A stretch of DNA of 64,000 bases, taken from contig MKUQ01000033.1 of the NCBI GenBank assembly GCA_001898645.1, forward strand, positions 62,850 through 126,849, written 5' to 3'. Every line of letters starts with the position of its first letter. Position 1 is the first letter of the stretch. The translations under genes were made by a program, and so were the position numbers. Below the pieces are notes generated by a model. It was not told the DNA's origin and searched no databases. It saw only the letters and a list, made by a program, of their open reading frames with translations. Source of the DNA: Burkholderiales bacterium 70-64 (GTDB taxonomy: Bacteria > Pseudomonadota > Gammaproteobacteria > Burkholderiales > Burkholderiaceae_E). Below, one piece after another: positions 1-64,000 of the stretch.

Positions 1-30
1 GGCAGGCACTCATGCTCCTGGCGGGACACC

Positions 31-906
31 GTGATCAACTGGGCCAACTTCATCTCTCAATGCTTCAACGGGCTGGTGCTGGGCGCGCTGCTGGCGCTCA
101 TCTCCTCCGGCCTGACGATCATCTACGGCACGCTCGGCGTGCTCAATCTCGCGCATGGCGCGATGTTCATGCTGGGAGGCTATGCCGGCTGGGTGGCCTA
201 CACCCATTCGGGATCCTTCGTCGTCGCGGCCATCGCCGGCTCGCTGTTCGTGATGGTGGTGGGCGTGGTGACCGAGCGGCTGATCATCCGCTATTTCTAT
301 GCACGGCCGCCCGAAGACCAGCTTCTCGTCACCTTCGGCCTCGGCATCGTCTTCGTCGAGGCCGTGCGCTTCTTCTTCGGCAGCCTCTCGAAGTCGGTAC
401 CGCCGCCGGCGCCGTTGATGGGCATCACCCCGCTCGGCTTCATGGTCTACCCGACCTACCGGCTGGCCCTGCTCGGCATCGTCACGGTGGCGCTGCTGGC
501 GCTGTATTTCGTGCTCTACCGCACGCGCATCGGCATGATCGTGCGCGCCGGCATCGAGGATTCGGTGATGGTTGATTCGCTCGGCATCAACGTCTACAGG
601 ATCTTCATGCTGGTGTTCGGCATCGGCGCCATGGCGGCCGGTTTCGCCGGCATCGTCAACGCCCCGGTGGTCTCCATCGCGCCCGACGTCGGCGATGCCA
701 TCCTGGTGCAGACCTTCGTCGTCGTCGTGATCGGCGGCGTCGGCTCCTTCCCGGGTGCGGTGCTGGGCGGCCTCATTGCCGGCGAGATCATCAGCATCAC
801 CTCGATGTTCAACCCCGGTTATTCCTACGTCATGCTCTTCGTGGCGATGACGCTCGTGCTGGTGCTCCGCCCCCGCGGACTGCTCGGCGCGGCGGGCCGC
901 GAGTGA
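31..906 (+). CDS. livH: Branched-chain amino-acid-type ABC transporter permease LivH
   Basis: Integral inner-membrane permease (291 aa) of the HAAT (Liv) family, forming one half of the channel of a periplasmic-binding-protein-dependent importer. The whole chain is hydrophobic, with the family hallmarks 'GLTIIYGTLGVLNLAHG' near the N-terminus and 'VIGGVGSFPGAVLGG' near the C-terminus. The GTG start gives the usual LivH length; no in-frame stop lies between it and the window edge, so an upstream start cannot be excluded. It is followed 13 bp later by the fused livM-livG and then livF, so all importer parts except the binding protein are present here. That gene probably lies upstream of the window. 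Substrate is not deducible; Liv-type systems beside aromatic genes often import aromatic acids (inference). Confidence 0.9.
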   Translation: MINWANFISQCFNGLVLGALLALISSGLTIIYGTLGVLNLAHGAMFMLGGYAGWVAYTHSGSFVVAAIAGSLFVMVVGVVTERLIIRYFYARPPEDQLLVTFGLGIVFVEAVRFFFGSLSKSVPPPAPLMGITPLGFMVYPTYRLALLGIVTVALLALYFVLYRTRIGMIVRAGIEDSVMVDSLGINVYRIFMLVFGIGAMAAGFAGIVNAPVVSIAPDVGDAILVQTFVVVVIGGVGSFPGAVLGGLIAGEIISITSMFNPGYSYVMLFVAMTLVLVLRPRGLLGAAGRE

Positions 907-919
907 ACGCGATCATCCG

Positions 920-2779
920 ATGCCCAGACAACGCCCCTTCCTCGTCGAAAGCCTGACGCTGATCGCCCTGATCGCGGCGCCCTTCGTGCTGCCCCATCTC
1001 GGCTTCACTCCGACCACGATCAACCGCATCCTCATATGGGGGCTGGTCGGGATCGGTTTCGACCTCCTGTTCGGCTATACCGGCCTGCTCTCCTTCGGCC
1101 AGTCCGCGTTCTTCGGCAGCGGCGGCATGTTCGCGGCCTACCTGCTGACGCAGACCTCGTTCACCAATACCGTCGCAGCGGTCATCCTCGGCACGATCGT
1201 GGCGGGCGTCATCGGATATCTCATCGGCCTGATCGCGCTGCGGCGCACCGGCATCTATTTCGCCATGATCACCGTGGCGATCGCCGAGGTCTTCTTCTTC
1301 GTCGAATTCAACCCGCTGTCGGAATATACCGGCGGGGAGAACGGCCTGCCCGGCGTACCGACGCCGAACCTGAACCTCGGCTTCACGAACATCCAGTTCG
1401 ACAGCAACTGGTCGATGTACGTCTTCTTCGCGTTCTGGTATTTCGTCGGGCTCGTGGTCGCCCTGCGCATCGTGCGCTCGCCCGTCGGCCTGCTGCTGCG
1501 CGCCATCCGCGACAACCCGCTGCGCGCGGAGGCGCTCGGCCACAACATCCACGGCTACAAGCTCGTCGTCTTCGTGGTCGCTGCCATGTATGCGGGTTTC
1601 GCCGGCGGGCTGCTCGGCCTCATGCAGGGCTTCATGCCGCCGGACGCCTTCATGTTCGCGACCTCGGGCGAGATCGTCATGCAGACCGCGATCGGCGGCG
1701 CCGGCACGCTGTTCGGGCCGCTGCTCGGGGCGGCGGCATGGCTCTATCTGAGCGATTTCTTCCAGACCACGCTGCATCTCGGCGCCACCTGGAAGCTCGT
1801 CCTCGGCATCGTGTTCGTGCTCCTGGTCTGCTTCCTGCGCCGCGGCCTGGTCGGCGGCATCGTCGATCTCTATCACCTGGCCACGCGTCGCGGGAAAGTG
1901 GCGGAGCGGCCGGCCGACACGGCGCCGGCCGCTGCGGCATCCCCGGTCCCGGCGCACGCCACGGTGGTGGCCATGCCGGCCCGGCGCAGGTCGGCGGCCG
2001 GCAGGAGCAGCGGCCCCATCGTGCAGGTGACCGGCCTGACCAAGCGCTACGGCGGCCTGGTCGCCAACAGCGACATCGACTTCACCGTCGACCATGGCGA
2101 GCTGCGCGGCATCATCGGGCCGAACGGCGCAGGCAAGAGCACCTTCTTCAAGATGCTGACCTGCGAGGTTCCGCCGACCGCGGGCAAGATCGTGTTCGAG
2201 GGCCGCGACATCACCGGCATGGGCGTCGCCGACGCCTGCCAGCTCGGGCTCACCAAGAGCTACCAGATCAACCAGCTCTTCGAGCGGCTGACCGTCAGGC
2301 AGAACCTGAGGATCGCGGCGCTCGGCGAGACCCGGGGCAAGTTCAGGCTCGACCTGTTCAAGAGCCTTCCGAAGGTTGCGGGCCTCGATGCGCAAGTCGA
2401 GGGCACGGCGGCCCTGGTCCATTTGACCGCGCGCCTCGATACGCCGGTGTCCGAGCTCGCCTACGGCGAGAAGCGGCGCCTGGAGATCGGGCTGGCGCTC
2501 GCTACCTCGCCGAGCCTGCTCCTGCTCGACGAACCGCTTGCCGGCATGAGCCCGCAGGAGCGCGTCGAGACGGTGGCGCTGCTGAAGTCGATCGCCGTGG
2601 GCCGCACGATGATCGTCATCGACCACGACATGGACTCGCTGTTCGAGCTGGTCGAGAAGATCACCGTGCTTCAGGAGGGGCGTGTGCTCGTCGAGGGTAC
2701 GCCCGAGGAGATCAAGACCAACGCCAAGGTCCAGGAAGCCTATCTCGGCGGCATCCATGAAGAGGTAGCGGTGGCATGA
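920..2779 (+). CDS. Fused LivM permease - LivG ATPase
   Basis: A 619-aa fusion of the second Liv permease and one ATPase. Residues 1 to about 320 are a LivM-type membrane domain ('GYTGLLSFGQSAFFG', 'GGAGTLFGPLLGA'). A linker rich in Ala, Pro and Arg (about 325-365) leads to a complete ABC domain with Walker A GPNGAGKST at 400-408, a degenerate signature 'ELAYGEKRRLEIG', Walker B 'LLLLDEPLAGMSP' and the H-loop in 'MIVIDHDMD'. LivM and LivG are separate proteins in the Escherichia coli system; the fusion fixes permease:ATPase stoichiometry. There is no internal stop or frame change, so the fusion is real in this sequence. The stop overlaps the livF start (ATGA), indicating translational coupling. 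Confidence 0.92.
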   Translation: MPRQRPFLVESLTLIALIAAPFVLPHLGFTPTTINRILIWGLVGIGFDLLFGYTGLLSFGQSAFFGSGGMFAAYLLTQTSFTNTVAAVILGTIVAGVIGYLIGLIALRRTGIYFAMITVAIAEVFFFVEFNPLSEYTGGENGLPGVPTPNLNLGFTNIQFDSNWSMYVFFAFWYFVGLVVALRIVRSPVGLLLRAIRDNPLRAEALGHNIHGYKLVVFVVAAMYAGFAGGLLGLMQGFMPPDAFMFATSGEIVMQTAIGGAGTLFGPLLGAAAWLYLSDFFQTTLHLGATWKLVLGIVFVLLVCFLRRGLVGGIVDLYHLATRRGKVAERPADTAPAAAASPVPAHATVVAMPARRRSAAGRSSGPIVQVTGLTKRYGGLVANSDIDFTVDHGELRGIIGPNGAGKSTFFKMLTCEVPPTAGKIVFEGRDITGMGVADACQLGLTKSYQINQLFERLTVRQNLRIAALGETRGKFRLDLFKSLPKVAGLDAQVEGTAALVHLTARLDTPVSELAYGEKRRLEIGLALATSPSLLLLDEPLAGMSPQERVETVALLKSIAVGRTMIVIDHDMDSLFELVEKITVLQEGRVLVEGTPEEIKTNAKVQEAYLGGIHEEVAVA

Positions 2780-3474
2780 GCCTGCTCGAAGTCAGTGGCC
2801 TCAACAGTTACTACGGCGACAGCCACATCCTGTTCGACGTTTCGCTTCGCGTGGAGAAGAACGAGGTGGTGGCGCTCCTCGGCCGCAACGGCGCCGGCAA
2901 ATCGACGACGCTCAAGAGCCTGATGGGCGTGGTGAAGCCCAGGACCGGCAGCGTCAAGCTCGATGGCGCGGAGCTCGCCGGCAAGAAGGCGCATGGCATC
3001 GCCCGGGCCGGGATGCAGCTCGTGCACGAGGATCGCCGCATCTTCGGCAGCCTGAACGTGGAGGAGAACATCATCCTCGCCGGGCTGACAGCCGACAACA
3101 GGTGGCCGCTGGAGCGCATCTACGCCATGTTTCCGCGCCTGAAGCAGCGGCGCACCAGCCGCGGCACGGAGCTCTCCGGCGGCGAGCAGCAGATGCTGGC
3201 GATCGCGCGCGCGCTGGTGCGCGATCCGAAGATCGTCCTGCTCGACGAGCCGTTCGAGGGGCTCGCTCCGGTCATCGTGCAGGATCTCGTGCGCGCCTGC
3301 CGCGAGCTGGCGCAATCCGGCCAGACCATCGTGCTGGTCGAGCAGAACCTCGCCGCGACGCTGGCGCTCGCGAGCCGCGTCTACATCATCAACAACGGCC
3401 ACATCGCGCACGAAGGCCCCGCCGCCGCGCTCAAGGCCCAGCCGGAGCTCCTGCAGCGCCATCTCGGCGTGTAG
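2776..3474 (+). CDS. livF: Branched-chain amino-acid-type ABC transporter ATPase LivF
   Basis: Cytoplasmic ATPase of 232 aa, a normal LivF length. Walker A 'GRNGAGKST', signature 'ELSGGEQQMLAIARAL', Walker B 'IVLLDEPFEGLAP' and H-region 'IVLVEQN' are all intact. It would pair with the ATPase domain of the LivM-LivG fusion to energise import. It overlaps the preceding gene by 4 bp. It is the last gene of the operon; after its stop comes about 700 bp of non-coding repeat DNA. Confidence 0.93.
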   Translation: MSLLEVSGLNSYYGDSHILFDVSLRVEKNEVVALLGRNGAGKSTTLKSLMGVVKPRTGSVKLDGAELAGKKAHGIARAGMQLVHEDRRIFGSLNVEENIILAGLTADNRWPLERIYAMFPRLKQRRTSRGTELSGGEQQMLAIARALVRDPKIVLLDEPFEGLAPVIVQDLVRACRELAQSGQTIVLVEQNLAATLALASRVYIINNGHIAHEGPAAALKAQPELLQRHLGV

Positions 3475-3529
3475 CCGAACTTGCCGGTGTGCCGCGGCCT
3501 GCGCGGGGCGAAGGTGCCGGCGCGGCACA

Positions 3530-4150
3530 GTCTGCGCGCGTGGTGGTTTGCGCGTGCGTCGGTTTACGCGAACAAAGGCGCGGGCCGCCCGGGGCCGGCG
3601 CACCGGGTGCTTGCCCCCCGCTGCGCGGGGGGTTCCCTGCGATGCTCCAGCACCGGCTGGCGCGGCGCAACTCGCTGCGCTCGCTACGCGAGCTGCGCTC
3701 AGACAGGGCGCCGCGAGAATGAAGCACGAAGCGCGCTGCGCGCGCCGCCGGTGCTGCTGCGCTTCTCGGCTGCGCACAGGCGCGCCGGCCCCGGGCGGCC
3801 CGCGCCTTTGCCGATACCGTGGCAGCCTGCGCAGGCAACGGCCCCGTCTTCTCTCCGAACACCACCCAGGGTGCCCGAGCGGTAGTCGGCGGGCAGCCGG
3901 GCCCGGGGGGTTGCGGCGCTGTGTGCGGCGCCGAGCAGCGCAGTCTCGGGGTCGGCGCGCGCAGCGCGCTTCGTACCTCTGACTTGCGGCGCCCTGTCTG
4001 AGCGGAGCTCGCGTAGCGAGCGCAGCGAGTTGCGCCGCACGACCCCGAGGCGAGCAGCGGAGGGAAGTCGGTGCGCAGCACCGACCGCCGTGCCCAGCGC
4101 CGCAACCCCCCGGGCCCGGCTGCCCGCCGACTGCCGCGATCGCGCCAAGC
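3530..4150 (+). repeat. Nested inverted-repeat element, copy 1
   Basis: This fills most of the gene-free stretch 3475-4192. It has two blocks. Block A (3573-3846) is bounded by a perfect 29-bp inverted repeat (3573-3601 with 3782-3810). Block B (3855-4150) contains a perfect 38-bp inverted repeat (3884-3921 with 4095-4132). In addition a 53-bp core inside A (3662-3714) is inverted inside B (3986-4038) with one mismatch. Block A matches 28634-28907 at 273 of 274 positions and block B matches 29045-29341 closely, in the same orientation. Apparent open frames here run through the palindromes on both strands and do not resemble proteins, so I treat it as non-coding. No transposase or clear target duplication is visible. 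Family unknown to me. Confidence 0.9.
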
Positions 4151-4192
4151 TCGGCATGAAGCACGCCGAGGTCGTAGAGAGGCGGGAGCGCT

Positions 4193-5197
4193 TCAGCCGG
4201 GAACCAGCACCGCCGCGCCCTGGATCGTGCCGGCGCGCAGGTCGCGCAGCGCCTCGTTGGCCGCCTCGAGCGGGTAGGTGATGGTGTCGACGCGCAGCGG
4301 ATGGCCGCGTACCCAGGCCAGGAACTCGTCGCCGTCGGCGCGGGTGAGGTTGGCCACCGACAGCAGCTGCCGCTCGTGCCACAGCAGGCCGTAGGGGAAC
4401 GACGGGATGTCGCTCATGTGGATGCCGCCGCACACCACGCGCCCTCCCTTGCGCACGGCCCGCAGGGCCGCCGGCACCAGCGCCCCCACCGGCGCGAAGA
4501 TGATGGCCGCCTCGAGCGGCTCCGGCGGCGACTGGTCGGAGCCCCCGGCCCAAGCCGCGCCCAGCGCGAGGGCGTGCGCCTGCGCGGGTGCGTCGCCGGG
4601 CCGGGTGAAGGCGAACACTTTGCGCCCCTGGCTGCGTGCCACCTGCGCGATGAGGTGGGCGGCGGCGCCGAACCCGTACAGGCCGAGCGTCGCGCCGGCG
4701 CCGGCGAGCTTGAGCGAGCGCCAGGCGATCAGGCCGGCGCACATCAGCGGCGCGGCCTGCACGTCGGTCAGGGCGATGCCCTCGAGCGAGAAGCAGTAGT
4801 GCGCATCGGCCACCACGCAGGTGGCGAAGCCGCCGTCACGGTGGTAGCCGGTGAATTGCGGCGTGTCGCACAGGTTCTCGCGGCCCTCGGCGCACCAGGC
4901 GCAGTGCCCGCAGGTGTGCCCCAGCCATGGAACGCCGACGCGCTGCCCGATGGCCAGCGCGTGCGCCGCCGACCCCGGCTCGCAGGGCCCCAGTGCTTCG
5001 ACGCGCCCGACGATCTCGTGCCCGGGCACCAGCGGCGAGCGCACCGGCGGCAGCTCGCCGTCGACGATGTGCAGGTCGGTGCGGCACACTGCGCAGGCGA
5101 GCACGCGCAGGCGCACCTCGCCCGGGCCGGGCTCGGGATCGGGTCGCTCGCGTGGCACCAGCGCGGCGCCGACCGCTTCCAGCGTCATCGCGCGCAT
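4193..5197 (-). CDS. Zinc-dependent alcohol dehydrogenase
   Basis: Medium-chain dehydrogenase/reductase, 334 aa, predicted cytosolic and NAD(P)-dependent, interconverting an alcohol and an aldehyde. Catalytic zinc ligands are visible as Cys38 and His60-Glu61 ('VPGHE'), and the structural zinc site as Cys96, 99, 102 and 110 (CGHCAWC...C). The Rossmann glycines appear as 'GLYGFGAAAH'. The gene starts 10 bp after the stop of the sigma-54 activator on the same strand, so the two are probably co-transcribed. Next to the divergent amine dehydrogenase operon, a role in handling aldehydes made from amines is plausible, but the substrate is inferred from context only. Confidence 0.85.
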   Translation of the reverse strand: MRAMTLEAVGAALVPRERPDPEPGPGEVRLRVLACAVCRTDLHIVDGELPPVRSPLVPGHEIVGRVEALGPCEPGSAAHALAIGQRVGVPWLGHTCGHCAWCAEGRENLCDTPQFTGYHRDGGFATCVVADAHYCFSLEGIALTDVQAAPLMCAGLIAWRSLKLAGAGATLGLYGFGAAAHLIAQVARSQGRKVFAFTRPGDAPAQAHALALGAAWAGGSDQSPPEPLEAAIIFAPVGALVPAALRAVRKGGRVVCGGIHMSDIPSFPYGLLWHERQLLSVANLTRADGDEFLAWVRGHPLRVDTITYPLEAANEALRDLRAGTIQGAAVLVPG

Positions 5198-5207
5198 GCC
5201 GCTGCCG

Positions 5208-7199
5208 TCAGCCTCGCTGCTGCTTGAGCTTGCGATACAGGGTTGCGCGGCCGATGCCCAGCGAGGCGGCAGCCGCGGAGATGTTGCCGCCGTGGCGCTC
5301 GAGCGCCCGCTGCACCGCCTGCACCTCCAGCGCGGCCAGCGTGCCGGCGGCGCAGGCGGCCGGCGCGTCCGTCCGCACGGGCTGCTGCTCGATCATCTCG
5401 CGCAGGAAGTCGTCGGTGAGATGCTGCATGCCGATGCAGCGCTCCTCGCCCAGCAGCGCCAGCGCGGTGGCGATCACGCTGGCGAGCTGGCGCAGGTTGC
5501 CCGGCCAGGGATGGCCCAGCAGGGCCTCGAGCGCCTCGTCCGACAGCGTGATCGGCTCGTCGCCGGCGCTCTGGCCGCGGATCATGCCGTCGATGATGGC
5601 GCGCAGGTTGGCGCGGTCGCGCAGCGGCGGCAGCGCCACGCGCAGGCCGTTGAGCCGGTAATAGAGGTCCTGGCGGAACAGGCCGGCGCTGACCCGCTCC
5701 CTCAGGTTCATGTGGGTCGCGCAGATGACCGCGATGTCGATCGGCACCGCCTTGTCGCCGCCCAGCGGGACCACGCAGCGCTCCTGCAGGGCGCGCAGCA
5801 GGCGCGCCTGCAGCGCGAGCGGCATGTCGCCGATCTCGTCGAGCAGCAGCGTGCCCTTGTCGGCCTGCTGCAGCTGGCCGATCGCGCCGCCCCGGCGCGC
5901 GCCGGTGAACGCGCCGTCGCGATAGCCGAACAGCTCGGCCTCGATCAGGGTCTCGGGGATCGAGGCGCAGTTGATCGCCACGAACGGACCGCCGGCGCGC
6001 GCCGACTCGCGGTGCAGCGCGCGCGCCAGGACCTCCTTGCCGGTGCCGGTCTCGCCTTCGAGCAGGACCGGGATGCCGGCCTCGAACGCACGGCGCGCCT
6101 TCTCGAGCAGCTCGTGCATCGCGCTGTCGCCCAGCACGATGTCGGACAGGCGCAGCTCGCCGCGCCGCGCGCCGTGGGCCGCAGCGCCGGCAGGCTGGGC
6201 GGCGGCGGGCGGGCGCGGCGGCACGAAGGGCGCCGCGGGCGGCGATCCGCTTGCGCGGGCCTTGCCGCGCGGGGTCTCGGCGGGTGCGCGCACGCCGGCG
6301 TACACGCGTATGCCGCTGTGCAGGTGCATGAGGATCGGGCCGCTGCCGGGGGCCGGAACGGCTTCGGGCAGGCGGGCCGCATCGATGTCGAAGAAGGCGC
6401 TGATGTGATCGCGGCCGATGGCTCGGCGGTCGATCTCCAGCACCTGCAGCGCGGCGCGGTTGGCGGCCTGCAGCGTACCGGTGCGGTCGAACACCGCCAG
6501 CGCCTCCCACAGCGTGCCGAGGAACTCCGGGCGGCTGTGGAAGCGCACGATCGTGTGCGTGTCCATCTGCGCGAAGAACAGCCGGCTCTCGATGACCCGG
6601 GCCGACATCCCCACCAGCGCCCGCAGGTGCCCCTGGCGCACGTGCTCGCCGCCGGAGAGATCGAGCACGCCGGCCAGGTTGCCGAACGGATCGAACAGCG
6701 GTGCTGCGGCGCAGAAGTAGGCGCCCATCTGCTCCCGGTAGTGCTCGTCGCCCAGCACTGCCACCGGCCGCTGCGCGACCACCGCCGTGCCGATCGCATT
6801 GGTGCCCATGTGGGTCTCGACCCAGCAGGCGCCCGGGCGCCCGCCGGTGCGCATGAGCGGGCCGTCGAGCGAGATCGAGCTGAGCACCGTGGCCTCGGCA
6901 TCGGTGAGGATGACCACGCTGCGCGTGTTGGCGATCTGCTGGTAGAGATTCTCGAGCTCGGGCTGCGCCACCTCGAGCAGCAGGCGGTTGCGCTCGCGCA
7001 GCGAGCGCAGCTCGGCCGCCGTGACCATGGGCAGGGCGGTGCGCGCCGAGGCGTCCATCCCGAGGCCCGCGCAACGCTCCCATGAACGGGCAACCTCGTC
7101 GGCCACCAGACCGTTGGGGACCACGTTGCCGTTGAAGAAGTGGGTGCGGGCGAGCCGCGTTCGTTCGTCTGCCGCAACCGGCAGCGATGCAAGCGTCAC
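5208..7199 (-). CDS. Sigma-54-dependent activator, AcoR-like
   Basis: A 663-aa enhancer-binding protein from a GTG start ('VTLASLPVAADERT'); an in-frame start further upstream is possible but would cut into the divergent promoter region. Domain order: GAF-type sensor (about 75-205), PAS-like segment (about 220-310), low-complexity linker (about 320-345), AAA+ domain with Walker A GETGTGKE at 382-389, the sigma-54 contact loop GAFTGA at 429-434 and Walker B 'TLLLDEIGD', then a Fis-type helix-turn-helix at the C-terminus ('HGGNISAAAASLGIGRATLYRKLK'-like, shown in part). Such activators sense a small molecule through GAF/PAS and open sigma-54 promoters. The perfect sigma-54 promoter at 7379-7394, pointing away into the amine dehydrogenase operon, is the obvious target. 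Confidence 0.9.
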   Translation of the reverse strand: MTLASLPVAADERTRLARTHFFNGNVVPNGLVADEVARSWERCAGLGMDASARTALPMVTAAELRSLRERNRLLLEVAQPELENLYQQIANTRSVVILTDAEATVLSSISLDGPLMRTGGRPGACWVETHMGTNAIGTAVVAQRPVAVLGDEHYREQMGAYFCAAAPLFDPFGNLAGVLDLSGGEHVRQGHLRALVGMSARVIESRLFFAQMDTHTIVRFHSRPEFLGTLWEALAVFDRTGTLQAANRAALQVLEIDRRAIGRDHISAFFDIDAARLPEAVPAPGSGPILMHLHSGIRVYAGVRAPAETPRGKARASGSPPAAPFVPPRPPAAAQPAGAAAHGARRGELRLSDIVLGDSAMHELLEKARRAFEAGIPVLLEGETGTGKEVLARALHRESARAGGPFVAINCASIPETLIEAELFGYRDGAFTGARRGGAIGQLQQADKGTLLLDEIGDMPLALQARLLRALQERCVVPLGGDKAVPIDIAVICATHMNLRERVSAGLFRQDLYYRLNGLRVALPPLRDRANLRAIIDGMIRGQSAGDEPITLSDEALEALLGHPWPGNLRQLASVIATALALLGEERCIGMQHLTDDFLREMIEQQPVRTDAPAACAAGTLAALEVQAVQRALERHGGNISAAAASLGIGRATLYRKLKQQRG

Positions 7200-7378
7200 T
7201 GAATGGCCTCCTCGAGCGCCCCTTGATCTCTGGTGGATCGAATTCGTACAGGGCATTTCTCATTCTGATACACGGAACCGGTCATGGCTACCCGCCGATT
7301 CCCGCTTCGACCCGAAGCATCCCTCATGACTTGATTTCGAGCAAGAACTCGGCACCTGCGCGCCGTGCATAGGGACGC

Positions 7379-7394
7379 TGGCACGCGTGTTGCA
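7379..7394 (+). promoter_or_regulatory. Sigma-54 (-24/-12) promoter of the amine dehydrogenase operon
   Basis: TGGCACGCGTGTTGCA matches the consensus TGGCACG-N4-TTGCW at every fixed base. The predicted transcription start is near 7405, leaving a leader of about 26 nt with a purine-rich ribosome site (GCGAGGAG) before the ATG at 7431. An interrupted palindrome GCTTCG-ACC-CGAAGC at 7304-7318, roughly 90-100 bp upstream, lies where an activator site would be expected, but that assignment is weak. Confidence 0.88.
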
Positions 7395-7430
7395 TAGCTA
7401 GTCGCCGTACCGACGTGGAGGTGCGAGGAG

Positions 7431-8576
7431 ATGGGATCCGTCAGGAATGCCGCGGTGGCCTTGCTGCTGTTCGGCGCAGCGTGCGCCGGTCGGGCCGAGG
7501 TGCCCGCGGACACGCTGAAGGTGGAGACGCTGGCGACTCCCCATGGGGCGCACTGGGTCTACCTGATGGACGTGTCGTTCCCGCACCTGTCCGAGGGCAA
7601 GATCGTCGTGGTCGACGCCGATCGCCGCGAAGTGCTCGGCATGATGACCACCGGCTTCCTGGCCGGCCTGGCGCCTGCGCCCGATCGCAAGGAGCTGTAC
7701 GTCACCGAGACCTTCTACTCGCGCGGCGTGCGCGGCGAGCGCACCGACGTGGTGACCATCTACGATCCCGCGGAGCTCAAGCCGGTGGGCGAGGTGGTGA
7801 TCCCGCCCAAGCGCTTCATCGCGCTGACCATGCCCTACGGCACCGTGGTCACCCGCGACGGACGCTTCCTGCTGCAGTACAACTTCACGCCCGCCACCTC
7901 GGTGAGCGTGGTCGACCTGAAGAGCCGCCGCTTCGTGGGCGAGATCGACGCGCCCGGCTGCACGCTGATCTATCCGGGCGCGGGCAATCGCAGCTATTCG
8001 ATGATCTGCAGCGACGGCAGGCTGCTCACCCACACCCTCGACGATGAGGGCCGGCTCGCTTCCCAGCGCATGAGCGAGCAACCCTTCTTCGATCCCGACA
8101 AGGACTCGCTCAACGTCGCCCCGGCGCGCCTGGGCGACACGCTGTACTTCGTGTCCTTCCTCGGCCAGGTGCATCCGCTCGACGTCTCGGGCCAGGAGCC
8201 GGCGGCCGCGCCGACCTGGTCGCTGCTCAAGGCCGCCGATCGCCGGCAGGCGTGGCGTCCCGGGGGCTGGCAATACGTGGCCGCCAACGAGAAGCTCGGC
8301 CGCCTGTACGTGATCATGCATCCGAACGGCCGCAACGGCACCCACAAGGATCCCGGCGGCGAGATCTGGGTCTACGACCTGAAGACCAAGGCGCGCATCC
8401 AGCGCATCCGCACCAAGACGCCGGTGGTGAGCGTGCTCACCAGCCGCGACGATGCGCCGCTGCTGTATGCGCTCGGCGCCGAGGGCAGCCTGCACGTCTA
8501 CGACGCGCGCCGCGGCCGCTACCGCGGCACCGTGGCCGGCGCAGCCGAGACGGCCATGGTGATGGTGAATCCGTGA
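7431..8576 (+). CDS. aauB: TTQ amine dehydrogenase large (beta-propeller) subunit
   Basis: Periplasmic large subunit (381 aa with signal peptide ending near 'GRAE') of a tryptophan tryptophylquinone amine dehydrogenase, which oxidises a primary amine to the aldehyde plus ammonia and passes electrons to a copper protein or cytochrome c. The chain is a repeat of propeller-blade strands ('KIVVVDADRREVLGMMTTGF', 'VSVVDLKSRRFVGEI', 'IWVYDLKTKARIQRI'), as in MauB/AauB. It opens an operon in the order B-E-D-A. Lack of mauF and the presence of a phenylacetaldehyde-dehydrogenase-like gene downstream favour an aromatic amine dehydrogenase over methylamine dehydrogenase; this is inference. Confidence 0.85.
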   Translation: MGSVRNAAVALLLFGAACAGRAEVPADTLKVETLATPHGAHWVYLMDVSFPHLSEGKIVVVDADRREVLGMMTTGFLAGLAPAPDRKELYVTETFYSRGVRGERTDVVTIYDPAELKPVGEVVIPPKRFIALTMPYGTVVTRDGRFLLQYNFTPATSVSVVDLKSRRFVGEIDAPGCTLIYPGAGNRSYSMICSDGRLLTHTLDDEGRLASQRMSEQPFFDPDKDSLNVAPARLGDTLYFVSFLGQVHPLDVSGQEPAAAPTWSLLKAADRRQAWRPGGWQYVAANEKLGRLYVIMHPNGRNGTHKDPGGEIWVYDLKTKARIQRIRTKTPVVSVLTSRDDAPLLYALGAEGSLHVYDARRGRYRGTVAGAAETAMVMVNP

Positions 8577-9127
8577 TCGATCCGGCATTCACCGGCATGG
8601 CCTGCGCGACGCTCGCGCTGATCTTCCTCGCCAGCGCCTGGGGCAAGGCGAGGCATCCGCGCTGGTTCGCCGGCGCGCTGCGCGAGTACCGCCTCCTGCC
8701 CGAGGTCGCGCTGTGGCCGGTGGCGCTGGCGGTGCCCGCGCTCGAGGCTGCTGCTGCGCTGGGCCTGCTGGCGGCGCCTCTGCGTCCGCTCGCGGCCGCG
8801 CTCGCGCTGGCGCTGCTGGTGGTGTTCTCCGCTGCGCTCGGGCTGAATCTCGCGCGCGGCCGGCGCGACATCGATTGCGGCTGCTGGGGGCCGGCGGCGC
8901 GGCCCGGCGCGCTTTCGGGCTGGCTGCTCGCGCGCAACGCGGCGCTGGCCGCGCTGGCCGCGGTGCTGCTCATGCCGCCGGCGGGCCGCGACCTGGTCTG
9001 GGTCGACTTCCTGACGATCGGCCTGGGCACCGTGGCGCTGCTGTTCGTCTTCGGCGCGATCGATCGCCTGATCGCGCAGGCCCCGGCGCTGGCCGATCTG
9101 CGACACCGACACGAGGAAATCCGATGA
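8573..9127 (+). CDS. aauE: MauE-like membrane protein for amine dehydrogenase maturation
   Basis: A 184-aa polytopic inner-membrane protein of the MauE family, starting at a GTG that overlaps the previous stop (GTGA). Four or so hydrophobic segments are seen, with the family motif 'DIDCGCWG' containing two cysteines. MauE and MauD are known to be needed for export, folding or disulfide formation of the cysteine-rich small subunit. Its position between the large subunit and the MauD-like protein is the conserved order. The 3' end overlaps the next gene by 4 bp. Confidence 0.87.
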   Translation: MIDPAFTGMACATLALIFLASAWGKARHPRWFAGALREYRLLPEVALWPVALAVPALEAAAALGLLAAPLRPLAAALALALLVVFSAALGLNLARGRRDIDCGCWGPAARPGALSGWLLARNAALAALAAVLLMPPAGRDLVWVDFLTIGLGTVALLFVFGAIDRLIAQAPALADLRHRHEEIR

Positions 9128-9726
9128 CCGAGGCATTGCTCGTTTCCAACCTGGTGCTGTGGCTGCTGGTGATCCTGCTCGGCATCGTGGTGCTGGCGCT
9201 GACGCGCCAGGTCGGCGTGCTGTATGAACGCATCGCGCCGGCCGGGGCGCTCATGATCGACAAGGGTCCGCGCGTGGGCGAGCACGCGCCGGTGTTCGAG
9301 CTGCGCGACCTGGCTGGGCGCGCGCTCAAGCTGGGCGGCATCCATGCGGCTGGCCGCGCCACGGTGCTGCTGTTCGTTTCGCCGAGCTGCCCGATGTGCA
9401 AGAAGCTGCTGCCGATCGCGCGCTCGATGGCCGCCGGCGAGGCGGCGGTCGACCTGGTGCTGGCGAGCGACGGCGACGAGCAGGAGCAGCGCCGCTTCGT
9501 GGCGCGCGAGCGCCTCGAGGCGATGCCGCTGGTGCTCTCGCGCGAGCTCGGCATGGCCTACCAGATCGGCAAGCTGCCGTACGCCGTGCTCGTCGATGCC
9601 GAGGGGGTGATACGCGCCAAGGGGCTGGTCAACACGCGCGAGCACTTCGAGAGCCTGTTCGAGGCGCACGCGGCCGGCGTCAGCTCGCTGCAGGAATTCC
9701 TCGGCAGGCGGCTGGTCGAAGGCTGA
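9124..9726 (+). CDS. aauD: MauD-like thioredoxin-fold maturation protein
   Basis: A 200-aa membrane-anchored thioredoxin-fold protein: one N-terminal transmembrane helix (about 5-28) and a periplasmic domain with the redox motif Cys89-Pro-Met-Cys92. It probably forms or isomerises disulfides of the small subunit, which has 14 cysteines. It starts with an ATG overlapping the MauE-like stop and is followed 15 bp later by the small-subunit gene, which has its own ribosome site (GGGAGGG). Confidence 0.88.
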   Translation: MTEALLVSNLVLWLLVILLGIVVLALTRQVGVLYERIAPAGALMIDKGPRVGEHAPVFELRDLAGRALKLGGIHAAGRATVLLFVSPSCPMCKKLLPIARSMAAGEAAVDLVLASDGDEQEQRRFVARERLEAMPLVLSRELGMAYQIGKLPYAVLVDAEGVIRAKGLVNTREHFESLFEAHAAGVSSLQEFLGRRLVEG

Positions 9727-9741
9727 GCGGGAGGGTGGGCG

Positions 9742-10248
9742 ATGAGATGGTTCGACGAATTCTCCGAGCGCGGCTCGCGCCGCCTGGCGCAGCGCACGTC
9801 ACGGCGCAGCGCGCTGGCACGGCTGGGCAAGGTGCTGTTCGGCGCTGCGCTGGTGCCGCTGCTGCCGGTCGACCGGATGGTCGGGCGTGCCCACGCCGCC
9901 GTCACCGACGACCCGCGCTCGTGCGACTACTGGCGCCACTGCGGCGTCGACGGCTGGTTGTGCTCGTGCTGCGGCGGCTCGGTGTCCTCGTGCCCGCCGG
10001 GCACCGAGGTCGGCACGATCACCTGGGTGGGCACCTGCCGCAACCCGGCCGACAACACCGACTACATCGTGTCGTACAACGACTGCTGCGGCAAGGGCAG
10101 CTGCGGGCGCTGCCAGTGCCTGCGCAGCGAGGCCGACACGCCCGTGTATCGCCCGCAGTCGAGCAACGATATCAACTGGTGCCTGGGCTCGACCAGCGCG
10201 CACTACCACTGCACCACCTCGGTGGTGCTTGGCGTGGCGCGCAAGTGA
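9742..10248 (+). CDS. aauA: TTQ amine dehydrogenase small (catalytic) subunit
   Basis: A 168-aa precursor with a long leader containing twin arginines ('TSRRSALARLGK') and a mature part that begins near 'AVTDDPRSCDYWRHC'. The core matches MauA/AauA closely: 'LCSCCGGSVSSCPPGTE', 'DCCGKGSCGRCQC' and 'PVYRPQSSNDINWC'. By comparison with MauA the two tryptophans that are cross-linked to make the cofactor are Trp95 ('TITWVGTC') and Trp146 ('NDINWC'). Fourteen cysteines explain the need for MauE/MauD. The protein works in the periplasm with the large subunit as an alpha2-beta2 enzyme. Confidence 0.92.
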   Translation: MRWFDEFSERGSRRLAQRTSRRSALARLGKVLFGAALVPLLPVDRMVGRAHAAVTDDPRSCDYWRHCGVDGWLCSCCGGSVSSCPPGTEVGTITWVGTCRNPADNTDYIVSYNDCCGKGSCGRCQCLRSEADTPVYRPQSSNDINWCLGSTSAHYHCTTSVVLGVARK

Positions 10249-10250
10249 CG

Positions 10251-10805
10251 ATGCGCGCGGCAGTACGCGGTGCACCGGCGGCGCTGCTGGCGCTGGCGGT
10301 GTGCGCGGCGGGCGCGGCCTTCGCTGCGGACACGGCGGGCGCGGCCGCGGCCGGCGCCGCCGGCTCCACGGCCGCTCAGGCCGGCGGCGAGGGTGCGCGC
10401 GTCTATGCCCAGCACTGCGCCGTGTGCCACCTGCCGAATGCCGGCGGCTCGCCCGGCTTCGTGCCGCCGCTCACCGGCACGCTCGGGCACTTCGCATCCT
10501 CGGAGGACGGCCGCGCGCTGCTGGCGGCGATCGTCTCCTGGGGCATGACCGGGGCGATCCGGGTCGGCGGGCGCAGCTACATGGGCGCGATGTCGATCGT
10601 GCGTCCGCTGAGCGACGAGGAGGCCGCCGAGGTCCTCAACTACGTGCTGCGCGACCACAATCAGGCCAGCCTGCCGGCGGACTTCGCGCCGTTCACGGCT
10701 GCCGAGATCCAGCGCCATCGCGCCCGCAAGGCCAGCCCGGGCGAGGTGCACGCGGCGCGCCAGGCGCTGGCGCGCCGCCTCGAGGCGGAGGGCAAGGCGC
10801 GATGA
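10251..10805 (+). CDS. Periplasmic c-type cytochrome
   Basis: A 184-aa protein with a signal peptide (cleavage near 'AFAADT'), an alanine-rich spacer and one haem c motif, CAVCH at 56-60, followed by class I features ('LPNAGGSPGFVPPL') and possible axial Met in 'YMGAMS'. A charged C-terminal helix closes the protein. It starts 2 bp after the small subunit stop, so it is probably the electron acceptor of the amine dehydrogenase or the next carrier; no azurin or amicyanin gene is present in this operon. Confidence 0.85.
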   Translation: MRAAVRGAPAALLALAVCAAGAAFAADTAGAAAAGAAGSTAAQAGGEGARVYAQHCAVCHLPNAGGSPGFVPPLTGTLGHFASSEDGRALLAAIVSWGMTGAIRVGGRSYMGAMSIVRPLSDEEAAEVLNYVLRDHNQASLPADFAPFTAAEIQRHRARKASPGEVHAARQALARRLEAEGKAR

Positions 10806-11212
10806 GGCGCCAGCCGGTTCGCACCGTGCCGGCGCGCCTGGGCGCACTCGCACTGGCCTGTGCCGGCGCGCTGGTGCCGGCGCAGGCGCGCGCCGCCGGG
10901 GAGGCGCCGGCGCCGGCCGCGAGCGCCGCCGCCTATCGCGAGGTCGATGCGCGCGTGCTCTACGCGCTGAACTGCCTGGGCTGCCATCCCGCGCCCGCGG
11001 GCGGCACCGACAACAGCCGCTACAGCCGCGTCGTCGAGGGCGAGTTCGCCCAGACCCCGGCCGGACGGGTGTTCTTCATGCGCATGCCGCCGAGCGGACA
11101 GCCGCTGGCGCCGGCGACGAGGGCGCAGTTGCGCGACGAGCTCGAGCGGTGGAAGCGCGCCTGCCCGGTGCTGCTGCGCGCCTCGACCTGGAACCTCTCC
11201 AATCTCCAGTAG
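10802..11212 (+). CDS. Small c-type cytochrome-like protein
   Basis: A 136-aa exported protein (signal peptide to about 'ARAAGE') with one haem motif CLGCH at 58-62. A candidate second ligand is in 'FFMRMPPSGQPL'. It overlaps the preceding cytochrome gene by 4 bp (ATGA), which suggests that the two form a complex. I do not recognise a named family beyond a cytochrome c fold, and its role in electron transfer from the amine dehydrogenase is inferred from position. Confidence 0.75.
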   Translation: MRRQPVRTVPARLGALALACAGALVPAQARAAGEAPAPAASAAAYREVDARVLYALNCLGCHPAPAGGTDNSRYSRVVEGEFAQTPAGRVFFMRMPPSGQPLAPATRAQLRDELERWKRACPVLLRASTWNLSNLQ

Positions 11213-11215
11213 ACG

Positions 11216-12721
11216 ATGCACAGGGATTCCACCATGGGCATCGAGGCGGCGCGCCCGCCTGCCGCGGCCGCTCAGCCGGCCGAGACGCAGCTCCATATCG
11301 GCGGCAAGTGGCTGCCGGCGTGCGACGGCGGCACGTTCCCGGTGATCAATCCGGCCCGGGAGGAGGTGCTGGCGCGGGTGGCGGCCGCCAAGCCCGCGGA
11401 CGTCGACGCCGCGGTGCGCGCCGCGCGCGCCCAGTTCGACGGCGGCGAGTGGTCGAAGATGGACGGCGTCGAGCGCGGCCGGCTGCTCTACCGGCTGGCC
11501 GACCTGATCGAGCGCGACAGGGACTACCTCGCGATGCTCGAGACGCTCAATCTCGGGCGCCCGCTGATGGAGCCGACGGTCCTCGACCTGCCGATGTCGA
11601 TCGGCACCGTGCGCTACTTCGCCGGCTGGGCCGACAAGATCGAGGGCCGCACCATCCCCACCTCGGGCTACTTCGGCATGCCGACGCACTCGTACACCGT
11701 GCGCGAGCCGGTCGGCGTGGTGGGTGCGATCACGCCCTGGAACACGCCGGCGATGATCGCCTGCTGGAAGCTCGCCCCGGCGCTCGCGGCCGGCTGCACC
11801 GTGGTGATGAAGCCCTCGGAGGACGCGCCGCTCAGCACGCTGTACCTGGCCCGCCTGGCGGAAGAGGCGGGGTTCCCGCCCGGGGTGCTCAACGTGGTGC
11901 CCGGGCTGGGCGAGGTGGCGGGCGCGGCGCTGGCGCGCCATCCCGGCATCGACAAGATCAGCTTCACCGGCAGCCCGGAGGTCGGGCGCACGATCATGCG
12001 CGCGGCCGCCGACGGCTTCAAGCGGGTGGCGCTCGAGCTCGGCGGCAAGTCGGCGCAGATCGTGCTGGCCGATGCCGACGTCGAGGCCGCCGTGGGCGGC
12101 GTGGCGCTCGGCCTGTTCTTCAACCAGGGCCAGGTGTGCGCTGCCGGCACGCGCATCCTGGTGCACCGCTCGAAGTACGAGCAGGTGCTCGAGGGGCTGA
12201 CCCGGGCCGCGCGCGACATCCGGCTCGGCGACCCGCTCGATCCGCGCACCAACATGGGTTCGCTGATCAACAAGACGCAGCTCGAGCGCGTGAGCGGCTA
12301 CGTGCAGGCGGGCGTGCGCGAGGGCGCGCGCATCGTCGCCGGCGGCGAGCGGCTGGAACGGCCGGGCTTCTTCTTCCTGCCGACCATCTTCGCCGACGCC
12401 AGCAACGACATGCGCATCGCCCAGGAGGAGATCTTCGGGCCGGTGGGCGCGGTGATGGCCTTCGACGAGGTCGACGAGGCGCTGCGCATCGCCAACGACA
12501 GCCGTTACGGCCTGGCCGCGACGATCTGGACCCGCGACGCGAGCAGCGCCCACCTGCTCGCCGCCAGGCTGCGCGTGGGCGCGGTGTCGGTCAACGGCTG
12601 GGCAACCATCGATCCGCGGCTGCCCTGGGGCGGCCGCAAGACGAGCGGCATCGGGCGCGAGCTCGGCTGGGCCGGCATCGAGGCAGTCACTGAAGAGAAG
12701 GTCATCACGCTGGTGCTTTGA
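11216..12721 (+). CDS. Aldehyde dehydrogenase, phenylacetaldehyde dehydrogenase-like
   Basis: NAD(P)-dependent aldehyde dehydrogenase of 501 aa. Catalytic Cys308 lies in 'NQGQVCAAGTR', the general base Glu274 in 'LELGGKSA', and cofactor contacts in 'ITPWNTP' and 'FTGSPEVG'. It lies 3 bp after the last cytochrome of the amine dehydrogenase operon and so would oxidise the aldehyde product to a carboxylic acid (for example phenylacetaldehyde to phenylacetate, substrate inferred). An alternative ATG at 11234 has a slightly better ribosome site (AGGGA) and would remove six residues. Confidence 0.88.
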   Translation: MHRDSTMGIEAARPPAAAAQPAETQLHIGGKWLPACDGGTFPVINPAREEVLARVAAAKPADVDAAVRAARAQFDGGEWSKMDGVERGRLLYRLADLIERDRDYLAMLETLNLGRPLMEPTVLDLPMSIGTVRYFAGWADKIEGRTIPTSGYFGMPTHSYTVREPVGVVGAITPWNTPAMIACWKLAPALAAGCTVVMKPSEDAPLSTLYLARLAEEAGFPPGVLNVVPGLGEVAGAALARHPGIDKISFTGSPEVGRTIMRAAADGFKRVALELGGKSAQIVLADADVEAAVGGVALGLFFNQGQVCAAGTRILVHRSKYEQVLEGLTRAARDIRLGDPLDPRTNMGSLINKTQLERVSGYVQAGVREGARIVAGGERLERPGFFFLPTIFADASNDMRIAQEEIFGPVGAVMAFDEVDEALRIANDSRYGLAATIWTRDASSAHLLAARLRVGAVSVNGWATIDPRLPWGGRKTSGIGRELGWAGIEAVTEEKVITLVL

Positions 12722-12749
12722 ACAGCGCAATCGAAGAGGAGGAGAAACC

Positions 12750-14117
12750 ATGCGAAGAGGAATCAGGGCGGCAATCGCGCTCGCCGCGCTCGGCGCGCTC
12801 GCCGGCGGCGCCCGCGGCGCCCCGAGCGAGGCCGACATCGCCCGTCTGGGCAAGGACCTGACGCCGGTGGGCGCCGAGAAGGCCGCCAACAAGGACGGCA
12901 CCATCCCGGCCTGGGCCGGCGGGGCGCTCAGCGCGCCGCCGGGCTGGAAGGTCGGGCAGAAGCGCATCGATCCGTTCGCGGCCGACAAGCCGCTGTTCTC
13001 GATCGATGCGAGCAACGTCGACAAGTACCAGGACAAGCTCACCGTCGGCCAGATCGCGCTGCTCAAGACCTACAAGGGATACCGGATGGACGTGTATCCC
13101 ACCCGGCGCAGCTGCGGCTTTCCCGATTTCGTCTACGAGCGCACGAAGACCAATGCGCGCACGGCGAAGCTGGCGTCCAACGGCTGGGGCCTGGAGAAGG
13201 GCGTCGGCGCGGCGGTCCTGTTCCCCATCCCCGGCAACGGCGCCGAGGCGATGTGGAACCACAAGCTGCGCTACATGGGCGAGGGCCGCGTCGAGCACTA
13301 TGCGTCGATCTTCTCGAGCAAGAGCGGCGAGTTCACGCCGCTGGTGCAGGACCAGTGGGTCACGATCCCCTTCCAGTCGCGCGACAACAAGGGCGTGGAA
13401 GAGGTCGGCGGGGTCGAGATGAAGCTGCTCAACGCCGTGGTCTCGCCCGCGGCGCGGGCCGGCGAAATGATCCTCGCGCACTGGTTCATGAACGAACCCA
13501 CCGACGCCTGGCTGTACTTCCCCGGCCAGCGCCGCGTGCGCCGCGCGCCCACCTTCGCCTACGACAACCCGGTGCCGGGCTACGAGAATCTGGAAACGGT
13601 TGACGCCTACCCGATGTATGCGGGCGCCATGGACCGCTACGACTGGAAGCTGGTCGGCAAGCAGGAGCTCTACATTCCCTACAACAACTTCAAGCTGATC
13701 GACAAGAGCCGCAAGTACAAGGACGTCTACGGTCCCGAGTACGTCAACCGCGACCTGGTGCGCTACGAGCTGCATCGCGTCTGGAAGATCGAGGCCACGC
13801 TCAAGGAGGGCATGCGCCACCTGATTCCGCATCGCGTGTTCTACCTCGACGAAGACAACTGGGGCGTGATGGCCGTCGACAACTACGACGCGCAGGGCAA
13901 GATCTGGCGCGTGCAGGAGAGCAGCGTCGTCCCGGCGCCGGAGATCCCGGCCTGCGTGAGCCAGGAGAACGTCTCCTACGACCTCGCGGTCGGACGCTAC
14001 ATCGCCGAGAACGCTACCCAGGAGCAGAAGGAAACCGACTGGCTGGCCGGGCGCGAAGGACGCATCGACCCCAGGAAATTCAATCCCGACGAACTGCGCC
14101 GCGCCGGCGACCGCTGA
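12750..14117 (+). CDS. DUF1329 outer-membrane-associated protein
   Basis: A 455-aa exported protein with signal peptide (to about 'ARGAPS') and the DUF1329 pattern: 'LGKDLTPVGAEKAANKDGTI', 'NDNKGVEEVGG'-like segment and 'PNYNFKLIDKS'-like segment (seen here as 'YIPYNNFKLIDKS'). DUF1329 proteins are LolA/LolB-like in fold prediction and travel with DUF1302 proteins and MMPL/RND exporters in proteobacteria degrading hydrophobic compounds. A strong ribosome site (GAGGAGGAG) precedes the ATG. Function beyond envelope trafficking is unknown. Confidence 0.87.
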   Translation: MRRGIRAAIALAALGALAGGARGAPSEADIARLGKDLTPVGAEKAANKDGTIPAWAGGALSAPPGWKVGQKRIDPFAADKPLFSIDASNVDKYQDKLTVGQIALLKTYKGYRMDVYPTRRSCGFPDFVYERTKTNARTAKLASNGWGLEKGVGAAVLFPIPGNGAEAMWNHKLRYMGEGRVEHYASIFSSKSGEFTPLVQDQWVTIPFQSRDNKGVEEVGGVEMKLLNAVVSPAARAGEMILAHWFMNEPTDAWLYFPGQRRVRRAPTFAYDNPVPGYENLETVDAYPMYAGAMDRYDWKLVGKQELYIPYNNFKLIDKSRKYKDVYGPEYVNRDLVRYELHRVWKIEATLKEGMRHLIPHRVFYLDEDNWGVMAVDNYDAQGKIWRVQESSVVPAPEIPACVSQENVSYDLAVGRYIAENATQEQKETDWLAGREGRIDPRKFNPDELRRAGDR

Positions 14118-14132
14118 AGCGCGTGAGCGGGC

Positions 14133-14155
14133 CCGCCGCGGAGGAACCGCGGCGG
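14133..14155 (+). other. Intercistronic hairpin between DUF1329 and DUF1302 genes
   Basis: Perfect 9-bp stem CCGCCGCGG / CCGCGGCGG around the loop AGGAA, located 15 bp after the DUF1329 stop and 39 bp before the DUF1302 start. There is no U-run, so it is more likely to stabilise or process the mRNA than to terminate it. Confidence 0.5.
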
Positions 14156-14194
14156 CGGCCGGCGAATACGAACATGAACCAGGAGGAGAGATCG

Positions 14195-16045
14195 ATGGGT
14201 AAGAACAGCAAGGTGCCCGCGCCGGCGTTGCGCCCGGGCGTGATCGCGCAGTCGATCGCATTCGGCTTCGCGGGGCTGCTGCTCGCGCAACCGGCGCTCG
14301 CGTTCAAGATCGAGGGCGAATCGGTGAGCGGCAGCTTCGATTCGACGGTGTCGTTCGGCTTCCAGCGCAGGATGCAGGGCACCGACTGCCGCATCATCGG
14401 CAATGACAACGGCGGCTGCGTGCCGGTGACCGGCAAGCTGGGCGCCATCGCACCGGGCAACGACCCGAACGGCTCCAACCCGGATTTCAACTACCTGAAC
14501 GCCGACGACGGCAACCTGAACTACAAGAAGGGCGATTTCCCCTCGGCCGTGCTCAAGGGCACGCACGAGCTGTTCCTGAAGTACCCGCAGGGCTGGTCGT
14601 CGCTGCTGCGCGCGACCTGGTCGCACGACTTCAAGGCCGACGACACCCGGCGCACGCCGCTGTCGCAGGACGCCAAGGACCTCGCCGTGACCAACTTCAC
14701 CTGGCTCGACGCCTGGATCGCCAAGGAGTTCTACATCGGCGACCGGCCGGCCAAGGTGAAGATCGGCAACCAGGTCATCTCCTGGGGCGAGGACGTCTTC
14801 ATCTACGGCGGCGTGAACGTCACCAACGCGATCGACCTGCGGAAGTTCCACACCCCGGGCACGCAGCTCAAGGAGGTGTTCCGCCCGGCGCAGATGATCT
14901 CGTTCAACGCCGGCGTTACCGACAACCTGAGCCTGGAAGGCTATTACCAGTGGAAGTGGAACGGCTTCCAGTTCGATCCGGTCGGCACCTACTTCTCCAA
15001 CGCCGACGTCGTCGGGCGCGGCGCCGGCCCGGCCTACGTGCCGACCTCGATCGCCAACGCCTTCCTGCTCGGCGGGGTGCCGCCGCTGCTGCCTTTCGGC
15101 ACGGTGGGCGACCCGGGCGGCACGGGGCTGACCACGGCCCAACTGGCCGATCCCGCCACCAACCCGGCCTTCGGGATGGCGGGCGCCGGCTCGGTCACCT
15201 TTGGCGAGCCGACCCATCGGCCCAAGGACTCCGGCCAGTTCGGGCTGGCGGCGCGCTACACCGCCGATGCGATCAACAGCGAGCTGGGCTTCTACTGGAT
15301 CCGCTATCACGACAAGATTCCGTTCATCAGCTTCCGCAACTCCGGCGATCCGTCCAACCTGCTCGGGCTGACGTACTTCGAGGACTACGGCGAGGACCGT
15401 AACGTCTACGGCGTCTCGATGAACACCCGGGTGGGCGACGTGGCGGTGGGCGCCGAGCTGTCGTACCGGCCCAAGGACAGCGTGGGCATCGATCCCACGG
15501 TGCCGGCCAGCGGCAAGTACGCGGTGCTGGCGCAGCCGCTGGGCGAGGCGGTGCGCGGCTTCGTCGACGAGCGCAAGTGGCAGGCTCACCTCACGGCGTT
15601 CTACCTGCCCGCGCCGAGCACCACGCTGGGCGGCGTGATCAGGTCGCTGGGCGCCTCCGAGGGCTACCTGCTCGCCGAGGCCGCGGTGGCCTACTACCCC
15701 AGCCTCGACCTGTCGGGAGCGGTGCCGTACCTGCTGCCCAACTACGACCTGCCCACCCGGACCTCGTGGGGCTACGTGGTCTCGACCGGGATCACCTACC
15801 CGAACGTGATGCAGAGCGGCTGGAACATGTCGCCGCAGGTCGACTTCGCGCACGACGTGCACGGCACCAGCCCCAACACCATCCCGTTCGTGGAGGGCCG
15901 CAAGGCGCTCACCTTGTCGCTGAACTTCGACCGGCGCAACAAGTGGCGCACCAGCCTCGGCTACACCAGCTTCTGGGGCGGGGGCGCCAACAACACGCTG
16001 CGCGATCGCGACATGCTGTACGGCAGCGTCTCGTTCTCGTTCTGA
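14195..16045 (+). CDS. DUF1302 family outer-membrane protein
   Basis: A 616-aa predicted beta-barrel. The start is the ATG preceded by AGGAGGAGA; a signal peptide ends at 'ALAF'. The N-terminal 'FKIEGESVSGSFDSTVSFG' is typical of DUF1302, and the C-terminal residues 'SVSFSF' end in Phe as expected for outer-membrane barrels handled by the BAM complex. Paired with DUF1329 and an MMPL transporter it may form a trans-envelope route for a hydrophobic substrate or product. The substrate is unknown; the location in an amine/aldehyde operon suggests solvent-like aromatics (inference). Confidence 0.88.
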   Translation: MGKNSKVPAPALRPGVIAQSIAFGFAGLLLAQPALAFKIEGESVSGSFDSTVSFGFQRRMQGTDCRIIGNDNGGCVPVTGKLGAIAPGNDPNGSNPDFNYLNADDGNLNYKKGDFPSAVLKGTHELFLKYPQGWSSLLRATWSHDFKADDTRRTPLSQDAKDLAVTNFTWLDAWIAKEFYIGDRPAKVKIGNQVISWGEDVFIYGGVNVTNAIDLRKFHTPGTQLKEVFRPAQMISFNAGVTDNLSLEGYYQWKWNGFQFDPVGTYFSNADVVGRGAGPAYVPTSIANAFLLGGVPPLLPFGTVGDPGGTGLTTAQLADPATNPAFGMAGAGSVTFGEPTHRPKDSGQFGLAARYTADAINSELGFYWIRYHDKIPFISFRNSGDPSNLLGLTYFEDYGEDRNVYGVSMNTRVGDVAVGAELSYRPKDSVGIDPTVPASGKYAVLAQPLGEAVRGFVDERKWQAHLTAFYLPAPSTTLGGVIRSLGASEGYLLAEAAVAYYPSLDLSGAVPYLLPNYDLPTRTSWGYVVSTGITYPNVMQSGWNMSPQVDFAHDVHGTSPNTIPFVEGRKALTLSLNFDRRNKWRTSLGYTSFWGGGANNTLRDRDMLYGSVSFSF

Positions 16046-16048
16046 CGC

Positions 16049-18409
16049 ATGGTCTCGGCGTCGGTCAGGCGGCTCGAGGGCCTGTTCTTCAGGCATCGGG
16101 CCGCCACCCTGGTGGTGCTGGGCGTGCTCACGCTGGCCATGGGCTGGTTCGCCTCGCAGCTGCGCATGTCGGCGGGCTTCGACAAGCAGCTGCCGGTCGG
16201 CCACGAGTACATCGACACTTTCTTCCAGTACCGCGAGGAGATCTTCGGCGCCAACCGCGTGATCGTGGTCGTCAAGGCGCGCCAGGGCGACATCTGGAAC
16301 CAGCCCGCCCTCGAGCGCCTGTACGACGTGACGCAGGCGGTCTACTTCCTGCCCGGCGTCGACCGGCGCACGGTGGCCTCGCTGTGGACGCCGAACACCC
16401 GCGTGGTGGAGATCACCGACGAGGGGTTGGCGGCCGAGGACGTGATCGGCAGCGACGTCACGCCCAAGACGCTCGCCGCCGCCAGCATCGCGCGCATCCG
16501 CAACAACGCCGTCGTGGGCGGCTACATGGGCAGCCTGGTGGCCACCGACGGCTCGGCGGCGATGGTGGTGGCCGACCTCCTCGAGACCGATCCGCGCACG
16601 AAGAGCAAGCTCGACTACCTCGACCTCGCCGCCCGGCTCGAGCAGGAGGTCCGCGGCAAGTTCGAGGACGATCGCTTCGAGGTCCAGATCATCGGCTTCG
16701 CCAAGCAGATCGGAGACATCGCCGACGGCGCGCGCAGCGTGATGCTGTTCTTCCTGCTCGCCTTCGTGCTGACCGCGGCCTCGGTCTGGCTGTACACGCG
16801 CAGCTGGAAGATGACCTTCCTGCCGCTGGTGTGCTCGCTGGTCTCGGTGGTGTGGCAGTTCGGCACCATCACGCTGCTGGGATTCGGCCTGGACCCGCTG
16901 GCCGTGCTGGTGCCGTTCCTGGTGTTCGCCATCGGCGTCTCGCACGGCATCCAGCAGATCAACTACATCTCCAAGGAGATCTGCGCCGGCGCCGATGCGA
17001 TGACCGCGGCGCGGCGCAGCTTCACCGGGCTGCTGATTCCCGGCTCGATGGCGCTGGTCACCGCCATGGTCGGTTTCGGCACGCTGATCCTGATCCCCAT
17101 CCCCATGATCAAGGAGCTCTCGATCACCGCGACCGTGGGCGTGGCCTACAAGATCGTCACCAACCTGATCATGCTGCCGGTGGTGGCGTCGTTCTTCAGC
17201 TTCGACGACGCCTACGTCGCGCGCATCGAGCGGCTGCGCCGCGCGCGCGAGCGTTCGATGAAGTTCCTCGGGCGCATCGCCGAGACGCGCAACGCCGCCA
17301 TCGCCACCGTGGTGTGCGCGCTGCTGTTCGGCGCGGCCTTCTTCCAGAGCCAGGGGCGGCACATCGGCGACGTCAAGCCGGGCGTGCCCGAGCTGCGCAG
17401 CGACGCGCGCTTCAACCGCGACGCCGAGAGCATCGTGAGCGAGTTCAACCTCGGGCTGGACGTGCTCACGGTGGTGATCGAGTCGCCCAAGGACGGCTGC
17501 TACAACTATCCGGTGATGGCCTACATCGACGAGTTCTCGTGGGCGATGCAGAACGTGCCCGGCGTGCTCTCGGTGGCCTCGGTGTCCACGCTGGCCAAGC
17601 TGGCCAACTCCGGCATGAACGAGGGCAACCCGAAGTGGGAGGCGCTGCCGCGGGAATCGCGCGCGCTCGCCAATGCCATGAGCTTCATCCCCGAGGGCAG
17701 CGGGCTGGCCAACTCCGGCTGCTCGATGATGCCGGTGCACCTGTACCTGGCCGACCACAAGGCCACCACCGTCAAGGAGGTCATCGGCGCCGTCAAGCGC
17801 TTCCGCGCCGAGGAGAAGACCGACGGCGTGAAGATCAGGCTGGCCAGCGGCAACGTCGGCGTGCAGGCGGCCACCAACGAGGTGCTCGAGAGCACCGAGC
17901 TGCCGATGATGCTGTACGTCTACGCCACCATCGTGGCGCTGGTGCTGGTCACCTACCGCGACTGGCGCGCCATGCTGGCGTGCTGCCTGCCGCTCACCCT
18001 GGCCACCTTCCTCGGCTACTGGTTCATGAAGGAGCTCGAGATCGGCCTGACCGTCGCCACGCTGCCGGTGATGGTGCTGGCCGTCGGCATCGGGGTCGAC
18101 TACGCCTTCTACATCTACAACCGGCTGCAGCTGTACCTGTCGCAGGGGGTGGACATCGCCCGCTCGTTCCAGCAGGCGCTGTTCGAAGTCGGCAACGCGA
18201 CCATCTTCACCGCCATCACGCTGTCGGTCGGCGTGGCGACGTGGTCGTTCTCGGAGCTGAAGTTCCAGGCCGACATGGGCCTGCTGTTGACCTTCATGTT
18301 CATGATCAACATGATCATGGCGATGACCCTGCTGCCGGCGCTGGCGGTCATGATCGACGTGCTCGTGCCGCGGCGCGGCCCGGTGCGCGCACCGTTCCTG
18401 ACTCACTGA
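16049..18409 (+). CDS. MMPL/RND family transporter
   Basis: A 786-aa RND-superfamily inner-membrane protein with the usual two repeats, each having one transmembrane helix, a large periplasmic loop and a bundle of helices ('FAIGVSHGIQQINY' in the first half, 'VLAVGIGVDYAFYIYNRL' in the second). The Asp in 'GVDYAF' resembles the proton-relay position of MMPL proteins. It begins 3 bp after the DUF1302 gene. Likely a proton-driven exporter or lipid/hydrophobe transporter working with DUF1302/DUF1329. Confidence 0.88.
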   Translation: MVSASVRRLEGLFFRHRAATLVVLGVLTLAMGWFASQLRMSAGFDKQLPVGHEYIDTFFQYREEIFGANRVIVVVKARQGDIWNQPALERLYDVTQAVYFLPGVDRRTVASLWTPNTRVVEITDEGLAAEDVIGSDVTPKTLAAASIARIRNNAVVGGYMGSLVATDGSAAMVVADLLETDPRTKSKLDYLDLAARLEQEVRGKFEDDRFEVQIIGFAKQIGDIADGARSVMLFFLLAFVLTAASVWLYTRSWKMTFLPLVCSLVSVVWQFGTITLLGFGLDPLAVLVPFLVFAIGVSHGIQQINYISKEICAGADAMTAARRSFTGLLIPGSMALVTAMVGFGTLILIPIPMIKELSITATVGVAYKIVTNLIMLPVVASFFSFDDAYVARIERLRRARERSMKFLGRIAETRNAAIATVVCALLFGAAFFQSQGRHIGDVKPGVPELRSDARFNRDAESIVSEFNLGLDVLTVVIESPKDGCYNYPVMAYIDEFSWAMQNVPGVLSVASVSTLAKLANSGMNEGNPKWEALPRESRALANAMSFIPEGSGLANSGCSMMPVHLYLADHKATTVKEVIGAVKRFRAEEKTDGVKIRLASGNVGVQAATNEVLESTELPMMLYVYATIVALVLVTYRDWRAMLACCLPLTLATFLGYWFMKELEIGLTVATLPVMVLAVGIGVDYAFYIYNRLQLYLSQGVDIARSFQQALFEVGNATIFTAITLSVGVATWSFSELKFQADMGLLLTFMFMINMIMAMTLLPALAVMIDVLVPRRGPVRAPFLTH

Positions 18410-18422
18410 ACGAGGCCCGCGT

Positions 18423-18893
18423 ATGCTCGAGAAGATCCTTGCCGGCCTGCGCGCCCGCCCGCAGCCGGCTCCCGCCAGCCCGCCGTTCGACGTCGACCGG
18501 GTGCGCGTCGCGGTGCTGGCGCTGCTGCTCGAGGTCTCGCAGGTCGACCGCGAGCTGAGCGAGGACGAGCGCGCCACGGTGCTGCGCCTGGCGCGCGAGC
18601 GTTTCGGGCTCGACGCGGGCGCGGTCGGGCCGCTGGTGGAGCTGGCCGACACGCTGCTGGCCGCCTCGCTGGACGACTGGATCTTCACGCGTACCGTGCG
18701 CGACGCGTTCGATGCCGGCGAGCGCCTCGAGGTGGTGCGGATGCTGTGGCAGGTGGCGTTCGCCGACGGGCGGCTGCGTCCCTTCGAGCAGGCGCTCGTC
18801 GAGCGCATCGGCGCGCGCCTCGGGCTGGCGCCCGAGGCGGTGGCGCAGGCGCGCGAGCAGGCCGGCGCCGCCGGCGCAGCGGGGCCGCGATGA
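18423..18893 (+). CDS. TerB-like helical protein
   Basis: A 156-aa soluble, all-helical protein resembling the TerB domain: 'VAVLALLLEVSQVDRELSEDERATVLRL' and a second similar half 'VVRMLWQVAFADGRLRPFEQALVERIGARLGL', each with an acidic loop that could bind metal. TerB-like proteins are linked to membranes or stress complexes, but the biochemical role is not settled. It sits between the MMPL transporter and the YCF48 protein, overlapping the latter by 4 bp. Confidence 0.78.
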   Translation: MLEKILAGLRARPQPAPASPPFDVDRVRVAVLALLLEVSQVDRELSEDERATVLRLARERFGLDAGAVGPLVELADTLLAASLDDWIFTRTVRDAFDAGERLEVVRMLWQVAFADGRLRPFEQALVERIGARLGLAPEAVAQAREQAGAAGAAGPR

Positions 18894-19936
18894 TCCGCCT
18901 GGTTGCTCTCGTGGCGTCAGCGCTCGTCGCGCTGGGCGCGATCGCGGCCGCGCCCGCGCCAGCCGCGGGCGCGGCGTCGCCGGCGCCAGCCTCGCCGCCT
19001 GCCTCCGCCTCGTCCGCTTCCGCGGCCGCGGCCGCGTCGCCGCCGTCGGTCGACAGCCGCCCCGCCATGCTGGCGCCGCTGGCCACGCACGCGCCGATCA
19101 CGGCCGCCGCGCGCGCCGGCGCGCGGCTGGTCGCGGTGGGCGACTACGGCATCGTGCTGCTCTCGGACGACCAGGGCAGGAGCTGGCGCCAGGCGCGCTC
19201 GGTGGCTGCGCGCACGCTGCTCACGGGCGTGTGCTTCGTCGGCGAGCGGCTCGGCTGGGCGGTCGGCCACGGCGGCATCGTGCTGCACACCGACGACGGC
19301 GGCGAGACCTGGCGGCTGCAGCACGAGGCGGGCCGCGACACGGCGCTGCTGTCGGTGTGGTTCGCCGATGCGCGCCACGGCTACGCCGTCGGCTCGTTCG
19401 GGCGTGCCATCGCGACCGCCGACGGCGGCGCCACCTGGACCGATCTCGCGCTGGCCTCCGGCGACGATGCCGACCGCCACCTCAACCACGTCTTTCACGA
19501 CGCCCGGGGCACGCTGTTCGTTGCCGCCGAATCGGGGACCGTCTTTCGCAGCCGCGACCACGGCGCCACCTGGAGCACGCTCAAGCCGCCCTACAAGGGT
19601 TCGTTCTGGTACGGCACGGCGCTGGCCGACGGCAGCGTGCTGATCATCGGCATGCGCGGCAATGCGTTCCGCTCGACCGACGCGGGCGACAGCTGGAGCC
19701 GCGTCGCCACCGGCACCGAGCGCTCGCTGGCCGGAGTGGCGCAGCTGTCGGACGGCAAGGTGGTCGTGGTGGGCGCCAGCGGCACCGTGCTGGTGAGCAG
19801 CGACCAGGGACACAGCTTCGCGGCCAGCGTGCGCGACGACCGGCAGAACCTGACGGCGGTGCTCGACGCCGGGGGCGGCCGGCTGGCGCTGTTCGGCCAG
19901 GCCGGCGTGATCCGCGATGCCGATGCGAAGCCGTGA
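18890..19936 (+). CDS. YCF48/HCF136-like beta-propeller protein
   Basis: A 348-aa exported protein: signal peptide, an Ala/Pro/Ser-rich linker (about 22-55), then repeated propeller blades with the motif G-x-(I/V)-x-x-(T/S)-x-D-x-G-x-(T/S)-W ('IVLHTDDGGETWRL', 'AIATADGGATWTDL', 'TVFRSRDHGATWSTL', 'NAFRSTDAGDSWSRV'). YCF48 is a photosystem II assembly factor in phototrophs, but in betaproteobacteria this family repeatedly accompanies DUF1302/DUF1329/MMPL genes, so an assembly or scaffold role for that envelope system is more likely here. Confidence 0.87.
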   Translation: MIRLVALVASALVALGAIAAAPAPAAGAASPAPASPPASASSASAAAAASPPSVDSRPAMLAPLATHAPITAAARAGARLVAVGDYGIVLLSDDQGRSWRQARSVAARTLLTGVCFVGERLGWAVGHGGIVLHTDDGGETWRLQHEAGRDTALLSVWFADARHGYAVGSFGRAIATADGGATWTDLALASGDDADRHLNHVFHDARGTLFVAAESGTVFRSRDHGATWSTLKPPYKGSFWYGTALADGSVLIIGMRGNAFRSTDAGDSWSRVATGTERSLAGVAQLSDGKVVVVGASGTVLVSSDQGHSFAASVRDDRQNLTAVLDAGGGRLALFGQAGVIRDADAKP

Positions 19937-19964
19937 CATCTGTACCGCGCCGTAGAGGTCCTGC

Positions 19965-21437
19965 ATGCCATCGTCCGAGCCGCCGCCCATGAGCAAGTAT
20001 CCTGCGCTCGCCCTGTATATCGACGGCCAATGGCTGCCGTCGGCCTCGGGCGGCGAGCTGCCGGTGGTCGATCCGGCGAACGAATCGGTGCTCGGCATGT
20101 TGCCGCTGGCCGGTCCGCCCGAGCTCGACCGTGCGCTGGCGGCGGCCGAGCGCGGCTTCGCGCTGTGGAAGAACACCTGCGCGATCGATCGCCAGAAGAT
20201 CATCGCGCGCGCCACCCGGCTGCTGCGCGAGCGCGCCGGGGCGATCGCCACCGTGCTCACGCTCGAGCAGGGCAAGCCGCATGCCCAGGCGCTGCGCGAG
20301 GTGGTGCTGGGCGCCGAGATCATCGACTTCCTGGCCGAGGAGGCCAAGCGCCTGTACGGCCGCACCGTGCCGCCGCGCACGCCGGGCGTGCTGGCGCAGG
20401 TGGTGGCGCGCCAGCCGGTCGGGCCGGTGGCGGCCTTCACCGCCTGGAACTTCCCGGCCAACCTGCCGGCGCGCAAGCTCGGCGGCGCGCTCGCGGCCGG
20501 CTGCAGCGTCGTCATCAAGCCGGCCGAGGAAACGCCGGGCACCTGCCTGGAGTTCGTGCGCGCCTTCCACGACGCCGGCCTGCCGCCCGGCGTGCTGAAC
20601 ATGGTGTGCGGGCGCCCGGCGCAGGTGTCGGCCCACCTGATCGCCTCGCCGGTGATCCGCAAGGTTTCGTTCACCGGCTCGGTGGCGGTCGGAAGGCTGC
20701 TGGGCGAGCTGGCCGCCAGGGGCGTCAAGCGCTACACCGCCGAGCTGGGCGGCCACGCGCCGGTGATCGTCTGCGAGGATGCCGACTTCGTGCGCGCCGC
20801 GCGCGCCTCGGTGACCGCCAAGTTCCGCAATGCCGGCCAGGTATGCACCTCGCCGACGCGCTTCTACGTGCACCGGGCCGGTTTCGAGGCCTTCCGCGAG
20901 GCGTTCGTGGCGGGTGCGCGCGCGATCCGCGTCGGTCACGGCCTCACCGAGGGCGTGGACATGGGGCCGCTGGCCAACGAACGGCGCCTGGCCGACATGC
21001 AGCGGCTGGTCGACGACGCGCGCGAGCGCGGCGGCGATCTGCTGTGCGGCGGGCACCGCCTCGGCGAGCGCGGGTGGTTCTACGCGCCGACGGTGCTGGC
21101 CCGTCTGACGCCCGAGGCGCGGCTGCTGCACGAGGAGCCGTTCGGGCCGATCGCGGTGCTGCAGCCGTTCGACACGCTCGACGAAGCGATCGCCCTGGCC
21201 AACGCGCTGCCCTACGGGCTGGCGGCCTACGGCTTCACCTCCGATCTCACGTCGGCGCACCGGCTCGGCGAAGAGATCGAGGCCGGCATGATCGGCATCA
21301 ATCACTTCGGCATCTCGCAACCGGAGACTCCGTTCGGTGGCTGGAAGGAAAGCGGCTTCGGACAGGAAAGCGGTCTCGAAGGCCTGCTCGGCTACACCGA
21401 CGTGAAGCTGTGTTCCATTGCGCGGAGTCCGGAATGA
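19965..21437 (+). CDS. Aldehyde dehydrogenase, succinate-semialdehyde dehydrogenase-like
   Basis: A second aldehyde dehydrogenase, 490 aa. Catalytic Cys294 lies in 'NAGQVCTSPTR' and Glu260 in 'AELGGHAP'. The C-terminal 'QPETPFGGWKESGFGQESG' is typical of the succinate-semialdehyde and related short-acid-semialdehyde group (GabD-like). The first ATG has a good ribosome site (AGAGGT, 6-7 nt upstream); ATG 19989 is an alternative. Its stop overlaps the start of the UPF0261 gene. With the aminotransferase downstream it could oxidise a semialdehyde from an amino acid or diamine. Confidence 0.87.
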   Translation: MPSSEPPPMSKYPALALYIDGQWLPSASGGELPVVDPANESVLGMLPLAGPPELDRALAAAERGFALWKNTCAIDRQKIIARATRLLRERAGAIATVLTLEQGKPHAQALREVVLGAEIIDFLAEEAKRLYGRTVPPRTPGVLAQVVARQPVGPVAAFTAWNFPANLPARKLGGALAAGCSVVIKPAEETPGTCLEFVRAFHDAGLPPGVLNMVCGRPAQVSAHLIASPVIRKVSFTGSVAVGRLLGELAARGVKRYTAELGGHAPVIVCEDADFVRAARASVTAKFRNAGQVCTSPTRFYVHRAGFEAFREAFVAGARAIRVGHGLTEGVDMGPLANERRLADMQRLVDDARERGGDLLCGGHRLGERGWFYAPTVLARLTPEARLLHEEPFGPIAVLQPFDTLDEAIALANALPYGLAAYGFTSDLTSAHRLGEEIEAGMIGINHFGISQPETPFGGWKESGFGQESGLEGLLGYTDVKLCSIARSPE

Positions 21438-22714
21438 ATGCGCACGATCGCGGAGCGCGCCGCTGCATCCTGGTGATCGGCACCTGCGACACCAAGTCGG
21501 AGGAGCTGCGCTACATCCGCGAGTGTCTCGAGGCGGCGGGCGCCGCGGTGCTGCTGATGGACGTCGGCGTGCTCGGCACGCCCTCGCTCGCCCCCGACCT
21601 GAGCAACGTCGAGGTCGCGGCGGCGGCCCGCGCGACGCTCGACGAGGTGGCCGCGCAAGGCGACGAGAACCTCGCCATGAGCCGCATGGCCGAGGGCGCT
21701 GCGCGGCTGGCGCGCCGGCTGCACGACGACGGCCGCATCCACGGGGTGCTCATGCTCGGCGGCACCATGGGCACCGATCTCGCCCTCGACGTGGCCGCCG
21801 CGCTGCCGCTGGGGGTGCCGAAGTTCGTGGTCTCCACGGTGGCCTTCTCGCACCTGATCCCGCCCGAGCGCGTCTCGCCCGACCTGACGATGATGCTGTG
21901 GGCCGGCGGCCTGTACGGCCTGAACAGCGCCTGTCGCGCCATCCTCGGCCAGGCGGCCGGCGCCGTGCTCGGCGCCGCGCGCATGGCGGACGAGGTGCGT
22001 CCGGCGCGGCCGCTGGTCGGCATCAGCTCGCTCGGCAAGAGCTGCCTGAACTACATGGTGCGCCTGAAGCCGGCGCTCGAGGCGCGCGGCTACGAGGTGG
22101 CGGTCTTCCACACCACCGGCATGGGCGGGCGCGCCTTCGAGGCCATGGCCGCGCAGCGCCGCTTCGCCGCGGTGATGGATTTCAGCCTGCAGGAGGTCAG
22201 CAACCAGGTGCACGGCTCGGTGGTCAGCTCGGGCGCCGGGCGCCTGACCGCCGCGGGCCGCGCCGGCATTCCCCAGCTGGTGGCCCCGGGCGCGGCCGAC
22301 ATGATCGACCTGCCGGCCTGGCAACCGGTGCCCGAGGCCTACCGCGACCGGCCGCTGCACGTGCACAACCGGCTCATCGCCTCGGTGACCGCCACGCCCG
22401 AGGAGCGCCGCCACACGGCGCGTCGCATCGCCGAATGCCTGGCCGAGGCGGGCGCGCCGGTGACGCTGCTGCTGCCGCGCCAGGGCGTGCAGGCCTGGGA
22501 CCGCCCCGGCGAAGCCCTGCACGATGCGCAGGGGCTGGCCGCGCTGCTCGACGAGCTGCGCACGCGCGTCGCGCCGCCGGCGCAGGTGGTCGAGGTCGAT
22601 GCGCACATCAACGATCCGCTGTTCGCCGCCACCGCCCTGGAGCGCTTCGACGCCTGGGTGCGCGAGGGCATCGTGCCGCGCGGCGTGGCCCTCGACCAAG
22701 AACTGGAAGCCTGA
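21434..22714 (+). CDS. UPF0261 / Tm-1-like ATP-binding protein
   Basis: A 426-aa cytosolic protein of the UPF0261 family, whose plant homologue is the N-terminal domain of the Tm-1 resistance protein. The N-terminal nucleotide-binding half shows 'ILVIGTCDTKSEELRYIRE' and 'GVLMLGGTMGTDLA'; the second half shows 'LVGISSLGKSCLNYM' and 'FHTTGMGGRAFE'. Bacterial members are commonly found in catabolic operons but their reaction is not established to my knowledge. Translationally coupled to the aldehyde dehydrogenase upstream and 3 bp from the HAD gene downstream. Confidence 0.85.
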   Translation: MNAHDRGARRCILVIGTCDTKSEELRYIRECLEAAGAAVLLMDVGVLGTPSLAPDLSNVEVAAAARATLDEVAAQGDENLAMSRMAEGAARLARRLHDDGRIHGVLMLGGTMGTDLALDVAAALPLGVPKFVVSTVAFSHLIPPERVSPDLTMMLWAGGLYGLNSACRAILGQAAGAVLGAARMADEVRPARPLVGISSLGKSCLNYMVRLKPALEARGYEVAVFHTTGMGGRAFEAMAAQRRFAAVMDFSLQEVSNQVHGSVVSSGAGRLTAAGRAGIPQLVAPGAADMIDLPAWQPVPEAYRDRPLHVHNRLIASVTATPEERRHTARRIAECLAEAGAPVTLLLPRQGVQAWDRPGEALHDAQGLAALLDELRTRVAPPAQVVEVDAHINDPLFAATALERFDAWVREGIVPRGVALDQELEA

Positions 22715-22717
22715 CGA

Positions 22718-23386
22718 ATGTACTCCACCCCCGCCGGTCTGCTGCTCGACTTCGGCACCGTGATCACCTGGTCGCTGTTCGAGAAGCATCGCGAGACCGA
22801 AGCGACGCTCGGCCTGCCCGCCGGCAGCCTGCAGTGGCTGGGCCCGCTCGATCCCGACACCGATCCCCTGTGGCAGGCGATGCAGCGCGACGAGATCAGC
22901 GAGCGCGACTACTGGGCGCGGCGCGCCGACGAGCTCGGGCGCGCCTGCGGCGAACCGGGCTGGGACATGCTGACGGTGATGCACCGGCTGCGCCACACCG
23001 ACCCGAACTCGTCGATCCGCCCGCAGATGCTCGCGCTGGTGCGCAGGGCCGTGCGCCACGGCCTGCGCGTGGGCATCCTGTCCAACGAGCTGGAGCTGTT
23101 CTACGGCAAGAGCTTCCTCGACCGCCTCGACATCGTCAAGGAGGTGGCGGTGATCATCGACGGCACCCACAGCAAGGTGCTCAAGCCCGATCCGGCGGTG
23201 TATGCGATCGCCCTCGAGGCGATGAAGCTGCCGGCCGCGCAGGTGCTGTTCGTCGACGACCAGTTGCGCAACATCGTCGGCGCCCATGGCTGCGGGCTGC
23301 AGACGCAGCTCTTCGACCTGCGCGATCCCGACGGCTGCTGCCGCGCGGTGAGCGCCCGGCTGCGCCTGCCCGAGGCGGCGCAGTGA
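22718..23386 (+). CDS. HAD-superfamily hydrolase
   Basis: A 222-aa cytosolic HAD hydrolase. Motif I appears as 'LLLDFGTVIT' (Asp nucleophile present, but Phe-Gly in place of the common x-Asp-Gly, so the acid/base Asp of phosphatases is missing). Motif II is the Ser/Asn in 'GILSNE', motif III the Lys in 'KVLKPDP', and motif IV 'VLFVDDQLRN'. The missing second Asp makes a dehalogenase-like or altered hydrolase activity as likely as a phosphatase. Substrate unknown; it is part of the UPF0261 group. Confidence 0.8.
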   Translation: MYSTPAGLLLDFGTVITWSLFEKHRETEATLGLPAGSLQWLGPLDPDTDPLWQAMQRDEISERDYWARRADELGRACGEPGWDMLTVMHRLRHTDPNSSIRPQMLALVRRAVRHGLRVGILSNELELFYGKSFLDRLDIVKEVAVIIDGTHSKVLKPDPAVYAIALEAMKLPAAQVLFVDDQLRNIVGAHGCGLQTQLFDLRDPDGCCRAVSARLRLPEAAQ

Positions 23387-23426
23387 AGTCGAATCCACCG
23401 GCTGTCTGAACGGAGGAGGATTGCCC

Positions 23427-24818
23427 ATGTCCGCCGTCATCATCGACAAGACGCCGGCTGCACCGGCGCCACGCAAGGTGCTCGGCTTCTCCGCGCTGTT
23501 CGCTGCCTCGATCGGCGTCATCGTGGCCCAGCTCGGCATGGTGTCGCTGATGCAGGGCGTGGGCATCGGCGGCTGGGGCTTCTTCGCGGCGCTGGCGATC
23601 GCCTTCGCGCTGGCGCTCGCCAACGCCATGGCCTATGCCGAGATGGCGCTGATGATGCCGAGCGCGGGCTCGCTCTCCAGCTATGCCGAGGCGGCGGTCG
23701 GCAACTTCCCGGCCATCCTGCTGGTGTTCGCGGGCTACGTCACGCCGGCGATCTTCGGCCTGCCGGTCGAGCTGATCCTGGTCGACGGCGTGCTGCAGCA
23801 GATCGTGCCCGGCGTGCTGCCGCCGTTCGCCTGGGCGGTGGCGCTGCTCGCCGTGCTGGCCGTGCTCAACATCCTCGGCACCGACATCTTCGCGCGCGTG
23901 CAGACCACGCTCAGCTTCGTGATGCTGGTGTTCCTCGCGCTCACCGGGCTGATGGCGCTGGGCGGGCAGGGTGCCGCGCCGCTGGCCGGCGGGCACGCCG
24001 CCGGCTTCGCCGCGCTCGGTCACGACACGGTCGTGCTCGGCCTGGTGGCGCTCGCCTTCTGGGTCTTCGTCGGCACGGAGTTCGTCACGCCGCTGGTCGT
24101 CGAGGCGCGCAATCCGGCGCGCGACCTGCCGCGCGCGATGATCCTCGGGCTCGCCGTCGTCGCCGTCGTGCAGGTGCTGTTCGCGCTCGGTGCGGCATTC
24201 TTCGTATCGCGCGAGGAGCTCGCCGGCTCGGCCACGCCGCACCTCGACTACGTCGTCGCGGTGTTCGGGCCGAGCGCCAAGATCTGGTTCGGCGTGTTCG
24301 CCGTCACCGCCACGGCGAGCCTGCTCAACACCGTGCTCGCCGCCGTGCCGCGCATGCTGAAGGGCATGGCCGACAACGGACAGGTGTTCCCGCTGCTCGG
24401 CCGCACCGGCAAGCGCGGCACGCCGGTGCTCGGCATCCTGTTCGTCGCGGTGCTGCCGCTGGTCGGGCTGGTGTGGTCGCGCGGCGATGCCAACGCCATC
24501 GTGCCGCTCACCATCGCCGCGTCGGTGGCCTGGCTGCTCGCGTACATGACGGCCCAGGTTTCGCTGATCGTGCTGCGGCGCCGTCATCCCGACCTGCCGC
24601 GGCCGTTCAGGGTGCCCGGCTACCCCGTCACGCCGCTGCTCGCCATTGCCGGCATGGGCTACGTCGTCGTCAACAGCTCGCCCGCGCCCGAGATGACCGG
24701 ACAGATCGTCGCCTACACCGGCATCGTGCTCGCGCTGTTCGCCGTCGTTGGCGCGGTCTGGGTCAAGCTGGTGATGAAGAAGGGCCTGTTCGAGCCGGGC
24801 ACGCCGGCAGGGCTCTGA
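23427..24818 (+). CDS. Amino acid/polyamine (APC) permease
   Basis: Polytopic inner-membrane permease, 463 aa, of the amino acid-polyamine-organocation family, with about twelve hydrophobic segments and family-typical 'AMAYAEMALMMPSAGSLSSY' and 'EFVTPLVVEARNPARDLPRAM'. I place the start at the ATG behind GGAGGAGGA; a TTG two codons earlier also exists. Likely imports the amine or amino acid substrate processed by the neighbouring aminotransferase and dehydrogenases. Confidence 0.88.
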   Translation: MSAVIIDKTPAAPAPRKVLGFSALFAASIGVIVAQLGMVSLMQGVGIGGWGFFAALAIAFALALANAMAYAEMALMMPSAGSLSSYAEAAVGNFPAILLVFAGYVTPAIFGLPVELILVDGVLQQIVPGVLPPFAWAVALLAVLAVLNILGTDIFARVQTTLSFVMLVFLALTGLMALGGQGAAPLAGGHAAGFAALGHDTVVLGLVALAFWVFVGTEFVTPLVVEARNPARDLPRAMILGLAVVAVVQVLFALGAAFFVSREELAGSATPHLDYVVAVFGPSAKIWFGVFAVTATASLLNTVLAAVPRMLKGMADNGQVFPLLGRTGKRGTPVLGILFVAVLPLVGLVWSRGDANAIVPLTIAASVAWLLAYMTAQVSLIVLRRRHPDLPRPFRVPGYPVTPLLAIAGMGYVVVNSSPAPEMTGQIVAYTGIVLALFAVVGAVWVKLVMKKGLFEPGTPAGL

Positions 24819-24834
24819 ATACGGAGTTTCCAGC

Positions 24835-26202
24835 ATGTCCCACGACGCAAAGTTCCTGAAGGACAACAACGCGCGCTTCCTGTGGCACCCGATGGCCGCG
24901 CCCGGCGCGATGCGCGCCTCGCCGCCCGACATCATCGTGCGCGGCGACGGCGTGTGGATCGAGGACGTCGACGGCCACCGCATGGTCGACGGCGTGGGCG
25001 GCCTGTGGAGCGCCAACCTCGGATTCGGGCGCAAGGAGGTGCGCGACGCGATCGTCGCGCAGATGGACGAGCTGGCCTACTACAACGCCTTTCGCGGCAC
25101 CACCCACGCGCGCGCCATCGAGCTGTCGGCGCGCCTGGTCGGCATGATGCGCCCCGACGGCATCGAGGCGGTGTTCTTCTCCAACGGCGGCTCCGACGCG
25201 GTGGAGGGCGCGCTCAAGCTGGCGCGCCAGTACTGGAAGATCCGCGGCCAGGGCGATCGCACCAAGTTCATCTCGCTGCGCCAGGGCTATCACGGCGTGC
25301 ACTTCGGCGGCATGTCGGTCAACGGCAACACCAACTTCCGGCGCCCCTACGAGCCCCTGCTGCCGGGCTGCTTCCAGGTCGACACGCCGTGGACCTACCG
25401 CAATCCCTATACCGAGGATCCGGTCGCGCTGGGCGAGATCTGCGCGCGGCTGCTCGAGCGCGAGATCCAGTTCCAGGGGCCCGACACGGTGGCCGCGTTC
25501 ATCGCGGAGCCGGTGCAGGGCGCCGGCGGCGTCATCGTGCCGCCGCCCAACTACTGGCCGCTGGTGCGCGAGGTGTGCGATCGCCACGGCGTGCTGCTCA
25601 TCGCCGACGAGGTGGTCACCGGGTTCGGGCGCACCGGCGTGATGTTCGGCACGCGGCTGTGGGGCGTGCAGGCCGACCTCATGTGCCTGGCCAAGGGCAT
25701 CTCCTCGGGCTACGTGCCGCTGGGGGCGACGGCGATCGGGCGCCGGGTGAAGGAGGCCTTCGACGACGCCGATCCGGCCATCGGATCGGTCACGCACGGC
25801 TACACCTACAGTGCGCATCCGGTGGCGGCGGCGGCGGCGCTGGCCACGCTCGACATCCTGGAGCGCGAGGACATCGCCGGCAATGCCGCCAGGCAGGGCG
25901 CCCGCCTGATCGAGGCGCTGCAGGGGCTGGCAGCGCGCCGGCGCACCATCGGCGAGGTGCGCGGCAAGGGCCTGATGGTGTGCATCGAGATGGTGGCCGA
26001 TCGCGCGACCAAGGCGCCGTTCCCGCGCGCCGCCGACGTGCCGGCGCGCGTCGCGCGGGCCGCCTACCGCCACGGCGCGATGGTGCGCTGCTCCGGCCCG
26101 AACATCATCCTGTCGCCGGCACTGGTGATCCAGGCGCCCGAGATCGACCGCATCGTGGCGGCGCTCGATGCGGCGTTCGCCGAGGTCGAGGCGGCACTGT
26201 GA
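24835..26202 (+). CDS. Class III (omega) aminotransferase
   Basis: PLP-dependent aminotransferase of 455 aa, fold type I. The Schiff-base lysine is Lys287 in 'CLAKGISSGYVPLGA', the pyridine-contacting Asp258 is in 'LIADEVVTGFGRTG', and the phosphate-binding region is 'SNGGSDAVEGALKLAR'. Class III enzymes transfer terminal amino groups (beta-alanine, gamma-aminobutyrate, diamines, arylalkylamines) to pyruvate or 2-oxoglutarate, yielding an aldehyde. With a permease directly upstream and an aldehyde dehydrogenase in the same group, a complete uptake-transamination-oxidation route is present; substrate unknown. Confidence 0.9.
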   Translation: MSHDAKFLKDNNARFLWHPMAAPGAMRASPPDIIVRGDGVWIEDVDGHRMVDGVGGLWSANLGFGRKEVRDAIVAQMDELAYYNAFRGTTHARAIELSARLVGMMRPDGIEAVFFSNGGSDAVEGALKLARQYWKIRGQGDRTKFISLRQGYHGVHFGGMSVNGNTNFRRPYEPLLPGCFQVDTPWTYRNPYTEDPVALGEICARLLEREIQFQGPDTVAAFIAEPVQGAGGVIVPPPNYWPLVREVCDRHGVLLIADEVVTGFGRTGVMFGTRLWGVQADLMCLAKGISSGYVPLGATAIGRRVKEAFDDADPAIGSVTHGYTYSAHPVAAAAALATLDILEREDIAGNAARQGARLIEALQGLAARRRTIGEVRGKGLMVCIEMVADRATKAPFPRAADVPARVARAAYRHGAMVRCSGPNIILSPALVIQAPEIDRIVAALDAAFAEVEAAL

Positions 26203-26269
26203 GGCGGCTCCTTCCGCATCGGGCGTGGTCGCGGCACGCCGACGCGCGACGCGTGGCGCAGCAGCCGTG

Positions 26270-28576
26270 ATGAAGCGCCTCGCGACGCTGGCCCTGTGCG
26301 GGGGGATGGCGGCTGCGGCGGGCGCGGCACCGCAGACGGCGGGCGCGCCGGTGCCGCCGCCCGCGGCGCCGGGGCTCGTCGCGCTGCCGGCCCCACCCGT
26401 GGTCGACGCGCACCTGGCCGAGTTGGGCCGCCAGCTCTTCTTCGACAACCGGCTCTCGGGCGACTGGAGCCGCGCCTGCGCCAGCTGCCACCTGCCCGCA
26501 CGCGGCTGGGCCGACGGCGAGGCGCTCTCGCGCGGCTATCTCGGCACGCAGTACTACCGCAACGCGCCGGGCCTGGTGAATGCGGTGTTCCACCGTCGGC
26601 TCGGCTGGGACGGCGCGCTGAGCGAGGGCGGTCCGGGCGCCGGCGCGCTGGCCGAGGCGGCGCGCGGCATGGTCGGCACGGCGCACTTCATGAACGCCGA
26701 CGCGCGCCTCGTCGAGGAGCGCCTGCGCCAGGTGCCGGAATACGTGCGGCGCTGGCGCGCGATATCCGGCGAGGCGGCCGGCCCCGACGCGGCGGGCGCC
26801 TTCGCGGCGATCGGCGCCTTCGTCGCCACGCTGGTGTCGGCGCCCGCGCCGCTCGATCGCTACCTCGGCGGGCAGCGCGATGCGCTCGACGCGAACCAGA
26901 AGGCCGGGTTGGCCCTGTTCGTCGGCAAGGCCGGCTGCGTGCGCTGCCATGATGGAGCGCTGGCCTCGGACGGCGGCTTCCACCGGCTCGGCGTGCCCGA
27001 GCATCCCGACGTGCTGGCCAATCCGCTGCGCTCCATCACCATGCTGCGCGCCTACGCGCGCGCGGGCGTGCCCGACTACATGTCGGCGCGCACCGACCTC
27101 GGACGCTACGCCGTCACCCGGCGCGAGGAAGACCTCGGCCGCTTCGCCACGCCGAGCCTGCGCAACCTGCGCGACACCGCACCCTACATGCACAGCGGCG
27201 TCTTCGCCCGCCTGGAGGACGTGGTCGAGTTCTACGACCGCGGCGGAGGCCCCGGCAGCGAGCTGCGTCCCCTCGGGCTGGATGCACGCGAGAAGCGCCA
27301 GCTGGTCGCCTTCCTGCTGTCGATGAGCGGCGATCCGGTGCGGGTGGAGACGCCCGAGCCGCCCGACTTCGAGGTGCGCAACATCGCCGCGGCCCCGCAG
27401 CATCGGGCAGCCGCCGAGCCGCCTGCGGCAATCGGCTCCGGCGCGAAGGCAGCTGTCGCGGCAGGCTCGACGATGGATGCGGCGGCGACGGGCGCGACGG
27501 CGGCGCCTGCCGATGCCGCGCCTGCCGATGCCGCGCCGTATCCGCCGCTGGCCTCCCTGCCGCCGGTCCAGGCGCCGGCCGACAATCCCGCCACGCCGCA
27601 GAAGATCGCGCTCGGGCGCCTGCTGTACTTCGACGGGCGGCTCTCGGGCGACGGCAGCACGCCGTGCGTGAGCTGCCATTTCCCGCAGCTGGGCTGGGCC
27701 GAGGGCGGGCGCCTGTCGCGCGGCTACCCGGGAACCAAGCAGTGGCGCAACGTGCCCTCGGTGCTCAACGCCGCCTACGCCCGGCACCTCGCCTGGGACG
27801 GCTCGGCGCCCAACCTCGAGGCGCACGCGCCGGGCGCCGCGCAGAACCCGGTCGAGGGCAACGGCGATGCGGCGATGATGGAGATGCGCCTGCGCCACGT
27901 GCCCGAATACGTCGAGCGCTTCCGCGCCGTGTTCGGCACCGAGTGGCCGCGCCTGGCCGATGCCTGGCGCGCCATCGCGGCCTTCGAGCGCACGGCGGTC
28001 AGCGATGCGGCGCGCGTGCCCTTCGATCGCTACCTGGCCGGCGAGCGCTCGGCGCTGTCGGCGCAGGCGCTGCGCGGGCGCGCGCTGTTCGAGGGGCGTG
28101 CCGGGTGCATCCGCTGCCACAACGGCGCGCTCGCCACCGACCAGCAGTTCTACGCCACCGGCGTGCCCGAGGCCGACGCTTTCCGCAGCTCGGCGCTGCA
28201 CCAGATCACGCGCCGCTGGCACCAGGCGCGCAGCGGCGCGCCGGAAGCCGGCGAGGAGGCCCTGCTGCGCGATCCGGGCCGCTACTACGCCACCCGCGAT
28301 CCGCGCGACATCGGCAAGTTCCGCGTGCCGGGCCTGCGCGAGCTGAAGTACACGGCGCCCTACATGCACAACGGCGCATTCGCCACGCTGGCCGAGGTGG
28401 TCGACTTCTACGACCGCGGCGGCGGCAGCGTCCCCAACAAGACGCCGCTGCTGCAGCCGCTGGGGCTGAGCGCCGAGGACAAGCAGGCGCTGGTGGCGTT
28501 CCTGCTCGCGCTGAGCATGGACCGGCCGCTGCTCGTCGAGGCGCCCGTCCTGCCGGCCTACGCCCCGCTGAAGTAG
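26270..28576 (+). CDS. Tandem four-haem CcpA/MauG-like cytochrome c peroxidase family protein
   Basis: A 768-aa exported protein (signal peptide to about 'AGAAP') made of two di-haem peroxidase-like halves. Haem motifs are CASCH 70-74 and CVRCH 223-227 in the first half, CVSCH 466-470 and CIRCH 613-617 in the second. A Pro/Ala-rich linker (about 375-440) joins them. Each half ends with 'TAPYMH', which in bacterial cytochrome c peroxidases contains a Met haem ligand. The family includes MauG, which makes the TTQ cofactor in methylamine dehydrogenase. A single chain with two halves is unusual and may be linked to TTQ formation or to peroxide/electron handling here (inference). Confidence 0.87.
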   Translation: MKRLATLALCGGMAAAAGAAPQTAGAPVPPPAAPGLVALPAPPVVDAHLAELGRQLFFDNRLSGDWSRACASCHLPARGWADGEALSRGYLGTQYYRNAPGLVNAVFHRRLGWDGALSEGGPGAGALAEAARGMVGTAHFMNADARLVEERLRQVPEYVRRWRAISGEAAGPDAAGAFAAIGAFVATLVSAPAPLDRYLGGQRDALDANQKAGLALFVGKAGCVRCHDGALASDGGFHRLGVPEHPDVLANPLRSITMLRAYARAGVPDYMSARTDLGRYAVTRREEDLGRFATPSLRNLRDTAPYMHSGVFARLEDVVEFYDRGGGPGSELRPLGLDAREKRQLVAFLLSMSGDPVRVETPEPPDFEVRNIAAAPQHRAAAEPPAAIGSGAKAAVAAGSTMDAAATGATAAPADAAPADAAPYPPLASLPPVQAPADNPATPQKIALGRLLYFDGRLSGDGSTPCVSCHFPQLGWAEGGRLSRGYPGTKQWRNVPSVLNAAYARHLAWDGSAPNLEAHAPGAAQNPVEGNGDAAMMEMRLRHVPEYVERFRAVFGTEWPRLADAWRAIAAFERTAVSDAARVPFDRYLAGERSALSAQALRGRALFEGRAGCIRCHNGALATDQQFYATGVPEADAFRSSALHQITRRWHQARSGAPEAGEEALLRDPGRYYATRDPRDIGKFRVPGLRELKYTAPYMHNGAFATLAEVVDFYDRGGGSVPNKTPLLQPLGLSAEDKQALVAFLLALSMDRPLLVEAPVLPAYAPLK

Positions 28577-28590
28577 CGCGCTTCGGCGCG
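28577..28590 (+). terminator. Possible small hairpin after the four-haem gene
   Basis: A 5-bp stem CGCGC/GCGCG closes a TTCG tetraloop directly after the stop codon. The C(UUCG)G loop is very stable in RNA, but there is no U-run, so termination is only a possibility. Confidence 0.3.
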
Positions 28591-29341
28591 GTCTGCGCGC
28601 GCGTCGGTTGACGCGTGCGGCGGTCTATGCGAGCAAAGGCGCGGGCCGCCCGGGGCCGGCGCACCGGGTGCTTGCCCCCCGCTGCGCGGGGGGTTCCCTG
28701 CGATGCTCCAGCACCGGCTGGCGCGGCGCAACTCGCTGCGCTCGCTACGCGAGCTGCGCTCAGACAGGGCGCCGCGAGAATGAAGCACGAAGCGCGCTGC
28801 GCGCGCCGCCGGTGCTGCTGCGCTTCTCGGCTGCGCACAGGCGCGCCGGCCCCGGGCGGCCCGCGCCTTTGCCGATACCGTGGCGGCCTGCGCAGGCAAC
28901 GGCCCCGGTGCCTGGGTCGTGCCGATGCGCGCGAACGCCGTGCTTCACGCGAGCGTCGACTCCGTCGTTGCCGCGAACACCGCACTCGTCTGCGCTTCTA
29001 GCGGCGCACTCATCCGCGCTGCGAGTACCGATTCCTCCTTCGGCCCGAACACCACCCATGGTGCCCGAGCGGCAGTCGGCGGGCGGCCGGGCCCAGGGGG
29101 TTGCGGCGCTGTGTGCGGCGCCGAGCAGCGCAGTCTCGGGGTCGGCGCGCGCAGCGCGCTTCGTGCTTCTGACTTGCGGCGCCCTGTCTGAGCGAAGCGA
29201 ACGTAGTGAGCGCAGCGAGTTGCGCCGCACGACCCCGAGGCGAGCAGCGGAGGGGAGTCGGTGCGCAGCACCGACCGCCGTGCCCAGCGGCCGCGGCCCC
29301 CTGGGCCCGGCCGCCCGCCGACTGCCGCGACCGCGCCAAGC
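28590..29341 (+). repeat. Nested inverted-repeat element, copy 2
   Basis: Second, same-orientation copy of the element at 3530-4150, filling the gene-free stretch 28577-29396. Block A (28634-28907) matches copy 1 at 273 of 274 positions, including an unbroken run of 251 identical bases. Block B (29045-29341) matches with scattered substitutions. Between the blocks copy 2 carries 137 bp where copy 1 has 8 bp, so the copies differ by a 129-bp insertion or deletion. The inner and outer inverted repeats are kept. No protein-like open frame is convincing in either copy. Confidence 0.9.
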
Positions 29342-29396
29342 GCCGAAGCCGAAGCCGAAGCCGAAGGAAGAAGGCCGGAAGAGGGCGCGCGCGTCC

Positions 29397-29855
29397 TCAA
29401 GCCGTCTCAGGCAGCGCCCGCTCGCGCAGGCGCGCCACCATGCGCTGCGCGCCGTCGTCGCCGAGCGACTGGTCGAGCATCGGGTACATCATCTGCTCTT
29501 CCTTCATGTTGTGCTGCATGAGGATCTCGTGCAGCGCCTGCGCGGCCTCGCCGTACTGCCGCGCATTCTTCGCCTCGAGGGCGGCGCGCATCTGCTCGAA
29601 CAGGGGGCGCATCTGGACGTGCTCGCTGCGCATGGTCTCGGTCGGCCCGCCGACGGACGTGCCCGAGCTCTCCTCGAAGGCCGGGAAGAGCAGGTCTTCC
29701 TCCAGCTCGATGTGGCGCTCGATTCGGGCGAGGAAGGTGCCTGCTGCGCGGGCGGCGGCGTCCCAGTCGCCGGCGTCGGCGGCATCGCGAGCGCGCTCGA
29801 AGATTCCGTCGCAGTCGCGGTGGTCTTTCATCATGTAGTCGTTGATCGGTTCCAT
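29397..29855 (-). CDS. Hemerythrin HHE-domain protein
   Basis: A 152-aa four-helix protein with the di-iron ligand set in place: His12 ('MKDHRD'), His48-x3-Glu52 ('ERHIELEEDLLFP'), His79 ('SEHVQ') and His115-x3-Glu119 ('QHNMKEEQMMYP'). Hemerythrins bind oxygen or sense/repair oxidative and nitrosative damage. As the last gene after benzoyl-CoA reductase and ferredoxin it may protect these oxygen-sensitive iron-sulfur proteins, an inference from position. It lies 19 bp after the ferredoxin gene and likely shares its transcript. Confidence 0.88.
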   Translation of the reverse strand: MEPINDYMMKDHRDCDGIFERARDAADAGDWDAAARAAGTFLARIERHIELEEDLLFPAFEESSGTSVGGPTETMRSEHVQMRPLFEQMRAALEAKNARQYGEAAQALHEILMQHNMKEEQMMYPMLDQSLGDDGAQRMVARLRERALPETA

Positions 29856-29874
29856 GGCGTTTCCTTCATACGTC

Positions 29875-30201
29875 TCAGGGGTGCTTGAGCTCGGCGCGCT
29901 TGTCGGCCACGGTGGCCCAGTGGGCGGCTTCCGGCAGCGCGTCTTCCTTGCGGTTGATCACCGGCCAGTCACCCGACAGCTCGGCGTTCAGGGCGACGTA
30001 CTCCTGCATCGCCGCGGGCACATCGGCCTCGGTGTAGATCGCCTCGACCGGGCACTCGGGGATGCACGCGCCGCAGTCGATGCACACGTCGGGGTTGATC
30101 ACCAGGAAGTTCGGTCCCGCGTGGAAGGCATCGACGGGGCAGGCCTGGACGCAATCGGTGTGCTTGCAGTTGATGCAGGCTTCGGTCACCACATGGGTCA
30201 T
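29875..30201 (-). CDS. FdI/FdxA-type [3Fe-4S][4Fe-4S] ferredoxin
   Basis: A 108-aa ferredoxin closely resembling Azotobacter vinelandii FdI: cysteines 9, 12, 17, 21, 40, 43, 46 and 50 match the FdI pattern with an offset of one, while the free cysteine of FdI ('PVDCF') is Ala here ('PVDAF'). The C-terminal extension 'MQEYVALNAELSGDWP' is also FdI-like. It follows the reductase genes, so it is the likely low-potential electron donor to benzoyl-CoA reductase; bzd clusters also carry a ferredoxin gene at this place. The ATG is preceded by a GGAG ribosome site. Confidence 0.88.
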   Translation of the reverse strand: MTHVVTEACINCKHTDCVQACPVDAFHAGPNFLVINPDVCIDCGACIPECPVEAIYTEADVPAAMQEYVALNAELSGDWPVINRKEDALPEAAHWATVADKRAELKHP

Positions 30202-30268
30202 CTCGATCTCCTGGAGTCTGCGACGGGGCCGCGGCGGGGCGCGTCCGGCGCGCCGCCGCCCTGATCGC

Positions 30269-31273
30269 TCACGCGGCCGAGGCCGCCTGCGCCGGCGCGG
30301 GGTCGTTCGCCCGTGCCGGGGGTTGACCGACGGATGGCTTGCTGGCCACCGGGCATTCGCCGCCCTCGCTGGCGGACTCGGCACGCTTGCGCGAGAGCGC
30401 CATCGCGGACCAGCGCCGCACCGTCTTCTTCTCGGACTCGCCCTGCTGGGCGGCCGTCGGCGGAATCGGCTTGCCCTCGGCCAGCAGCTTCTCGACCCGG
30501 CGCAGGCCCAGGTAGGCTGCGCCGTAGGCGCCGTTGAGCTGGCCCAGGCCGTTGGGAGCGACGTGGAACTCCGCGCCGAGCGCCTTCTCGAGCGCCGTGA
30601 CCATGGCGACGTTGCGCGTCATGCCGCCGGTGAGCATGTAACCGGGTTCGAGGCCGACGCGGCGCATCAGCTGGACCGCGCGCCCGCCGAGCGAGACCAT
30701 GGCACCCATCATGATGTCCTCGGCCGGGATGCCGTTGGACAGGTGGTTGATCACCTCCGACTCGGCGAACACCGCGCACACGCTGCTGATCGCCTTGGGC
30801 GAGGTCGAGCGCATCGCGTACGGGCCGATGTCGTCGGTGGTCAGGCCGAGGTAGCGTGCGGTCTTCTCGAGGAAGGCTCCGGTGCCGGCGGCGCACTTGT
30901 CGTTCAGGCGGAACGCCTTCACGCGACCCTCGCCGTCGACCTTGATCGCCTTGATGTCCTGGCCGCCGATGTCGAGGATGGTGCGCGTGTCCGGGAACAG
31001 GTGCACCGCCGCCTGGGCGTGGGCGGTCAGCTCGGTGATCTGCGCGTGGCGAAACGGCACGGTGTAGCGGCCGTAGCCGGTGGCGCCCACGTAGGTGACG
31101 TCGGAGCGCTCCAGGTTGCAGTTCTTCAGCAGGTCTTCGAACACCGCTTCGGAAGCTTGCGCCAGCTTGAAGCCGGTACGCCGCACCGCGGTGCCCACCA
31201 CCTTGCGGTCACTGTTGATCGCGATCGCCTTGGTGTAGGTCGATCCGATGTCGAGGCCAACAACGTTCAGCAT
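30269..31273 (-). CDS. bzdQ: Benzoyl-CoA reductase ATPase subunit, BzdQ-like
   Basis: A 334-aa activator-type ATPase of the ASKHA/BcrA-BadF-HgdC family. It binds ATP through 'GLDIGSTYTKA' and 'LDIGGQDIKAI' and carries Cys127 ('NDKCAAGTG') and Cys166 ('SSVCAVFAESE') for the [4Fe-4S] cluster shared with its partner. ATP hydrolysis drives electron transfer to the BzdN-O core. The core ends near residue 265; the last 70 or so residues are a low-complexity tail rich in Ala, Pro, Ser and charged residues. The short length rules out the roughly 430-aa BcrA/BadF form and supports the bzd class. Confidence 0.87.
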   Translation of the reverse strand: MLNVVGLDIGSTYTKAIAINSDRKVVGTAVRRTGFKLAQASEAVFEDLLKNCNLERSDVTYVGATGYGRYTVPFRHAQITELTAHAQAAVHLFPDTRTILDIGGQDIKAIKVDGEGRVKAFRLNDKCAAGTGAFLEKTARYLGLTTDDIGPYAMRSTSPKAISSVCAVFAESEVINHLSNGIPAEDIMMGAMVSLGGRAVQLMRRVGLEPGYMLTGGMTRNVAMVTALEKALGAEFHVAPNGLGQLNGAYGAAYLGLRRVEKLLAEGKPIPPTAAQQGESEKKTVRRWSAMALSRKRAESASEGGECPVASKPSVGQPPARANDPAPAQAASAA

Positions 31274-31282
31274 ATGAGTCTC

Positions 31283-32095
31283 CTAGGCCAGCGCGGCAGC
31301 CGGCTCGGCCGGGGTTCCGAAGGCGTGCTCGCGGGCGACCAGCGCTGCGCCGAGCGCGCCGCAGAAGTGGGCGTCGGGGCTGACATTGATCTTCATGCCC
31401 ACGGCCTCCTCGATCAGCTTCACCATGGCCACGTTGCGGCTCACCCCGCCGGTGAAGGTCACCTCGGAATGAATGCCGACGCGGCGCGCCAGCGACACAC
31501 AGCGGCTGGTGATGGCCTGGTGCACGCCCATCAGCACGTCCTCGGGGAGGATGCCCTTGGCGAGGTGGCTGATGATCTCGGACTCGGCGAACACCGTGCA
31601 GGTGGTGGTGATGCGCACCGGGTTCTGCGACTTCAGCGACAGGGGTCCGAGCTCGCCGAGCGACATCTCGAGCGCGTAAGAGGCCGCACCCAGGAAGCGG
31701 CCCGTGCCCGCGGCGCACTTGTCGTTCATGGTGAAGTCGGCCACCTGGCCATCGGGCTTGACCGCGATCGCCTTGGTGTCCTGACCGCCGATGTCGATCA
31801 CCGTGCGCGTGTTGGGAAACAGCGCCACGGCGCCGCGCGCATGGCAGCTGATCTCGGTGACCTGCTCGTGGCCGAACGAGACGTTGTAGCGTCCGTAGCC
31901 CGTGCCGGCCACGCGCACCACCTGGTCCTCGGTGATGCCGGCATCGGCCAGGGCCGCCTTGAAGGCGTCCTGCGCCACCGTGATCATGCTGGTTTCCATG
32001 TCGAGCAGCGCGCGCCCGACCACTTTCCCGTTCTCGTCGATGATCACCGCCTTGGTCTGGGTGGACCCGACGTCGACTCCGCCTGTGTATCTCAT
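31283..32095 (-). CDS. bzdP: Benzoyl-CoA reductase ATPase subunit, BzdP-like
   Basis: The second ATPase subunit, 270 aa, with '[13 protein letters not shown]' and '[11 protein letters not shown]' for ATP binding and cluster cysteines at exactly the same positions as its partner, Cys127 ('NDKCAAGTG') and Cys166 ('[11 protein letters not shown]'). Two different ATPases plus two core subunits distinguish benzoyl-CoA reductase from 2-hydroxyacyl-CoA dehydratases, which use one activator. Its start overlaps the bzdO stop (ATGA), and bzdQ follows after 9 bp. Confidence 0.88.
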
Positions 32096-33456
32096 GAGTG
32101 GCTCCCGATCGGTGTGGATGAGTGCTTGCCGCCAGGTGCCGGCGGCGTGCCGCCGCGCTGCTGCAGCGACTCGAAGAAGGCGTCGACCCGGTTCTTGATC
32201 TGCGCATCGGACCAGTAGCGCGGATCGATGAGGTCCGACTCGATGTACAGGCTCGGGATGTTCAGGCGCTGGTTCAGGTAGTTGCGCGTGTCGGCCATGC
32301 CCGAGGACACGAAGCGGCAGCTCTTGATGCCGTGGAAGACGATGCCGTCGACGTCGTAGTCCTTGATCTGCTGGGCCAGGCGCTCGTGCGCGAAGAACTG
32401 GTTGGAAAGGCCGCGCTGGGCCGCCATCGCGGTGATCTCGGCCAGGCTTTCGAGCGGGCGCGACGTGTCGTACACCATCTCGGCCGCGTCCATGCCGCCG
32501 GCGGCGAAGGTGAGGTAGTCCGAGTACGCGAACACCCCGCCCCAGCTCTCGAACAGCTCGACCAGGCGGCGCATCGACACGTAGCAGGGGGTGCCCGAGA
32601 ACAGCAGCCGGAAGCGTTCCTCGGCCACGCGGCCCTCGCCGCGCGCGACCTTGGCGCGCAGCGATTCCTCGAGCCGGCGCATGAACTCCACGCCCTCGTC
32701 GGTGCCGCGGTACACGTTCATGATCCCGATGTAGGTCAGCCCGTCGAGCATCGCGTTGTAGGGCGCCGGGCACGTGCGGTTGAACGCCATCACGTTGTTC
32801 CAGTGCGCCACCATGCGGTTGACGCGGTCCTCGACCTCGGCGAGGCGGTCCATGTCGAAGCGCTTGCCGGTGATCTTCTCGCAGCGCGAGATCAGGTCGC
32901 GGAACTGGGCTTCGACCCACTTCGTGTCGGCCATGTGCTGCGCGTCGCCCTGGCGCACCTGCCAGTTGGCACTGCGCTGGCCGGGCAGGTCGAGCGTGAA
33001 GGTGGGCGTCTTGAGCATGCGCTCCCAGATCTCGCCCCACTTGATGAACGTGCTGCACATGTTCGAGGTGATCGCGATGTCGGCCTTCGGGATCGTGCCC
33101 GACGGGTGCTTCTGCTCGCGCAGGATCAGGCCCACGTCGGCCTTCACGTACGAGCACACGTCGGGCGAGTAGCCGTAGTCTTCCGAGTCGCGCAGGTACT
33201 CCTCGGAGACCTTGCGCACGCCCGTCTGCAGCGAGTTGATCTCGGGGAACACCAGCTGGAAGTCGAAGGCGCGCAGGATCTCCACGGCATTGCCCATCAC
33301 GAACACGTTCGCGACGTTCTGGCCGCGCGCACGGGCCTGCTCGAGGCCGGAGTACCAGGCCTTGAAGAGTTGCTGGCCTTCCAGGTGGGCGTTGAATTCG
33401 CCGGGTGCGTCGGCGGCTGCGGCGGCGCCCGGCTTGGCGGGGGTTTCGGTCGTCAT
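32092..33456 (-). CDS. bzdO: Benzoyl-CoA reductase core subunit, BzdO-like
   Basis: A 454-aa member of the HgdB/BcrB family, one half of the substrate-binding core with [4Fe-4S] clusters. Recognisable segments are '[23 protein letters not shown]' (in part), 'CSYVKADVG', '[14 protein letters not shown]' and '[22 protein letters not shown]' (in part), whose cysteines are candidate cluster ligands. The enzyme reduces the aromatic ring of benzoyl-CoA to a cyclohexadiene-carboxyl-CoA in anaerobic aromatic catabolism. It begins 13 bp after bzdN and is coupled to bzdP. Confidence 0.88.
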
Positions 33457-33469
33457 GGTCGGGCTCCGC

Positions 33470-34648
33470 TCAGGCGATGGAGAACAGGAGGGATTCGGCG
33501 AAGGTTTCGAGCTGCATCGCCATCTGTTCGAAGGAGGTCATCTTTTCCTCGAACTCGAGCACGAGGTACTGGATGCCGACTTCGTCGAGGTGCTTGGACC
33601 AGGCCACCTGCTCGTCCAGGCCGGGTTCGCAGAACTTGGCGGCGGTGACGATCGCAGCCTCGGCGCGCGAGCTCTCGATCATCTCCATCAGGTAGCCTTC
33701 CTTGCTCTTGCGCTCGTCGTGCTGCACGGGGCTGGCAGCCGAGCGATCGACGAAGCTCTCGGCGAGCGCGCGGATCGGGTCGCCGGTCTCCGGGACATCC
33801 GAGGTGATCCAGCGCAGCCCGATCAGCAGGTCGTCTTCGACGACATAGCAGGCGTCGTCGATGGCTTCGAGCATCTCCAGCGGGGGCTGCTCGCAGAAGC
33901 CCCCCACGAACACCACGCGCGGCTTGTCCTGCGCGGCACGATCGCGCGCCCGGATCAGCGGCAGGGCCGCCTCGAGCAGCGCGTTGTGCTCTTCGCAGGG
34001 GATGCGGGTGCGCGCGCGCAGCAGCAGGTAACCCTCGGTGCAGCTGAGCTTCCACGGCTCGTCGCGGCGAATGGCGTACAGCTCGCGCAGCAGCTGCCGG
34101 TTGCGGTTGTAGATGCGGATGCTGCGGCTGAGCGCGGCGTCGTCGACCGTGTGGCCGGCCTTCTTCTCGAACTCGCCGCGCAGGCGCTGGTACTCGGCGG
34201 CCACGTAGCTCACCGCCCCGGGCGTGTTGGGGTTCTGCGGCAGGTACAGGATCTGCGCGAGCTGCTCCGGGAAGTTGCGCGCCCAGATGCCGCCCAGATG
34301 CTTGGCCGCGTCGCAGATCGGATGGGTCACGAAGCCCGTGAGCCCGGACAGCGAGCCGTTCAGGCCCATTTCCGCGGTGGAGCGGCAGATCGAGCAGATG
34401 AACGAGCCCATGTGCGCATCGGCGTGCTTCATCTCGAGCTTGTTGCCGCCGCCCAGGATGTTCACCGGCAGCAGGCCGCAGGCGTGCGCGATCTCCTCCG
34501 GAAAGTAGACGGGGAAGTGGCCTAGCGTGCCGGTGTAGCCTTCGGGAAGCGATCCTTCCTTGGGTACCGGCGACAGGCGAAGGTCGTTGCAGCGCTCCAG
34601 AATCGCGCCGAGTTGCGCTTCGCGCTCTGCCTGGCTCTGGTGTGTCAT
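33470..34648 (-). CDS. bzdN: Benzoyl-CoA reductase core subunit, BzdN-like
   Basis: A 392-aa HgdB/BcrC family protein and first gene of the operon. I choose the ATG behind GAGGAGG ('MTHQSQAEREAQ'), since longer in-frame starts would run into the promoter. Features include 'GHFPVYFPEEIAHACGLLPV', 'MGSFICSICRSTAEMG', 'VFVGGFCEQPPLEML' and 'AKFCEPGLDEQVAW', with cysteines suited to iron-sulfur ligation. The gene order N-O-P-Q-ferredoxin matches the Azoarcus-type bzd operon. No ring-cleavage genes (dienoyl-CoA hydratase, hydrolase) or ligase are present in the window. A 3-methylbenzoyl-CoA-type reductase remains possible. Confidence 0.88.
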   Translation of the reverse strand: MTHQSQAEREAQLGAILERCNDLRLSPVPKEGSLPEGYTGTLGHFPVYFPEEIAHACGLLPVNILGGGNKLEMKHADAHMGSFICSICRSTAEMGLNGSLSGLTGFVTHPICDAAKHLGGIWARNFPEQLAQILYLPQNPNTPGAVSYVAAEYQRLRGEFEKKAGHTVDDAALSRSIRIYNRNRQLLRELYAIRRDEPWKLSCTEGYLLLRARTRIPCEEHNALLEAALPLIRARDRAAQDKPRVVFVGGFCEQPPLEMLEAIDDACYVVEDDLLIGLRWITSDVPETGDPIRALAESFVDRSAASPVQHDERKSKEGYLMEMIESSRAEAAIVTAAKFCEPGLDEQVAWSKHLDEVGIQYLVLEFEEKMTSFEQMAMQLETFAESLLFSIA

Positions 34649-34672
34649 GAGTCCTCCTCGAAGGTCAATTAC

Positions 34673-34694
34673 GGTATTACGGTACCGCAATACC
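34673..34694. promoter_or_regulatory. Palindromic operator candidate over the bzd start site
   Basis: A 22-bp near-perfect palindrome: arms GGTATTAC and GCAATACC around a central GGTACC, with one mismatched pair. It would span roughly -6 to +16 of the predicted bzdN transcript, the place expected for a repressor such as a TetR-like or Rrf2-like aromatic-responsive regulator. No candidate regulator gene lies next to it. Confidence 0.6.
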
Positions 34695-34737
34695 AATTTA
34701 GAACTTTGAGGCGGTGAATCTCCTTGATTTGCATCAA
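34695..34737 (-). promoter_or_regulatory. Class-II FNR-type promoter of the bzd operon
   Basis: A perfect FNR/ANR half-site pair TTGAT-TTGC-ATCAA lies at 34724-34737, centred at 34730.5. On the minus strand a -10-like TAAATT lies at 34700-34695, 33 nt from that centre. This is the spacing of a class-II FNR-activated promoter (site near -41.5) and predicts a start near 34688 and a leader of about 40 nt. It implies oxygen-limited expression of the reductase operon. Confidence 0.82.
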
Positions 34738-34863
34738 GGAAGGAAAGCCGAAAAACCGTACCGCTTTTGTGGAATTCGTGCGCCGCGGAAGCCCATGGTG
34801 GGGCAGGGGGCAAGCCCGACGCGAGGAAGACGGTGGCCCACGCTGAGGTGAACAGGCCCTACT

Positions 34864-35495
34864 ATGCTGCTCTTCGCGCTGGCGTATCTCGGCGGTGTGC
34901 TGACCATCGTCAGCCCATGCGTCCTGCCCGTGCTGCCCTTCGTGTTCGCGCGTGTCGGTCAGTCGTTCGCGCGCAGCGTGCTGCCGATGCTGGCCGGCAT
35001 GGCGTTGACCTTCGCGATCGTGGGTACGCTGGCCGCAGTGGCCGGCGGCTGGGCGGTCGAAACCAATCGATTCGGCCGCGGCGCCGCCATCGTCTTGCTG
35101 GCGGTATTCGGCGCTGCGCTGCTCTTTCCGGGCCTGGCCGAACGGCTGGCCCGGCCGCTGGTCTCTCTCGGTGCGCGTGTATCGCAACCGGGTGCTGCGA
35201 CGCCGGGCGATCGGCCGGCGTTACGGCCGGCAATGCAGCCGTCGATGGTGCAACAGCCGGCGATGCTCTCCTCGGCCCCGCCCCCGGCGGCAAGCCGGTG
35301 CGGTTCCGCATCACCCTCGACGGCGCGCCGCCCGGCGACAGCCATGGCAGCGATGTCGATGCGCGGGGACGCGGCATCGTGGACGGCCAGCGGCTGTACC
35401 AGCTCGTCCGGCAGGATGGCCCGATCGTCGACCGCACGTTCGAGATCCGCTTCCTCGATCCCGGCGTGCAGGCCTATGCCTTCACTTTCGGCTGA
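34864..35495 (+). pseudogene. dipZ: Collapsed dipZ (thiol:disulfide interchange) gene
   Basis: The first about 110 codons match the N-terminal CcdA-like membrane domain of DipZ ('ALAYLGGVLTIVSPCVLPVLPFVFAR' in part, then 'RLARPLVSLGARVSQ'). The last about 70 codons, in a different frame from about 35288 to the TGA at 35493, match the C-terminal domain of DipZ ('PVRFRITLDGAPPGDSHG', 'FLDPGVQAYAFTFG'). The remaining membrane helices and the thioredoxin domain with its CxxC motif are missing. A complete DipZ is near 600 aa, so more than 1 kb has been lost and the frame broken. The gene still precedes an exported MsrA, its usual companion. Confidence 0.8.
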
Positions 35496-35521
35496 TCTCC
35501 CGGCCGATATCGGAGCGCACC

Positions 35522-36268
35522 ATGAATGCCTCGAACCACTCTCCATCGGCTGTCACGACACGCCGGCAACGGCGCCGCGTCCTGCTGGCGGCGACGCTGC
35601 TGGCAGCCGGCATCGGCCTCGGGCTCGCGCTGCCCGCATCGGGCGCCGGCGAGGCGCGCGCGATCCCGCCGTTCGCCTCGGACGAACCGGCCACGGCGCC
35701 CGCCGCCAGCGAAACCGCGGTGCTTGCCGGCGGCTGCTTCTGGGGCGTGCAGGGCGTCTTCCAGCACGTGCAGGGCGTGACCGGCGCCGTCTCGGGCTAT
35801 GCCGGCGGCGACCGCGCGACGGCCGTCTACGAGACCGTGGCGAGCGGGCGCACCGGGCACGCCGAGTCGGTGCGGATCACCTTCGATCCGCGCCGCATCA
35901 GCTACGCGCGCATCCTGCAGATCTATTTCTCGGTGGCGCACGACCCGACCCAGCTCGACCGGCAAGGGCCCGACGTCGGCACCCAGTACCGCTCGGCGAT
36001 CTTTCCCGTGAACGCGGAGCAGGCGCGCATCGCCCGCGCCTACATCGCCCAGCTCGAGCAGGCGCACGTGTTCCGCGCCCCGATCGTGACCCGGATCGAG
36101 CCGGACCGCAGCTTCTACCCGGCGGAGGACGAGCACCAGGACTTCCTCCTTCGCCATCCGCGCAATCCCTACATCGTCATCAACGACCTGCCGAAGATCG
36201 ACGACCTCGCGCGCCTGTTCCCCGAGCTGTACCGCAGCGAGCCGGTGCGGGTCTTCCCGCCGTCGTGA
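35522..36268 (+). CDS. msrA: Exported peptide-methionine (S)-S-oxide reductase MsrA
   Basis: MsrA reduces methionine-S-sulfoxide in proteins. This 248-aa form has an N-terminal arginine-rich, hydrophobic leader ('RRQRRRVLLAATLLAAG') for export, then the MsrA domain with catalytic Cys72 in 'GGCFWGVQ' and the substrate-pocket region 'DPTQLDRQGPDVGTQYRSAI' (in part). It follows the broken dipZ gene by 26 bp. Since DipZ would deliver electrons to periplasmic MsrA, its loss raises the question of what now recycles this enzyme. Confidence 0.9.
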   Translation: MNASNHSPSAVTTRRQRRRVLLAATLLAAGIGLGLALPASGAGEARAIPPFASDEPATAPAASETAVLAGGCFWGVQGVFQHVQGVTGAVSGYAGGDRATAVYETVASGRTGHAESVRITFDPRRISYARILQIYFSVAHDPTQLDRQGPDVGTQYRSAIFPVNAEQARIARAYIAQLEQAHVFRAPIVTRIEPDRSFYPAEDEHQDFLLRHPRNPYIVINDLPKIDDLARLFPELYRSEPVRVFPPS

Positions 36269-36281
36269 GCGCTCCGCTCAC
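36265..36281. terminator. Hairpin shared by convergent msrA and glgA ends
   Basis: GTGAGCG and CGCTCAC form a 7-bp stem with a 3-nt loop, spanning the 9-bp gap and both stop codons of the convergent genes. There is no U-run on either strand, so bidirectional termination is only suggested by position. Confidence 0.35.
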
Positions 36282-37768
36282 GCGTCGCCGGGCCGCAGGG
36301 ACCGGTACAGCTGCGCGTAGCGGCGCGCTGCCGTGCTCCAGCCCCAGTCGCGCGCCATGCCGTTGCGCTGCAGCTCGCGCCACAGCGGCGGGTCGCGCCA
36401 GGCCTCGATCGCGCGCGCGACCGCGGCCAGCAGGCCGGGCACGCTCGCTCCGGTGAAGCTGAAGCCGTTGGCCGTGCCCGCGGTGCGCGTGCTTGCGTTG
36501 CAGTCGACCACCGTGTCGGCCAGGCCGCCGGTGGCGTGCACCACCGGCGGCGTGCCGTAGGCGAGGCTGTACATCTGGTTCAGCCCGCAGGGCTCGAAGC
36601 GCGAGGGCATGAGGAACAGGTCGGCGCCGGCTTCCACCAGATGGGCCAGCACATCGTCGAAGCCGATGCGCACGCCGATGCGCCCGCGATGCGCTGCGGC
36701 CAGCTCGCGCCACGCCTCTTCCATCGCGGGCTCGCCGGAGCCCAGCACCGCCAGCCGCGCGCCGCTGGCGACGAGCGCCTCGGCGGCCGCCAGCACCAGG
36801 TCGGTGCCCTTCTGCAGGGTCATGCGGCTCACCATGCCCAGGATCGGCGTGTCGGGTGGCGCGTCGATGCCGAGGCGCCCGGCCAGCGCGCGGCGGTTCA
36901 CGGCCTTGGCCTCGAGCGTGTCGATCGAGTAGCGGGCGGCGATCGATGCGTCGGTGGCCGGGTTCCACTCGCCGGTGTCGATGCCGTTGAGGATGCCGGT
37001 GAGATCGGCCGCGCTGCGCTCCCGGCGCCAGCGCAGCAGCCCGTCGAGGCCGGCGCCGTGGGCCGGCTCGCAGATCTCGCGCGCATAGGTCGGGCTGACG
37101 GTGGTGATGCGGTCGCAGTGCTGCAGGCCGGCCTTGAGGAAGGAGATGCGGCCGTGGAACTCCACGCCGTCGATGGCCATGGCGCTCGCCGGCAGGTCGA
37201 GCGCGGCGAGCAGCGCGGGCTCGAACACGCCCTGGAAGGCCAGGTTGTGGATGGTCATCACGGTGGCCGCACGGGGACGCAGGCGATAGCGCAGGTAGGC
37301 CGGTGCGAGCCCCGTCTGCCAGTCGTTGCAGTGGAGCACGTCGGGCTGCCAGTCGAGCGGCGTATCGGTGCTGGCCAGCAGGGCGGCCGCCTTCGAGAGC
37401 AGGCCGAAGCGCAGCGCGTTGTCGGTCCAGTCGCGCCCGCCGCGGTCCTGGTAGGGGCCGCCCGGGCGCCGGTAGTCCTCGGCCGATTCCAGCAGCAGCA
37501 GCGGCGGCCCGCCCGCCGCGGCCGGCTGCGAGAGCAGCGCCGGGCGCAGCGCGCCGGCCGGATGCTCGATACGCGCCAGCGGCCGGCGCTCGGGGAACGC
37601 CGCGAGCAGCGCCGGGTAAGCCGGCACCAGCACGCGCACCTCGAGCCCCTCGGCGGCCAGCGCCGCGGGCAGCGCTGCGCTCACGTCGCCGAGGCCGCCC
37701 GTCTTGACCCAGGGGGCGATCTCGGAGGTGGCGAAGAGGACGCGCAGGCCGCCCCCGCTCACAGCCAC
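36278..37768 (-). CDS. glgA: Glycogen synthase GlgA
   Basis: GT5 glycogen synthase, 496 aa, transferring glucose from ADP-glucose to the growing alpha-1,4-glucan. The ADP-glucose-binding 'KTGGLGDV' is near the N-terminus ('EIAPWVKTGGLGDVSAALP') and the GT-B C-terminal signature 'PSRFEPCGLNQMYSLAYGT' is present. The start is a GTG inside the last codons of glgP (10-bp overlap). It is the last gene of the glgC-GH57-glgP-glgA series. Confidence 0.93.
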   Translation of the reverse strand: MAVSGGGLRVLFATSEIAPWVKTGGLGDVSAALPAALAAEGLEVRVLVPAYPALLAAFPERRPLARIEHPAGALRPALLSQPAAAGGPPLLLLESAEDYRRPGGPYQDRGGRDWTDNALRFGLLSKAAALLASTDTPLDWQPDVLHCNDWQTGLAPAYLRYRLRPRAATVMTIHNLAFQGVFEPALLAALDLPASAMAIDGVEFHGRISFLKAGLQHCDRITTVSPTYAREICEPAHGAGLDGLLRWRRERSAADLTGILNGIDTGEWNPATDASIAARYSIDTLEAKAVNRRALAGRLGIDAPPDTPILGMVSRMTLQKGTDLVLAAAEALVASGARLAVLGSGEPAMEEAWRELAAAHRGRIGVRIGFDDVLAHLVEAGADLFLMPSRFEPCGLNQMYSLAYGTPPVVHATGGLADTVVDCNASTRTAGTANGFSFTGASVPGLLAAVARAIEAWRDPPLWRELQRNGMARDWGWSTAARRYAQLYRSLRPGDA

Positions 37769-40317
37769 AGCATCATCCCCATTTCATAGGGATGGGTGAG
37801 CAGCTCGTGGTGGGGGTAGACGCGGAAGCGATAGTCGATCTTGCCGCACATCTCGGGGCGAAGCTCGATCGCGTACAGGTGCTCGTTGCCTTCGCCGCCC
37901 TCGATGCGGCGCTCCCAGCGCAGCTCGAAACGCTTGTGGCGGCGCGTGTCGGCGCCGTCGGTGGGGCGGCCGAAGAGCAGCTCGACGCGCAGGTCGGACG
38001 GCTCGAGCCCGTCGATGCCCACGGCCAGCTCGAAGCGCAGGGCGTCGCCGAAGGCGATGCGCCCGGGCGCCCGGTCGAGGCGGCGTGCGCGCACGCCGTC
38101 CCAGTGCTCGCGGATGCGCTGCTTCCACAGCGTGAGCGCGCGCGCCGCGCCGAAGCCGTCGGCGGCGTAGCGGTGCCATTGCGCGCTCGCCGGCCGGTAC
38201 AGCTGCTCGACGTACTCGCGCACCATGCGCTCGGTGTTGAAGCGCGGCATGATGCTCATCATCGAGCGCTTGGCCATCGCCACCCAGCCCGGCGAGTAGC
38301 CCAGCGGCCCCACCTCGTGGAACAGCGGCACCACCGAATCCTGCAGGATCTCGTAGAGGGCGCGCGCCTCTTCGCGATCGCGCCCTGCCGGATCGGGGTC
38401 GGCCACCGGCTTGATCGCCCAGCCGTTGCTGCCATCGTAGCCCTCCGCCCACCAGCCGTCGAGCACCGAGAGGTTGATCACCCCGTTCATGGCGGCCTTC
38501 ATGCCCGAGGTGCCCGAAGCCTCCAGCGGGTAGATGGGATTGTTCAGCCATACGTCCACGCCCGAGACCATGCGCCGGCCCAGGCGCAGGTCGTAGCCCT
38601 CGAGCAGCAGCACCCGGCCTTCGAACTCGGGCATGCGCGCCACCTCGGCGATGCGCCGGATGAGGTCCTGGCCGGGCTGGTCGGCCGGATGTGCCTTGCC
38701 GGCGAACAGGATCAGCACCGGGCGCTGCGCGTCGCAGACGATCCCGCGCAGCCAGTCGAGATCGTCGAAGATCAGGGTGGCCCGCTTGTAGGTGGCGAAG
38801 CGGCGCCCGAAGCCGATGGTGAGCGCGCGCGGGTTGGCCGGATCGGCCAGCCGCAGCAGCCGGTCGAGATGCGCTGCCGAGCCGTGGTTGCGCGCCTGCT
38901 GCGCGGCCAGGCGGTCGCGCAGCAGGTGGAACAGCTGCGACTTGAGCGACTGGCGCACTGCCCAGAACTGCTGGTCGGGGATCTCCCGGATGCCTTCCCA
39001 GCAGGCCGGATCGGTGAAGCGCTGCTCCCAGCCGTAGCCGAGATGGCGATCGAACAGGTCGTACCAGTCGAGCGCGAGGAAGGTGGGCGCGTGCACGCCA
39101 TTGGTGATGTGCGAGACGGGGTTGTCCTGCGGCTCGATCTGCGGCCACAGGTGCGCGCAGATGCGTGCCGAGACGTTCCCGTGGATCGCCGACACGCCGT
39201 TCTGGAAGCGCGAGCCGCGCACCGCCAGGGTGGTCATGTTGAATTCGCTCGCGCCAGGCGTGCGCCCGAGGTCGATCAGCTGCTCGGCGGAGATGCCCAG
39301 CTGCGGCGCCCAGCCGTCGAGGTAGCGGTGGAACATCTCCTCGGAGAAATGGTCGTGGCCGGCCGGCACCGCGGTGTGCGTGGTGAACACCGTGTTGGCG
39401 GCCGTCGCCTCGAGCGCCTGCGCGAAGTCGAGCCCGCCCGCGACCAGCGTGCGCAGGCGCTCGAGCACCAGGAAGGCCGCGTGGCCCTCGTTGACGTGCC
39501 ACACGGTCGGGGCCAGGCCGAGGGCGGCGAGCGCGCGCACGCCGCCCACCCCGAGCACCAGCTCCTGCTCGATGCGCGTCTGCCGGTCGCCGCCGTAGAG
39601 CCGGTGCGCGATCTCGCGGTCGGCCTCGTCGTTCTCGGGCAGGCTGGTGTCGAGCAGCAGCAGGCGCACGCGGCCGATGCGCGCCTGCCAGATCTTGAGC
39701 GCCACCTCGCGCCCCGGCAGCGGGACCGCCACGTGCAGCTCGCTGCCGTCTTCCCGCAGCACCGGCGAGACCGGCAGGTCGTCGAAGTCGGAGTCGACGT
39801 ATTGCGCGTTCTGGTTGCCGGCGCTGTCGATGGTCTGGAAGAAATAGCCCTGGCGGTACAGCAGCCCGACGCCGACGAAGGGCAGGCCGAGGTCGCTGGC
39901 CGACTTGCAGTGGTCGCCGGCGAGGATGCCCAGGCCGCCGGAATAGATGGGCAGGCTCTCGTGCAGGCCGAACTCGGCGCAGAAGTAGGCGATCAGCTCC
40001 TCGGAGAACGGCCGCTCCGACAGGCGCAGACGCGGCGCCTGCGCCAGGTAGGTATCGTAGGCCGAGAGCACGCGGTGATAGGCGTTGAGGAACACGCGGT
40101 CGCCGGCGGCCGCCTCGAGCTTGGCCTGCGACACCCGCTTGAGGAACGACTTCGGGCGGTGGCCGGTGTGGCGCCACAGCGCGGGGTGCAGGCGCGCGAA
40201 CAGGGTACGGGTGGGACGGTCCCAGCTGTACCACAGGTCGTTGGCCAGCTCGTGCAGGCGGGCCAGCCGCTGCGGCACCTGGGGGATGACTTCGAGCGAG
40301 AAGGGCGTACCGGGCAT
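37759..40317 (-). CDS. glgP: Alpha-glucan (glycogen) phosphorylase
   Basis: GT35 phosphorylase of 852 aa, releasing glucose-1-phosphate from alpha-glucan. The PLP-lysine region is 'EASGTSGMKAAMNGVINLSV'. The N-terminal domain 'LARLHELANDLWYSWDRPTR' and 'YSGGLGILAGDHCKSASDLG' indicate the AlgP-type branch rather than the MalP/GlgP type of Escherichia coli. The ATG at 'MPGTPFSLEV' is chosen, because earlier in-frame codons lie inside the preceding gene. It starts 7 bp after the GH57 gene. Confidence 0.92.
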   Translation of the reverse strand: MPGTPFSLEVIPQVPQRLARLHELANDLWYSWDRPTRTLFARLHPALWRHTGHRPKSFLKRVSQAKLEAAAGDRVFLNAYHRVLSAYDTYLAQAPRLRLSERPFSEELIAYFCAEFGLHESLPIYSGGLGILAGDHCKSASDLGLPFVGVGLLYRQGYFFQTIDSAGNQNAQYVDSDFDDLPVSPVLREDGSELHVAVPLPGREVALKIWQARIGRVRLLLLDTSLPENDEADREIAHRLYGGDRQTRIEQELVLGVGGVRALAALGLAPTVWHVNEGHAAFLVLERLRTLVAGGLDFAQALEATAANTVFTTHTAVPAGHDHFSEEMFHRYLDGWAPQLGISAEQLIDLGRTPGASEFNMTTLAVRGSRFQNGVSAIHGNVSARICAHLWPQIEPQDNPVSHITNGVHAPTFLALDWYDLFDRHLGYGWEQRFTDPACWEGIREIPDQQFWAVRQSLKSQLFHLLRDRLAAQQARNHGSAAHLDRLLRLADPANPRALTIGFGRRFATYKRATLIFDDLDWLRGIVCDAQRPVLILFAGKAHPADQPGQDLIRRIAEVARMPEFEGRVLLLEGYDLRLGRRMVSGVDVWLNNPIYPLEASGTSGMKAAMNGVINLSVLDGWWAEGYDGSNGWAIKPVADPDPAGRDREEARALYEILQDSVVPLFHEVGPLGYSPGWVAMAKRSMMSIMPRFNTERMVREYVEQLYRPASAQWHRYAADGFGAARALTLWKQRIREHWDGVRARRLDRAPGRIAFGDALRFELAVGIDGLEPSDLRVELLFGRPTDGADTRRHKRFELRWERRIEGGEGNEHLYAIELRPEMCGKIDYRFRVYPHHELLTHPYEMGMMLWL

Positions 40318-40324
40318 GATCCTG

Positions 40325-42025
40325 TCAAGTGGCGCGGCGCATGGTGCCGGCTTGCTCGGCACTGCCGCCGCCGTGGCTGATCGGCGTGTCGAGGATCGCC
40401 GGCGGCGCCAGCCCGAGCAGAGTGTACAGGCGCGCGAGATTGGCGCGGAACAGCCGGTCGAAGGTCTCCACGCTGGCGCGCGGATTGTGCGGACCGAACC
40501 ACCAGAACCAGTCCGAGCTTTCGCAGCGCGCCAGCTGCGCGGTGGCCGCCGTGCGCTGCGCCTCGTCCAGCCGTCCGCCCTGCACGGCACGGTCGAAGCA
40601 CTGCTTGGCGGTGCACAGCAGGTCCCAGGCGCGGTTCTTCTCGGGCTCCCCGATCCAGGTCGACAGCGTGCCGTAGACCCAGCTGCCGGCCTTCAGCGCG
40701 GTCAGCGCGGCCGGCGGCGCATGCTGGCCGTCGAGCCACTCGGCGAAGGTGGTGGTGCGGATCGTCGGGTGATTGCAGAGCGCTTCGTAGAGGTGGTCGA
40801 GGAAGTAGTAGCCGTTGTAGGGATAGGACTCCCAGGCGTTCTCGCCATCGAGGATGACGCTGACCAGCGGGCGCTCGCCTTCGGGCGCCTCGGCGGCGAT
40901 GCGCTCGAGCCGGGCGACGAAGTCGGCGGCGGCGTCGCTGCCGTACCACTTGGCGTATTCGAAGCCGATGCCGTCGGACAGCGGCTCGTCGCGGAAGAAC
41001 AGCGCCGGCGCGTGGCCGTCGACCCGCCAGGCGCGATAGAGGTGGCGCGCCCGCTCGGCGGCGAACGCCTCGCCGGCCAGCCCGAGGCTGTTGGCCAGCA
41101 CCGATTCGCTGCTGGCGGCCCAGCGACAGCCGGCCTCGCCGAGCAGCGCCACCACGCCGTCGGACACTGCGCCCTCGGCCGGCCACATGCCGGCCGGCGG
41201 CGCGCCGAAGCGGCGCGCGTGGCTGGCGCGCGCGGCGGCGATCTGAGCGGCCAGGCGCGTCCGTCCGCCGGGATAGGCGCCGGCGTGCGGCAGCAGGGCG
41301 TCGGGCTGCGACTGGCGCGCGCTCGCCAGGTCGAGCAGCAGCGGCGCCAGCGGATGGGTGTTGGGGGTGGTCGACAGCTCGATGCGTCCGTCGCGCGCCA
41401 GCGCCGCGTAGCGCGGGATGAGCCCGCCCAGGATCTCGCCGATCTGCGCCAGCAGCAGGCGGCGATCGGCCAGGTCGAAGCCGGATCCCTTCGAGAGCAG
41501 CTGCGCGATGGGCGCGCGCTGGCGCCGCTCGCTCTCGCCGCACCACACCAGGTGGTACCAGGTGACCAGCTCGGAGAAGTAGTCGCCCGACAGGTACATC
41601 AGCCCGGTCTCGCCGTCGGCGGCTGCCTGCCGGTACAGCTCGTGCAGCCGCAGGTACTGCGGGTACGGCCGCAGCATCGTCTCGTGGTTGCTGCGGAAGC
41701 AAGCGTTGGTGAGCGCGTTGCGCTCGGCCGGCGACAGCGCGCCGAGGTCGGGATGCGCCAGGCACTGCAGCAGCGGATCGCGCAGCGCGCCGGTGGCGCA
41801 CTGCGCGGCGTAATCCTCGAGCTGGTCGAGCAGCACCGGCACGAAGTTGACCACCGCGCGCATCCGGGGATGCCGCTCGAGATGCGCGGCCATGTCGCTG
41901 TAGTCCTTGATCGCGTGCAGGTAGGTCCACGGCAGCACGAAGCGCGGCTCGCCACCGGGCCCGGCCAGCCGGTAATCCGGCTGGTGCATGTGCCACACGA
42001 GGACCAGGTCGAGGCCGTCGGCCAT
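40325..42025 (-). CDS. GH57 family glycoside hydrolase
   Basis: A 566-aa GH57 protein. The N-terminal 'LVLVWHMHQPDYR' holds the HxHQP motif of the family, 'GMWPAEGAVSD' holds the probable catalytic Glu region, and 'VSVILDGENAWE' the acidic partner. GH57 includes alpha-amylases, amylopullulanases, 4-alpha-glucanotransferases and branching enzymes. Between glgC and glgP it probably trims or remodels glycogen; which activity applies cannot be told from the sequence. No glgB is present in this operon. Confidence 0.88.
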   Translation of the reverse strand: MADGLDLVLVWHMHQPDYRLAGPGGEPRFVLPWTYLHAIKDYSDMAAHLERHPRMRAVVNFVPVLLDQLEDYAAQCATGALRDPLLQCLAHPDLGALSPAERNALTNACFRSNHETMLRPYPQYLRLHELYRQAAADGETGLMYLSGDYFSELVTWYHLVWCGESERRQRAPIAQLLSKGSGFDLADRRLLLAQIGEILGGLIPRYAALARDGRIELSTTPNTHPLAPLLLDLASARQSQPDALLPHAGAYPGGRTRLAAQIAAARASHARRFGAPPAGMWPAEGAVSDGVVALLGEAGCRWAASSESVLANSLGLAGEAFAAERARHLYRAWRVDGHAPALFFRDEPLSDGIGFEYAKWYGSDAAADFVARLERIAAEAPEGERPLVSVILDGENAWESYPYNGYYFLDHLYEALCNHPTIRTTTFAEWLDGQHAPPAALTALKAGSWVYGTLSTWIGEPEKNRAWDLLCTAKQCFDRAVQGGRLDEAQRTAATAQLARCESSDWFWWFGPHNPRASVETFDRLFRANLARLYTLLGLAPPAILDTPISHGGGSAEQAGTMRRAT

Positions 42026-42033
42026 GGGATCGA

Positions 42034-43338
42034 TCAGGCGATGCGGTGCAGGGCCTGTCCGAGCATGTCGGGCGTGACCAGCGTGATGCCCCGCTCGGTG
42101 ACGTGGAAGCGCTGGCGGTCGTCGGCCGGGTCGACGCCGATGCGCATGCCCTCGGGAATGACCACGCCCTTGTCGATCACGCAATGTCGCAGCACCACGT
42201 GGCGGCCGATCTCCACTTCCGGCAGGACCACCGAGTCCTCGATCAGCGAGTAGCTGTTGGCGCGCACGCCCGAGAAGATCAGCGAGCGGCGGATGGCGGC
42301 GCCGCTGATCACCGTGCCGCCGGACACCAGCGAATCGACCGCCATGCCGCGCCGCGTGTCGTCGTCGAACACGAACTTGGCCGGCGGCAGCTGCTCCTGG
42401 TGGGTCCAGATCGGCCACTCGCGGTCGTACATGTTCAGCTCCGGCGTGACCTTGGTCAGCTCCATGTTGGCTTCCCAGTAGGCGTCGACCGTGCCGACGT
42501 CGCGCCAGTAGGGGCGCGCCCCTGCGGGCGTGCCCACGCAGCTGTCGGCGAAGCGGTGCGCATGGACGCGATGATGCGCCACGCAGTGCGGGATGACGTC
42601 CTTGCCGAAGTCGTGGCTCGAGGACGGGTCGCGCGCGTCGCGCAGCAGTTGCTCGAACAGGAAGGCGGTGTCGAACACGTACACGCCCATGCTGGCCAGC
42701 GCCATGCCGGGGTTGCCGGGCAGGGGATCGGGCCGCGCCGGCTTCTCGGTGAAGCGCACGATGCGGTCCTGCTCGTCGACGCCCATCACGCCGAACTGGC
42801 TCGCACTCTCGAGCGGGATCTCGGCGCAGGCCACGCTCAGCTCGGCGCCGCGGCTGACGTGCTGCGCGATCATGCGGCCGTAGTCCATCTTGTAGATGTG
42901 ATCGCCCGACACCACGAGCACGAACTCGGGGCGGCTGCGCCGGATGACGTTCAGGTTCTGGTAGACGGCATCGGCCGTGCCCTGGTACCAGGAGGTCTCG
43001 TCGATCTGCTGGGCCGCGGGCAGGATGTCGATGAACTCGTCGAAGCGTCCCTCGAGGAAGCTCCAGCCGCGCTGGATGTGCCGGATCAGGCTGTGCGCCT
43101 TGTACTGCGTGGCCACCGCCACCCGCCGCACTCCCGAGTTCACGCAGTTCGACAGGGTGAAGTCGACGATGCGGAACTTGCCGCCGAAGGGCACGGCCGG
43201 CTTGGCGCGCCAGCTGGTGAGCTGGCGCAGCCGGCTGCCGCGCCCGCCGGCCAGCAGCACGGCAAAGGTGGCCCGGGTGAGGGCGCTGACGAAGCGGACG
43301 TCCCGGGCCGCGGGCTGGTCGATGCCGTCCGTGTGCAT
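42034..43338 (-). CDS. glgC: Glucose-1-phosphate adenylyltransferase GlgC
   Basis: ADP-glucose pyrophosphorylase, 434 aa, the committed step of bacterial glycogen synthesis. N-terminal nucleotide-binding 'LLAGGRGSRLRQLTSWRAKP', 'FRIVDFTLSNCVNSG' and 'YQGTADAVYQNL' are typical, and the C-terminal left-handed helix segment ('VIDKGVVIPEGMRIG') is complete. It begins the minus-strand glycogen operon, with the GH57 gene 8 bp downstream. Confidence 0.95.
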   Translation of the reverse strand: MHTDGIDQPAARDVRFVSALTRATFAVLLAGGRGSRLRQLTSWRAKPAVPFGGKFRIVDFTLSNCVNSGVRRVAVATQYKAHSLIRHIQRGWSFLEGRFDEFIDILPAAQQIDETSWYQGTADAVYQNLNVIRRSRPEFVLVVSGDHIYKMDYGRMIAQHVSRGAELSVACAEIPLESASQFGVMGVDEQDRIVRFTEKPARPDPLPGNPGMALASMGVYVFDTAFLFEQLLRDARDPSSSHDFGKDVIPHCVAHHRVHAHRFADSCVGTPAGARPYWRDVGTVDAYWEANMELTKVTPELNMYDREWPIWTHQEQLPPAKFVFDDDTRRGMAVDSLVSGGTVISGAAIRRSLIFSGVRANSYSLIEDSVVLPEVEIGRHVVLRHCVIDKGVVIPEGMRIGVDPADDRQRFHVTERGITLVTPDMLGQALHRIA

Positions 43339-43376
43339 GTCAGTGACGCGCCAGGCCCGGCAGGAAGGGGTTCACC

Positions 43377-43670
43377 TCAATGAGGCGGTCCGGCCAGCAT
43401 CCGGTCGATCTGGACCTCGGCCTGGGACCAGTCGTCCTCGGGCGAGCCGCCGAGGAAACCGCGGCGCTCAGCGATGAAATACGCGGCTTCGGCGACCCAT
43501 TGCTGGCGCACGGGATCGCTGAGAGCAGGAAGAGCGGGGTGGCCGGGTTCGGGAGCGGGCGAGGGCGGCGCAGCGCCGACATCGGTGGCGAGCGCGCCTG
43601 CGCGCGTGCGCGGCGCGGCGGCAGGGGCCGATTTGGAGGAACGGGAGGCGCGGGGCGGAGTCGAAGTCAT
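43377..43670 (-). CDS. DUF2934 family small protein
   Basis: A 97-aa protein. The first about 50 residues are low-complexity (Ala, Pro, Ser, Arg); the C-terminal part 'WVAEAAYFIAERRGFLGGSPEDDWSQAEVQID' (shown in two parts: AYFIAERRGF and DDWSQAEVQID) matches DUF2934, a short domain of unknown role common near glycogen/trehalose genes. A ribosome site AGGAGA precedes the ATG. It lies just upstream of glgC and may share its transcript. Confidence 0.75.
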   Translation of the reverse strand: MTSTPPRASRSSKSAPAAAPRTRAGALATDVGAAPPSPAPEPGHPALPALSDPVRQQWVAEAAYFIAERRGFLGGSPEDDWSQAEVQIDRMLAGPPH

Positions 43671-43792
43671 CGCGAAATCTCCTGCATGCGAAGTGCAATC
43701 GAAAGGCCGTCCAGGGGATCGTCACGCGGCACGTCGGGCACGCGGACAACCGCCAGTGTGGCACGAGAGAGCGACGAAGGTTTGACCGGCGT

Positions 43793-44260
43793 CTACTTCC
43801 GTGCGTCGAGAAAACCCACCGGAAGCTGCAGCTCGCCCTTCGAGTGGAAGCGGTGGTCCGCCAGGCCGGGACCGGCGAGCCGTCCGCGCAGCCGATAGTC
43901 GATCCGTACATTATCACCGGTGACGAGCCCGATCACCTGGCGGATCATCGCGCCCACGGGCGCGCTCATCGGCACCACGATCACCGTCTCGCCGAAGCGC
44001 GGCACCACGCCCTTGCGGTCGCTGACGCCGCTGGCCAGCCTGTCGCCGCGCACCTCGAGCTCGACGTAGACCCCGTCGTACTCGATCGGCGTCTCGCCGG
44101 GGTTCTGCACGCGCAGCTTCAGGTCGAAACGCGTCTCCATGCTTTCGCCCTGGATGGGCTCGATGCCCACCACGTTGACGCTGACCGGATCGCGCACGCC
44201 CCAGCCGGCGCAGCCGGCCAGCGCCAGGCTCAGGGCCAGCGCGGCCAGGCGGGCGGTCAC
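43793..44260 (-). CDS. LEA14-like (LEA type 2) lipoprotein
   Basis: A 155-aa predicted lipoprotein with the lipobox LALAGC after a short hydrophobic leader, then a WHy/LEA-2 type beta domain ('[28 protein letters not shown]' in part). LEA-2 proteins are linked to desiccation or stress tolerance. The GTG start overlaps the cysteine synthase stop (GTGA), so the genes are translationally coupled. Confidence 0.78.
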
Positions 44261-45183
44261 GTCGCCTGATCGGGCAGGAACCCCGCCACCGAGAGGTAGC
44301 GCTCGCCCGTGTCGTAGTTGAAGGTCATCACCACGCTGCCGGGAGCGATCTCGGGCAGCTTGCGTGCCACCGCCGCCAGCGCCGCCCCCGAGGAGATGCC
44401 CACCAGCAGCCCTTCCTCGCGTGCCGAGCGGCGTGCCATCTCGCGCGCGGCCTCGGCGTCGACCGTGATCACGCCGTCGAGCAGCGCCGTCTCGAGGATG
44501 CTCGGGATGAAGTTCGCGCCCAGCCCCTGGATCGCGTGCGGGCCGGGCTTGCCGCCCGAGATGATGGGCGACTCGGCGGGCTCGACGGCGAACACCCGCA
44601 GCTTCGGCCAGGCTTTCTTCAGCACCTGCGCGCAGCCGGTGATGTGCCCGCCGGTGCCCACGCCGGTGATCAGGTAGTCGATGCCGTCCGGGAAGTCGGC
44701 GAGGATCTCGCTGGCCGTGGTGCGGGCGTGCACCTCGACGTTGGCCGGGTTGTCGAACTGCTGGGGCACCCAGGCGCCGGGTGTCTGGCGCGCCAGCTCG
44801 AGCGCCGCATCGACCGCGCCCTGCATGCCCTTCTCGCGCGGTGACAGCACGAAGGTGGCGCCGTAGGCGAGCATGAGGCGCCGGCGCTCGATCGACATGC
44901 TGTCGGGCATCACCAGCACCAGCTTGTAGCCCTTGACCGCGGCCACCATGGCCAGGCCGATGCCGGTGTTGCCGGAGGTCGGCTCGATGATCGTGCCGCC
45001 CGGACCGAGCTTGCCGCTGCGCTCGGCGTCCTCGATCATCGACAGCGCGATGCGGTCCTTGATCGAGGCGCCGGGGTTGGCGCGCTCGCATTTCACCCAC
45101 ACCTGATGGGTGTCGCCGAAGAGCCGGTTGATGCGCACGTGCGGGGTGCGGCCGATGGTGTCCAGGATGTTGTTCGCTCTCAT
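44257..45183 (-). CDS. cysK: Cysteine synthase (O-acetylserine sulfhydrylase)
   Basis: PLP enzyme of 308 aa converting O-acetylserine and sulfide to cysteine. The PLP lysine is in '[11 protein letters not shown]', the substrate loop is '[12 protein letters not shown]', and the phosphate-binding glycines are '[10 protein letters not shown]'. Length and motifs fit CysK; CysM is not excluded. It is divergent from the acyl carrier protein gene with a 207-bp shared upstream region. Confidence 0.9.
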
Positions 45184-45348
45184 GGCATCTGGCGCCGCGG
45201 CGTGGCGGCTCTCCGTGCAGATCGGTCTGCGGGGTTTCGATTATGCGCGGATGGGCGGCGCGGCGCACTCGTCACGGCCGCAGGCCGAGGCGACGCCAGG
45301 CCGGGGGCGCCCCGCTCGTGCCCGCAGGCCGGCGCGATCGTTTCTCGC

Positions 45349-45354
45349 TACAAT
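45349..45354 (+). promoter_or_regulatory. Candidate -10 element for the aryl-polyene-like operon
   Basis: TACAAT in the context GCTACAATCGG, 36 bp before the ACP start. No good -35 hexamer is seen 17 bp upstream, so the promoter may be weak or activator-dependent. Confidence 0.35.
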
Positions 45355-45390
45355 CGGTGGTCAACCCGGTACGGGTACGCGAATTCCAGA

Positions 45391-45711
45391 ATGACCGACC
45401 TGTCAGCAACCCCTCCTTCGACCGGCCCTGCGTCCGGGCAGGCATCGCCCCTCGATGCCGCCTTCGAGCGCGAGCTCGCGCAGCTGTGCGTCGAGGCGCT
45501 GAACCTGGAGATGAGCGCCGACGAGATCGACGCCGCGGCGCCGCTGTACGAGGACGGCCTCGGCCTCGATTCGATCGACATCCTCGAGATCGCGCTGGTG
45601 GTCTCCAAGCGCTACGGGCTGCAGCTGCGCGCCGACGACGAGAACAACGCGCGCATCTTCTCGTCGCTGCGCAGCCTGGCGCGGCACATCCAGGCGCATC
45701 GCACGCGTTAG
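45391..45711 (+). CDS. Acyl carrier protein
   Basis: A 106-aa acyl carrier protein. The phosphopantetheine site is Ser61 in 'GLGLDSIDILEIAL'. An N-terminal extension of about 25 residues (Ser/Pro/Ala) precedes the four-helix domain. It begins a long set of overlapping genes with the make-up of an aryl polyene (APE)/xanthomonadin-type cluster and would carry the growing polyene. APE clusters often encode two ACPs; only this one is visible. Confidence 0.88.
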   Translation: MTDLSATPPSTGPASGQASPLDAAFERELAQLCVEALNLEMSADEIDAAAPLYEDGLGLDSIDILEIALVVSKRYGLQLRADDENNARIFSSLRSLARHIQAHRTR

Positions 45712-45747
45712 CGCCAGCCGCTCCTGCCGTGCGCCCGGTCGTCCGCG

Positions 45748-47091
45748 TTGCTGCCTTTCCTCGCCCACCAACACCCTGACCAGCCGGTGGCCTGCCGGGC
45801 CGGCCGGTCGATCGCGCTGCGCCAGATGCTGGCCGACATGCACGCGCTGGCCGAGCGGCTGCCGGCAGCCGGCTTCGTGCTCAACGGCTGCCAGGACCGC
45901 TACCGCTTCACGGTGGGCCTGGGGGCCGCCTTGCTGCGCGGGCAGGTGAGCGTGCTGCCGCACAACCACGTGCCGCATACGCTGGCCCAGCTCGGCGCTC
46001 AGTTCCCCGGCCTGTACTGCCTGAGCGACGAGAGCATCCCGGTGGCACCCCTGGCGCTGCTGCGCTTTCCCGAGCAGGCGGCCGCGCCCGGCGATCACGC
46101 GGTGCCGTGCTTCGACGCGCAGCAGCCGGCCGTCGTGCTGTTCACCTCCGGGTCCACCGGCCAGGCGCTCGCCCACGCGCGCAGCTGGGGCGCGGTCGTG
46201 GCCGGCGCGCGGGCGCAGGCGCGGCGCCTCGGCCTGCATGCAGGCCAGGGATGGTCGATCCTCGGCACGGTGCCTTCGCAGCACTCGTACGGCTTCGAGT
46301 CGTCGATCCAGCTGGCGCTGCAGTCGGGCTCGGTGATCGTCGCCGACCGGCCGTTCTTTCCGGCCGACGTCCTCGATACGCTGGCCGGCCTGGCGCGCCC
46401 GCGCCTGCTGGTGACCACGCCGGTGCATCTGCGCGCCCTGCTGGCCGCATCGCGCCCGGAAGCGACGGCCGACCTGGTGGTGAGCGCCACCGCGGCCCTG
46501 CCGCGTGCGCTCGCGCGCGAGGTCGAGCGCCGCTTCGCGGCGCCGCTGATGGAGGTCTACGGATGCACGGAAACGGGGCAGCTCGCCACGCGCCGCACCG
46601 TGCATGCCGACGCCTGGCAGCCCACCGACGGCGTGCACGTCGGCGTCGAGGACGGCCGTGCCTACGCGTACGGCGACCGCCTCGCCGGGCGCATCGCGCT
46701 GTCGGATCGCATCGAGCTGCGCGAGGCCGGGCATTTCGTGCTGCGCGGGCGCTCGGACGACATGGTCAACATCGCCGGCAAGCGCAGCTCGCTGGCCTTC
46801 CTCGAGCGGCAGCTGATGGCGATCCCCGGCGTCGTCGATGCCGCCTGCCTGGTATCGGAGGAGCGCGAGGGCGCCGCCGCGCGGGTGAGCGCGTTCGTCG
46901 TCGCCCCGACGCTGGATCGCCGCCGCATCCTCGCGCGCCTGCGCGAGCGCGTCGACGCCGCTTTCCTGCCGCGGCCGCTGGTGCTGGTCGAGGCGCTGCC
47001 GCGCGACGGCAACGGCAAGCTGCCGCGCCGGCGGCTGCAGGCGCTCGCCCTGGAGCACGCCGGCGCGGCCTCGGAAGTCGACGGTGGCTAG
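45748..47091 (+). CDS. AMP-dependent ligase (acyl/aryl-ACP or -CoA ligase)
   Basis: Adenylate-forming enzyme of 447 aa. The P-loop-like motif is 'VVLFTSGSTGQALAH', the core 'YGCTETGQLATR' follows, and the C-terminal lysine is in 'DGNGKLPRRR'. In APE/xanthomonadin systems the ligase loads the aromatic starter acid. The start is a TTG ('LLPFLAHQHPDQP') with no clear ribosome site; the gene is in the same frame as the ACP, separated from it by one TAG and 12 sense codons. Confidence 0.82.
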   Translation: MLPFLAHQHPDQPVACRAGRSIALRQMLADMHALAERLPAAGFVLNGCQDRYRFTVGLGAALLRGQVSVLPHNHVPHTLAQLGAQFPGLYCLSDESIPVAPLALLRFPEQAAAPGDHAVPCFDAQQPAVVLFTSGSTGQALAHARSWGAVVAGARAQARRLGLHAGQGWSILGTVPSQHSYGFESSIQLALQSGSVIVADRPFFPADVLDTLAGLARPRLLVTTPVHLRALLAASRPEATADLVVSATAALPRALAREVERRFAAPLMEVYGCTETGQLATRRTVHADAWQPTDGVHVGVEDGRAYAYGDRLAGRIALSDRIELREAGHFVLRGRSDDMVNIAGKRSSLAFLERQLMAIPGVVDAACLVSEEREGAAARVSAFVVAPTLDRRRILARLRERVDAAFLPRPLVLVEALPRDGNGKLPRRRLQALALEHAGAASEVDGG

Positions 47092-47389
47092 CGCGGGCGC
47101 GACCATCGCGGTGCCCGCGCAGGCGCGCTTCTTCGACGGGCATTTCCCGGGCGATCCGATCGTGCCCGGCGCCAAGCTGCTCGAGCTGATCGTCGCGCAG
47201 CTCGCGGCGGCCGGCGCGCTCGAACCCGGCCCGCTCGAGATCGCCGCGGCCAAGTTCGTCGCACCGGTGCGGCCCGGCGCGACGCTCGCGCTGACCTGGG
47301 AGAGCGACGGCGCCGGCCTGAAGTTCGCCTGCCGCGCCGGTGCGGCGCTGGTGGCCAGCGGCTCGCTGCGCAGGGCGCGCAGCCGGTGA
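47084..47389 (+). CDS. FabZ-like hotdog dehydratase
   Basis: A 101-aa single hotdog domain starting at GTG inside the ligase 3' end (8-bp overlap). The motif 'FFDGHFPGDPIVPGAKLLELI' (His and PG features shown as GHFPGDPIVPG) matches FabZ/FabA-type 3-hydroxyacyl-ACP dehydratases. It would dehydrate intermediates in polyene extension. It is shorter than FabZ (about 150 aa), which is common for the small dehydratase of APE clusters. Confidence 0.8.
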   Translation: MASAGATIAVPAQARFFDGHFPGDPIVPGAKLLELIVAQLAAAGALEPGPLEIAAAKFVAPVRPGATLALTWESDGAGLKFACRAGAALVASGSLRRARSR

Positions 47390-48435
47390 CGGCAGTGGGC
47401 GTGCCGGCATGGCGCGAGCGGCCCGAGCGCGGCAACGCACGGCTGCTCGGGCTCATGTTCCGCATCGCGATGCTGGCCGGGCGGCCCGCGACCCGGCTGC
47501 TGCTGGGCCCGATCACGCTGTTCTTCTGGCTGCGCACGCCGCAGGCGCGTGCAGCCTCGGCGGACTACCTCGGGCGCGTGCTCGGCCGGCCGGCGCGTGC
47601 CCGGGACACGCTGCGCCACTACTTCGCGTTCGCCTCGGTGATCCTCGATCGCGTGTACTTTCTCGCCGGCCGCTGCGAGGCGTTCGCCGTCGAGGTCCAC
47701 GGCAAGGAGCTGCTGCTCGAGGCGGCGCGGGCCGGGCGCGGGGTGTTCCTGGTCGGCGCGCACATGGGCAGCTTCGAGGCGCTGCGCAGCATCGGCCGCG
47801 CGCACGCGGGGCTGCGCGTGAGCATGGCGATGTACGAGGACAACGCGCGCAAGCTGGGCGCGCTCGCGCGTGCCGTCGATCCGTCGCTGCTCGAGGACGT
47901 GGTGCCGCTCGGGCGCATCGATTCGATGATCCGCCTCGAGGAGCGCCTGCGGCGCGGCGACCTGGTCGGCTTCCTGGCCGACCGGGCGCTCGGCGGCGAG
48001 GAGACGGTGAGCGTCGATTTCCTCGGCGCGCCGGCCGCCTTCCCGACCGGCGTGTTCCGCATGGCGGCCGTGCTGCGCGTGCCGGTGATCCGCATGGCCG
48101 GCCTGTACCTGGGCGGCAACCGCTACGCCCTGCATTTCGAGCCGCTGGCCGACTTCGGCGCCACGCCGCGCAGCGAGCGCGCACGGCAGGTGGCGCTGGC
48201 CATGCGCGAGTACGCCGCGCGGCTGGAAGCCGATTGCCGGCGCTTGCCCTGCAACTGGTTCAACTTCTTCGACTTCTGGGCCGAGCCGGCGGCGGGCGCC
48301 GCGAAGCACGGAGGCGAGGGCGACGTACGCGACGCAGCGGCTGCCGAGGGCGAAGGCGACATGCGCGAGGGGGATGGCGCAAAGGGTGGAGGCGGCGTGC
48401 GCGGCCGGGCGGGAGCGAGGCGGGGAGATGGATAG
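47386..48435 (+). CDS. LpxL/HtrB-type acyltransferase with low-complexity tail
   Basis: A 349-aa membrane-associated acyltransferase of the lysophospholipid/lipid A type: a hydrophobic N-terminal helix, the H-x4-E motif in 'GAHMGSFEAL', and 'LVGFLADRALGGEETVSVDF' (in two parts) further on. It probably attaches the polyene chain to a lipid or sugar head group. The last about 50 residues are a Gly/Glu/Asp/Arg-rich tail not typical of the family. GTG start overlapping the dehydratase stop. Confidence 0.82.
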   Translation: MTAVGVPAWRERPERGNARLLGLMFRIAMLAGRPATRLLLGPITLFFWLRTPQARAASADYLGRVLGRPARARDTLRHYFAFASVILDRVYFLAGRCEAFAVEVHGKELLLEAARAGRGVFLVGAHMGSFEALRSIGRAHAGLRVSMAMYEDNARKLGALARAVDPSLLEDVVPLGRIDSMIRLEERLRRGDLVGFLADRALGGEETVSVDFLGAPAAFPTGVFRMAAVLRVPVIRMAGLYLGGNRYALHFEPLADFGATPRSERARQVALAMREYAARLEADCRRLPCNWFNFFDFWAEPAAGAAKHGGEGDVRDAAAAEGEGDMREGDGAKGGGGVRGRAGARRGDG

Positions 48436-49069
48436 CGCGCGCCGCCTTCCCGAACGGCGCCTCGCCATCGCGCTGGCCGTCCTGGCGCTGGCCGGCAGCG
48501 GGATGGCAGGCACGGTTCCCGCCGCCGCGGCGCCGGCCGGCCGAACGGCTCCGGCCGTCGACGCGCAGGGGCAGTGGGACCTGGCGCGGCTGCTGCGCGA
48601 GGTGGCCGCCCAGGACAACCGCCGGCGCCGCTTCGTGGAGCGCCGCTTCGTCGCCGCGCTGGACACGCCGGTCGACGCCAGGGGCGAGCTGCGATTCATT
48701 GCCCCTGCGCGGCTGGAGAAGCGCACCGCGAGCCCGCACGCCGAAGTGCTGGCGCTCGACGGCGACCAGCTCAGCGTCGACGGGCCGGCCGGCCGCGCCA
48801 CCATGTCGCTGCGCCAGGTGCCCGAGGCCGCGGCCCTGGTCGAAGGGCTGCGCGCGATCCTGGCCGGCGACAGCGCGACCCTCGAGCGCGTGTTCGTGGC
48901 CACGCTGGCGGGCGGCGCCGCCGACTGGCACCTGCGGCTGGTGCCGCGCGACCCGCGCGCGCTGCGCCTGCTCAGCGAGATCCGGGTGAGCGGGCGGGGC
49001 GGCGAGCTTGACCTGGTCGAGACCGACCAGACCGACGGCGATCGCTCCGTGATGCGGATCCTGCGATGA
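48428..49069 (+). CDS. LolA-like outer-membrane lipoprotein carrier family protein
   Basis: A 213-aa exported protein (signal peptide to about 'TVPAAAA') with LolA-like strand pattern: 'FVERRFVAALDTPVDARGELRF' (in part), 'HAEVLALDGDQLSVDG' and 'DLVETDQTDGDRSVMRIL'. Carriers of this type accompany APE clusters next to an MMPL exporter and are thought to carry the lipid across the periplasm. It overlaps the acyltransferase by 8 bp and the exporter by 4 bp. Confidence 0.83.
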   Translation: MDSARRLPERRLAIALAVLALAGSGMAGTVPAAAAPAGRTAPAVDAQGQWDLARLLREVAAQDNRRRRFVERRFVAALDTPVDARGELRFIAPARLEKRTASPHAEVLALDGDQLSVDGPAGRATMSLRQVPEAAALVEGLRAILAGDSATLERVFVATLAGGAADWHLRLVPRDPRALRLLSEIRVSGRGGELDLVETDQTDGDRSVMRILR

Positions 49070-51465
49070 CCCGGGCCGCCGCGGCGGCGTACGGGAGCAG
49101 GCGCGCGATCCTCGCGGCCTGGCTGGTGCTGCTCGGGGTGTGCGCGGTGATCATCGCGCACACGCCGTTCCCGACCGACATGTCGGTGTTCCTGCCCCAG
49201 CGCCCCACGCCCCGGCAGCAGCTGCTGGTCGACCACCTGGCCCACGGCGTGGCCTCGCGCCTGCTGCTGGTGTCGATCGACGCGGTGCCGGCCGAGCGCC
49301 GCGCGGACTTCTCGCGCGCGCTGGCCGGCGCGCTGCGCCGCGACGGACACTTCCGCAGCATCGTCAACGGCGAGCTGGAGGCGCTGCGGGCCGACCAGGC
49401 GCTGCTGTTCGAGCGGCGCTACCAGCTCTCGCCCGGCGTCTCGGCCGAGCGCTTCGAAGTGCCGGCGCTGCACGCCGCGCTCGAGCGCACGGTGGCCGCA
49501 CTGGGCTCCTCGGCAGGGTTGTTCGGCAAGGAGTGGCTGCTGCGCGATCCGACCGGCGAGACGCTGCGCCTGCTCGATGCGCTGCGCGCCGACCAGGCGC
49601 CGAGGCTGCACGACGGCGTGTGGGTCTCGGCCGACGGCGAGCACGTCATGCTGCTGCTCGAGACCGCTGCCCCCGGCACCGATCTCGACGGGCAGGAGGC
49701 CGCGCTGCAGGTGCTGGAGCACGGCTTTCGCCAGGTGCGCGAGGAGCTCGGCGTGCCGGCGGCGATGATGCGCGTCTCGGGCCCCGCGCGCTTCGCGGTC
49801 GAGTCGCGCGAGGCGATCCGCGGCGACGTCGCGCGCCTGAGCGTGCTCGGCATCGGCCTCATCTTCGGCCTGCTCGGCTGGGCGTTCCGCTCGCTGCGGG
49901 CGCTCGCGCTGGCGCTGGTCCCGATCGGCTCGGCGGTGGCCGTGGCCACCGCCGCGGTGGCGCTCGGATTCGGCTCGGTGCACGGCCTGACGCTGGCCTT
50001 CGGCACCACCCTGATCGGCGAGTCGGTCGACTACGCGCTGTACCACCTGGTGCGCATGGCGAGCCCCGAGCCGGTGCCCGCGCGCGCGTTCTGGGCCACC
50101 ATCCGGCTCGGCGTGCTCACCTCGGTGGCGGGCTTCGTCGCGCTGCTGTTCTCGGGCTTCCCGGGGCTGGCCCAGCTGTCGGTGTTCTCGATCGCCGGGC
50201 TGCTCACGGCGGTGACCGTCACCCGCTTCGTGCTGCCGGTGCTCACGCCGGCGGGGTGGCATCCGCGCGACCTCGGCCCGCTCGACGCCCGCCTGGCGCG
50301 GCTGCTGTCGGCGGCACGCCGGCTGCGCCGGCCGGCCGCGGTGCTGGTCGCCGTCGCGCTGGCGGTCGCGGTGTCGCGCCACGGCCACCTGTGGGACGAC
50401 GACATCGCCTCGCTCAATCCGGTGTCGAAGGCCGCGCAGCAGCTCGACGAGGAGTTGCGCGCCGCCCTCGGCGCGCCCGATGCGCGCCTGATGGTGGTGA
50501 TCGCCGCGGAGACACAGGCGACGGCACTGCAGGGCGCCGAGCAGGTCGGCGCGGCGCTGCGCGAGCAGGTGCGCCAGGGCCGCCTGGGCGGCTTCGAGTC
50601 GCCGGCCGATCTCCTGCCGCCGCCGGCGCTGCAGCGGGCGCGGCAGGCGGCGCTGCCCGATGCCGATGCGCTGCGGCGGCGCCTGCAGGCGGCTGCCCAG
50701 GGCCTGCCGCTACGCCTGGCGAGCCTCGAGCCGTTCGTCGCCGACGTGCAGGCCGCGCGCGCTCGCGCGCCGCTGACCCTGGCCGATCTCGAGGGCACGC
50801 AGCTCGGCGTGCGCGTGCGCTCGATGCTGAGCACGCACGGCGGGCGCACCACTGCCGTGATCGCCCTGCGCGCGGCCCCGGGCGTGCCGCTCGATCCCGA
50901 TGCGCTGGCGCGCAGCCTGCCGGCGCCCGAGGGGGCGAGCGTGGCCGTGGTCGACCTGAAGGCCGAGACCGACCGCCTCTACGCGGGCTACCTGCGCGAG
51001 GCCGTGGCGCTGTCGCTGGCCGGCGCCGCGGCGGTGGTGGCGCTGCTCGCGCTCGCGCTGCGCTCGGCCGCGGCCGTGCTCGAGGTATGCCTGCCGCTGG
51101 CCGGGGCGGTCGTGCTGGTGGTCGCCGGGTTCGCCGCGACCGGCCATGCGCTGAACCTGCTGCATCTGGTGGGCCTGCTGCTGGTGGTGGCCATCGGATC
51201 GAACTACTCGCTGTTCATGCACGGCCTGCGCAGAGGCGTCTTGTCGCGCGTGCCGTCCTCGGGCACGCTGGCTTCGCTGGCGCTGGCCGACGCGACCACG
51301 ATGACCGGATTCGGCGTGCTCGCCTTCTCCGGCGTGCCGCTGCTCGCCGCGCTCGGCACCACCGTGGGCGCCGGCTGCGCGCTGGCGCTGGTGCTGTCGG
51401 CCCTGTGGATCGGGCCGCGCGCGGGCGCGGCGGCCGAGGGGAGCCGGAGAGGCGGAGCCGGATGA
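49066..51465 (+). CDS. MMPL/RND exporter of the aryl-polyene-like cluster
   Basis: A 799-aa RND-superfamily exporter with two repeats, each with a periplasmic loop and helix bundle ('FGTTLIGESVDYALYHLV' in the first half, 'VVAIGSNYSLFMHGLRRG' in the second). Asp in 'ESVDYA' and Asn in 'GSNYS' lie at the usual relay positions. It probably flips or extracts the lipid-linked polyene from the inner membrane to the LolA-like carrier. Start and stop each overlap a neighbour by ATGA. Confidence 0.88.
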   Translation: MTRAAAAAYGSRRAILAAWLVLLGVCAVIIAHTPFPTDMSVFLPQRPTPRQQLLVDHLAHGVASRLLLVSIDAVPAERRADFSRALAGALRRDGHFRSIVNGELEALRADQALLFERRYQLSPGVSAERFEVPALHAALERTVAALGSSAGLFGKEWLLRDPTGETLRLLDALRADQAPRLHDGVWVSADGEHVMLLLETAAPGTDLDGQEAALQVLEHGFRQVREELGVPAAMMRVSGPARFAVESREAIRGDVARLSVLGIGLIFGLLGWAFRSLRALALALVPIGSAVAVATAAVALGFGSVHGLTLAFGTTLIGESVDYALYHLVRMASPEPVPARAFWATIRLGVLTSVAGFVALLFSGFPGLAQLSVFSIAGLLTAVTVTRFVLPVLTPAGWHPRDLGPLDARLARLLSAARRLRRPAAVLVAVALAVAVSRHGHLWDDDIASLNPVSKAAQQLDEELRAALGAPDARLMVVIAAETQATALQGAEQVGAALREQVRQGRLGGFESPADLLPPPALQRARQAALPDADALRRRLQAAAQGLPLRLASLEPFVADVQAARARAPLTLADLEGTQLGVRVRSMLSTHGGRTTAVIALRAAPGVPLDPDALARSLPAPEGASVAVVDLKAETDRLYAGYLREAVALSLAGAAAVVALLALALRSAAAVLEVCLPLAGAVVLVVAGFAATGHALNLLHLVGLLLVVAIGSNYSLFMHGLRRGVLSRVPSSGTLASLALADATTMTGFGVLAFSGVPLLAALGTTVGAGCALALVLSALWIGPRAGAAAEGSRRGGAG

Positions 51466-52448
51466 GCGTGGAGAGGAGCGTGGTGGCGGACGTGGTGGAG
51501 AGCCTGGAGGAGGGCACGAGGAAGGCCGTGGAGAAGCTTGTGAAGGAGGCTGTGGAGGAAGGTGTGGAAGAGGCCGTGAGGAAGGCCGCGGGGGAGGCCG
51601 TGGAAGAGGGCGTCGACGAGCGGATCGAGCGGGCCGCGAGGGACACCCGCGCGCCGCGCCGCGCCCTGCCGGTGGCGCTGCGCGCCACCCTGGCCTGGCA
51701 CGCCGCGATGGCCGCCGGCTTCGCCATCCACCCGCAGTGGTGGCCGGCATGGGCCGCCGGCCTGCTCGCCGACCACGGGCTGCTCGCCGTCGCCGGGCTG
51801 CTGCCGCGCAGCGCGATCCTCGGCCCCAACCTCAGGCGCCTGCCCGAGGCCGCGGCGGCGCGCGGCGAGGTCGCGCTCACCTTCGACGACGGCCCCGATC
51901 CGGAGGTCACGCCGGCGGTGCTGTCGCTGCTCGCGCAGGCCGATGCACGCGCCACCTTCTTCTGCATCGGCGAGCGGCTGCGCCGCCACCCGGCACTGGC
52001 GCGCGAGATCGTCGCGTGCGGGCATGCGATCGAGAACCACACCCAGCGGCACCGCCACGACTTCTCCCTGCTCGGGCCGGCGCGCATCGAACGCGAGGTC
52101 GTCGCGATGCAGCGCACGGTGGCCGAGCTCGCCGGCGCGGCGCCGCGCTTCTTCCGCGCCCCCGCGGGCCTGCGCAACGCGCTGCTCGAGCCGGTGCTGG
52201 CGCGCCTCGGTCTGCAGCTGGCGAGCTGGACGCGGCGCGGCTACGACACCGCCTCGGGCGATGCGCGGCGCGTGCGCGAGCGGCTCGCGCGCGGCCTGGG
52301 CGGCGGCGACATCCTGCTGCTGCACGACGGCAACGCCGCGCGCGACGGCCGCGGCAAGCCGGTGGTGCTGGAAGTGCTGCCGCGCCTGCTCGATGACCTG
52401 GCGGCGCGCGGGCTGTGCAGCGTCACGCTGCGCGAGGCGCTGCCGTGA
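51462..52448 (+). CDS. Polysaccharide deacetylase (NodB domain) with charged repeat N-terminus
   Basis: A 328-aa protein. Residues 1 to about 62 are a charged, amphipathic repeat of Glu, Val, Ala, Lys and Arg (pattern like EEAVEEGVEEAVRKA), followed by a hydrophobic pair of helices (about 70-120) and a NodB domain. Metal ligands are present: Asp143 of 'TFDDGPDPE', His193 and His197 of 'HTQRH', and 'FFRAPAG'. It should act on an N-acetylated sugar or lipid head group outside or at the membrane. A deacetylase is not a usual part of aryl polyene clusters. Confidence 0.85.
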   Translation: MSVERSVVADVVESLEEGTRKAVEKLVKEAVEEGVEEAVRKAAGEAVEEGVDERIERAARDTRAPRRALPVALRATLAWHAAMAAGFAIHPQWWPAWAAGLLADHGLLAVAGLLPRSAILGPNLRRLPEAAAARGEVALTFDDGPDPEVTPAVLSLLAQADARATFFCIGERLRRHPALAREIVACGHAIENHTQRHRHDFSLLGPARIEREVVAMQRTVAELAGAAPRFFRAPAGLRNALLEPVLARLGLQLASWTRRGYDTASGDARRVRERLARGLGGGDILLLHDGNAARDGRGKPVVLEVLPRLLDDLAARGLCSVTLREALP

Positions 52449-53170
52449 GCTCGCCCGCCTTCCGGCGCATCGCTGAGCGCGCCGCGCGGCGCTATCGCCG
52501 CGCCGGGCAGGTCACATTCCGCTTCGCCCGCGGCAAGCTGCTCGGCGATCCGCTCTACGAGCACCTGCTGGCACGCGGCGTGCCGCGCCAGGCATGCCGC
52601 ATCCTCGATCTCGGCTGCGGCCGCGGCCTCGTTGCCGCGCTGCTCGACGAGGCGCGCAGCGCGTACGGCGATGCCGGCTGGCCGCGCGACTGGCCCGCCC
52701 CGCCCGCGGCAGCGCGGGTGCTCGGCATCGACCTCATGGCGCGCGACATTGCCCGGGCGCGCGCGGCGCTGGGCGCGGCGGCCGATTTCGCGCCGGGCGA
52801 CATCGCCCGCACACCGTTTCCCCCGAGCGACCTGGTGCTGCTGCTCGACACCTTGCACTATCTGCCCTTCGAGGCGCAGGAACGGGTGCTCGAGCGCGCC
52901 GCGGCCGCCGTCGCGCCGCGCGGGCGCCTGGTGCTGCGCGTCGGCGACGCTGCCGCGGGGCCGGGCTTCCTGCTCGGCCGCTGGGTCGACCATCTGGTCG
53001 CCTGGAGCCGCGGCCACCGCCTGCCGCGGCTATACTGCCGGCCGGCCGATGCCTGGATCCGCATGCTCGGCGGCCTCGGCTTCGCGGTCGAGGCGCGGCC
53101 GATGAGCGAGGGCACGCCGTTCGCCAATGTCCTGCTGATCGCCGATCCCGCCCCCGCACGCGCGACATGA
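52445..53170 (+). CDS. SAM-dependent methyltransferase
   Basis: A 241-aa class I methyltransferase: motif I 'ILDLGCGRGLVAALL', acidic 'VLGIDLMARDIARARA' and 'DLVLLLDTLHYLP'. GTG start overlapping the deacetylase stop, ATGA overlap with the ketosynthase. In APE pathways a methyltransferase modifies the aryl head group; that is the likely role. Confidence 0.85.
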   Translation: MSSPAFRRIAERAARRYRRAGQVTFRFARGKLLGDPLYEHLLARGVPRQACRILDLGCGRGLVAALLDEARSAYGDAGWPRDWPAPPAAARVLGIDLMARDIARARAALGAAADFAPGDIARTPFPPSDLVLLLDTLHYLPFEAQERVLERAAAAVAPRGRLVLRVGDAAAGPGFLLGRWVDHLVAWSRGHRLPRLYCRPADAWIRMLGGLGFAVEARPMSEGTPFANVLLIADPAPARAT

Positions 53171-54372
53171 GCCCCATCCAGCCGCTGCCGATCACCGCCT
53201 ACACCGCCACCAGCTGCATGGGGCGGGGGCTGGAGGCCACCCGCGCTGCGCTGGCGGCGCAGCGCACCTTCCTCGCGCCGTGCCGCTTCCTGGGGCTGGA
53301 GTTGCCGACCTGGGTCGGCGAGGTGGCCGGGCTCGACGAGCCGGTGCCCGGGCCCGGGCTGGCCGCCTACGATTGCCGCAACAACCGGCTCGCCGCCCTC
53401 GGCCTGCGCCAGGACGGGTTCCTGGAGGCGGTCGAGCGCGCGACGCGGCGCTACGGCGCCGGGCGCATCGGCGTGTTCCTCGGCTCGAGCACTTCCGGGC
53501 TGCTGCAGACGGAGCTCGCCTACCGCCGGCGCGATGCCGTCACCGGGGCCCTGCCCGCCGGCCTGCACTACGCGCAGACCCACAACATGTTCTCGCTGGG
53601 CGACTACGTGCGCCGCAGCCTCGGCCTGGCCGGCCCGGCCAGCGTCACCTCGGTGGCCTGCGCCTCGAGCGCCAAGGTGTTCTCCGCCGCGGCGCGCGCC
53701 ATCGAGGCGGGCGTCGTCGACGCGGCGCTGGTCGGCGGCGTCGACACCCTGTGCCTCACCACCCTGTACGGCTTCGGCTCGCTCGAGCTGCTGGCGCCCC
53801 AGGCCTGCCGGCCGTTCGATGCGCGGCGCAACGGCATCTCGATCGCCGAGGCCGCGGCCTTCGCGCTGGTCGAGCGGCGCGATAGCCCCGAGGCCGGCGC
53901 AGCCTGGCTGGCCGGCTTCGGCGAATCGAGCGATGCGCACCACATGTCCTCGCCCCATCCCGAGGGGCGCGGCGCCTACGAGGCGATGGCCCAGGCGCTG
54001 GCACGCGCCGGGCTCGAGGCGCGCGACATCGATTACATCAACCTGCACGGCACCGGTACGCCCAGCAACGACCGTTCCGAGGACGCAGCGGTGATGTCGC
54101 TGTTCGGCGACCGCGTGCCGGCCAGCTCGACCAAGGGCGCGCACGGGCACGCGCTCGGCGCCGCCGGCGCGCTCGAGGCGGTGATCTGCCTGATCGCGCT
54201 GCGCGACGGATTCATGCCCGGCGGCCTGAACGCCGGCGAGCCCGATCCGGCGCTGCACACCCGCTATCTGCGGCGCAACCAGGCCGGCGCGCTGCGCCGG
54301 GTGATGAGCAACTCGTTCGGCTTCGGCGGCGCCAATTGCGCGCTGGTCTTCACCGGGGGCACGCAGCAGTGA
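53167..54372 (+). CDS. Beta-ketoacyl-ACP synthase (FabF-like)
   Basis: A 401-aa condensing enzyme with the full catalytic triad: Cys165 ('SVACASSAK'), His294 ('NLHGTGTPSND') and His328 ('GHALGAAGALE'). It would extend the polyene by malonyl units. The next gene encodes a shorter ketosynthase-like protein, and the two probably form a heterodimer of the ketosynthase/chain-length-factor kind. Overlaps both neighbours. Confidence 0.9.
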   Translation: MSPIQPLPITAYTATSCMGRGLEATRAALAAQRTFLAPCRFLGLELPTWVGEVAGLDEPVPGPGLAAYDCRNNRLAALGLRQDGFLEAVERATRRYGAGRIGVFLGSSTSGLLQTELAYRRRDAVTGALPAGLHYAQTHNMFSLGDYVRRSLGLAGPASVTSVACASSAKVFSAAARAIEAGVVDAALVGGVDTLCLTTLYGFGSLELLAPQACRPFDARRNGISIAEAAAFALVERRDSPEAGAAWLAGFGESSDAHHMSSPHPEGRGAYEAMAQALARAGLEARDIDYINLHGTGTPSNDRSEDAAVMSLFGDRVPASSTKGAHGHALGAAGALEAVICLIALRDGFMPGGLNAGEPDPALHTRYLRRNQAGALRRVMSNSFGFGGANCALVFTGGTQQ

Positions 54373-55208
54373 AGCTCACCGTGCAGGCGATCGGCGTGCT
54401 CGGCCCCGGCCTGGACGGCTGGGCGAGCGCCCTTCCGGTGCTGCGCGGCGAGGCTGCCCTGCCCGCGGTCGCGACGGCGGTCCCGCCGCCGCTGCGCCTG
54501 CCTCCGCCCGAGCGGCGGCGCGTCGGCCAGTCGGTGCGGCTGGCCCTGGCGGTCGCCGAGCAGGTGTTCGCGCAGGTGCCGCATGCGCCCGCCACCACCG
54601 CGAGCGTGTTCGCCTCGTCGGGAGGCGATGGCGAGAACTGCGACGCGCTGTGCCGATCGCTGGCCGAGGACGTGCCCCACGCATCGCCGACCCGCTTCAC
54701 CAATTCGGTCCACAACGCGCCGGCCGGCTACTGGAGCATCGCGGCCGGGGCGACCGGCCCCTCGACGAGCGTGTGCGCATTCGACGCCAGCTTCGCCGCC
54801 GGCCTGCTGGAGGCGGCGATCTATGCCTGCTGCGAAGACGAGCCGGTGGCCCTGATCGCCTACGACATGCTGTATCCGCAGCCGCTGCACGCCCTGCGCC
54901 CCGTCCTCGCTCCCTTCGCGGCGGCGCTCGTGCTCGTGCCCGGCCACGCGGCGAGCGGCCTGGCGCGCATCGAGCTGTCCGGTTACGGCGCCGGCACCCA
55001 CGCCGCCGCGGCCACGCCGGCGCTCGAGGCGCTGCGCGCCGGCGTGCCGGCGGCGCGCTGCCTGCCGCTGCTCGAGGCGATCGCCCGCCTCGCACCCGCC
55101 GGTGCAGGGCCCGCCGGTGTCCCGCCCGCCGGTGTCTTGCCCGCTGAAGTGGCGCTCGAGGGCCTGCCGGGGCAGGTGCTGCGCGTGGGGGTGTCGCCAT
55201 GCCGCTGA
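54369..55208 (+). CDS. Ketosynthase-like chain-length-factor protein
   Basis: A 279-aa protein of the 'beta-ketoacyl synthase N-terminal-like' type ('TRFTNSVHNAPAGYWSIA', 'DASFAAGLLEAAIYAC'). It lacks the second-half His motifs of an active ketosynthase. The conserved pairing with a complete ketosynthase indicates a chain-length factor. A Pro/Ala/Gly repeat (AGPAGVPPAGVLPAEV) lies near the C-terminus. GTG start; 10-bp overlap with the dehydratase. Confidence 0.83.
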   Translation: MKLTVQAIGVLGPGLDGWASALPVLRGEAALPAVATAVPPPLRLPPPERRRVGQSVRLALAVAEQVFAQVPHAPATTASVFASSGGDGENCDALCRSLAEDVPHASPTRFTNSVHNAPAGYWSIAAGATGPSTSVCAFDASFAAGLLEAAIYACCEDEPVALIAYDMLYPQPLHALRPVLAPFAAALVLVPGHAASGLARIELSGYGAGTHAAAATPALEALRAGVPAARCLPLLEAIARLAPAGAGPAGVPPAGVLPAEVALEGLPGQVLRVGVSPCR

Positions 55209-55768
55209 GCCGCGAGCGCATCGAGCGCCTGCTGCCGCATCGCGGCGCCATGTGCCTGCTCGACGAGGTCATCGAGTGGGCGCCGCGATCCATCCGCTGC
55301 GCCGCTTCCAGCCACCGCGATCCCGGCAATCCGCTGCGCGGGCCGCTCGGGCTGTCCAGCATGGCCGGCATCGAATACGGCGCGCAGGCGATGGCGCTGC
55401 ACGGGGCGCTGAGCGCGGGCGCGGCGCACGCCCTCGGTGGCGGCGGTGCCGGCCACGGCGGCGGCACCGGCGACCACGGCGGCAGTGCCGGTGGGCACGG
55501 TGACGGTGCCGCTGGTCACGATGACGGCCGCGGCGCCGCCGTCGAGCCGCACGGCGTTCTCGCGGCCGTGCGCGGCGTCGTGCTGCACGAGCCCTGGCTG
55601 GACCGCTGGCCCGAAGACCTGCTCGTGCAGGCCACGCTCGTCGCCGGCGACGCGCACACCGCGATGTACGACTTCGCGCTCGAGGCCGGCGCGCGGCGCC
55701 TGGTGGACGGCCGCGCCACGGTGGTGCTGGTGCCCGCGTCCCGCCGCGGACCGGGGGCGCGGCCGTGA
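55199..55768 (+). CDS. ApeP-type hotdog dehydratase with Gly/His-rich insertion
   Basis: A 189-aa dehydratase-like protein: 'RIERLLPHRGAMCLLDEVIEW' (PHRGAMCLLD being the family signature) and 'GLSSMAGIEYGAQAMALHG' in the first part. Residues about 78-117 are a Gly/His/Asp-rich segment (for example GGHGDGAAGHDDG) inserted before the strand 'GVLAAVRGVVLHEPWL'. Without the insertion the protein would match the usual length of about 150 aa. It would act with the ketoreductase in the extension cycle. Confidence 0.82.
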   Translation: MPLSRERIERLLPHRGAMCLLDEVIEWAPRSIRCAASSHRDPGNPLRGPLGLSSMAGIEYGAQAMALHGALSAGAAHALGGGGAGHGGGTGDHGGSAGGHGDGAAGHDDGRGAAVEPHGVLAAVRGVVLHEPWLDRWPEDLLVQATLVAGDAHTAMYDFALEAGARRLVDGRATVVLVPASRRGPGARP

Positions 55769-56502
55769 AGCGCGCGGGCACCGTCCGGCGCGCGCTCGTC
55801 ACCGGCGCCAGCGGCGCGATCGGCTCGGCTGTGGCGCTGCGGCTCGCCGGCGCCGGCATGCACGTGATCGCGCACAGCCACGGCCGGCTCGCGCTCGCGC
55901 AGCAGCTCGCCGAGCGCATCGCCGCGCAGTCCGGCTCGGCCCAGGCGGTGTCGTTCGACGTCGCCGATGCGCAGGAGAGCGCGCGCTGCCTCGCGGCGCT
56001 GCTCGAGGAAGGCCCGATCCAGGTGCTGGTGAACAATGCCGGCGTGCACGACGACGCGGTCTTTCCGGGCATGTCGGCCGCGCAGTGGCGGCGCGTCGTC
56101 GACGTGTCGCTCCACGGCTTCTTCAACGTGACCCAGCCGCTCATGCTGCCGATGATCCGCACCCGCTGGGGGCGCGTGATCAGCATCTCGTCGGTGGCCG
56201 CGATCATGGGCAACCGCGGCCAGGCCAACTACGCGGCGGCCAAGGCCGGCGTGCACGGCGCGTCGCGCTCGCTGGCGCTCGAGGTGGCCTCGCGCGGCAT
56301 CACCGTCAACGTGGTCGCCCCCGGCATCGTCGAGTCGCCGATGAGCGAGGCCGCGTTCCCGCCCGAGGTGGTGCAGCGGCTGGTGCCGATGAAGCGCGCC
56401 GGCCGCCCCGACGAGGTGGCGGCGCTGGTCGCCTTCCTCGCCTCGGACGACGCCGGCTACATCAGCGGCCAGGTCATCTCGATCAACGGCGCGATGGCCT
56501 GA
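55765..56502 (+). CDS. 3-oxoacyl-ACP reductase (FabG-like)
   Basis: Short-chain dehydrogenase of 245 aa: cofactor site 'ALVTGASGAIGSAVAL', 'VLVNNAGVHDD', catalytic Ser in 'SISSVAAIMGN' and Tyr-x3-Lys in 'NYAAAKAGVHG'. It would reduce the 3-oxo intermediate in polyene extension. GTG start overlapping the dehydratase stop; its 3' end overlaps the convergent glycosyltransferase by 20 bp. Confidence 0.9.
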   Translation: MKRAGTVRRALVTGASGAIGSAVALRLAGAGMHVIAHSHGRLALAQQLAERIAAQSGSAQAVSFDVADAQESARCLAALLEEGPIQVLVNNAGVHDDAVFPGMSAAQWRRVVDVSLHGFFNVTQPLMLPMIRTRWGRVISISSVAAIMGNRGQANYAAAKAGVHGASRSLALEVASRGITVNVVAPGIVESPMSEAAFPPEVVQRLVPMKRAGRPDEVAALVAFLASDDAGYISGQVISINGAMA

Positions 56503-57268
56503 CTTCCGCGCCCAGGCGCCGCGCGAGCAGCGCCGGCAGGCGCACCAGGAAGCCGGCGAGCAGCCGCGCGTGCATCCAGGTGAGCAGCGCGTTGTCGCGC
56601 AGGTAGCGGAAGTGCGACACCCCGCCTTCCTCGCGGCCCAGGTAGCGCACCGGTGCATCGACGCTCACCGCGCGCACGCCGCGCCAGGAGAGGCGCACCA
56701 CCGCCTCGACGTCGAAGTCGAAGCGGCGCATCCAGCGATGCGTGTCCATGATGGACACCAGCGGCGCGATCGGGTAGACGCGGAAGCCGAACAGCGAATC
56801 GCCGATGTCCGCCCACAGGGTCTCGACCCGGACCCAGAAGTTGGAGATCCGCCGCCCCTGCACGCGCAGGCGCGGGGCCTCCGCGCCGAACACCGGACAT
56901 CCGAGGATCATCGCGCCCGGGTCGGCGATCGACAGCGCCATGAAGCGCGCGATGTGGTCGGCCGGGTGCTGGTCGTCGGCATCCATGACGAGCGCGTGCG
57001 TGAAGCCGGACGCCTGCGCGGCGCACAGGCCGTGCAGCACCGCTGCCCCCTTGCCCTGGTTGAACGGCAGCCGGAAGATGCGCACGCCGCCGTCGCCGGC
57101 GAAGACGCGCGCGAGCGCTTCGTCGGAGCCGTCGCGGCTGCCGTCGAAGACCACCCACACCGGGTTCCACGCCGCCCGCGCAGCGCGCACGGTGCGCACC
57201 ACCAGCTCGCCGGAGTCGTACGACGGGATCAGGACCAGGTGGGTGGCGGACGCTGCGGGGGCCGGCAT
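56483..57268 (-). CDS. Family 2 glycosyltransferase
   Basis: A 261-aa GT-A type glycosyltransferase: 'LVLIPSYDSGELVVRTV', 'VVFDGSRDGSDEAL', the DxD-like 'LVMDADDQHPADH' and 'YLGREEGGVSHFRYLRDN' (in part). A C-terminal hydrophobic stretch suggests membrane association. Convergent with the ketoreductase (20-bp overlap). It probably adds a sugar to the polyene lipid head, as in APE clusters that encode a glycosyltransferase/acyltransferase pair. Confidence 0.83.
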   Translation of the reverse strand: MPAPAASATHLVLIPSYDSGELVVRTVRAARAAWNPVWVVFDGSRDGSDEALARVFAGDGGVRIFRLPFNQGKGAAVLHGLCAAQASGFTHALVMDADDQHPADHIARFMALSIADPGAMILGCPVFGAEAPRLRVQGRRISNFWVRVETLWADIGDSLFGFRVYPIAPLVSIMDTHRWMRRFDFDVEAVVRLSWRGVRAVSVDAPVRYLGREEGGVSHFRYLRDNALLTWMHARLLAGFLVRLPALLARRLGAEVRPSRR

Positions 57269-57285
57269 GCGGGGCGGCGCTCAGC

Positions 57286-58074
57286 TCAAGTGCCGACCGA
57301 AGGGTCCAGCAGGAGCCCGGCGCTGCGCGGGCCGCTGCCGAGCCCGCGCTCGAAGGCGGCGAAGGCGCGCGTGAGGATCTCCTCGGTGGGACCGCAGGCG
57401 TCGATGCGCGGCCCCAGCCGCACCCGGTAGCGCAGCGGGAACGACGGCCGGCGCCACAGCGGCCAACCCTTGCGCAGGAACGGCGAGTCGGTTTCGATGA
57501 ACACCAGCTGGATCGGCACGCCGGCCTTGCGCGCGATCAGTGCGAACGCGCCGCCCAGCGCGTTCACCGGCTCGCGCACCGTGCGCGTGCCCTCCGGGAA
57601 GACCAGCAGCGGATCGCCCGCGCGCAGGCTCTCCACGGCGTGGCGCACCATCGCCCGCGGAGTGTCGTTGCGGATGTAGCCGGCCAGGCGCGCGCCCGCG
57701 CCGAGGAAGAGGTTGTCCTGCAGGCCGGCCTTCATGATGCAGGTGGCCCGGGGCATGCGCGAGATCATGAGCACCGCGTCCAGCAGGGAAGGGTGGTTGG
57801 GCGCCACCACCAGCGGGCCGGCATCGCGCAGCGGCTCGATCTCGCCCAGGTCGACCTCGAGCATGCCGACGGCCTCGAGCACGGCGAGGTATCCCCGGAA
57901 GGTACCGGCAGCCATCGCACGCGTGACGCGCCGGCGCGCGGCGCGCGTCATCGGCAGCACGATCGGCACGCATGCGGCGGTGGCCGCCAGCAGCATCGCG
58001 CCGAGCAGCAGCAGGCCGGCGTAGAGCGCGAGACAGCCGCCGGCCGCGCGCAGCAGGTGCGCCGCCCTAGTCAC
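57286..58074 (-). CDS. PlsC-type acyltransferase
   Basis: A 262-aa 1-acylglycerol-3-phosphate acyltransferase-like protein with N-terminal membrane helix, the NHx4D motif in 'APNHPSLLDAVLM' and 'VFPEGTRTV'. The GTG start overlaps the stop of the outer-membrane protein gene by 8 bp, which sets the frame; 17 bp separate it from the glycosyltransferase. Likely the second acyltransferase of the cluster. Confidence 0.84.
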   Translation of the reverse strand: MTRAAHLLRAAGGCLALYAGLLLLGAMLLAATAACVPIVLPMTRAARRRVTRAMAAGTFRGYLAVLEAVGMLEVDLGEIEPLRDAGPLVVAPNHPSLLDAVLMISRMPRATCIMKAGLQDNLFLGAGARLAGYIRNDTPRAMVRHAVESLRAGDPLLVFPEGTRTVREPVNALGGAFALIARKAGVPIQLVFIETDSPFLRKGWPLWRRPSFPLRYRVRLGPRIDACGPTEEILTRAFAAFERGLGSGPRSAGLLLDPSVGT

Positions 58075-58903
58075 CGGAAGGCTCCGGCAGGCCCGAGCCG
58101 CCGAGCAGCCAGGTTGCGGCGATGCCGGCGCTGAAGTAGCGATGCGAGCGCACCAGCGGGCTGCCTTCGAGCGCCGCCGAGCCGTTGAGGGAATCGAGGC
58201 GCAGGTAGCCGCCCACCCACAGCCGGCCGAAGCGGCGGCCGGCGCCGAGCTGCGACTGGATCCCGGCATAGCCGCCCGGCGCGTCGTAGGCCGGCCGCGC
58301 CGCGGTGGCGTAGAGCGGCGCCACCGAGTACAGGTAGTCGTGGTAGCGGCGATCGCCGTAGAGCAGGCCCAGGGTGGCGCTGAACTCGAAGCCGGAACCG
58401 AACGCGTCGAGCTGCTCCAGGCGCAGGTACGGGTTCAGCGTCCAGCCTTCGTGCGAGACGCGGCCGCCGCCGACGGCGAACGCGGCGCGCGCGGCCACCC
58501 GCAGGTCCAGCCTCGGCCTGTGCCGGTCGTGCGGACCGGCGATGCGGTAGACCAGCTCGGGCCCGCCCTCGACCATCGGGTGCAGGGGCGGCATGCCTTC
58601 GCGGGCGCGGTTGCCGCTGCTGCGCAGGGCGAAGTTGCCGGTGAAGCTGGCGTCGAGCTCGAGGCGGTCGGTGCCGAACACGCGCGCGACGATGCCGCTG
58701 CGATCGATGCGCAGGCGTTCGCTGCGGTACACGAGGTAGGGGAAGGGCAGCAGGTAGTCGTGGGTCTCGTCGGCGCCGCGGTAATCGGGAAGATGCAGCG
58801 CCGCCACGCCGACGCCGGCCTCCCAGTAGGCCTGCGCGAACGCGTTCGAAGCGCCCAGCAGCGCGATCGCGACGATGCCGTGCAGACCCGGCGTGAGCTT
58901 CAT
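58067..58903 (-). CDS. MipA/OmpV family outer-membrane protein
   Basis: A 278-aa predicted beta-barrel with signal peptide (cleavage near 'NAFAQA') and MipA/OmpV features: 'WEAGVGVAALHLPDYRGAD', 'LLPFPYLVYRSERLRIDRSG' and closing strand 'SAGIAATWLLGG'. The family includes MltA-interacting scaffolds and porin-like proteins. The place next to the lipid-export cluster may be meaningful; function here is unknown. Confidence 0.85.
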   Translation of the reverse strand: MKLTPGLHGIVAIALLGASNAFAQAYWEAGVGVAALHLPDYRGADETHDYLLPFPYLVYRSERLRIDRSGIVARVFGTDRLELDASFTGNFALRSSGNRAREGMPPLHPMVEGGPELVYRIAGPHDRHRPRLDLRVAARAAFAVGGGRVSHEGWTLNPYLRLEQLDAFGSGFEFSATLGLLYGDRRYHDYLYSVAPLYATAARPAYDAPGGYAGIQSQLGAGRRFGRLWVGGYLRLDSLNGSAALEGSPLVRSHRYFSAGIAATWLLGGSGLPEPSGD

Positions 58904-58930
58904 GGGGGCGTCGGGTGTCCGGGTGGGCGG

Positions 58931-59209
58931 CTACATCTGCTGCGGCGCGGCGGGTTCCCTGCGCTTGACGCAGATCGGATCGTACTGGTACTCCGCCTTG
59001 AAGCACGCCTTCGTCTCGCAGAACTCGCGCGAGAAGTAGCTTCGTCCGGCGCACAGCTGCTGCACGCCGCGGGCGGGCGGCTGCCCGCTCGCGCCCGAGC
59101 GTTTCGCGGGCTTGCGGCTCTCCTGCGCAGCGTTGTCGGCCGCGACGCCGGTGCCGGCGAAAGCCGCTGCCGACAGAAGGACGGCCAGCGCCAGGATGCG
59201 GTGCCTCAT
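58931..59209 (-). CDS. Small secreted cysteine-containing protein
   Basis: A 92-aa protein with a clear signal peptide ('ILALAVLLSAAAFAGTGVAA') and a mature part with four cysteines in 'QQLCAGRSYFSREFCETKACF' (in part) and 'DPICVKRREP'. The pattern suggests two disulfides in the periplasm. No family recognised. Confidence 0.65.
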   Translation of the reverse strand: MRHRILALAVLLSAAAFAGTGVAADNAAQESRKPAKRSGASGQPPARGVQQLCAGRSYFSREFCETKACFKAEYQYDPICVKRREPAAPQQM

Positions 59210-59366
59210 GTGCCTGTCTCGTTTCCGGTTGCCGCGGCGATCGCACCCCGCGTCGGCCGATTCTACGCCCGGCACGCGCCGCGCGGCGCGCGCCGGGCCG
59301 TGCGATGATCGATGTCGCGAACCCGGTCCGGTCGCGCCCGGCCCGGGGCAATCGAGGCGGTGCGCC

Positions 59367-60365
59367 ATGCATTCCGTCGGCCATCTCCAGCACGACGATC
59401 CGTTCTACGGTTATCTTCGCCGGGACATTCTTCCGCAATTGGGAATGAATGGCGGAACACCCGAATTCCGGGTGCTGCGCCTGCCTGCCTCCAACGACGT
59501 CTACCTGTACGAGGAGCGATGCAGCGGCATCCGCCTGGTCGGGAAGTTCTTCGGCGGCATGGTGGGGCGCTCGGCCGACGCCGCGATGCGGCGTCTGGCG
59601 GCCGAGCACCGCTACCTGCGCCAGGTGCGCGGCATCGGGTTCGCCGGCTTTCCCCACGCAGTCGCGCGCCCCCTCGGATGCAACCCCGGGATCAACCGGG
59701 TGCTGGTGGAGGAATTCTGCGAGGGCCGGCCGCTGACCGGTTTCATCCTGCAGGCCATCCGGGCCGGCGCGCGCGATGCGCTGTTTCGCAAGCTCGCGGC
59801 GCTCGCCTGGTTCCTGGCGACGCTGCACAACCGGACCGCAGGCGGCGGCCGGGTGGATTTCGAGCCCGAGTGCGCTTATTTCGACCGCATCGTGGCGCGG
59901 CTGGCCGACGGCGGCCTGATCGGCACCGACGAGGTGCGCGCGCTTGCGCAATGCCGTGACCGATGGCGCTTGCGCGGTTGCATGTGGGACGACTGCCGGG
60001 TGCTGGTGCACGGCGATGCGACGCCGTCGAACTTCCTGCTGGGGGAAGGGCCGTACGTGGTCGCCATCGACCTCGAGCGCATGAAGCGCGCCGATCGCGT
60101 GTTCGACCTGGGGCGCGTGGCGGGCGAGCTGAAGCATTTCTTCATGCAGTACGCGGGCGATGGGCGCGCCGCCGAACCTTTCATCGGCCATTTCCTGTGG
60201 GAGTACGCATGCCATTTCCCCGACCGCGACGCGGCCTTCCGGGCGATCACCGAGCGCAATCCCTTCTACATGGCGCTCACCCTGCTGCGCATCGCGCGCA
60301 ACGACTGGATCGCCGCGAGGCATCGCGGGAGGCTGGTGCACGAGGCGACGAGGACGCTGGGATGA
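59367..60365 (+). CDS. APH-like kinase family protein
   Basis: A 332-aa protein with the aminoglycoside phosphotransferase/choline kinase fold. The catalytic loop is 'VLVHGDATPSNFLLG' and the metal-binding Asp is in 'VAIDLERMKRADRVFDLGRV' (in part). An N-terminal Lys is in 'LVGKFFGG'. Substrate unknown: such proteins phosphorylate small alcohols, sugars or antibiotics. It is translationally coupled (ATGA) to the HAD phosphatase, so the two could act on the same metabolite. Confidence 0.8.
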   Translation: MHSVGHLQHDDPFYGYLRRDILPQLGMNGGTPEFRVLRLPASNDVYLYEERCSGIRLVGKFFGGMVGRSADAAMRRLAAEHRYLRQVRGIGFAGFPHAVARPLGCNPGINRVLVEEFCEGRPLTGFILQAIRAGARDALFRKLAALAWFLATLHNRTAGGGRVDFEPECAYFDRIVARLADGGLIGTDEVRALAQCRDRWRLRGCMWDDCRVLVHGDATPSNFLLGEGPYVVAIDLERMKRADRVFDLGRVAGELKHFFMQYAGDGRAAEPFIGHFLWEYACHFPDRDAAFRAITERNPFYMALTLLRIARNDWIAARHRGRLVHEATRTLG

Positions 60366-61111
60366 GCATCAAGGGGATCATCTTCGACCTGTACGGCACG
60401 CTGATCGACATCGAGACCGACGAGTCGATGGACGAGATCTACCGCGCCATCGCGCATTACCTCACCTACCACGGCGTCAACCTCCACCGCTGGGGCGTGC
60501 GCGAGCGCTACCAGCAGATCATGACGCAGCAGAAGGAGGCGCGCGGTGAGGACTACCCGGAGATCGACGTCGAGGCCATCTGGAACACCCTGCTCTGGCA
60601 GGAAGGCATCGAGAGGGCGCCGACGCGCCGCCGGCTTGCCCGGGTGCTGGCGCAGCTCTACCGCGGGATCTCGCGCAAGCGGCTGCAGCTCTATCCGGAG
60701 GTGAGAAGGACGCTGGATGCGCTGCGGCCCGCCTATCGCCTGGCCGTGGTCTCCGATGCGCAGCCGTGCTTCGCCGTGCCGGAGATGCGTGCCATGGGGC
60801 TTGCCGGCTACTTCCAGCCGATCGTCATCTCGGCGCGCTACGGCTACCGCAAGCCCGACCGGCGCCTGTTCGAGAAGGCGCTGGCGATGATGCGACTCGC
60901 GCCGCACGAGGTGCTGCACGTGGGCAACGACATGTTCCGCGACATCCATGGCGCGCAGGGGCTCGGCATCCGCAGCATCTTCGTGGAATCCAACCAGGGC
61001 GCGAGCTCGCATGCCGATACCCGGCCCGACCGCGTGGCCGCGGGATTCGGGCAGGTGCTCGAGGCCGTGGCGTCGCTGGCCGACGCGGATTCGGCGCCGT
61101 GCCGGCAGTAG
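60362..61111 (+). CDS. HAD-superfamily phosphatase-like hydrolase
   Basis: A 249-aa HAD hydrolase: motif I 'IIFDLYGTLIDIE' (nucleophile Asp, with Tyr at +2 where phosphatases have Asp), motif II 'LAVVSDAQP', motif III Lys in 'GYRKPDRRLFEKAL', motif IV 'LHVGNDMFRDIHGA'. Coupled to the APH-like kinase upstream. A haloacid-dehalogenase-like or phosphatase role cannot be decided from the motifs. Confidence 0.83.
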   Translation: MSIKGIIFDLYGTLIDIETDESMDEIYRAIAHYLTYHGVNLHRWGVRERYQQIMTQQKEARGEDYPEIDVEAIWNTLLWQEGIERAPTRRRLARVLAQLYRGISRKRLQLYPEVRRTLDALRPAYRLAVVSDAQPCFAVPEMRAMGLAGYFQPIVISARYGYRKPDRRLFEKALAMMRLAPHEVLHVGNDMFRDIHGAQGLGIRSIFVESNQGASSHADTRPDRVAAGFGQVLEAVASLADADSAPCRQ

Positions 61112-61317
61112 CGGTTGTCCACGCGACGATCGGGCCGCTGCGGGCCCTGAGGCGGCCACAGGCTTCCGGGGCGACCCGCGTCGCGCCTCGCGCGCGGGTG
61201 TCCGGCGCGAGGGTTTACGGCGCGCCGGGGTGCGCCTATGCTGGGTGCCATGGCCGGCCGCGGCGGCACGGGCGGCCACGATACCCGGCCGAATCGCCGC
61301 TCGCGGAGTTCCGCATC
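61112..61317. other. Intergenic stretch without a recognisable gene
   Basis: About 200 bp of GC-rich DNA between the HAD gene and the zinc-finger gene. A weak -10-like TATGCT is present near 61237, but I see no convincing promoter, terminator or open frame. Confidence 0.4.
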
Positions 61318-61611
61318 GTGGCAGCATCGTGCACGCACCTCGACCAGGTCCACGACGTTCGGGCGCGCACGCCGCAAGGCTGCGAAGAGTGCCTGCGCAC
61401 CGGCGGCCGGTGGGTCCATCTGCGTCTGTGCCTCGCCTGCGGGCACGTAGGCTGCTGCGACCAGTCCCCGGGCCGGCATGCGACGCGGCACTTTCGCCAG
61501 ACCGGCCATCCGGTCATGGCCAGCTTCGAGCCGGACGAGGACTGGGGCTGGTGCTACGTGGACGAGCTGATGATGGAGCCCGCGCCGCGTGCGCGAGGGC
61601 CCCGGCCATGA
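61318..61611 (+). CDS. UBP-type zinc finger protein
   Basis: A 97-aa protein consisting of one UBP zinc finger (ubiquitin-hydrolase-type fold). Ligand candidates are Cys22, Cys25, Cys38, Cys41, His43, Cys46, His54, His57 and His64 ('GCEECLRTGGRWVHLRLCLACG' in part, 'GHVGCCDQSPGRHATRHF'). Bacterial single-domain versions have unknown partners, since ubiquitin is absent. GTG start is chosen as the last start before the conserved domain. Coupled (ATGA) to the next gene. Confidence 0.8.
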   Translation: MAASCTHLDQVHDVRARTPQGCEECLRTGGRWVHLRLCLACGHVGCCDQSPGRHATRHFRQTGHPVMASFEPDEDWGWCYVDELMMEPAPRARGPRP

Positions 61612-62543
61612 CCGCCGCCGTGGAAAGCGCCTGGCCCGAGCTGCCGTTCGCCGCATGGCGGGAGACCTTCGAGACCCTGCATATGTGGATGCAGATCGTG
61701 GGCAAGACACGCCTGGCGCTCGCGCCCATGGAGAACCACTGGTGGCAGGTGGCCCTCTATGTCACCGCGCGCGGCCTGACCACTTCCGTGATCCCGTGCG
61801 AGGCGCGCGTGTTCTCGGTCGAGTTCGACTTCCTGGATCACCGGCTCCGCGTGTGCGCTGCCGATGGCGCGACGCGCACGCTGGCGCTCTCTGCGCGTCC
61901 GGTGGCCGACTTCTACGCCGAGTACCTGGGCGCCTTGCGCTCGATGGGAATCGCGTGCCGCTTCCCGCGGCCCGCGCCGGTGGAGGTGGAGACGGCCATC
62001 CCGTTTGCCGAAGACCGGCAGCATGCCGCCTACGATCCGGTCGCCGCGCATCGATGGTGGCAGATCCTCGTCCAGGGCGATCGCGTGATGAAGCGCTTCC
62101 GCGGCCGCTTCATCGGCAAGGCGAGCCCCGTGCATTTCTTCTGGGGCAGCTTCGATCATGCGAGCACGCGTTTCTCGGGCCGGCGTGCGCCGCGCCACCC
62201 GGGCGGCGCGCCGAACTGCCCCGACTATGTGATGGAAGAAGCCTACTCGCACGAATGCAGCAGTTGCGGCCTGTGGCCCGGGGGGGCGGCGCTCGGCGAG
62301 CCGGCGTTCTATGCCTACTGCTATCCCGAACCGGCCGGCTACGCCCGACGCACGATCGGCCCGGCCGGCGCGCGCTACGACGAGGCCCTGCGCGAATTCA
62401 TCCTTCCCGTCTCGTGCGTGCGTGGATCGGCCGACCCCGACGCGGCCGTGCTGGAGTTCCTGCAATCCACCTACGAGGCCGGCGCCGAGCTGGCGCACTG
62501 GGATCGCGCGGCCCTGGAGCGTGTGCGGCAAGAATGGCCGTGA
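61608..62543 (+). CDS. DUF5996 family protein
   Basis: A 311-aa cytosolic protein with the DUF5996 pattern: 'WPELPFAAWRETFETLHMW' at the start, 'NHWWQVALYVTARGLTTSVI', 'GKASPVHFFWGSFDHASTRF' and 'EEAYSHECSSCGLWPGG'. No catalytic motif is known to me. Coupled to the zinc finger gene upstream. Confidence 0.82.
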   Translation: MTAAVESAWPELPFAAWRETFETLHMWMQIVGKTRLALAPMENHWWQVALYVTARGLTTSVIPCEARVFSVEFDFLDHRLRVCAADGATRTLALSARPVADFYAEYLGALRSMGIACRFPRPAPVEVETAIPFAEDRQHAAYDPVAAHRWWQILVQGDRVMKRFRGRFIGKASPVHFFWGSFDHASTRFSGRRAPRHPGGAPNCPDYVMEEAYSHECSSCGLWPGGAALGEPAFYAYCYPEPAGYARRTIGPAGARYDEALREFILPVSCVRGSADPDAAVLEFLQSTYEAGAELAHWDRAALERVRQEWP

Positions 62544-62631
62544 CCGCCGGTATCGTTGAGCGACATCATGTCGCGCCGGACGGCTTCCCGGCATCGTCCG
62601 TCGACCCCACTCGAAAAGGACCCATGCCGTC

Positions 62632-63015
62632 ATGAGCGCGATCGATGCCGTCACCCGCGATCTCCTCGAGCACACCGAAGTGCTCACCCTCGTCACCCAG
62701 GGGCCCGATGGCCCGCACGTCGTGGGCAACTGGGGCGACTACGCCCGCCGCCTCGGCTTCGACGACGGCCGCATCGTGCTGCCGGCCGGGCACTACCACC
62801 AGACCGAGGAGAACCTGCGCCGCGACAACCGCATCCAGATGATGGCCGGCTCGCGTGCGGTGCGCGGCAGCCGCGGCCCCGGCCAGGGCTGCGTGATCCG
62901 GGGTACGGCCAGCGTGCAGACCGAGGGCGAGGCCTTCGATCGTACCCGGGCGGCCTTCCCGTGGGCGCGCGGCGCGCTGGTGATCGCCATCGAGAGCATC
63001 CAGATGCAGTTGTAG
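62632..63015 (+). CDS. Pyridoxamine 5'-phosphate oxidase-like flavin protein
   Basis: A 127-aa split-barrel protein of the pyridoxamine-phosphate-oxidase/flavin-reductase type: 'VLTLVTQGPDGPHVVGNWGDY', 'RIVLPAGHYHQTEENLRRD' and 'GQGCVIRGTASVQTEG'. Small members bind FMN, haem or F420, and roles range from oxidase to storage. No partner gene is coupled to it. Confidence 0.72.
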   Translation: MSAIDAVTRDLLEHTEVLTLVTQGPDGPHVVGNWGDYARRLGFDDGRIVLPAGHYHQTEENLRRDNRIQMMAGSRAVRGSRGPGQGCVIRGTASVQTEGEAFDRTRAAFPWARGALVIAIESIQMQL

Positions 63016-63044
63016 CGCATAATTCGCCGGTCGACGACGGCCCA

Positions 63045-63082
63045 GGGCCTGTTCACGCTACGATCGCAGCGTGAACAGGCCC
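63045..63082 (+). promoter_or_regulatory. Perfect hairpin directly before hsp20
   Basis: A perfect 15-bp stem (GGGCCTGTTCACGCT with AGCGTGAACAGGCCC) closes an 8-nt loop and ends 5 nt before the hsp20 ATG. The ribosome-binding region therefore lies in the stem, and no other Shine-Dalgarno sequence is visible. It may be a translational switch such as an RNA thermometer, or a terminator for the upstream gene; there is no U-run. Confidence 0.6.
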
Positions 63083-63087
63083 CAACC

Positions 63088-63510
63088 ATGAGCAACAGGA
63101 ACGACCCGACCGGCTGGATGTGGGCGCAGGCCTGCGATCTGATCGAGCAGGCCGAGCGGCTGCATCGCCAGTTCTTCAGCCCCGCCGTCTCCCGGCGCGC
63201 GCTCGCGACCTGGGAGCCGCCGGTCGACGTGTTCGAGGACGAGCGCGAGCTGGTCGTCGTGGTGGCCATGCCGGGCGTGGCCGTCGAGGGCATGCAGGTG
63301 ACCAGCGAACCCGGCGCGCTGGTGGTGCGCGGCGTGCGCTCGCTCCCGCTGTCGGGATCGCGCTACCGCGTGCGCCAGCTCGAGATCCCCTATGGGGCCT
63401 TCGAGCGGCGCATTCCGCTGCCGCCCGGACGGTTCGAGGCCGCTGCGCCCGAGCTGGCCCAGGGCTGCCTGGTGGTGAGGCTGCGCAAGCCGGCCCAGGT
63501 TCGTTCATGA
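63088..63510 (+). CDS. Small heat shock protein Hsp20
   Basis: A 140-aa alpha-crystallin-domain chaperone. The domain runs from 'WEPPVDVFEDERELVVVVAMPGV' (in part) to 'ELAQGCLVVRLRKPAQ'. It lacks the classic C-terminal I-x-I/V. Such proteins hold unfolding proteins under stress. It overlaps the lon start by 4 bp (ATGA), placing chaperone and protease in one transcript. Confidence 0.88.
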   Translation: MSNRNDPTGWMWAQACDLIEQAERLHRQFFSPAVSRRALATWEPPVDVFEDERELVVVVAMPGVAVEGMQVTSEPGALVVRGVRSLPLSGSRYRVRQLEIPYGAFERRIPLPPGRFEAAAPELAQGCLVVRLRKPAQVRS

Positions 63511-64000
63511 ACGACGAGACCCTGCACGGCGACAGCGGCACGCACCCGCCGCACGGCGAGGCGGCCGGCGAAGCGCAGGCGGCCGCACCCGCTGCGCGCG
63601 CGGAGGGCACCGGACGCCCGCTGCCGGAAGACGCGCTGATCATCCTTCCGGTGCGCAACGTCGTCATGTTCCCCGGCACGGTGTTCCCGCTCACCGTCGG
63701 GCGCGAACGCTCGCGCGCGGCGGTGCAGGAGGCGGTGCGCCTGGAGCGCCCGATCGGCGTGCTGCTGCAGAGCAAGCCCGAGGCCGAGGAGCCGGGGCCC
63801 GACGAGCTGCACTGGGTCGGCACCAGCGCCGGCGTGCTGCGCTACGTCACCACGCCCGACGGCACCCACCACGTGATCGCCAAGGGCCTGCGGCGCTTCC
63901 GCGTGCTGCAGTTCCTCGAGGGCCATGCCTTCCCGGCCGCGCGCGTGCAGTACATCGACGATCCCGAGCAGCTCGACCCGGAGATCGAAGGGCGCGTGCG
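63507..64000 (+). CDS. lon: Lon protease, N-terminal part (cut by window end)
   Basis: The first about 164 residues of an ATP-dependent Lon protease. After a variable, low-complexity N-terminus (about 1-38) the substrate-binding domain begins at 'DALIILPVRNVVMFPGTVFPL' (in part) and continues with 'RPIGVLLQSKPEAEEP' and 'HHVIAKGLRRFRVLQFLEG'. The AAA+ and protease domains lie beyond the window. Translationally coupled to hsp20. Confidence 0.9.
   Translation, partial: MNDETLHGDSGTHPPHGEAAGEAQAAAPAARAEGTGRPLPEDALIILPVRNVVMFPGTVFPLTVGRERSRAAVQEAVRLERPIGVLLQSKPEAEEPGPDELHWVGTSAGVLRYVTTPDGTHHVIAKGLRRFRVLQFLEGHAFPAARVQYIDDPEQLDPEIEGRV

Follow-up and report, generated by a model that had tools for sequence, protein, structure and literature searches.

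Probable REPIN-like inverted repeats flank an acquired-looking amine-catabolic cluster in a Burkholderiales bacterium

Introduction

MITEs are short, non-coding elements with terminal inverted repeats, and long palindromes are generally held to be poorly tolerated by bacteria. REPINs are described as inverted REP doublets with a predicted hairpin fold that spread within genomes (PMC3116915), and REPs are named among the targets of IS110 members (PMC1525189). The Beta-proteobacterial repeat element (BRE) is given as approximately 90 bp in length, present in 1–29 copies and mostly intergenic, with hosts in Bordetella, Polaromonas, Acidovorax, Delftia, and Azoarcus (Hot et al., 2011; PMC3110155); the flanking genes in Table 3 of that description are never divergent. 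A candidate structured RNA, the Burkholderiales-1 motif, is listed under the name of the order that concerns us here (PMC2864571).

We analyzed a window, the whole stretch of 64,000 nucleotides taken from Burkholderiales bacterium 70-64 (genome G000; a 4.72-Mb assembly, 98% complete), in which two long repeats enclose a set of amine and aldehyde genes. A sequence-only reading of this DNA had proposed that the repeats bracket a movable or excisable module. As argued below, we regard it as probable that the repeats are outsize, REPIN-like, dispersed and non-autonomous elements homogenised by gene conversion, and that the amine cluster came separately and forms no module with them.

Results

Two copies of an inverted pair in the window

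Copy 1 (3530..4150, minus strand) is an inverted pair read B then A, located between livF (plus strand) and a Zn alcohol dehydrogenase gene (ADH; 4193..5197, minus strand). Copy 2 (28590..29341, minus strand), likewise an inverted pair, is located between a MauG-like gene (plus strand) and a hemerythrin-domain gene (HHE; 29397..29855, minus strand). The units were scored with R1, a covariance model trained on 56 B units, which came from ten genomes of the genus and two further genomes of the family; the B units of both window copies were in the training set. The A unit of copy 1 with its outer arms (3574..3809, minus strand) matched R1 at 3611–3782 on the plus strand with 114.8 bits, inverted relative to the B unit (3887..4129 with outer arms, minus strand), which matched at 3918–4088 on the minus strand with 197.3 bits. 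The corresponding units of copy 2 are A at 28635..28870 (minus strand; R1 match 28672–28843 on the plus strand, 114.8 bits) and B at 29077..29320 (minus strand; R1 match 29108–29278 on the minus strand, 190 bits).

The two copies comprise three pairs of same-orientation repeats, namely 3523–3822 and 28584–28883 (96% identity), 3848–4117 and 29038–29307 (91%), and 4099–4150 and 29290–29341 (90%). The earlier count of 273 matching bases in 274 proved exact, with one mismatch between 3573–3846 and 28634–28907 at an offset of 25,061. The nesting of inverted repeats was found as described as well: the A core and B core align over 124 nt with 84% identity, the outer arms of A lie at 3574–3601 and 3782–3809, and those of B around 3887–3904 and 4112–4129. 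Both copies are also non-coding as had been supposed, as a codon-usage gene caller called no gene in 3475–4192 or 28577–29396. Over its full length, the B-A strand of copy 2 folds into a single hairpin, with a z of −12.6 against 20 shuffles.

Unit architecture and covariation

A full copy of approximately 600–750 bp contains two homologous, multi-branched palindromic units of approximately 171 nt in inverted arrangement, with B in sense and A in antisense orientation; a long outer stem closes each unit. Although R1 was trained on B units, it also detected A units, absent from the training set; these lay on the opposite strand and scored up to 119 bits. Thus, A and B belong to one family and make up an inverted pair.

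In the B unit, standard pairs took in 98.2% of the cells, and both sides had changed in 17 of 47 pairs, neither value being reached in any of 500 shuffles; one of the five covariation measures, further pair types, did not go beyond the shuffles (50/500). In the A unit, 98.5% of the cells were paired, double changes were seen in 19 of 49 pairs, and all five measures were beyond 500 shuffles. When the pairing was slid as a control, the paired cells dropped to 26–47% (B) and 25–54% (A). These figures should be read with the relatedness of the sequences in mind, which inflates a shuffle test; moreover, the alignments tested are the ones that had yielded both structures.

The outer stems vary between copies and still pair within each copy. 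The arms had a mean duplex energy of −154 kcal/mol with their own partner versus −86 with the arms of other copies, and the own partner was the best one in 40 of the 51 B units with usable arms (52 of the 56 units were given to this test). Perfect outer stems can also come from template-switch correction inside a palindrome, with no selection needed. The outer flanks of some G000 copies (e.g., L062 and L066) carry simple repeats that vary among copies, with units of approximately 16 nt beyond A, and runs of CTTCGG or GCGCTTG were seen beyond B in some copies.

Placement relative to genes

The B unit faced the 3' end of the neighbouring gene in 58 of the 66 scored groups (binomial P about 2e-10, a value that takes orthologous sites as independent and counts each of two IS-split copies of G065 as two groups). 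The 66 groups are what remained of 79 after leaving out 10 in which the B side had no called gene, two of mixed orientation, and one inside a gene; the last was the only one of the 79 groups called inside a gene, so placement is almost wholly extragenic. The genes were called with our own codon-usage script rather than a standard annotator. Among the eight exceptions, there were two in which the called neighbour was an inserted IS110 transposase. The loci collected later from G072, G070, and G065 obeyed the rule in 17 of 17 scored groups; this set had 21 groups, of which three of mixed orientation and L352, with no called gene on the B side, were unscored, and the score filter dropped none. 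A preference for convergent gaps only was considered and rejected, as tandem gaps were commoner and the rule concerns the pointing of B towards the 3' end of its neighbour. Altogether, the copies lie mostly behind genes, with B nearest the stop codon.

Family size and distribution

BLAST detected 13 element groups in the 4.72-Mb assembly of G000, six of them at contig ends, some of which may belong to one copy; copies of the element thus break assemblies. Eleven of the 13 groups were found elsewhere than at this locus, beside housekeeping-type genes. For 8–13 positions placed at random, two neighbours come as close as 25,061 bp with a probability of 0.26–0.57. Therefore, in a 4.7-Mb genome with 13 groups, two copies within 25 kb are to be expected by chance and are unremarkable.

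R1 matches (E ≤ 1e-5) were present in 17 of the 18 genus genomes, with 1–40 matches each. An even draw of 200 genomes from the order, screened with stricter filters and at most 14 candidates scored per genome, gave matches in 21 genomes; three were of this genus, and the matches in 18 of the 197 genomes outside the genus were weak. BLAST at E ≤ 1e-3 retrieved matches from 34 of 74 family genomes, many by one weak match. Another family of the order contributed two genomes with inverted pairs, G257 and G161. The covariance-model matches suggest an order-wide family, with weaker matches and different flanks outside the family. In other families, the R1 matches at a series of loci (L306–L312 of G258, and L293–L305) were shorter or weaker, often with a recurrent hairpin of the CTTTCTTT...AAAGAAAG type on the flanks, and in several cases in inverted pairs.

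History of the copies

All seven B copies of G000 formed one clade (99/97; 100/91 with 19 more rows) and had outer-stem sequence in common. We compared individual sites with the relatives fetched for each, and the counts below cover these only, further placed relatives being outside them. The gene names ampD, ccmH, yccA, hisD, and arnB are Pfam-based, and arnC, nrdA, NMO, and rlmD are what we take the respective neighbours to be from their sequences. The arnB/arnC gap was element-free in all of the four relatives, with 9–89 bp (9–12 bp in three), and no target-site duplication was seen by eye at the junction, where the relatives compared are strongly diverged. The yccA/rlmD gap was element-free in four of five relatives (103–141 bp), and no element was seen by eye in the ampD/nrdA gap of five out of five relatives (239–487 bp). 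The yccA/rlmD gap of G065 (L325) has 457 bp with a different long palindrome where G000 carries a B-A element. At the ccmH/NMO site, four of four relatives have a gene of approximately 1.2 kb instead, an MFS transporter in the three checked. At this site, the G000 copy (G000:C56:51423-51893, L064) has its A unit but only a remnant of B, which looks collapsed between the outer arms.

The A cores of the two window copies are identical (184/184), while the B cores share 95.3% and differ in their nearest relatives, C50 and C21 for one and C19 for the other. Identical A cores together with B cores nearest to other copies point to recombination between copies and not to duplication of a block; we therefore rejected the idea that a 25-kb unit, or an element as a whole, had been duplicated. 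The earlier view had offered recent duplication, gene conversion or selection as sources of such long identity, and recent copying or gene conversion is borne out by the identical A cores and mosaic B cores.

G072 has B units behind the homologues of the hemerythrin gene and ampD (L343 and L349), as in G000, for which recurrence and retention are both possible. Several element sites are common to other relatives as well. The copies cluster by genome and not by site, which fits new insertion and homogenisation alike. As some sites recur among relatives, the distribution may in part be old and the copies may have been homogenised later.

The amine cluster and the layered locus

The segment 5208..28576 is an insert relative to G061 and G069. 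It comprises genes for a sigma-54 regulator, the large and small subunits of a TTQ amine dehydrogenase, a MauD-like protein, aldehyde dehydrogenases, transporters, a class-III aminotransferase, and a MauG-like protein; the TTQ cluster is of the methylamine/aromatic-amine-dehydrogenase type. Homologues of the TTQ heavy chain were found in 8 of 17 genus relatives with 35–44% identity, and no heavy-chain match at E ≤ 1e-120 was detected in the 249 other order genomes sampled. A search of genome contigs yielded no named relative of the amine dehydrogenase as a possible donor. The sequence-only reading had suggested a movable block, and on one point the comparison agrees with it: the amine cluster looks acquired.

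G069 and G061 share a gene order in which livF faces ADH, followed by HHE, bcrD, and bcrA onwards in the direction of ADH, with neither amine genes nor elements. Their livF-ADH gaps are element-free (72 bp in G069, 78 bp in G061). Among the 10 relatives searched, ADH homologues (E ≤ 1e-60) occurred only in these two, at the same place. Since the two relatives keep livF-ADH-HHE-bcr free of amine genes, the amine cluster would have entered between ADH and HHE. The left edge of the insert is the 10-bp, element-free junction of ADH and the regulator gene (5197/5208), and copy 1 stands one gene further out. Thus, ADH lies within the bracket and yet is a member of the older gene order. The gene that livF faces is a homologue of ORF 36278–37768, a glycogen synthase gene, in six further relatives, which shows that the ADH-HHE-bcr piece varies as well. 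From 2776 to 37762, the window is layered: six relatives have livF facing glycogen synthase, two have ADH-HHE-bcr set beside livF, and here the amine cluster is nested within that piece.

Candidates for mobilisation and an IS110-family target

No match to PF01797 (Y1/RAYT type) was found in G000, whose 98%-complete assembly could miss a gene. In the 18 genus genomes, there were one clear match, one borderline at the cut-off, and one below it. RAYT mobilisation was rejected given the result in G000. Five genes between neighbouring elements were tested as candidate transposases and rejected: three encode metabolic enzymes and one a metallo-beta-lactamase-fold protein, and the fifth matched no family.

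In G065, an IS110-family IS (PF02371 and PF01548) resides within B at two loci (L224, C75, about 3600–5050; L225, C130, about 5555–6960), at the same point of the two B units and directly after a conserved GCTGCT. The IS copies are near-identical and the surrounding sequence is different, so that either two insertions took place or one was spread by recombination. In taking an IS110-family insertion in B, as is known of REPs, the unit resembles REP DNA in its behaviour.

Discussion

A probable route of spread

A REPIN-like DNA element, mobile or formerly mobile, is the likeliest reading of the repeats, and an effect at the RNA level is its serious rival. The copies would be non-autonomous mobile DNA that multiplied within lineages, the intermediate probably being a folded single strand or a cruciform, and gene conversion between copies would keep them alike and yield the match of 273 in 274 bases. 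The placement may reflect a target at transcribed 3' ends, or survival there because a folded transcript is tolerated or useful.

Alternative explanations

The repeats could be the ends of an excisable 25-kb module, with homologous recombination between them inserting or deleting the amine block. Their common orientation, their near identity across 274 bp, the lack of the cluster in G061 and G069, and its acquired appearance all suit this idea, which we nevertheless consider very improbable. The insert has no element at its left edge, the bracket takes in an ADH gene that the relatives without the block keep beside livF, and the livF-ADH gap of these relatives has no element; therefore, they are not excision products. 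The B copies of G000 form, moreover, a lineage-specific clade at unrelated loci. What had been called a self-contained amine and aldehyde set between the repeats stands as to its gene content, but the bracket does not coincide with the block, as ADH belongs to the older flank. In G069 and G061, which have no amine block, ADH and HHE stand between livF and the bcr genes. Recombination deleting the block is possible in principle, but it would remove ADH as well and so would not restore the state of the relatives. The sequence-only reading had set against itself an element found everywhere with no link to gene gain or loss, or an arrangement constant among relatives. The element is indeed widespread and shows, in general, no association with amine genes; on the other hand, the arrangements of the relatives differ, and at the ccmH/NMO site element and gene content do differ together. 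Judging from gene order, the amine cluster is a separate acquisition between ADH and HHE, the element copies flank it by coincidence, and no excision module is indicated.

The remaining alternatives concern the element itself. It might be a structured RNA, transcribed in the 3'-UTR as a stabiliser, processing or termination signal, whose copies spread as useful or tolerated sequence. We regard this as rather unlikely, although the placement behind 3' ends with B nearest the stop codon and the strong covariation of both units speak for it, as do the A helices on the gene-sense strand, in which G-U (32 cells) exceeds A-C (8). The same count in B shows no G-U excess (6 G-U versus 12 A-C once the constant pair 158/163 and a doubtful two-pair helix, 34–35/41–43, are set aside); with everything counted, there were 70 G-U versus 14 A-C, and the constant pair 158/163 accounted for 56 of the 70. 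We thus discarded the strand test by G-U versus A-C, as A and B contradict each other. Also against an RNA, an intrinsic terminator with a T run is absent from both copies; no promoter or terminator was found inside either, and the single terminator hit (28444–28457) lies in the MauG-like gene. The window had no Rfam match at gathering score, and around copy 2, the one region searched at a lax setting, no match rose above threshold, all being weaker. One copy, in addition, sits between arnB and arnC, which are 9–12 bp apart in three relatives. Alternatively, an ancient element, not recently mobile, could be fixed behind certain genes, homogenised per genome by gene conversion and frequently lost. 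The sites common to relatives, the ampD and hemerythrin sites in both G000 and G072, the clustering by genome rather than site, and the A/B mosaicism are in line with this history. We hold it to be improbable: the 9–12 bp of the arnB/arnC gaps and the 72–78 bp of the livF-ADH gaps leave no room for a remnant, and the seven B copies of G000 constitute one clade with outer-stem sequence in common.

Implications

The main interest is the element family, with its long palindromes, its orientation rule, and its role as a target of the IS110 family. Tentatively, we suggest that the copies may represent an order-wide element class of inverted, multi-branched pairs with units of approximately 171 nt, installed one-way behind 3' ends without a RAYT, and with an outer stem that is rewritten yet complementary. 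If so, transcribed 3' ends would guide mobilisation along an undescribed route, or a mobile element would be the carrier of a 3'-UTR function. The family would make both large REP-like movement without a RAYT and an action on the 3' ends of messages testable. At similar loci, an acquired cluster flanked by near-identical direct repeats should be compared with empty sites before the term module is applied.

Comparison with described repeat families

No description of the element was found in the passages retrieved from the open text of PubMed Central, which concern BRE, REPINs, REPs, and candidate RNAs, and sequence strings retrieved no paper. The Burkholderiales-1 motif resembles the element in its link to the order and in its status as a candidate structured RNA; its table line gives no Rfam accession (PMC2864571). 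MITEs and the element have in common that they are non-coding and mobile-looking with inverted arms, whereas the element has two homologous inner units, no parent transposon was found for it, and no target-site duplication was seen by eye, in comparison with diverged relatives. The BRE, as described, shares a similar host range and a lack of divergent flanks, which fits placement at 3' ends, but forms tandem arrays with VNTR behaviour in contrast to the inverted pairs here (PMC3110155).

REPINs and BIMEs, the REP doublets, come closest. They and the element are extragenic, dispersed, inverted doublets of homologous palindromic units with a spacer, and both take IS110-family insertions into the unit, as reported for REPs (PMC1525189). 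On the other hand, units of approximately 171 nt with long outer stems contrast with the 20–40 bp stated for REPs (PMC3733652), and the 1–40 matches per genus genome with the more than 100 stated for REP-type sequences (PMC2817692). RAYTs accompany REPINs, whereas G000 lacks a PF01797 match, and the element differs from REPINs and BIMEs in being oriented relative to the neighbouring gene. We therefore regard the element as a variant on the REP-doublet plan.
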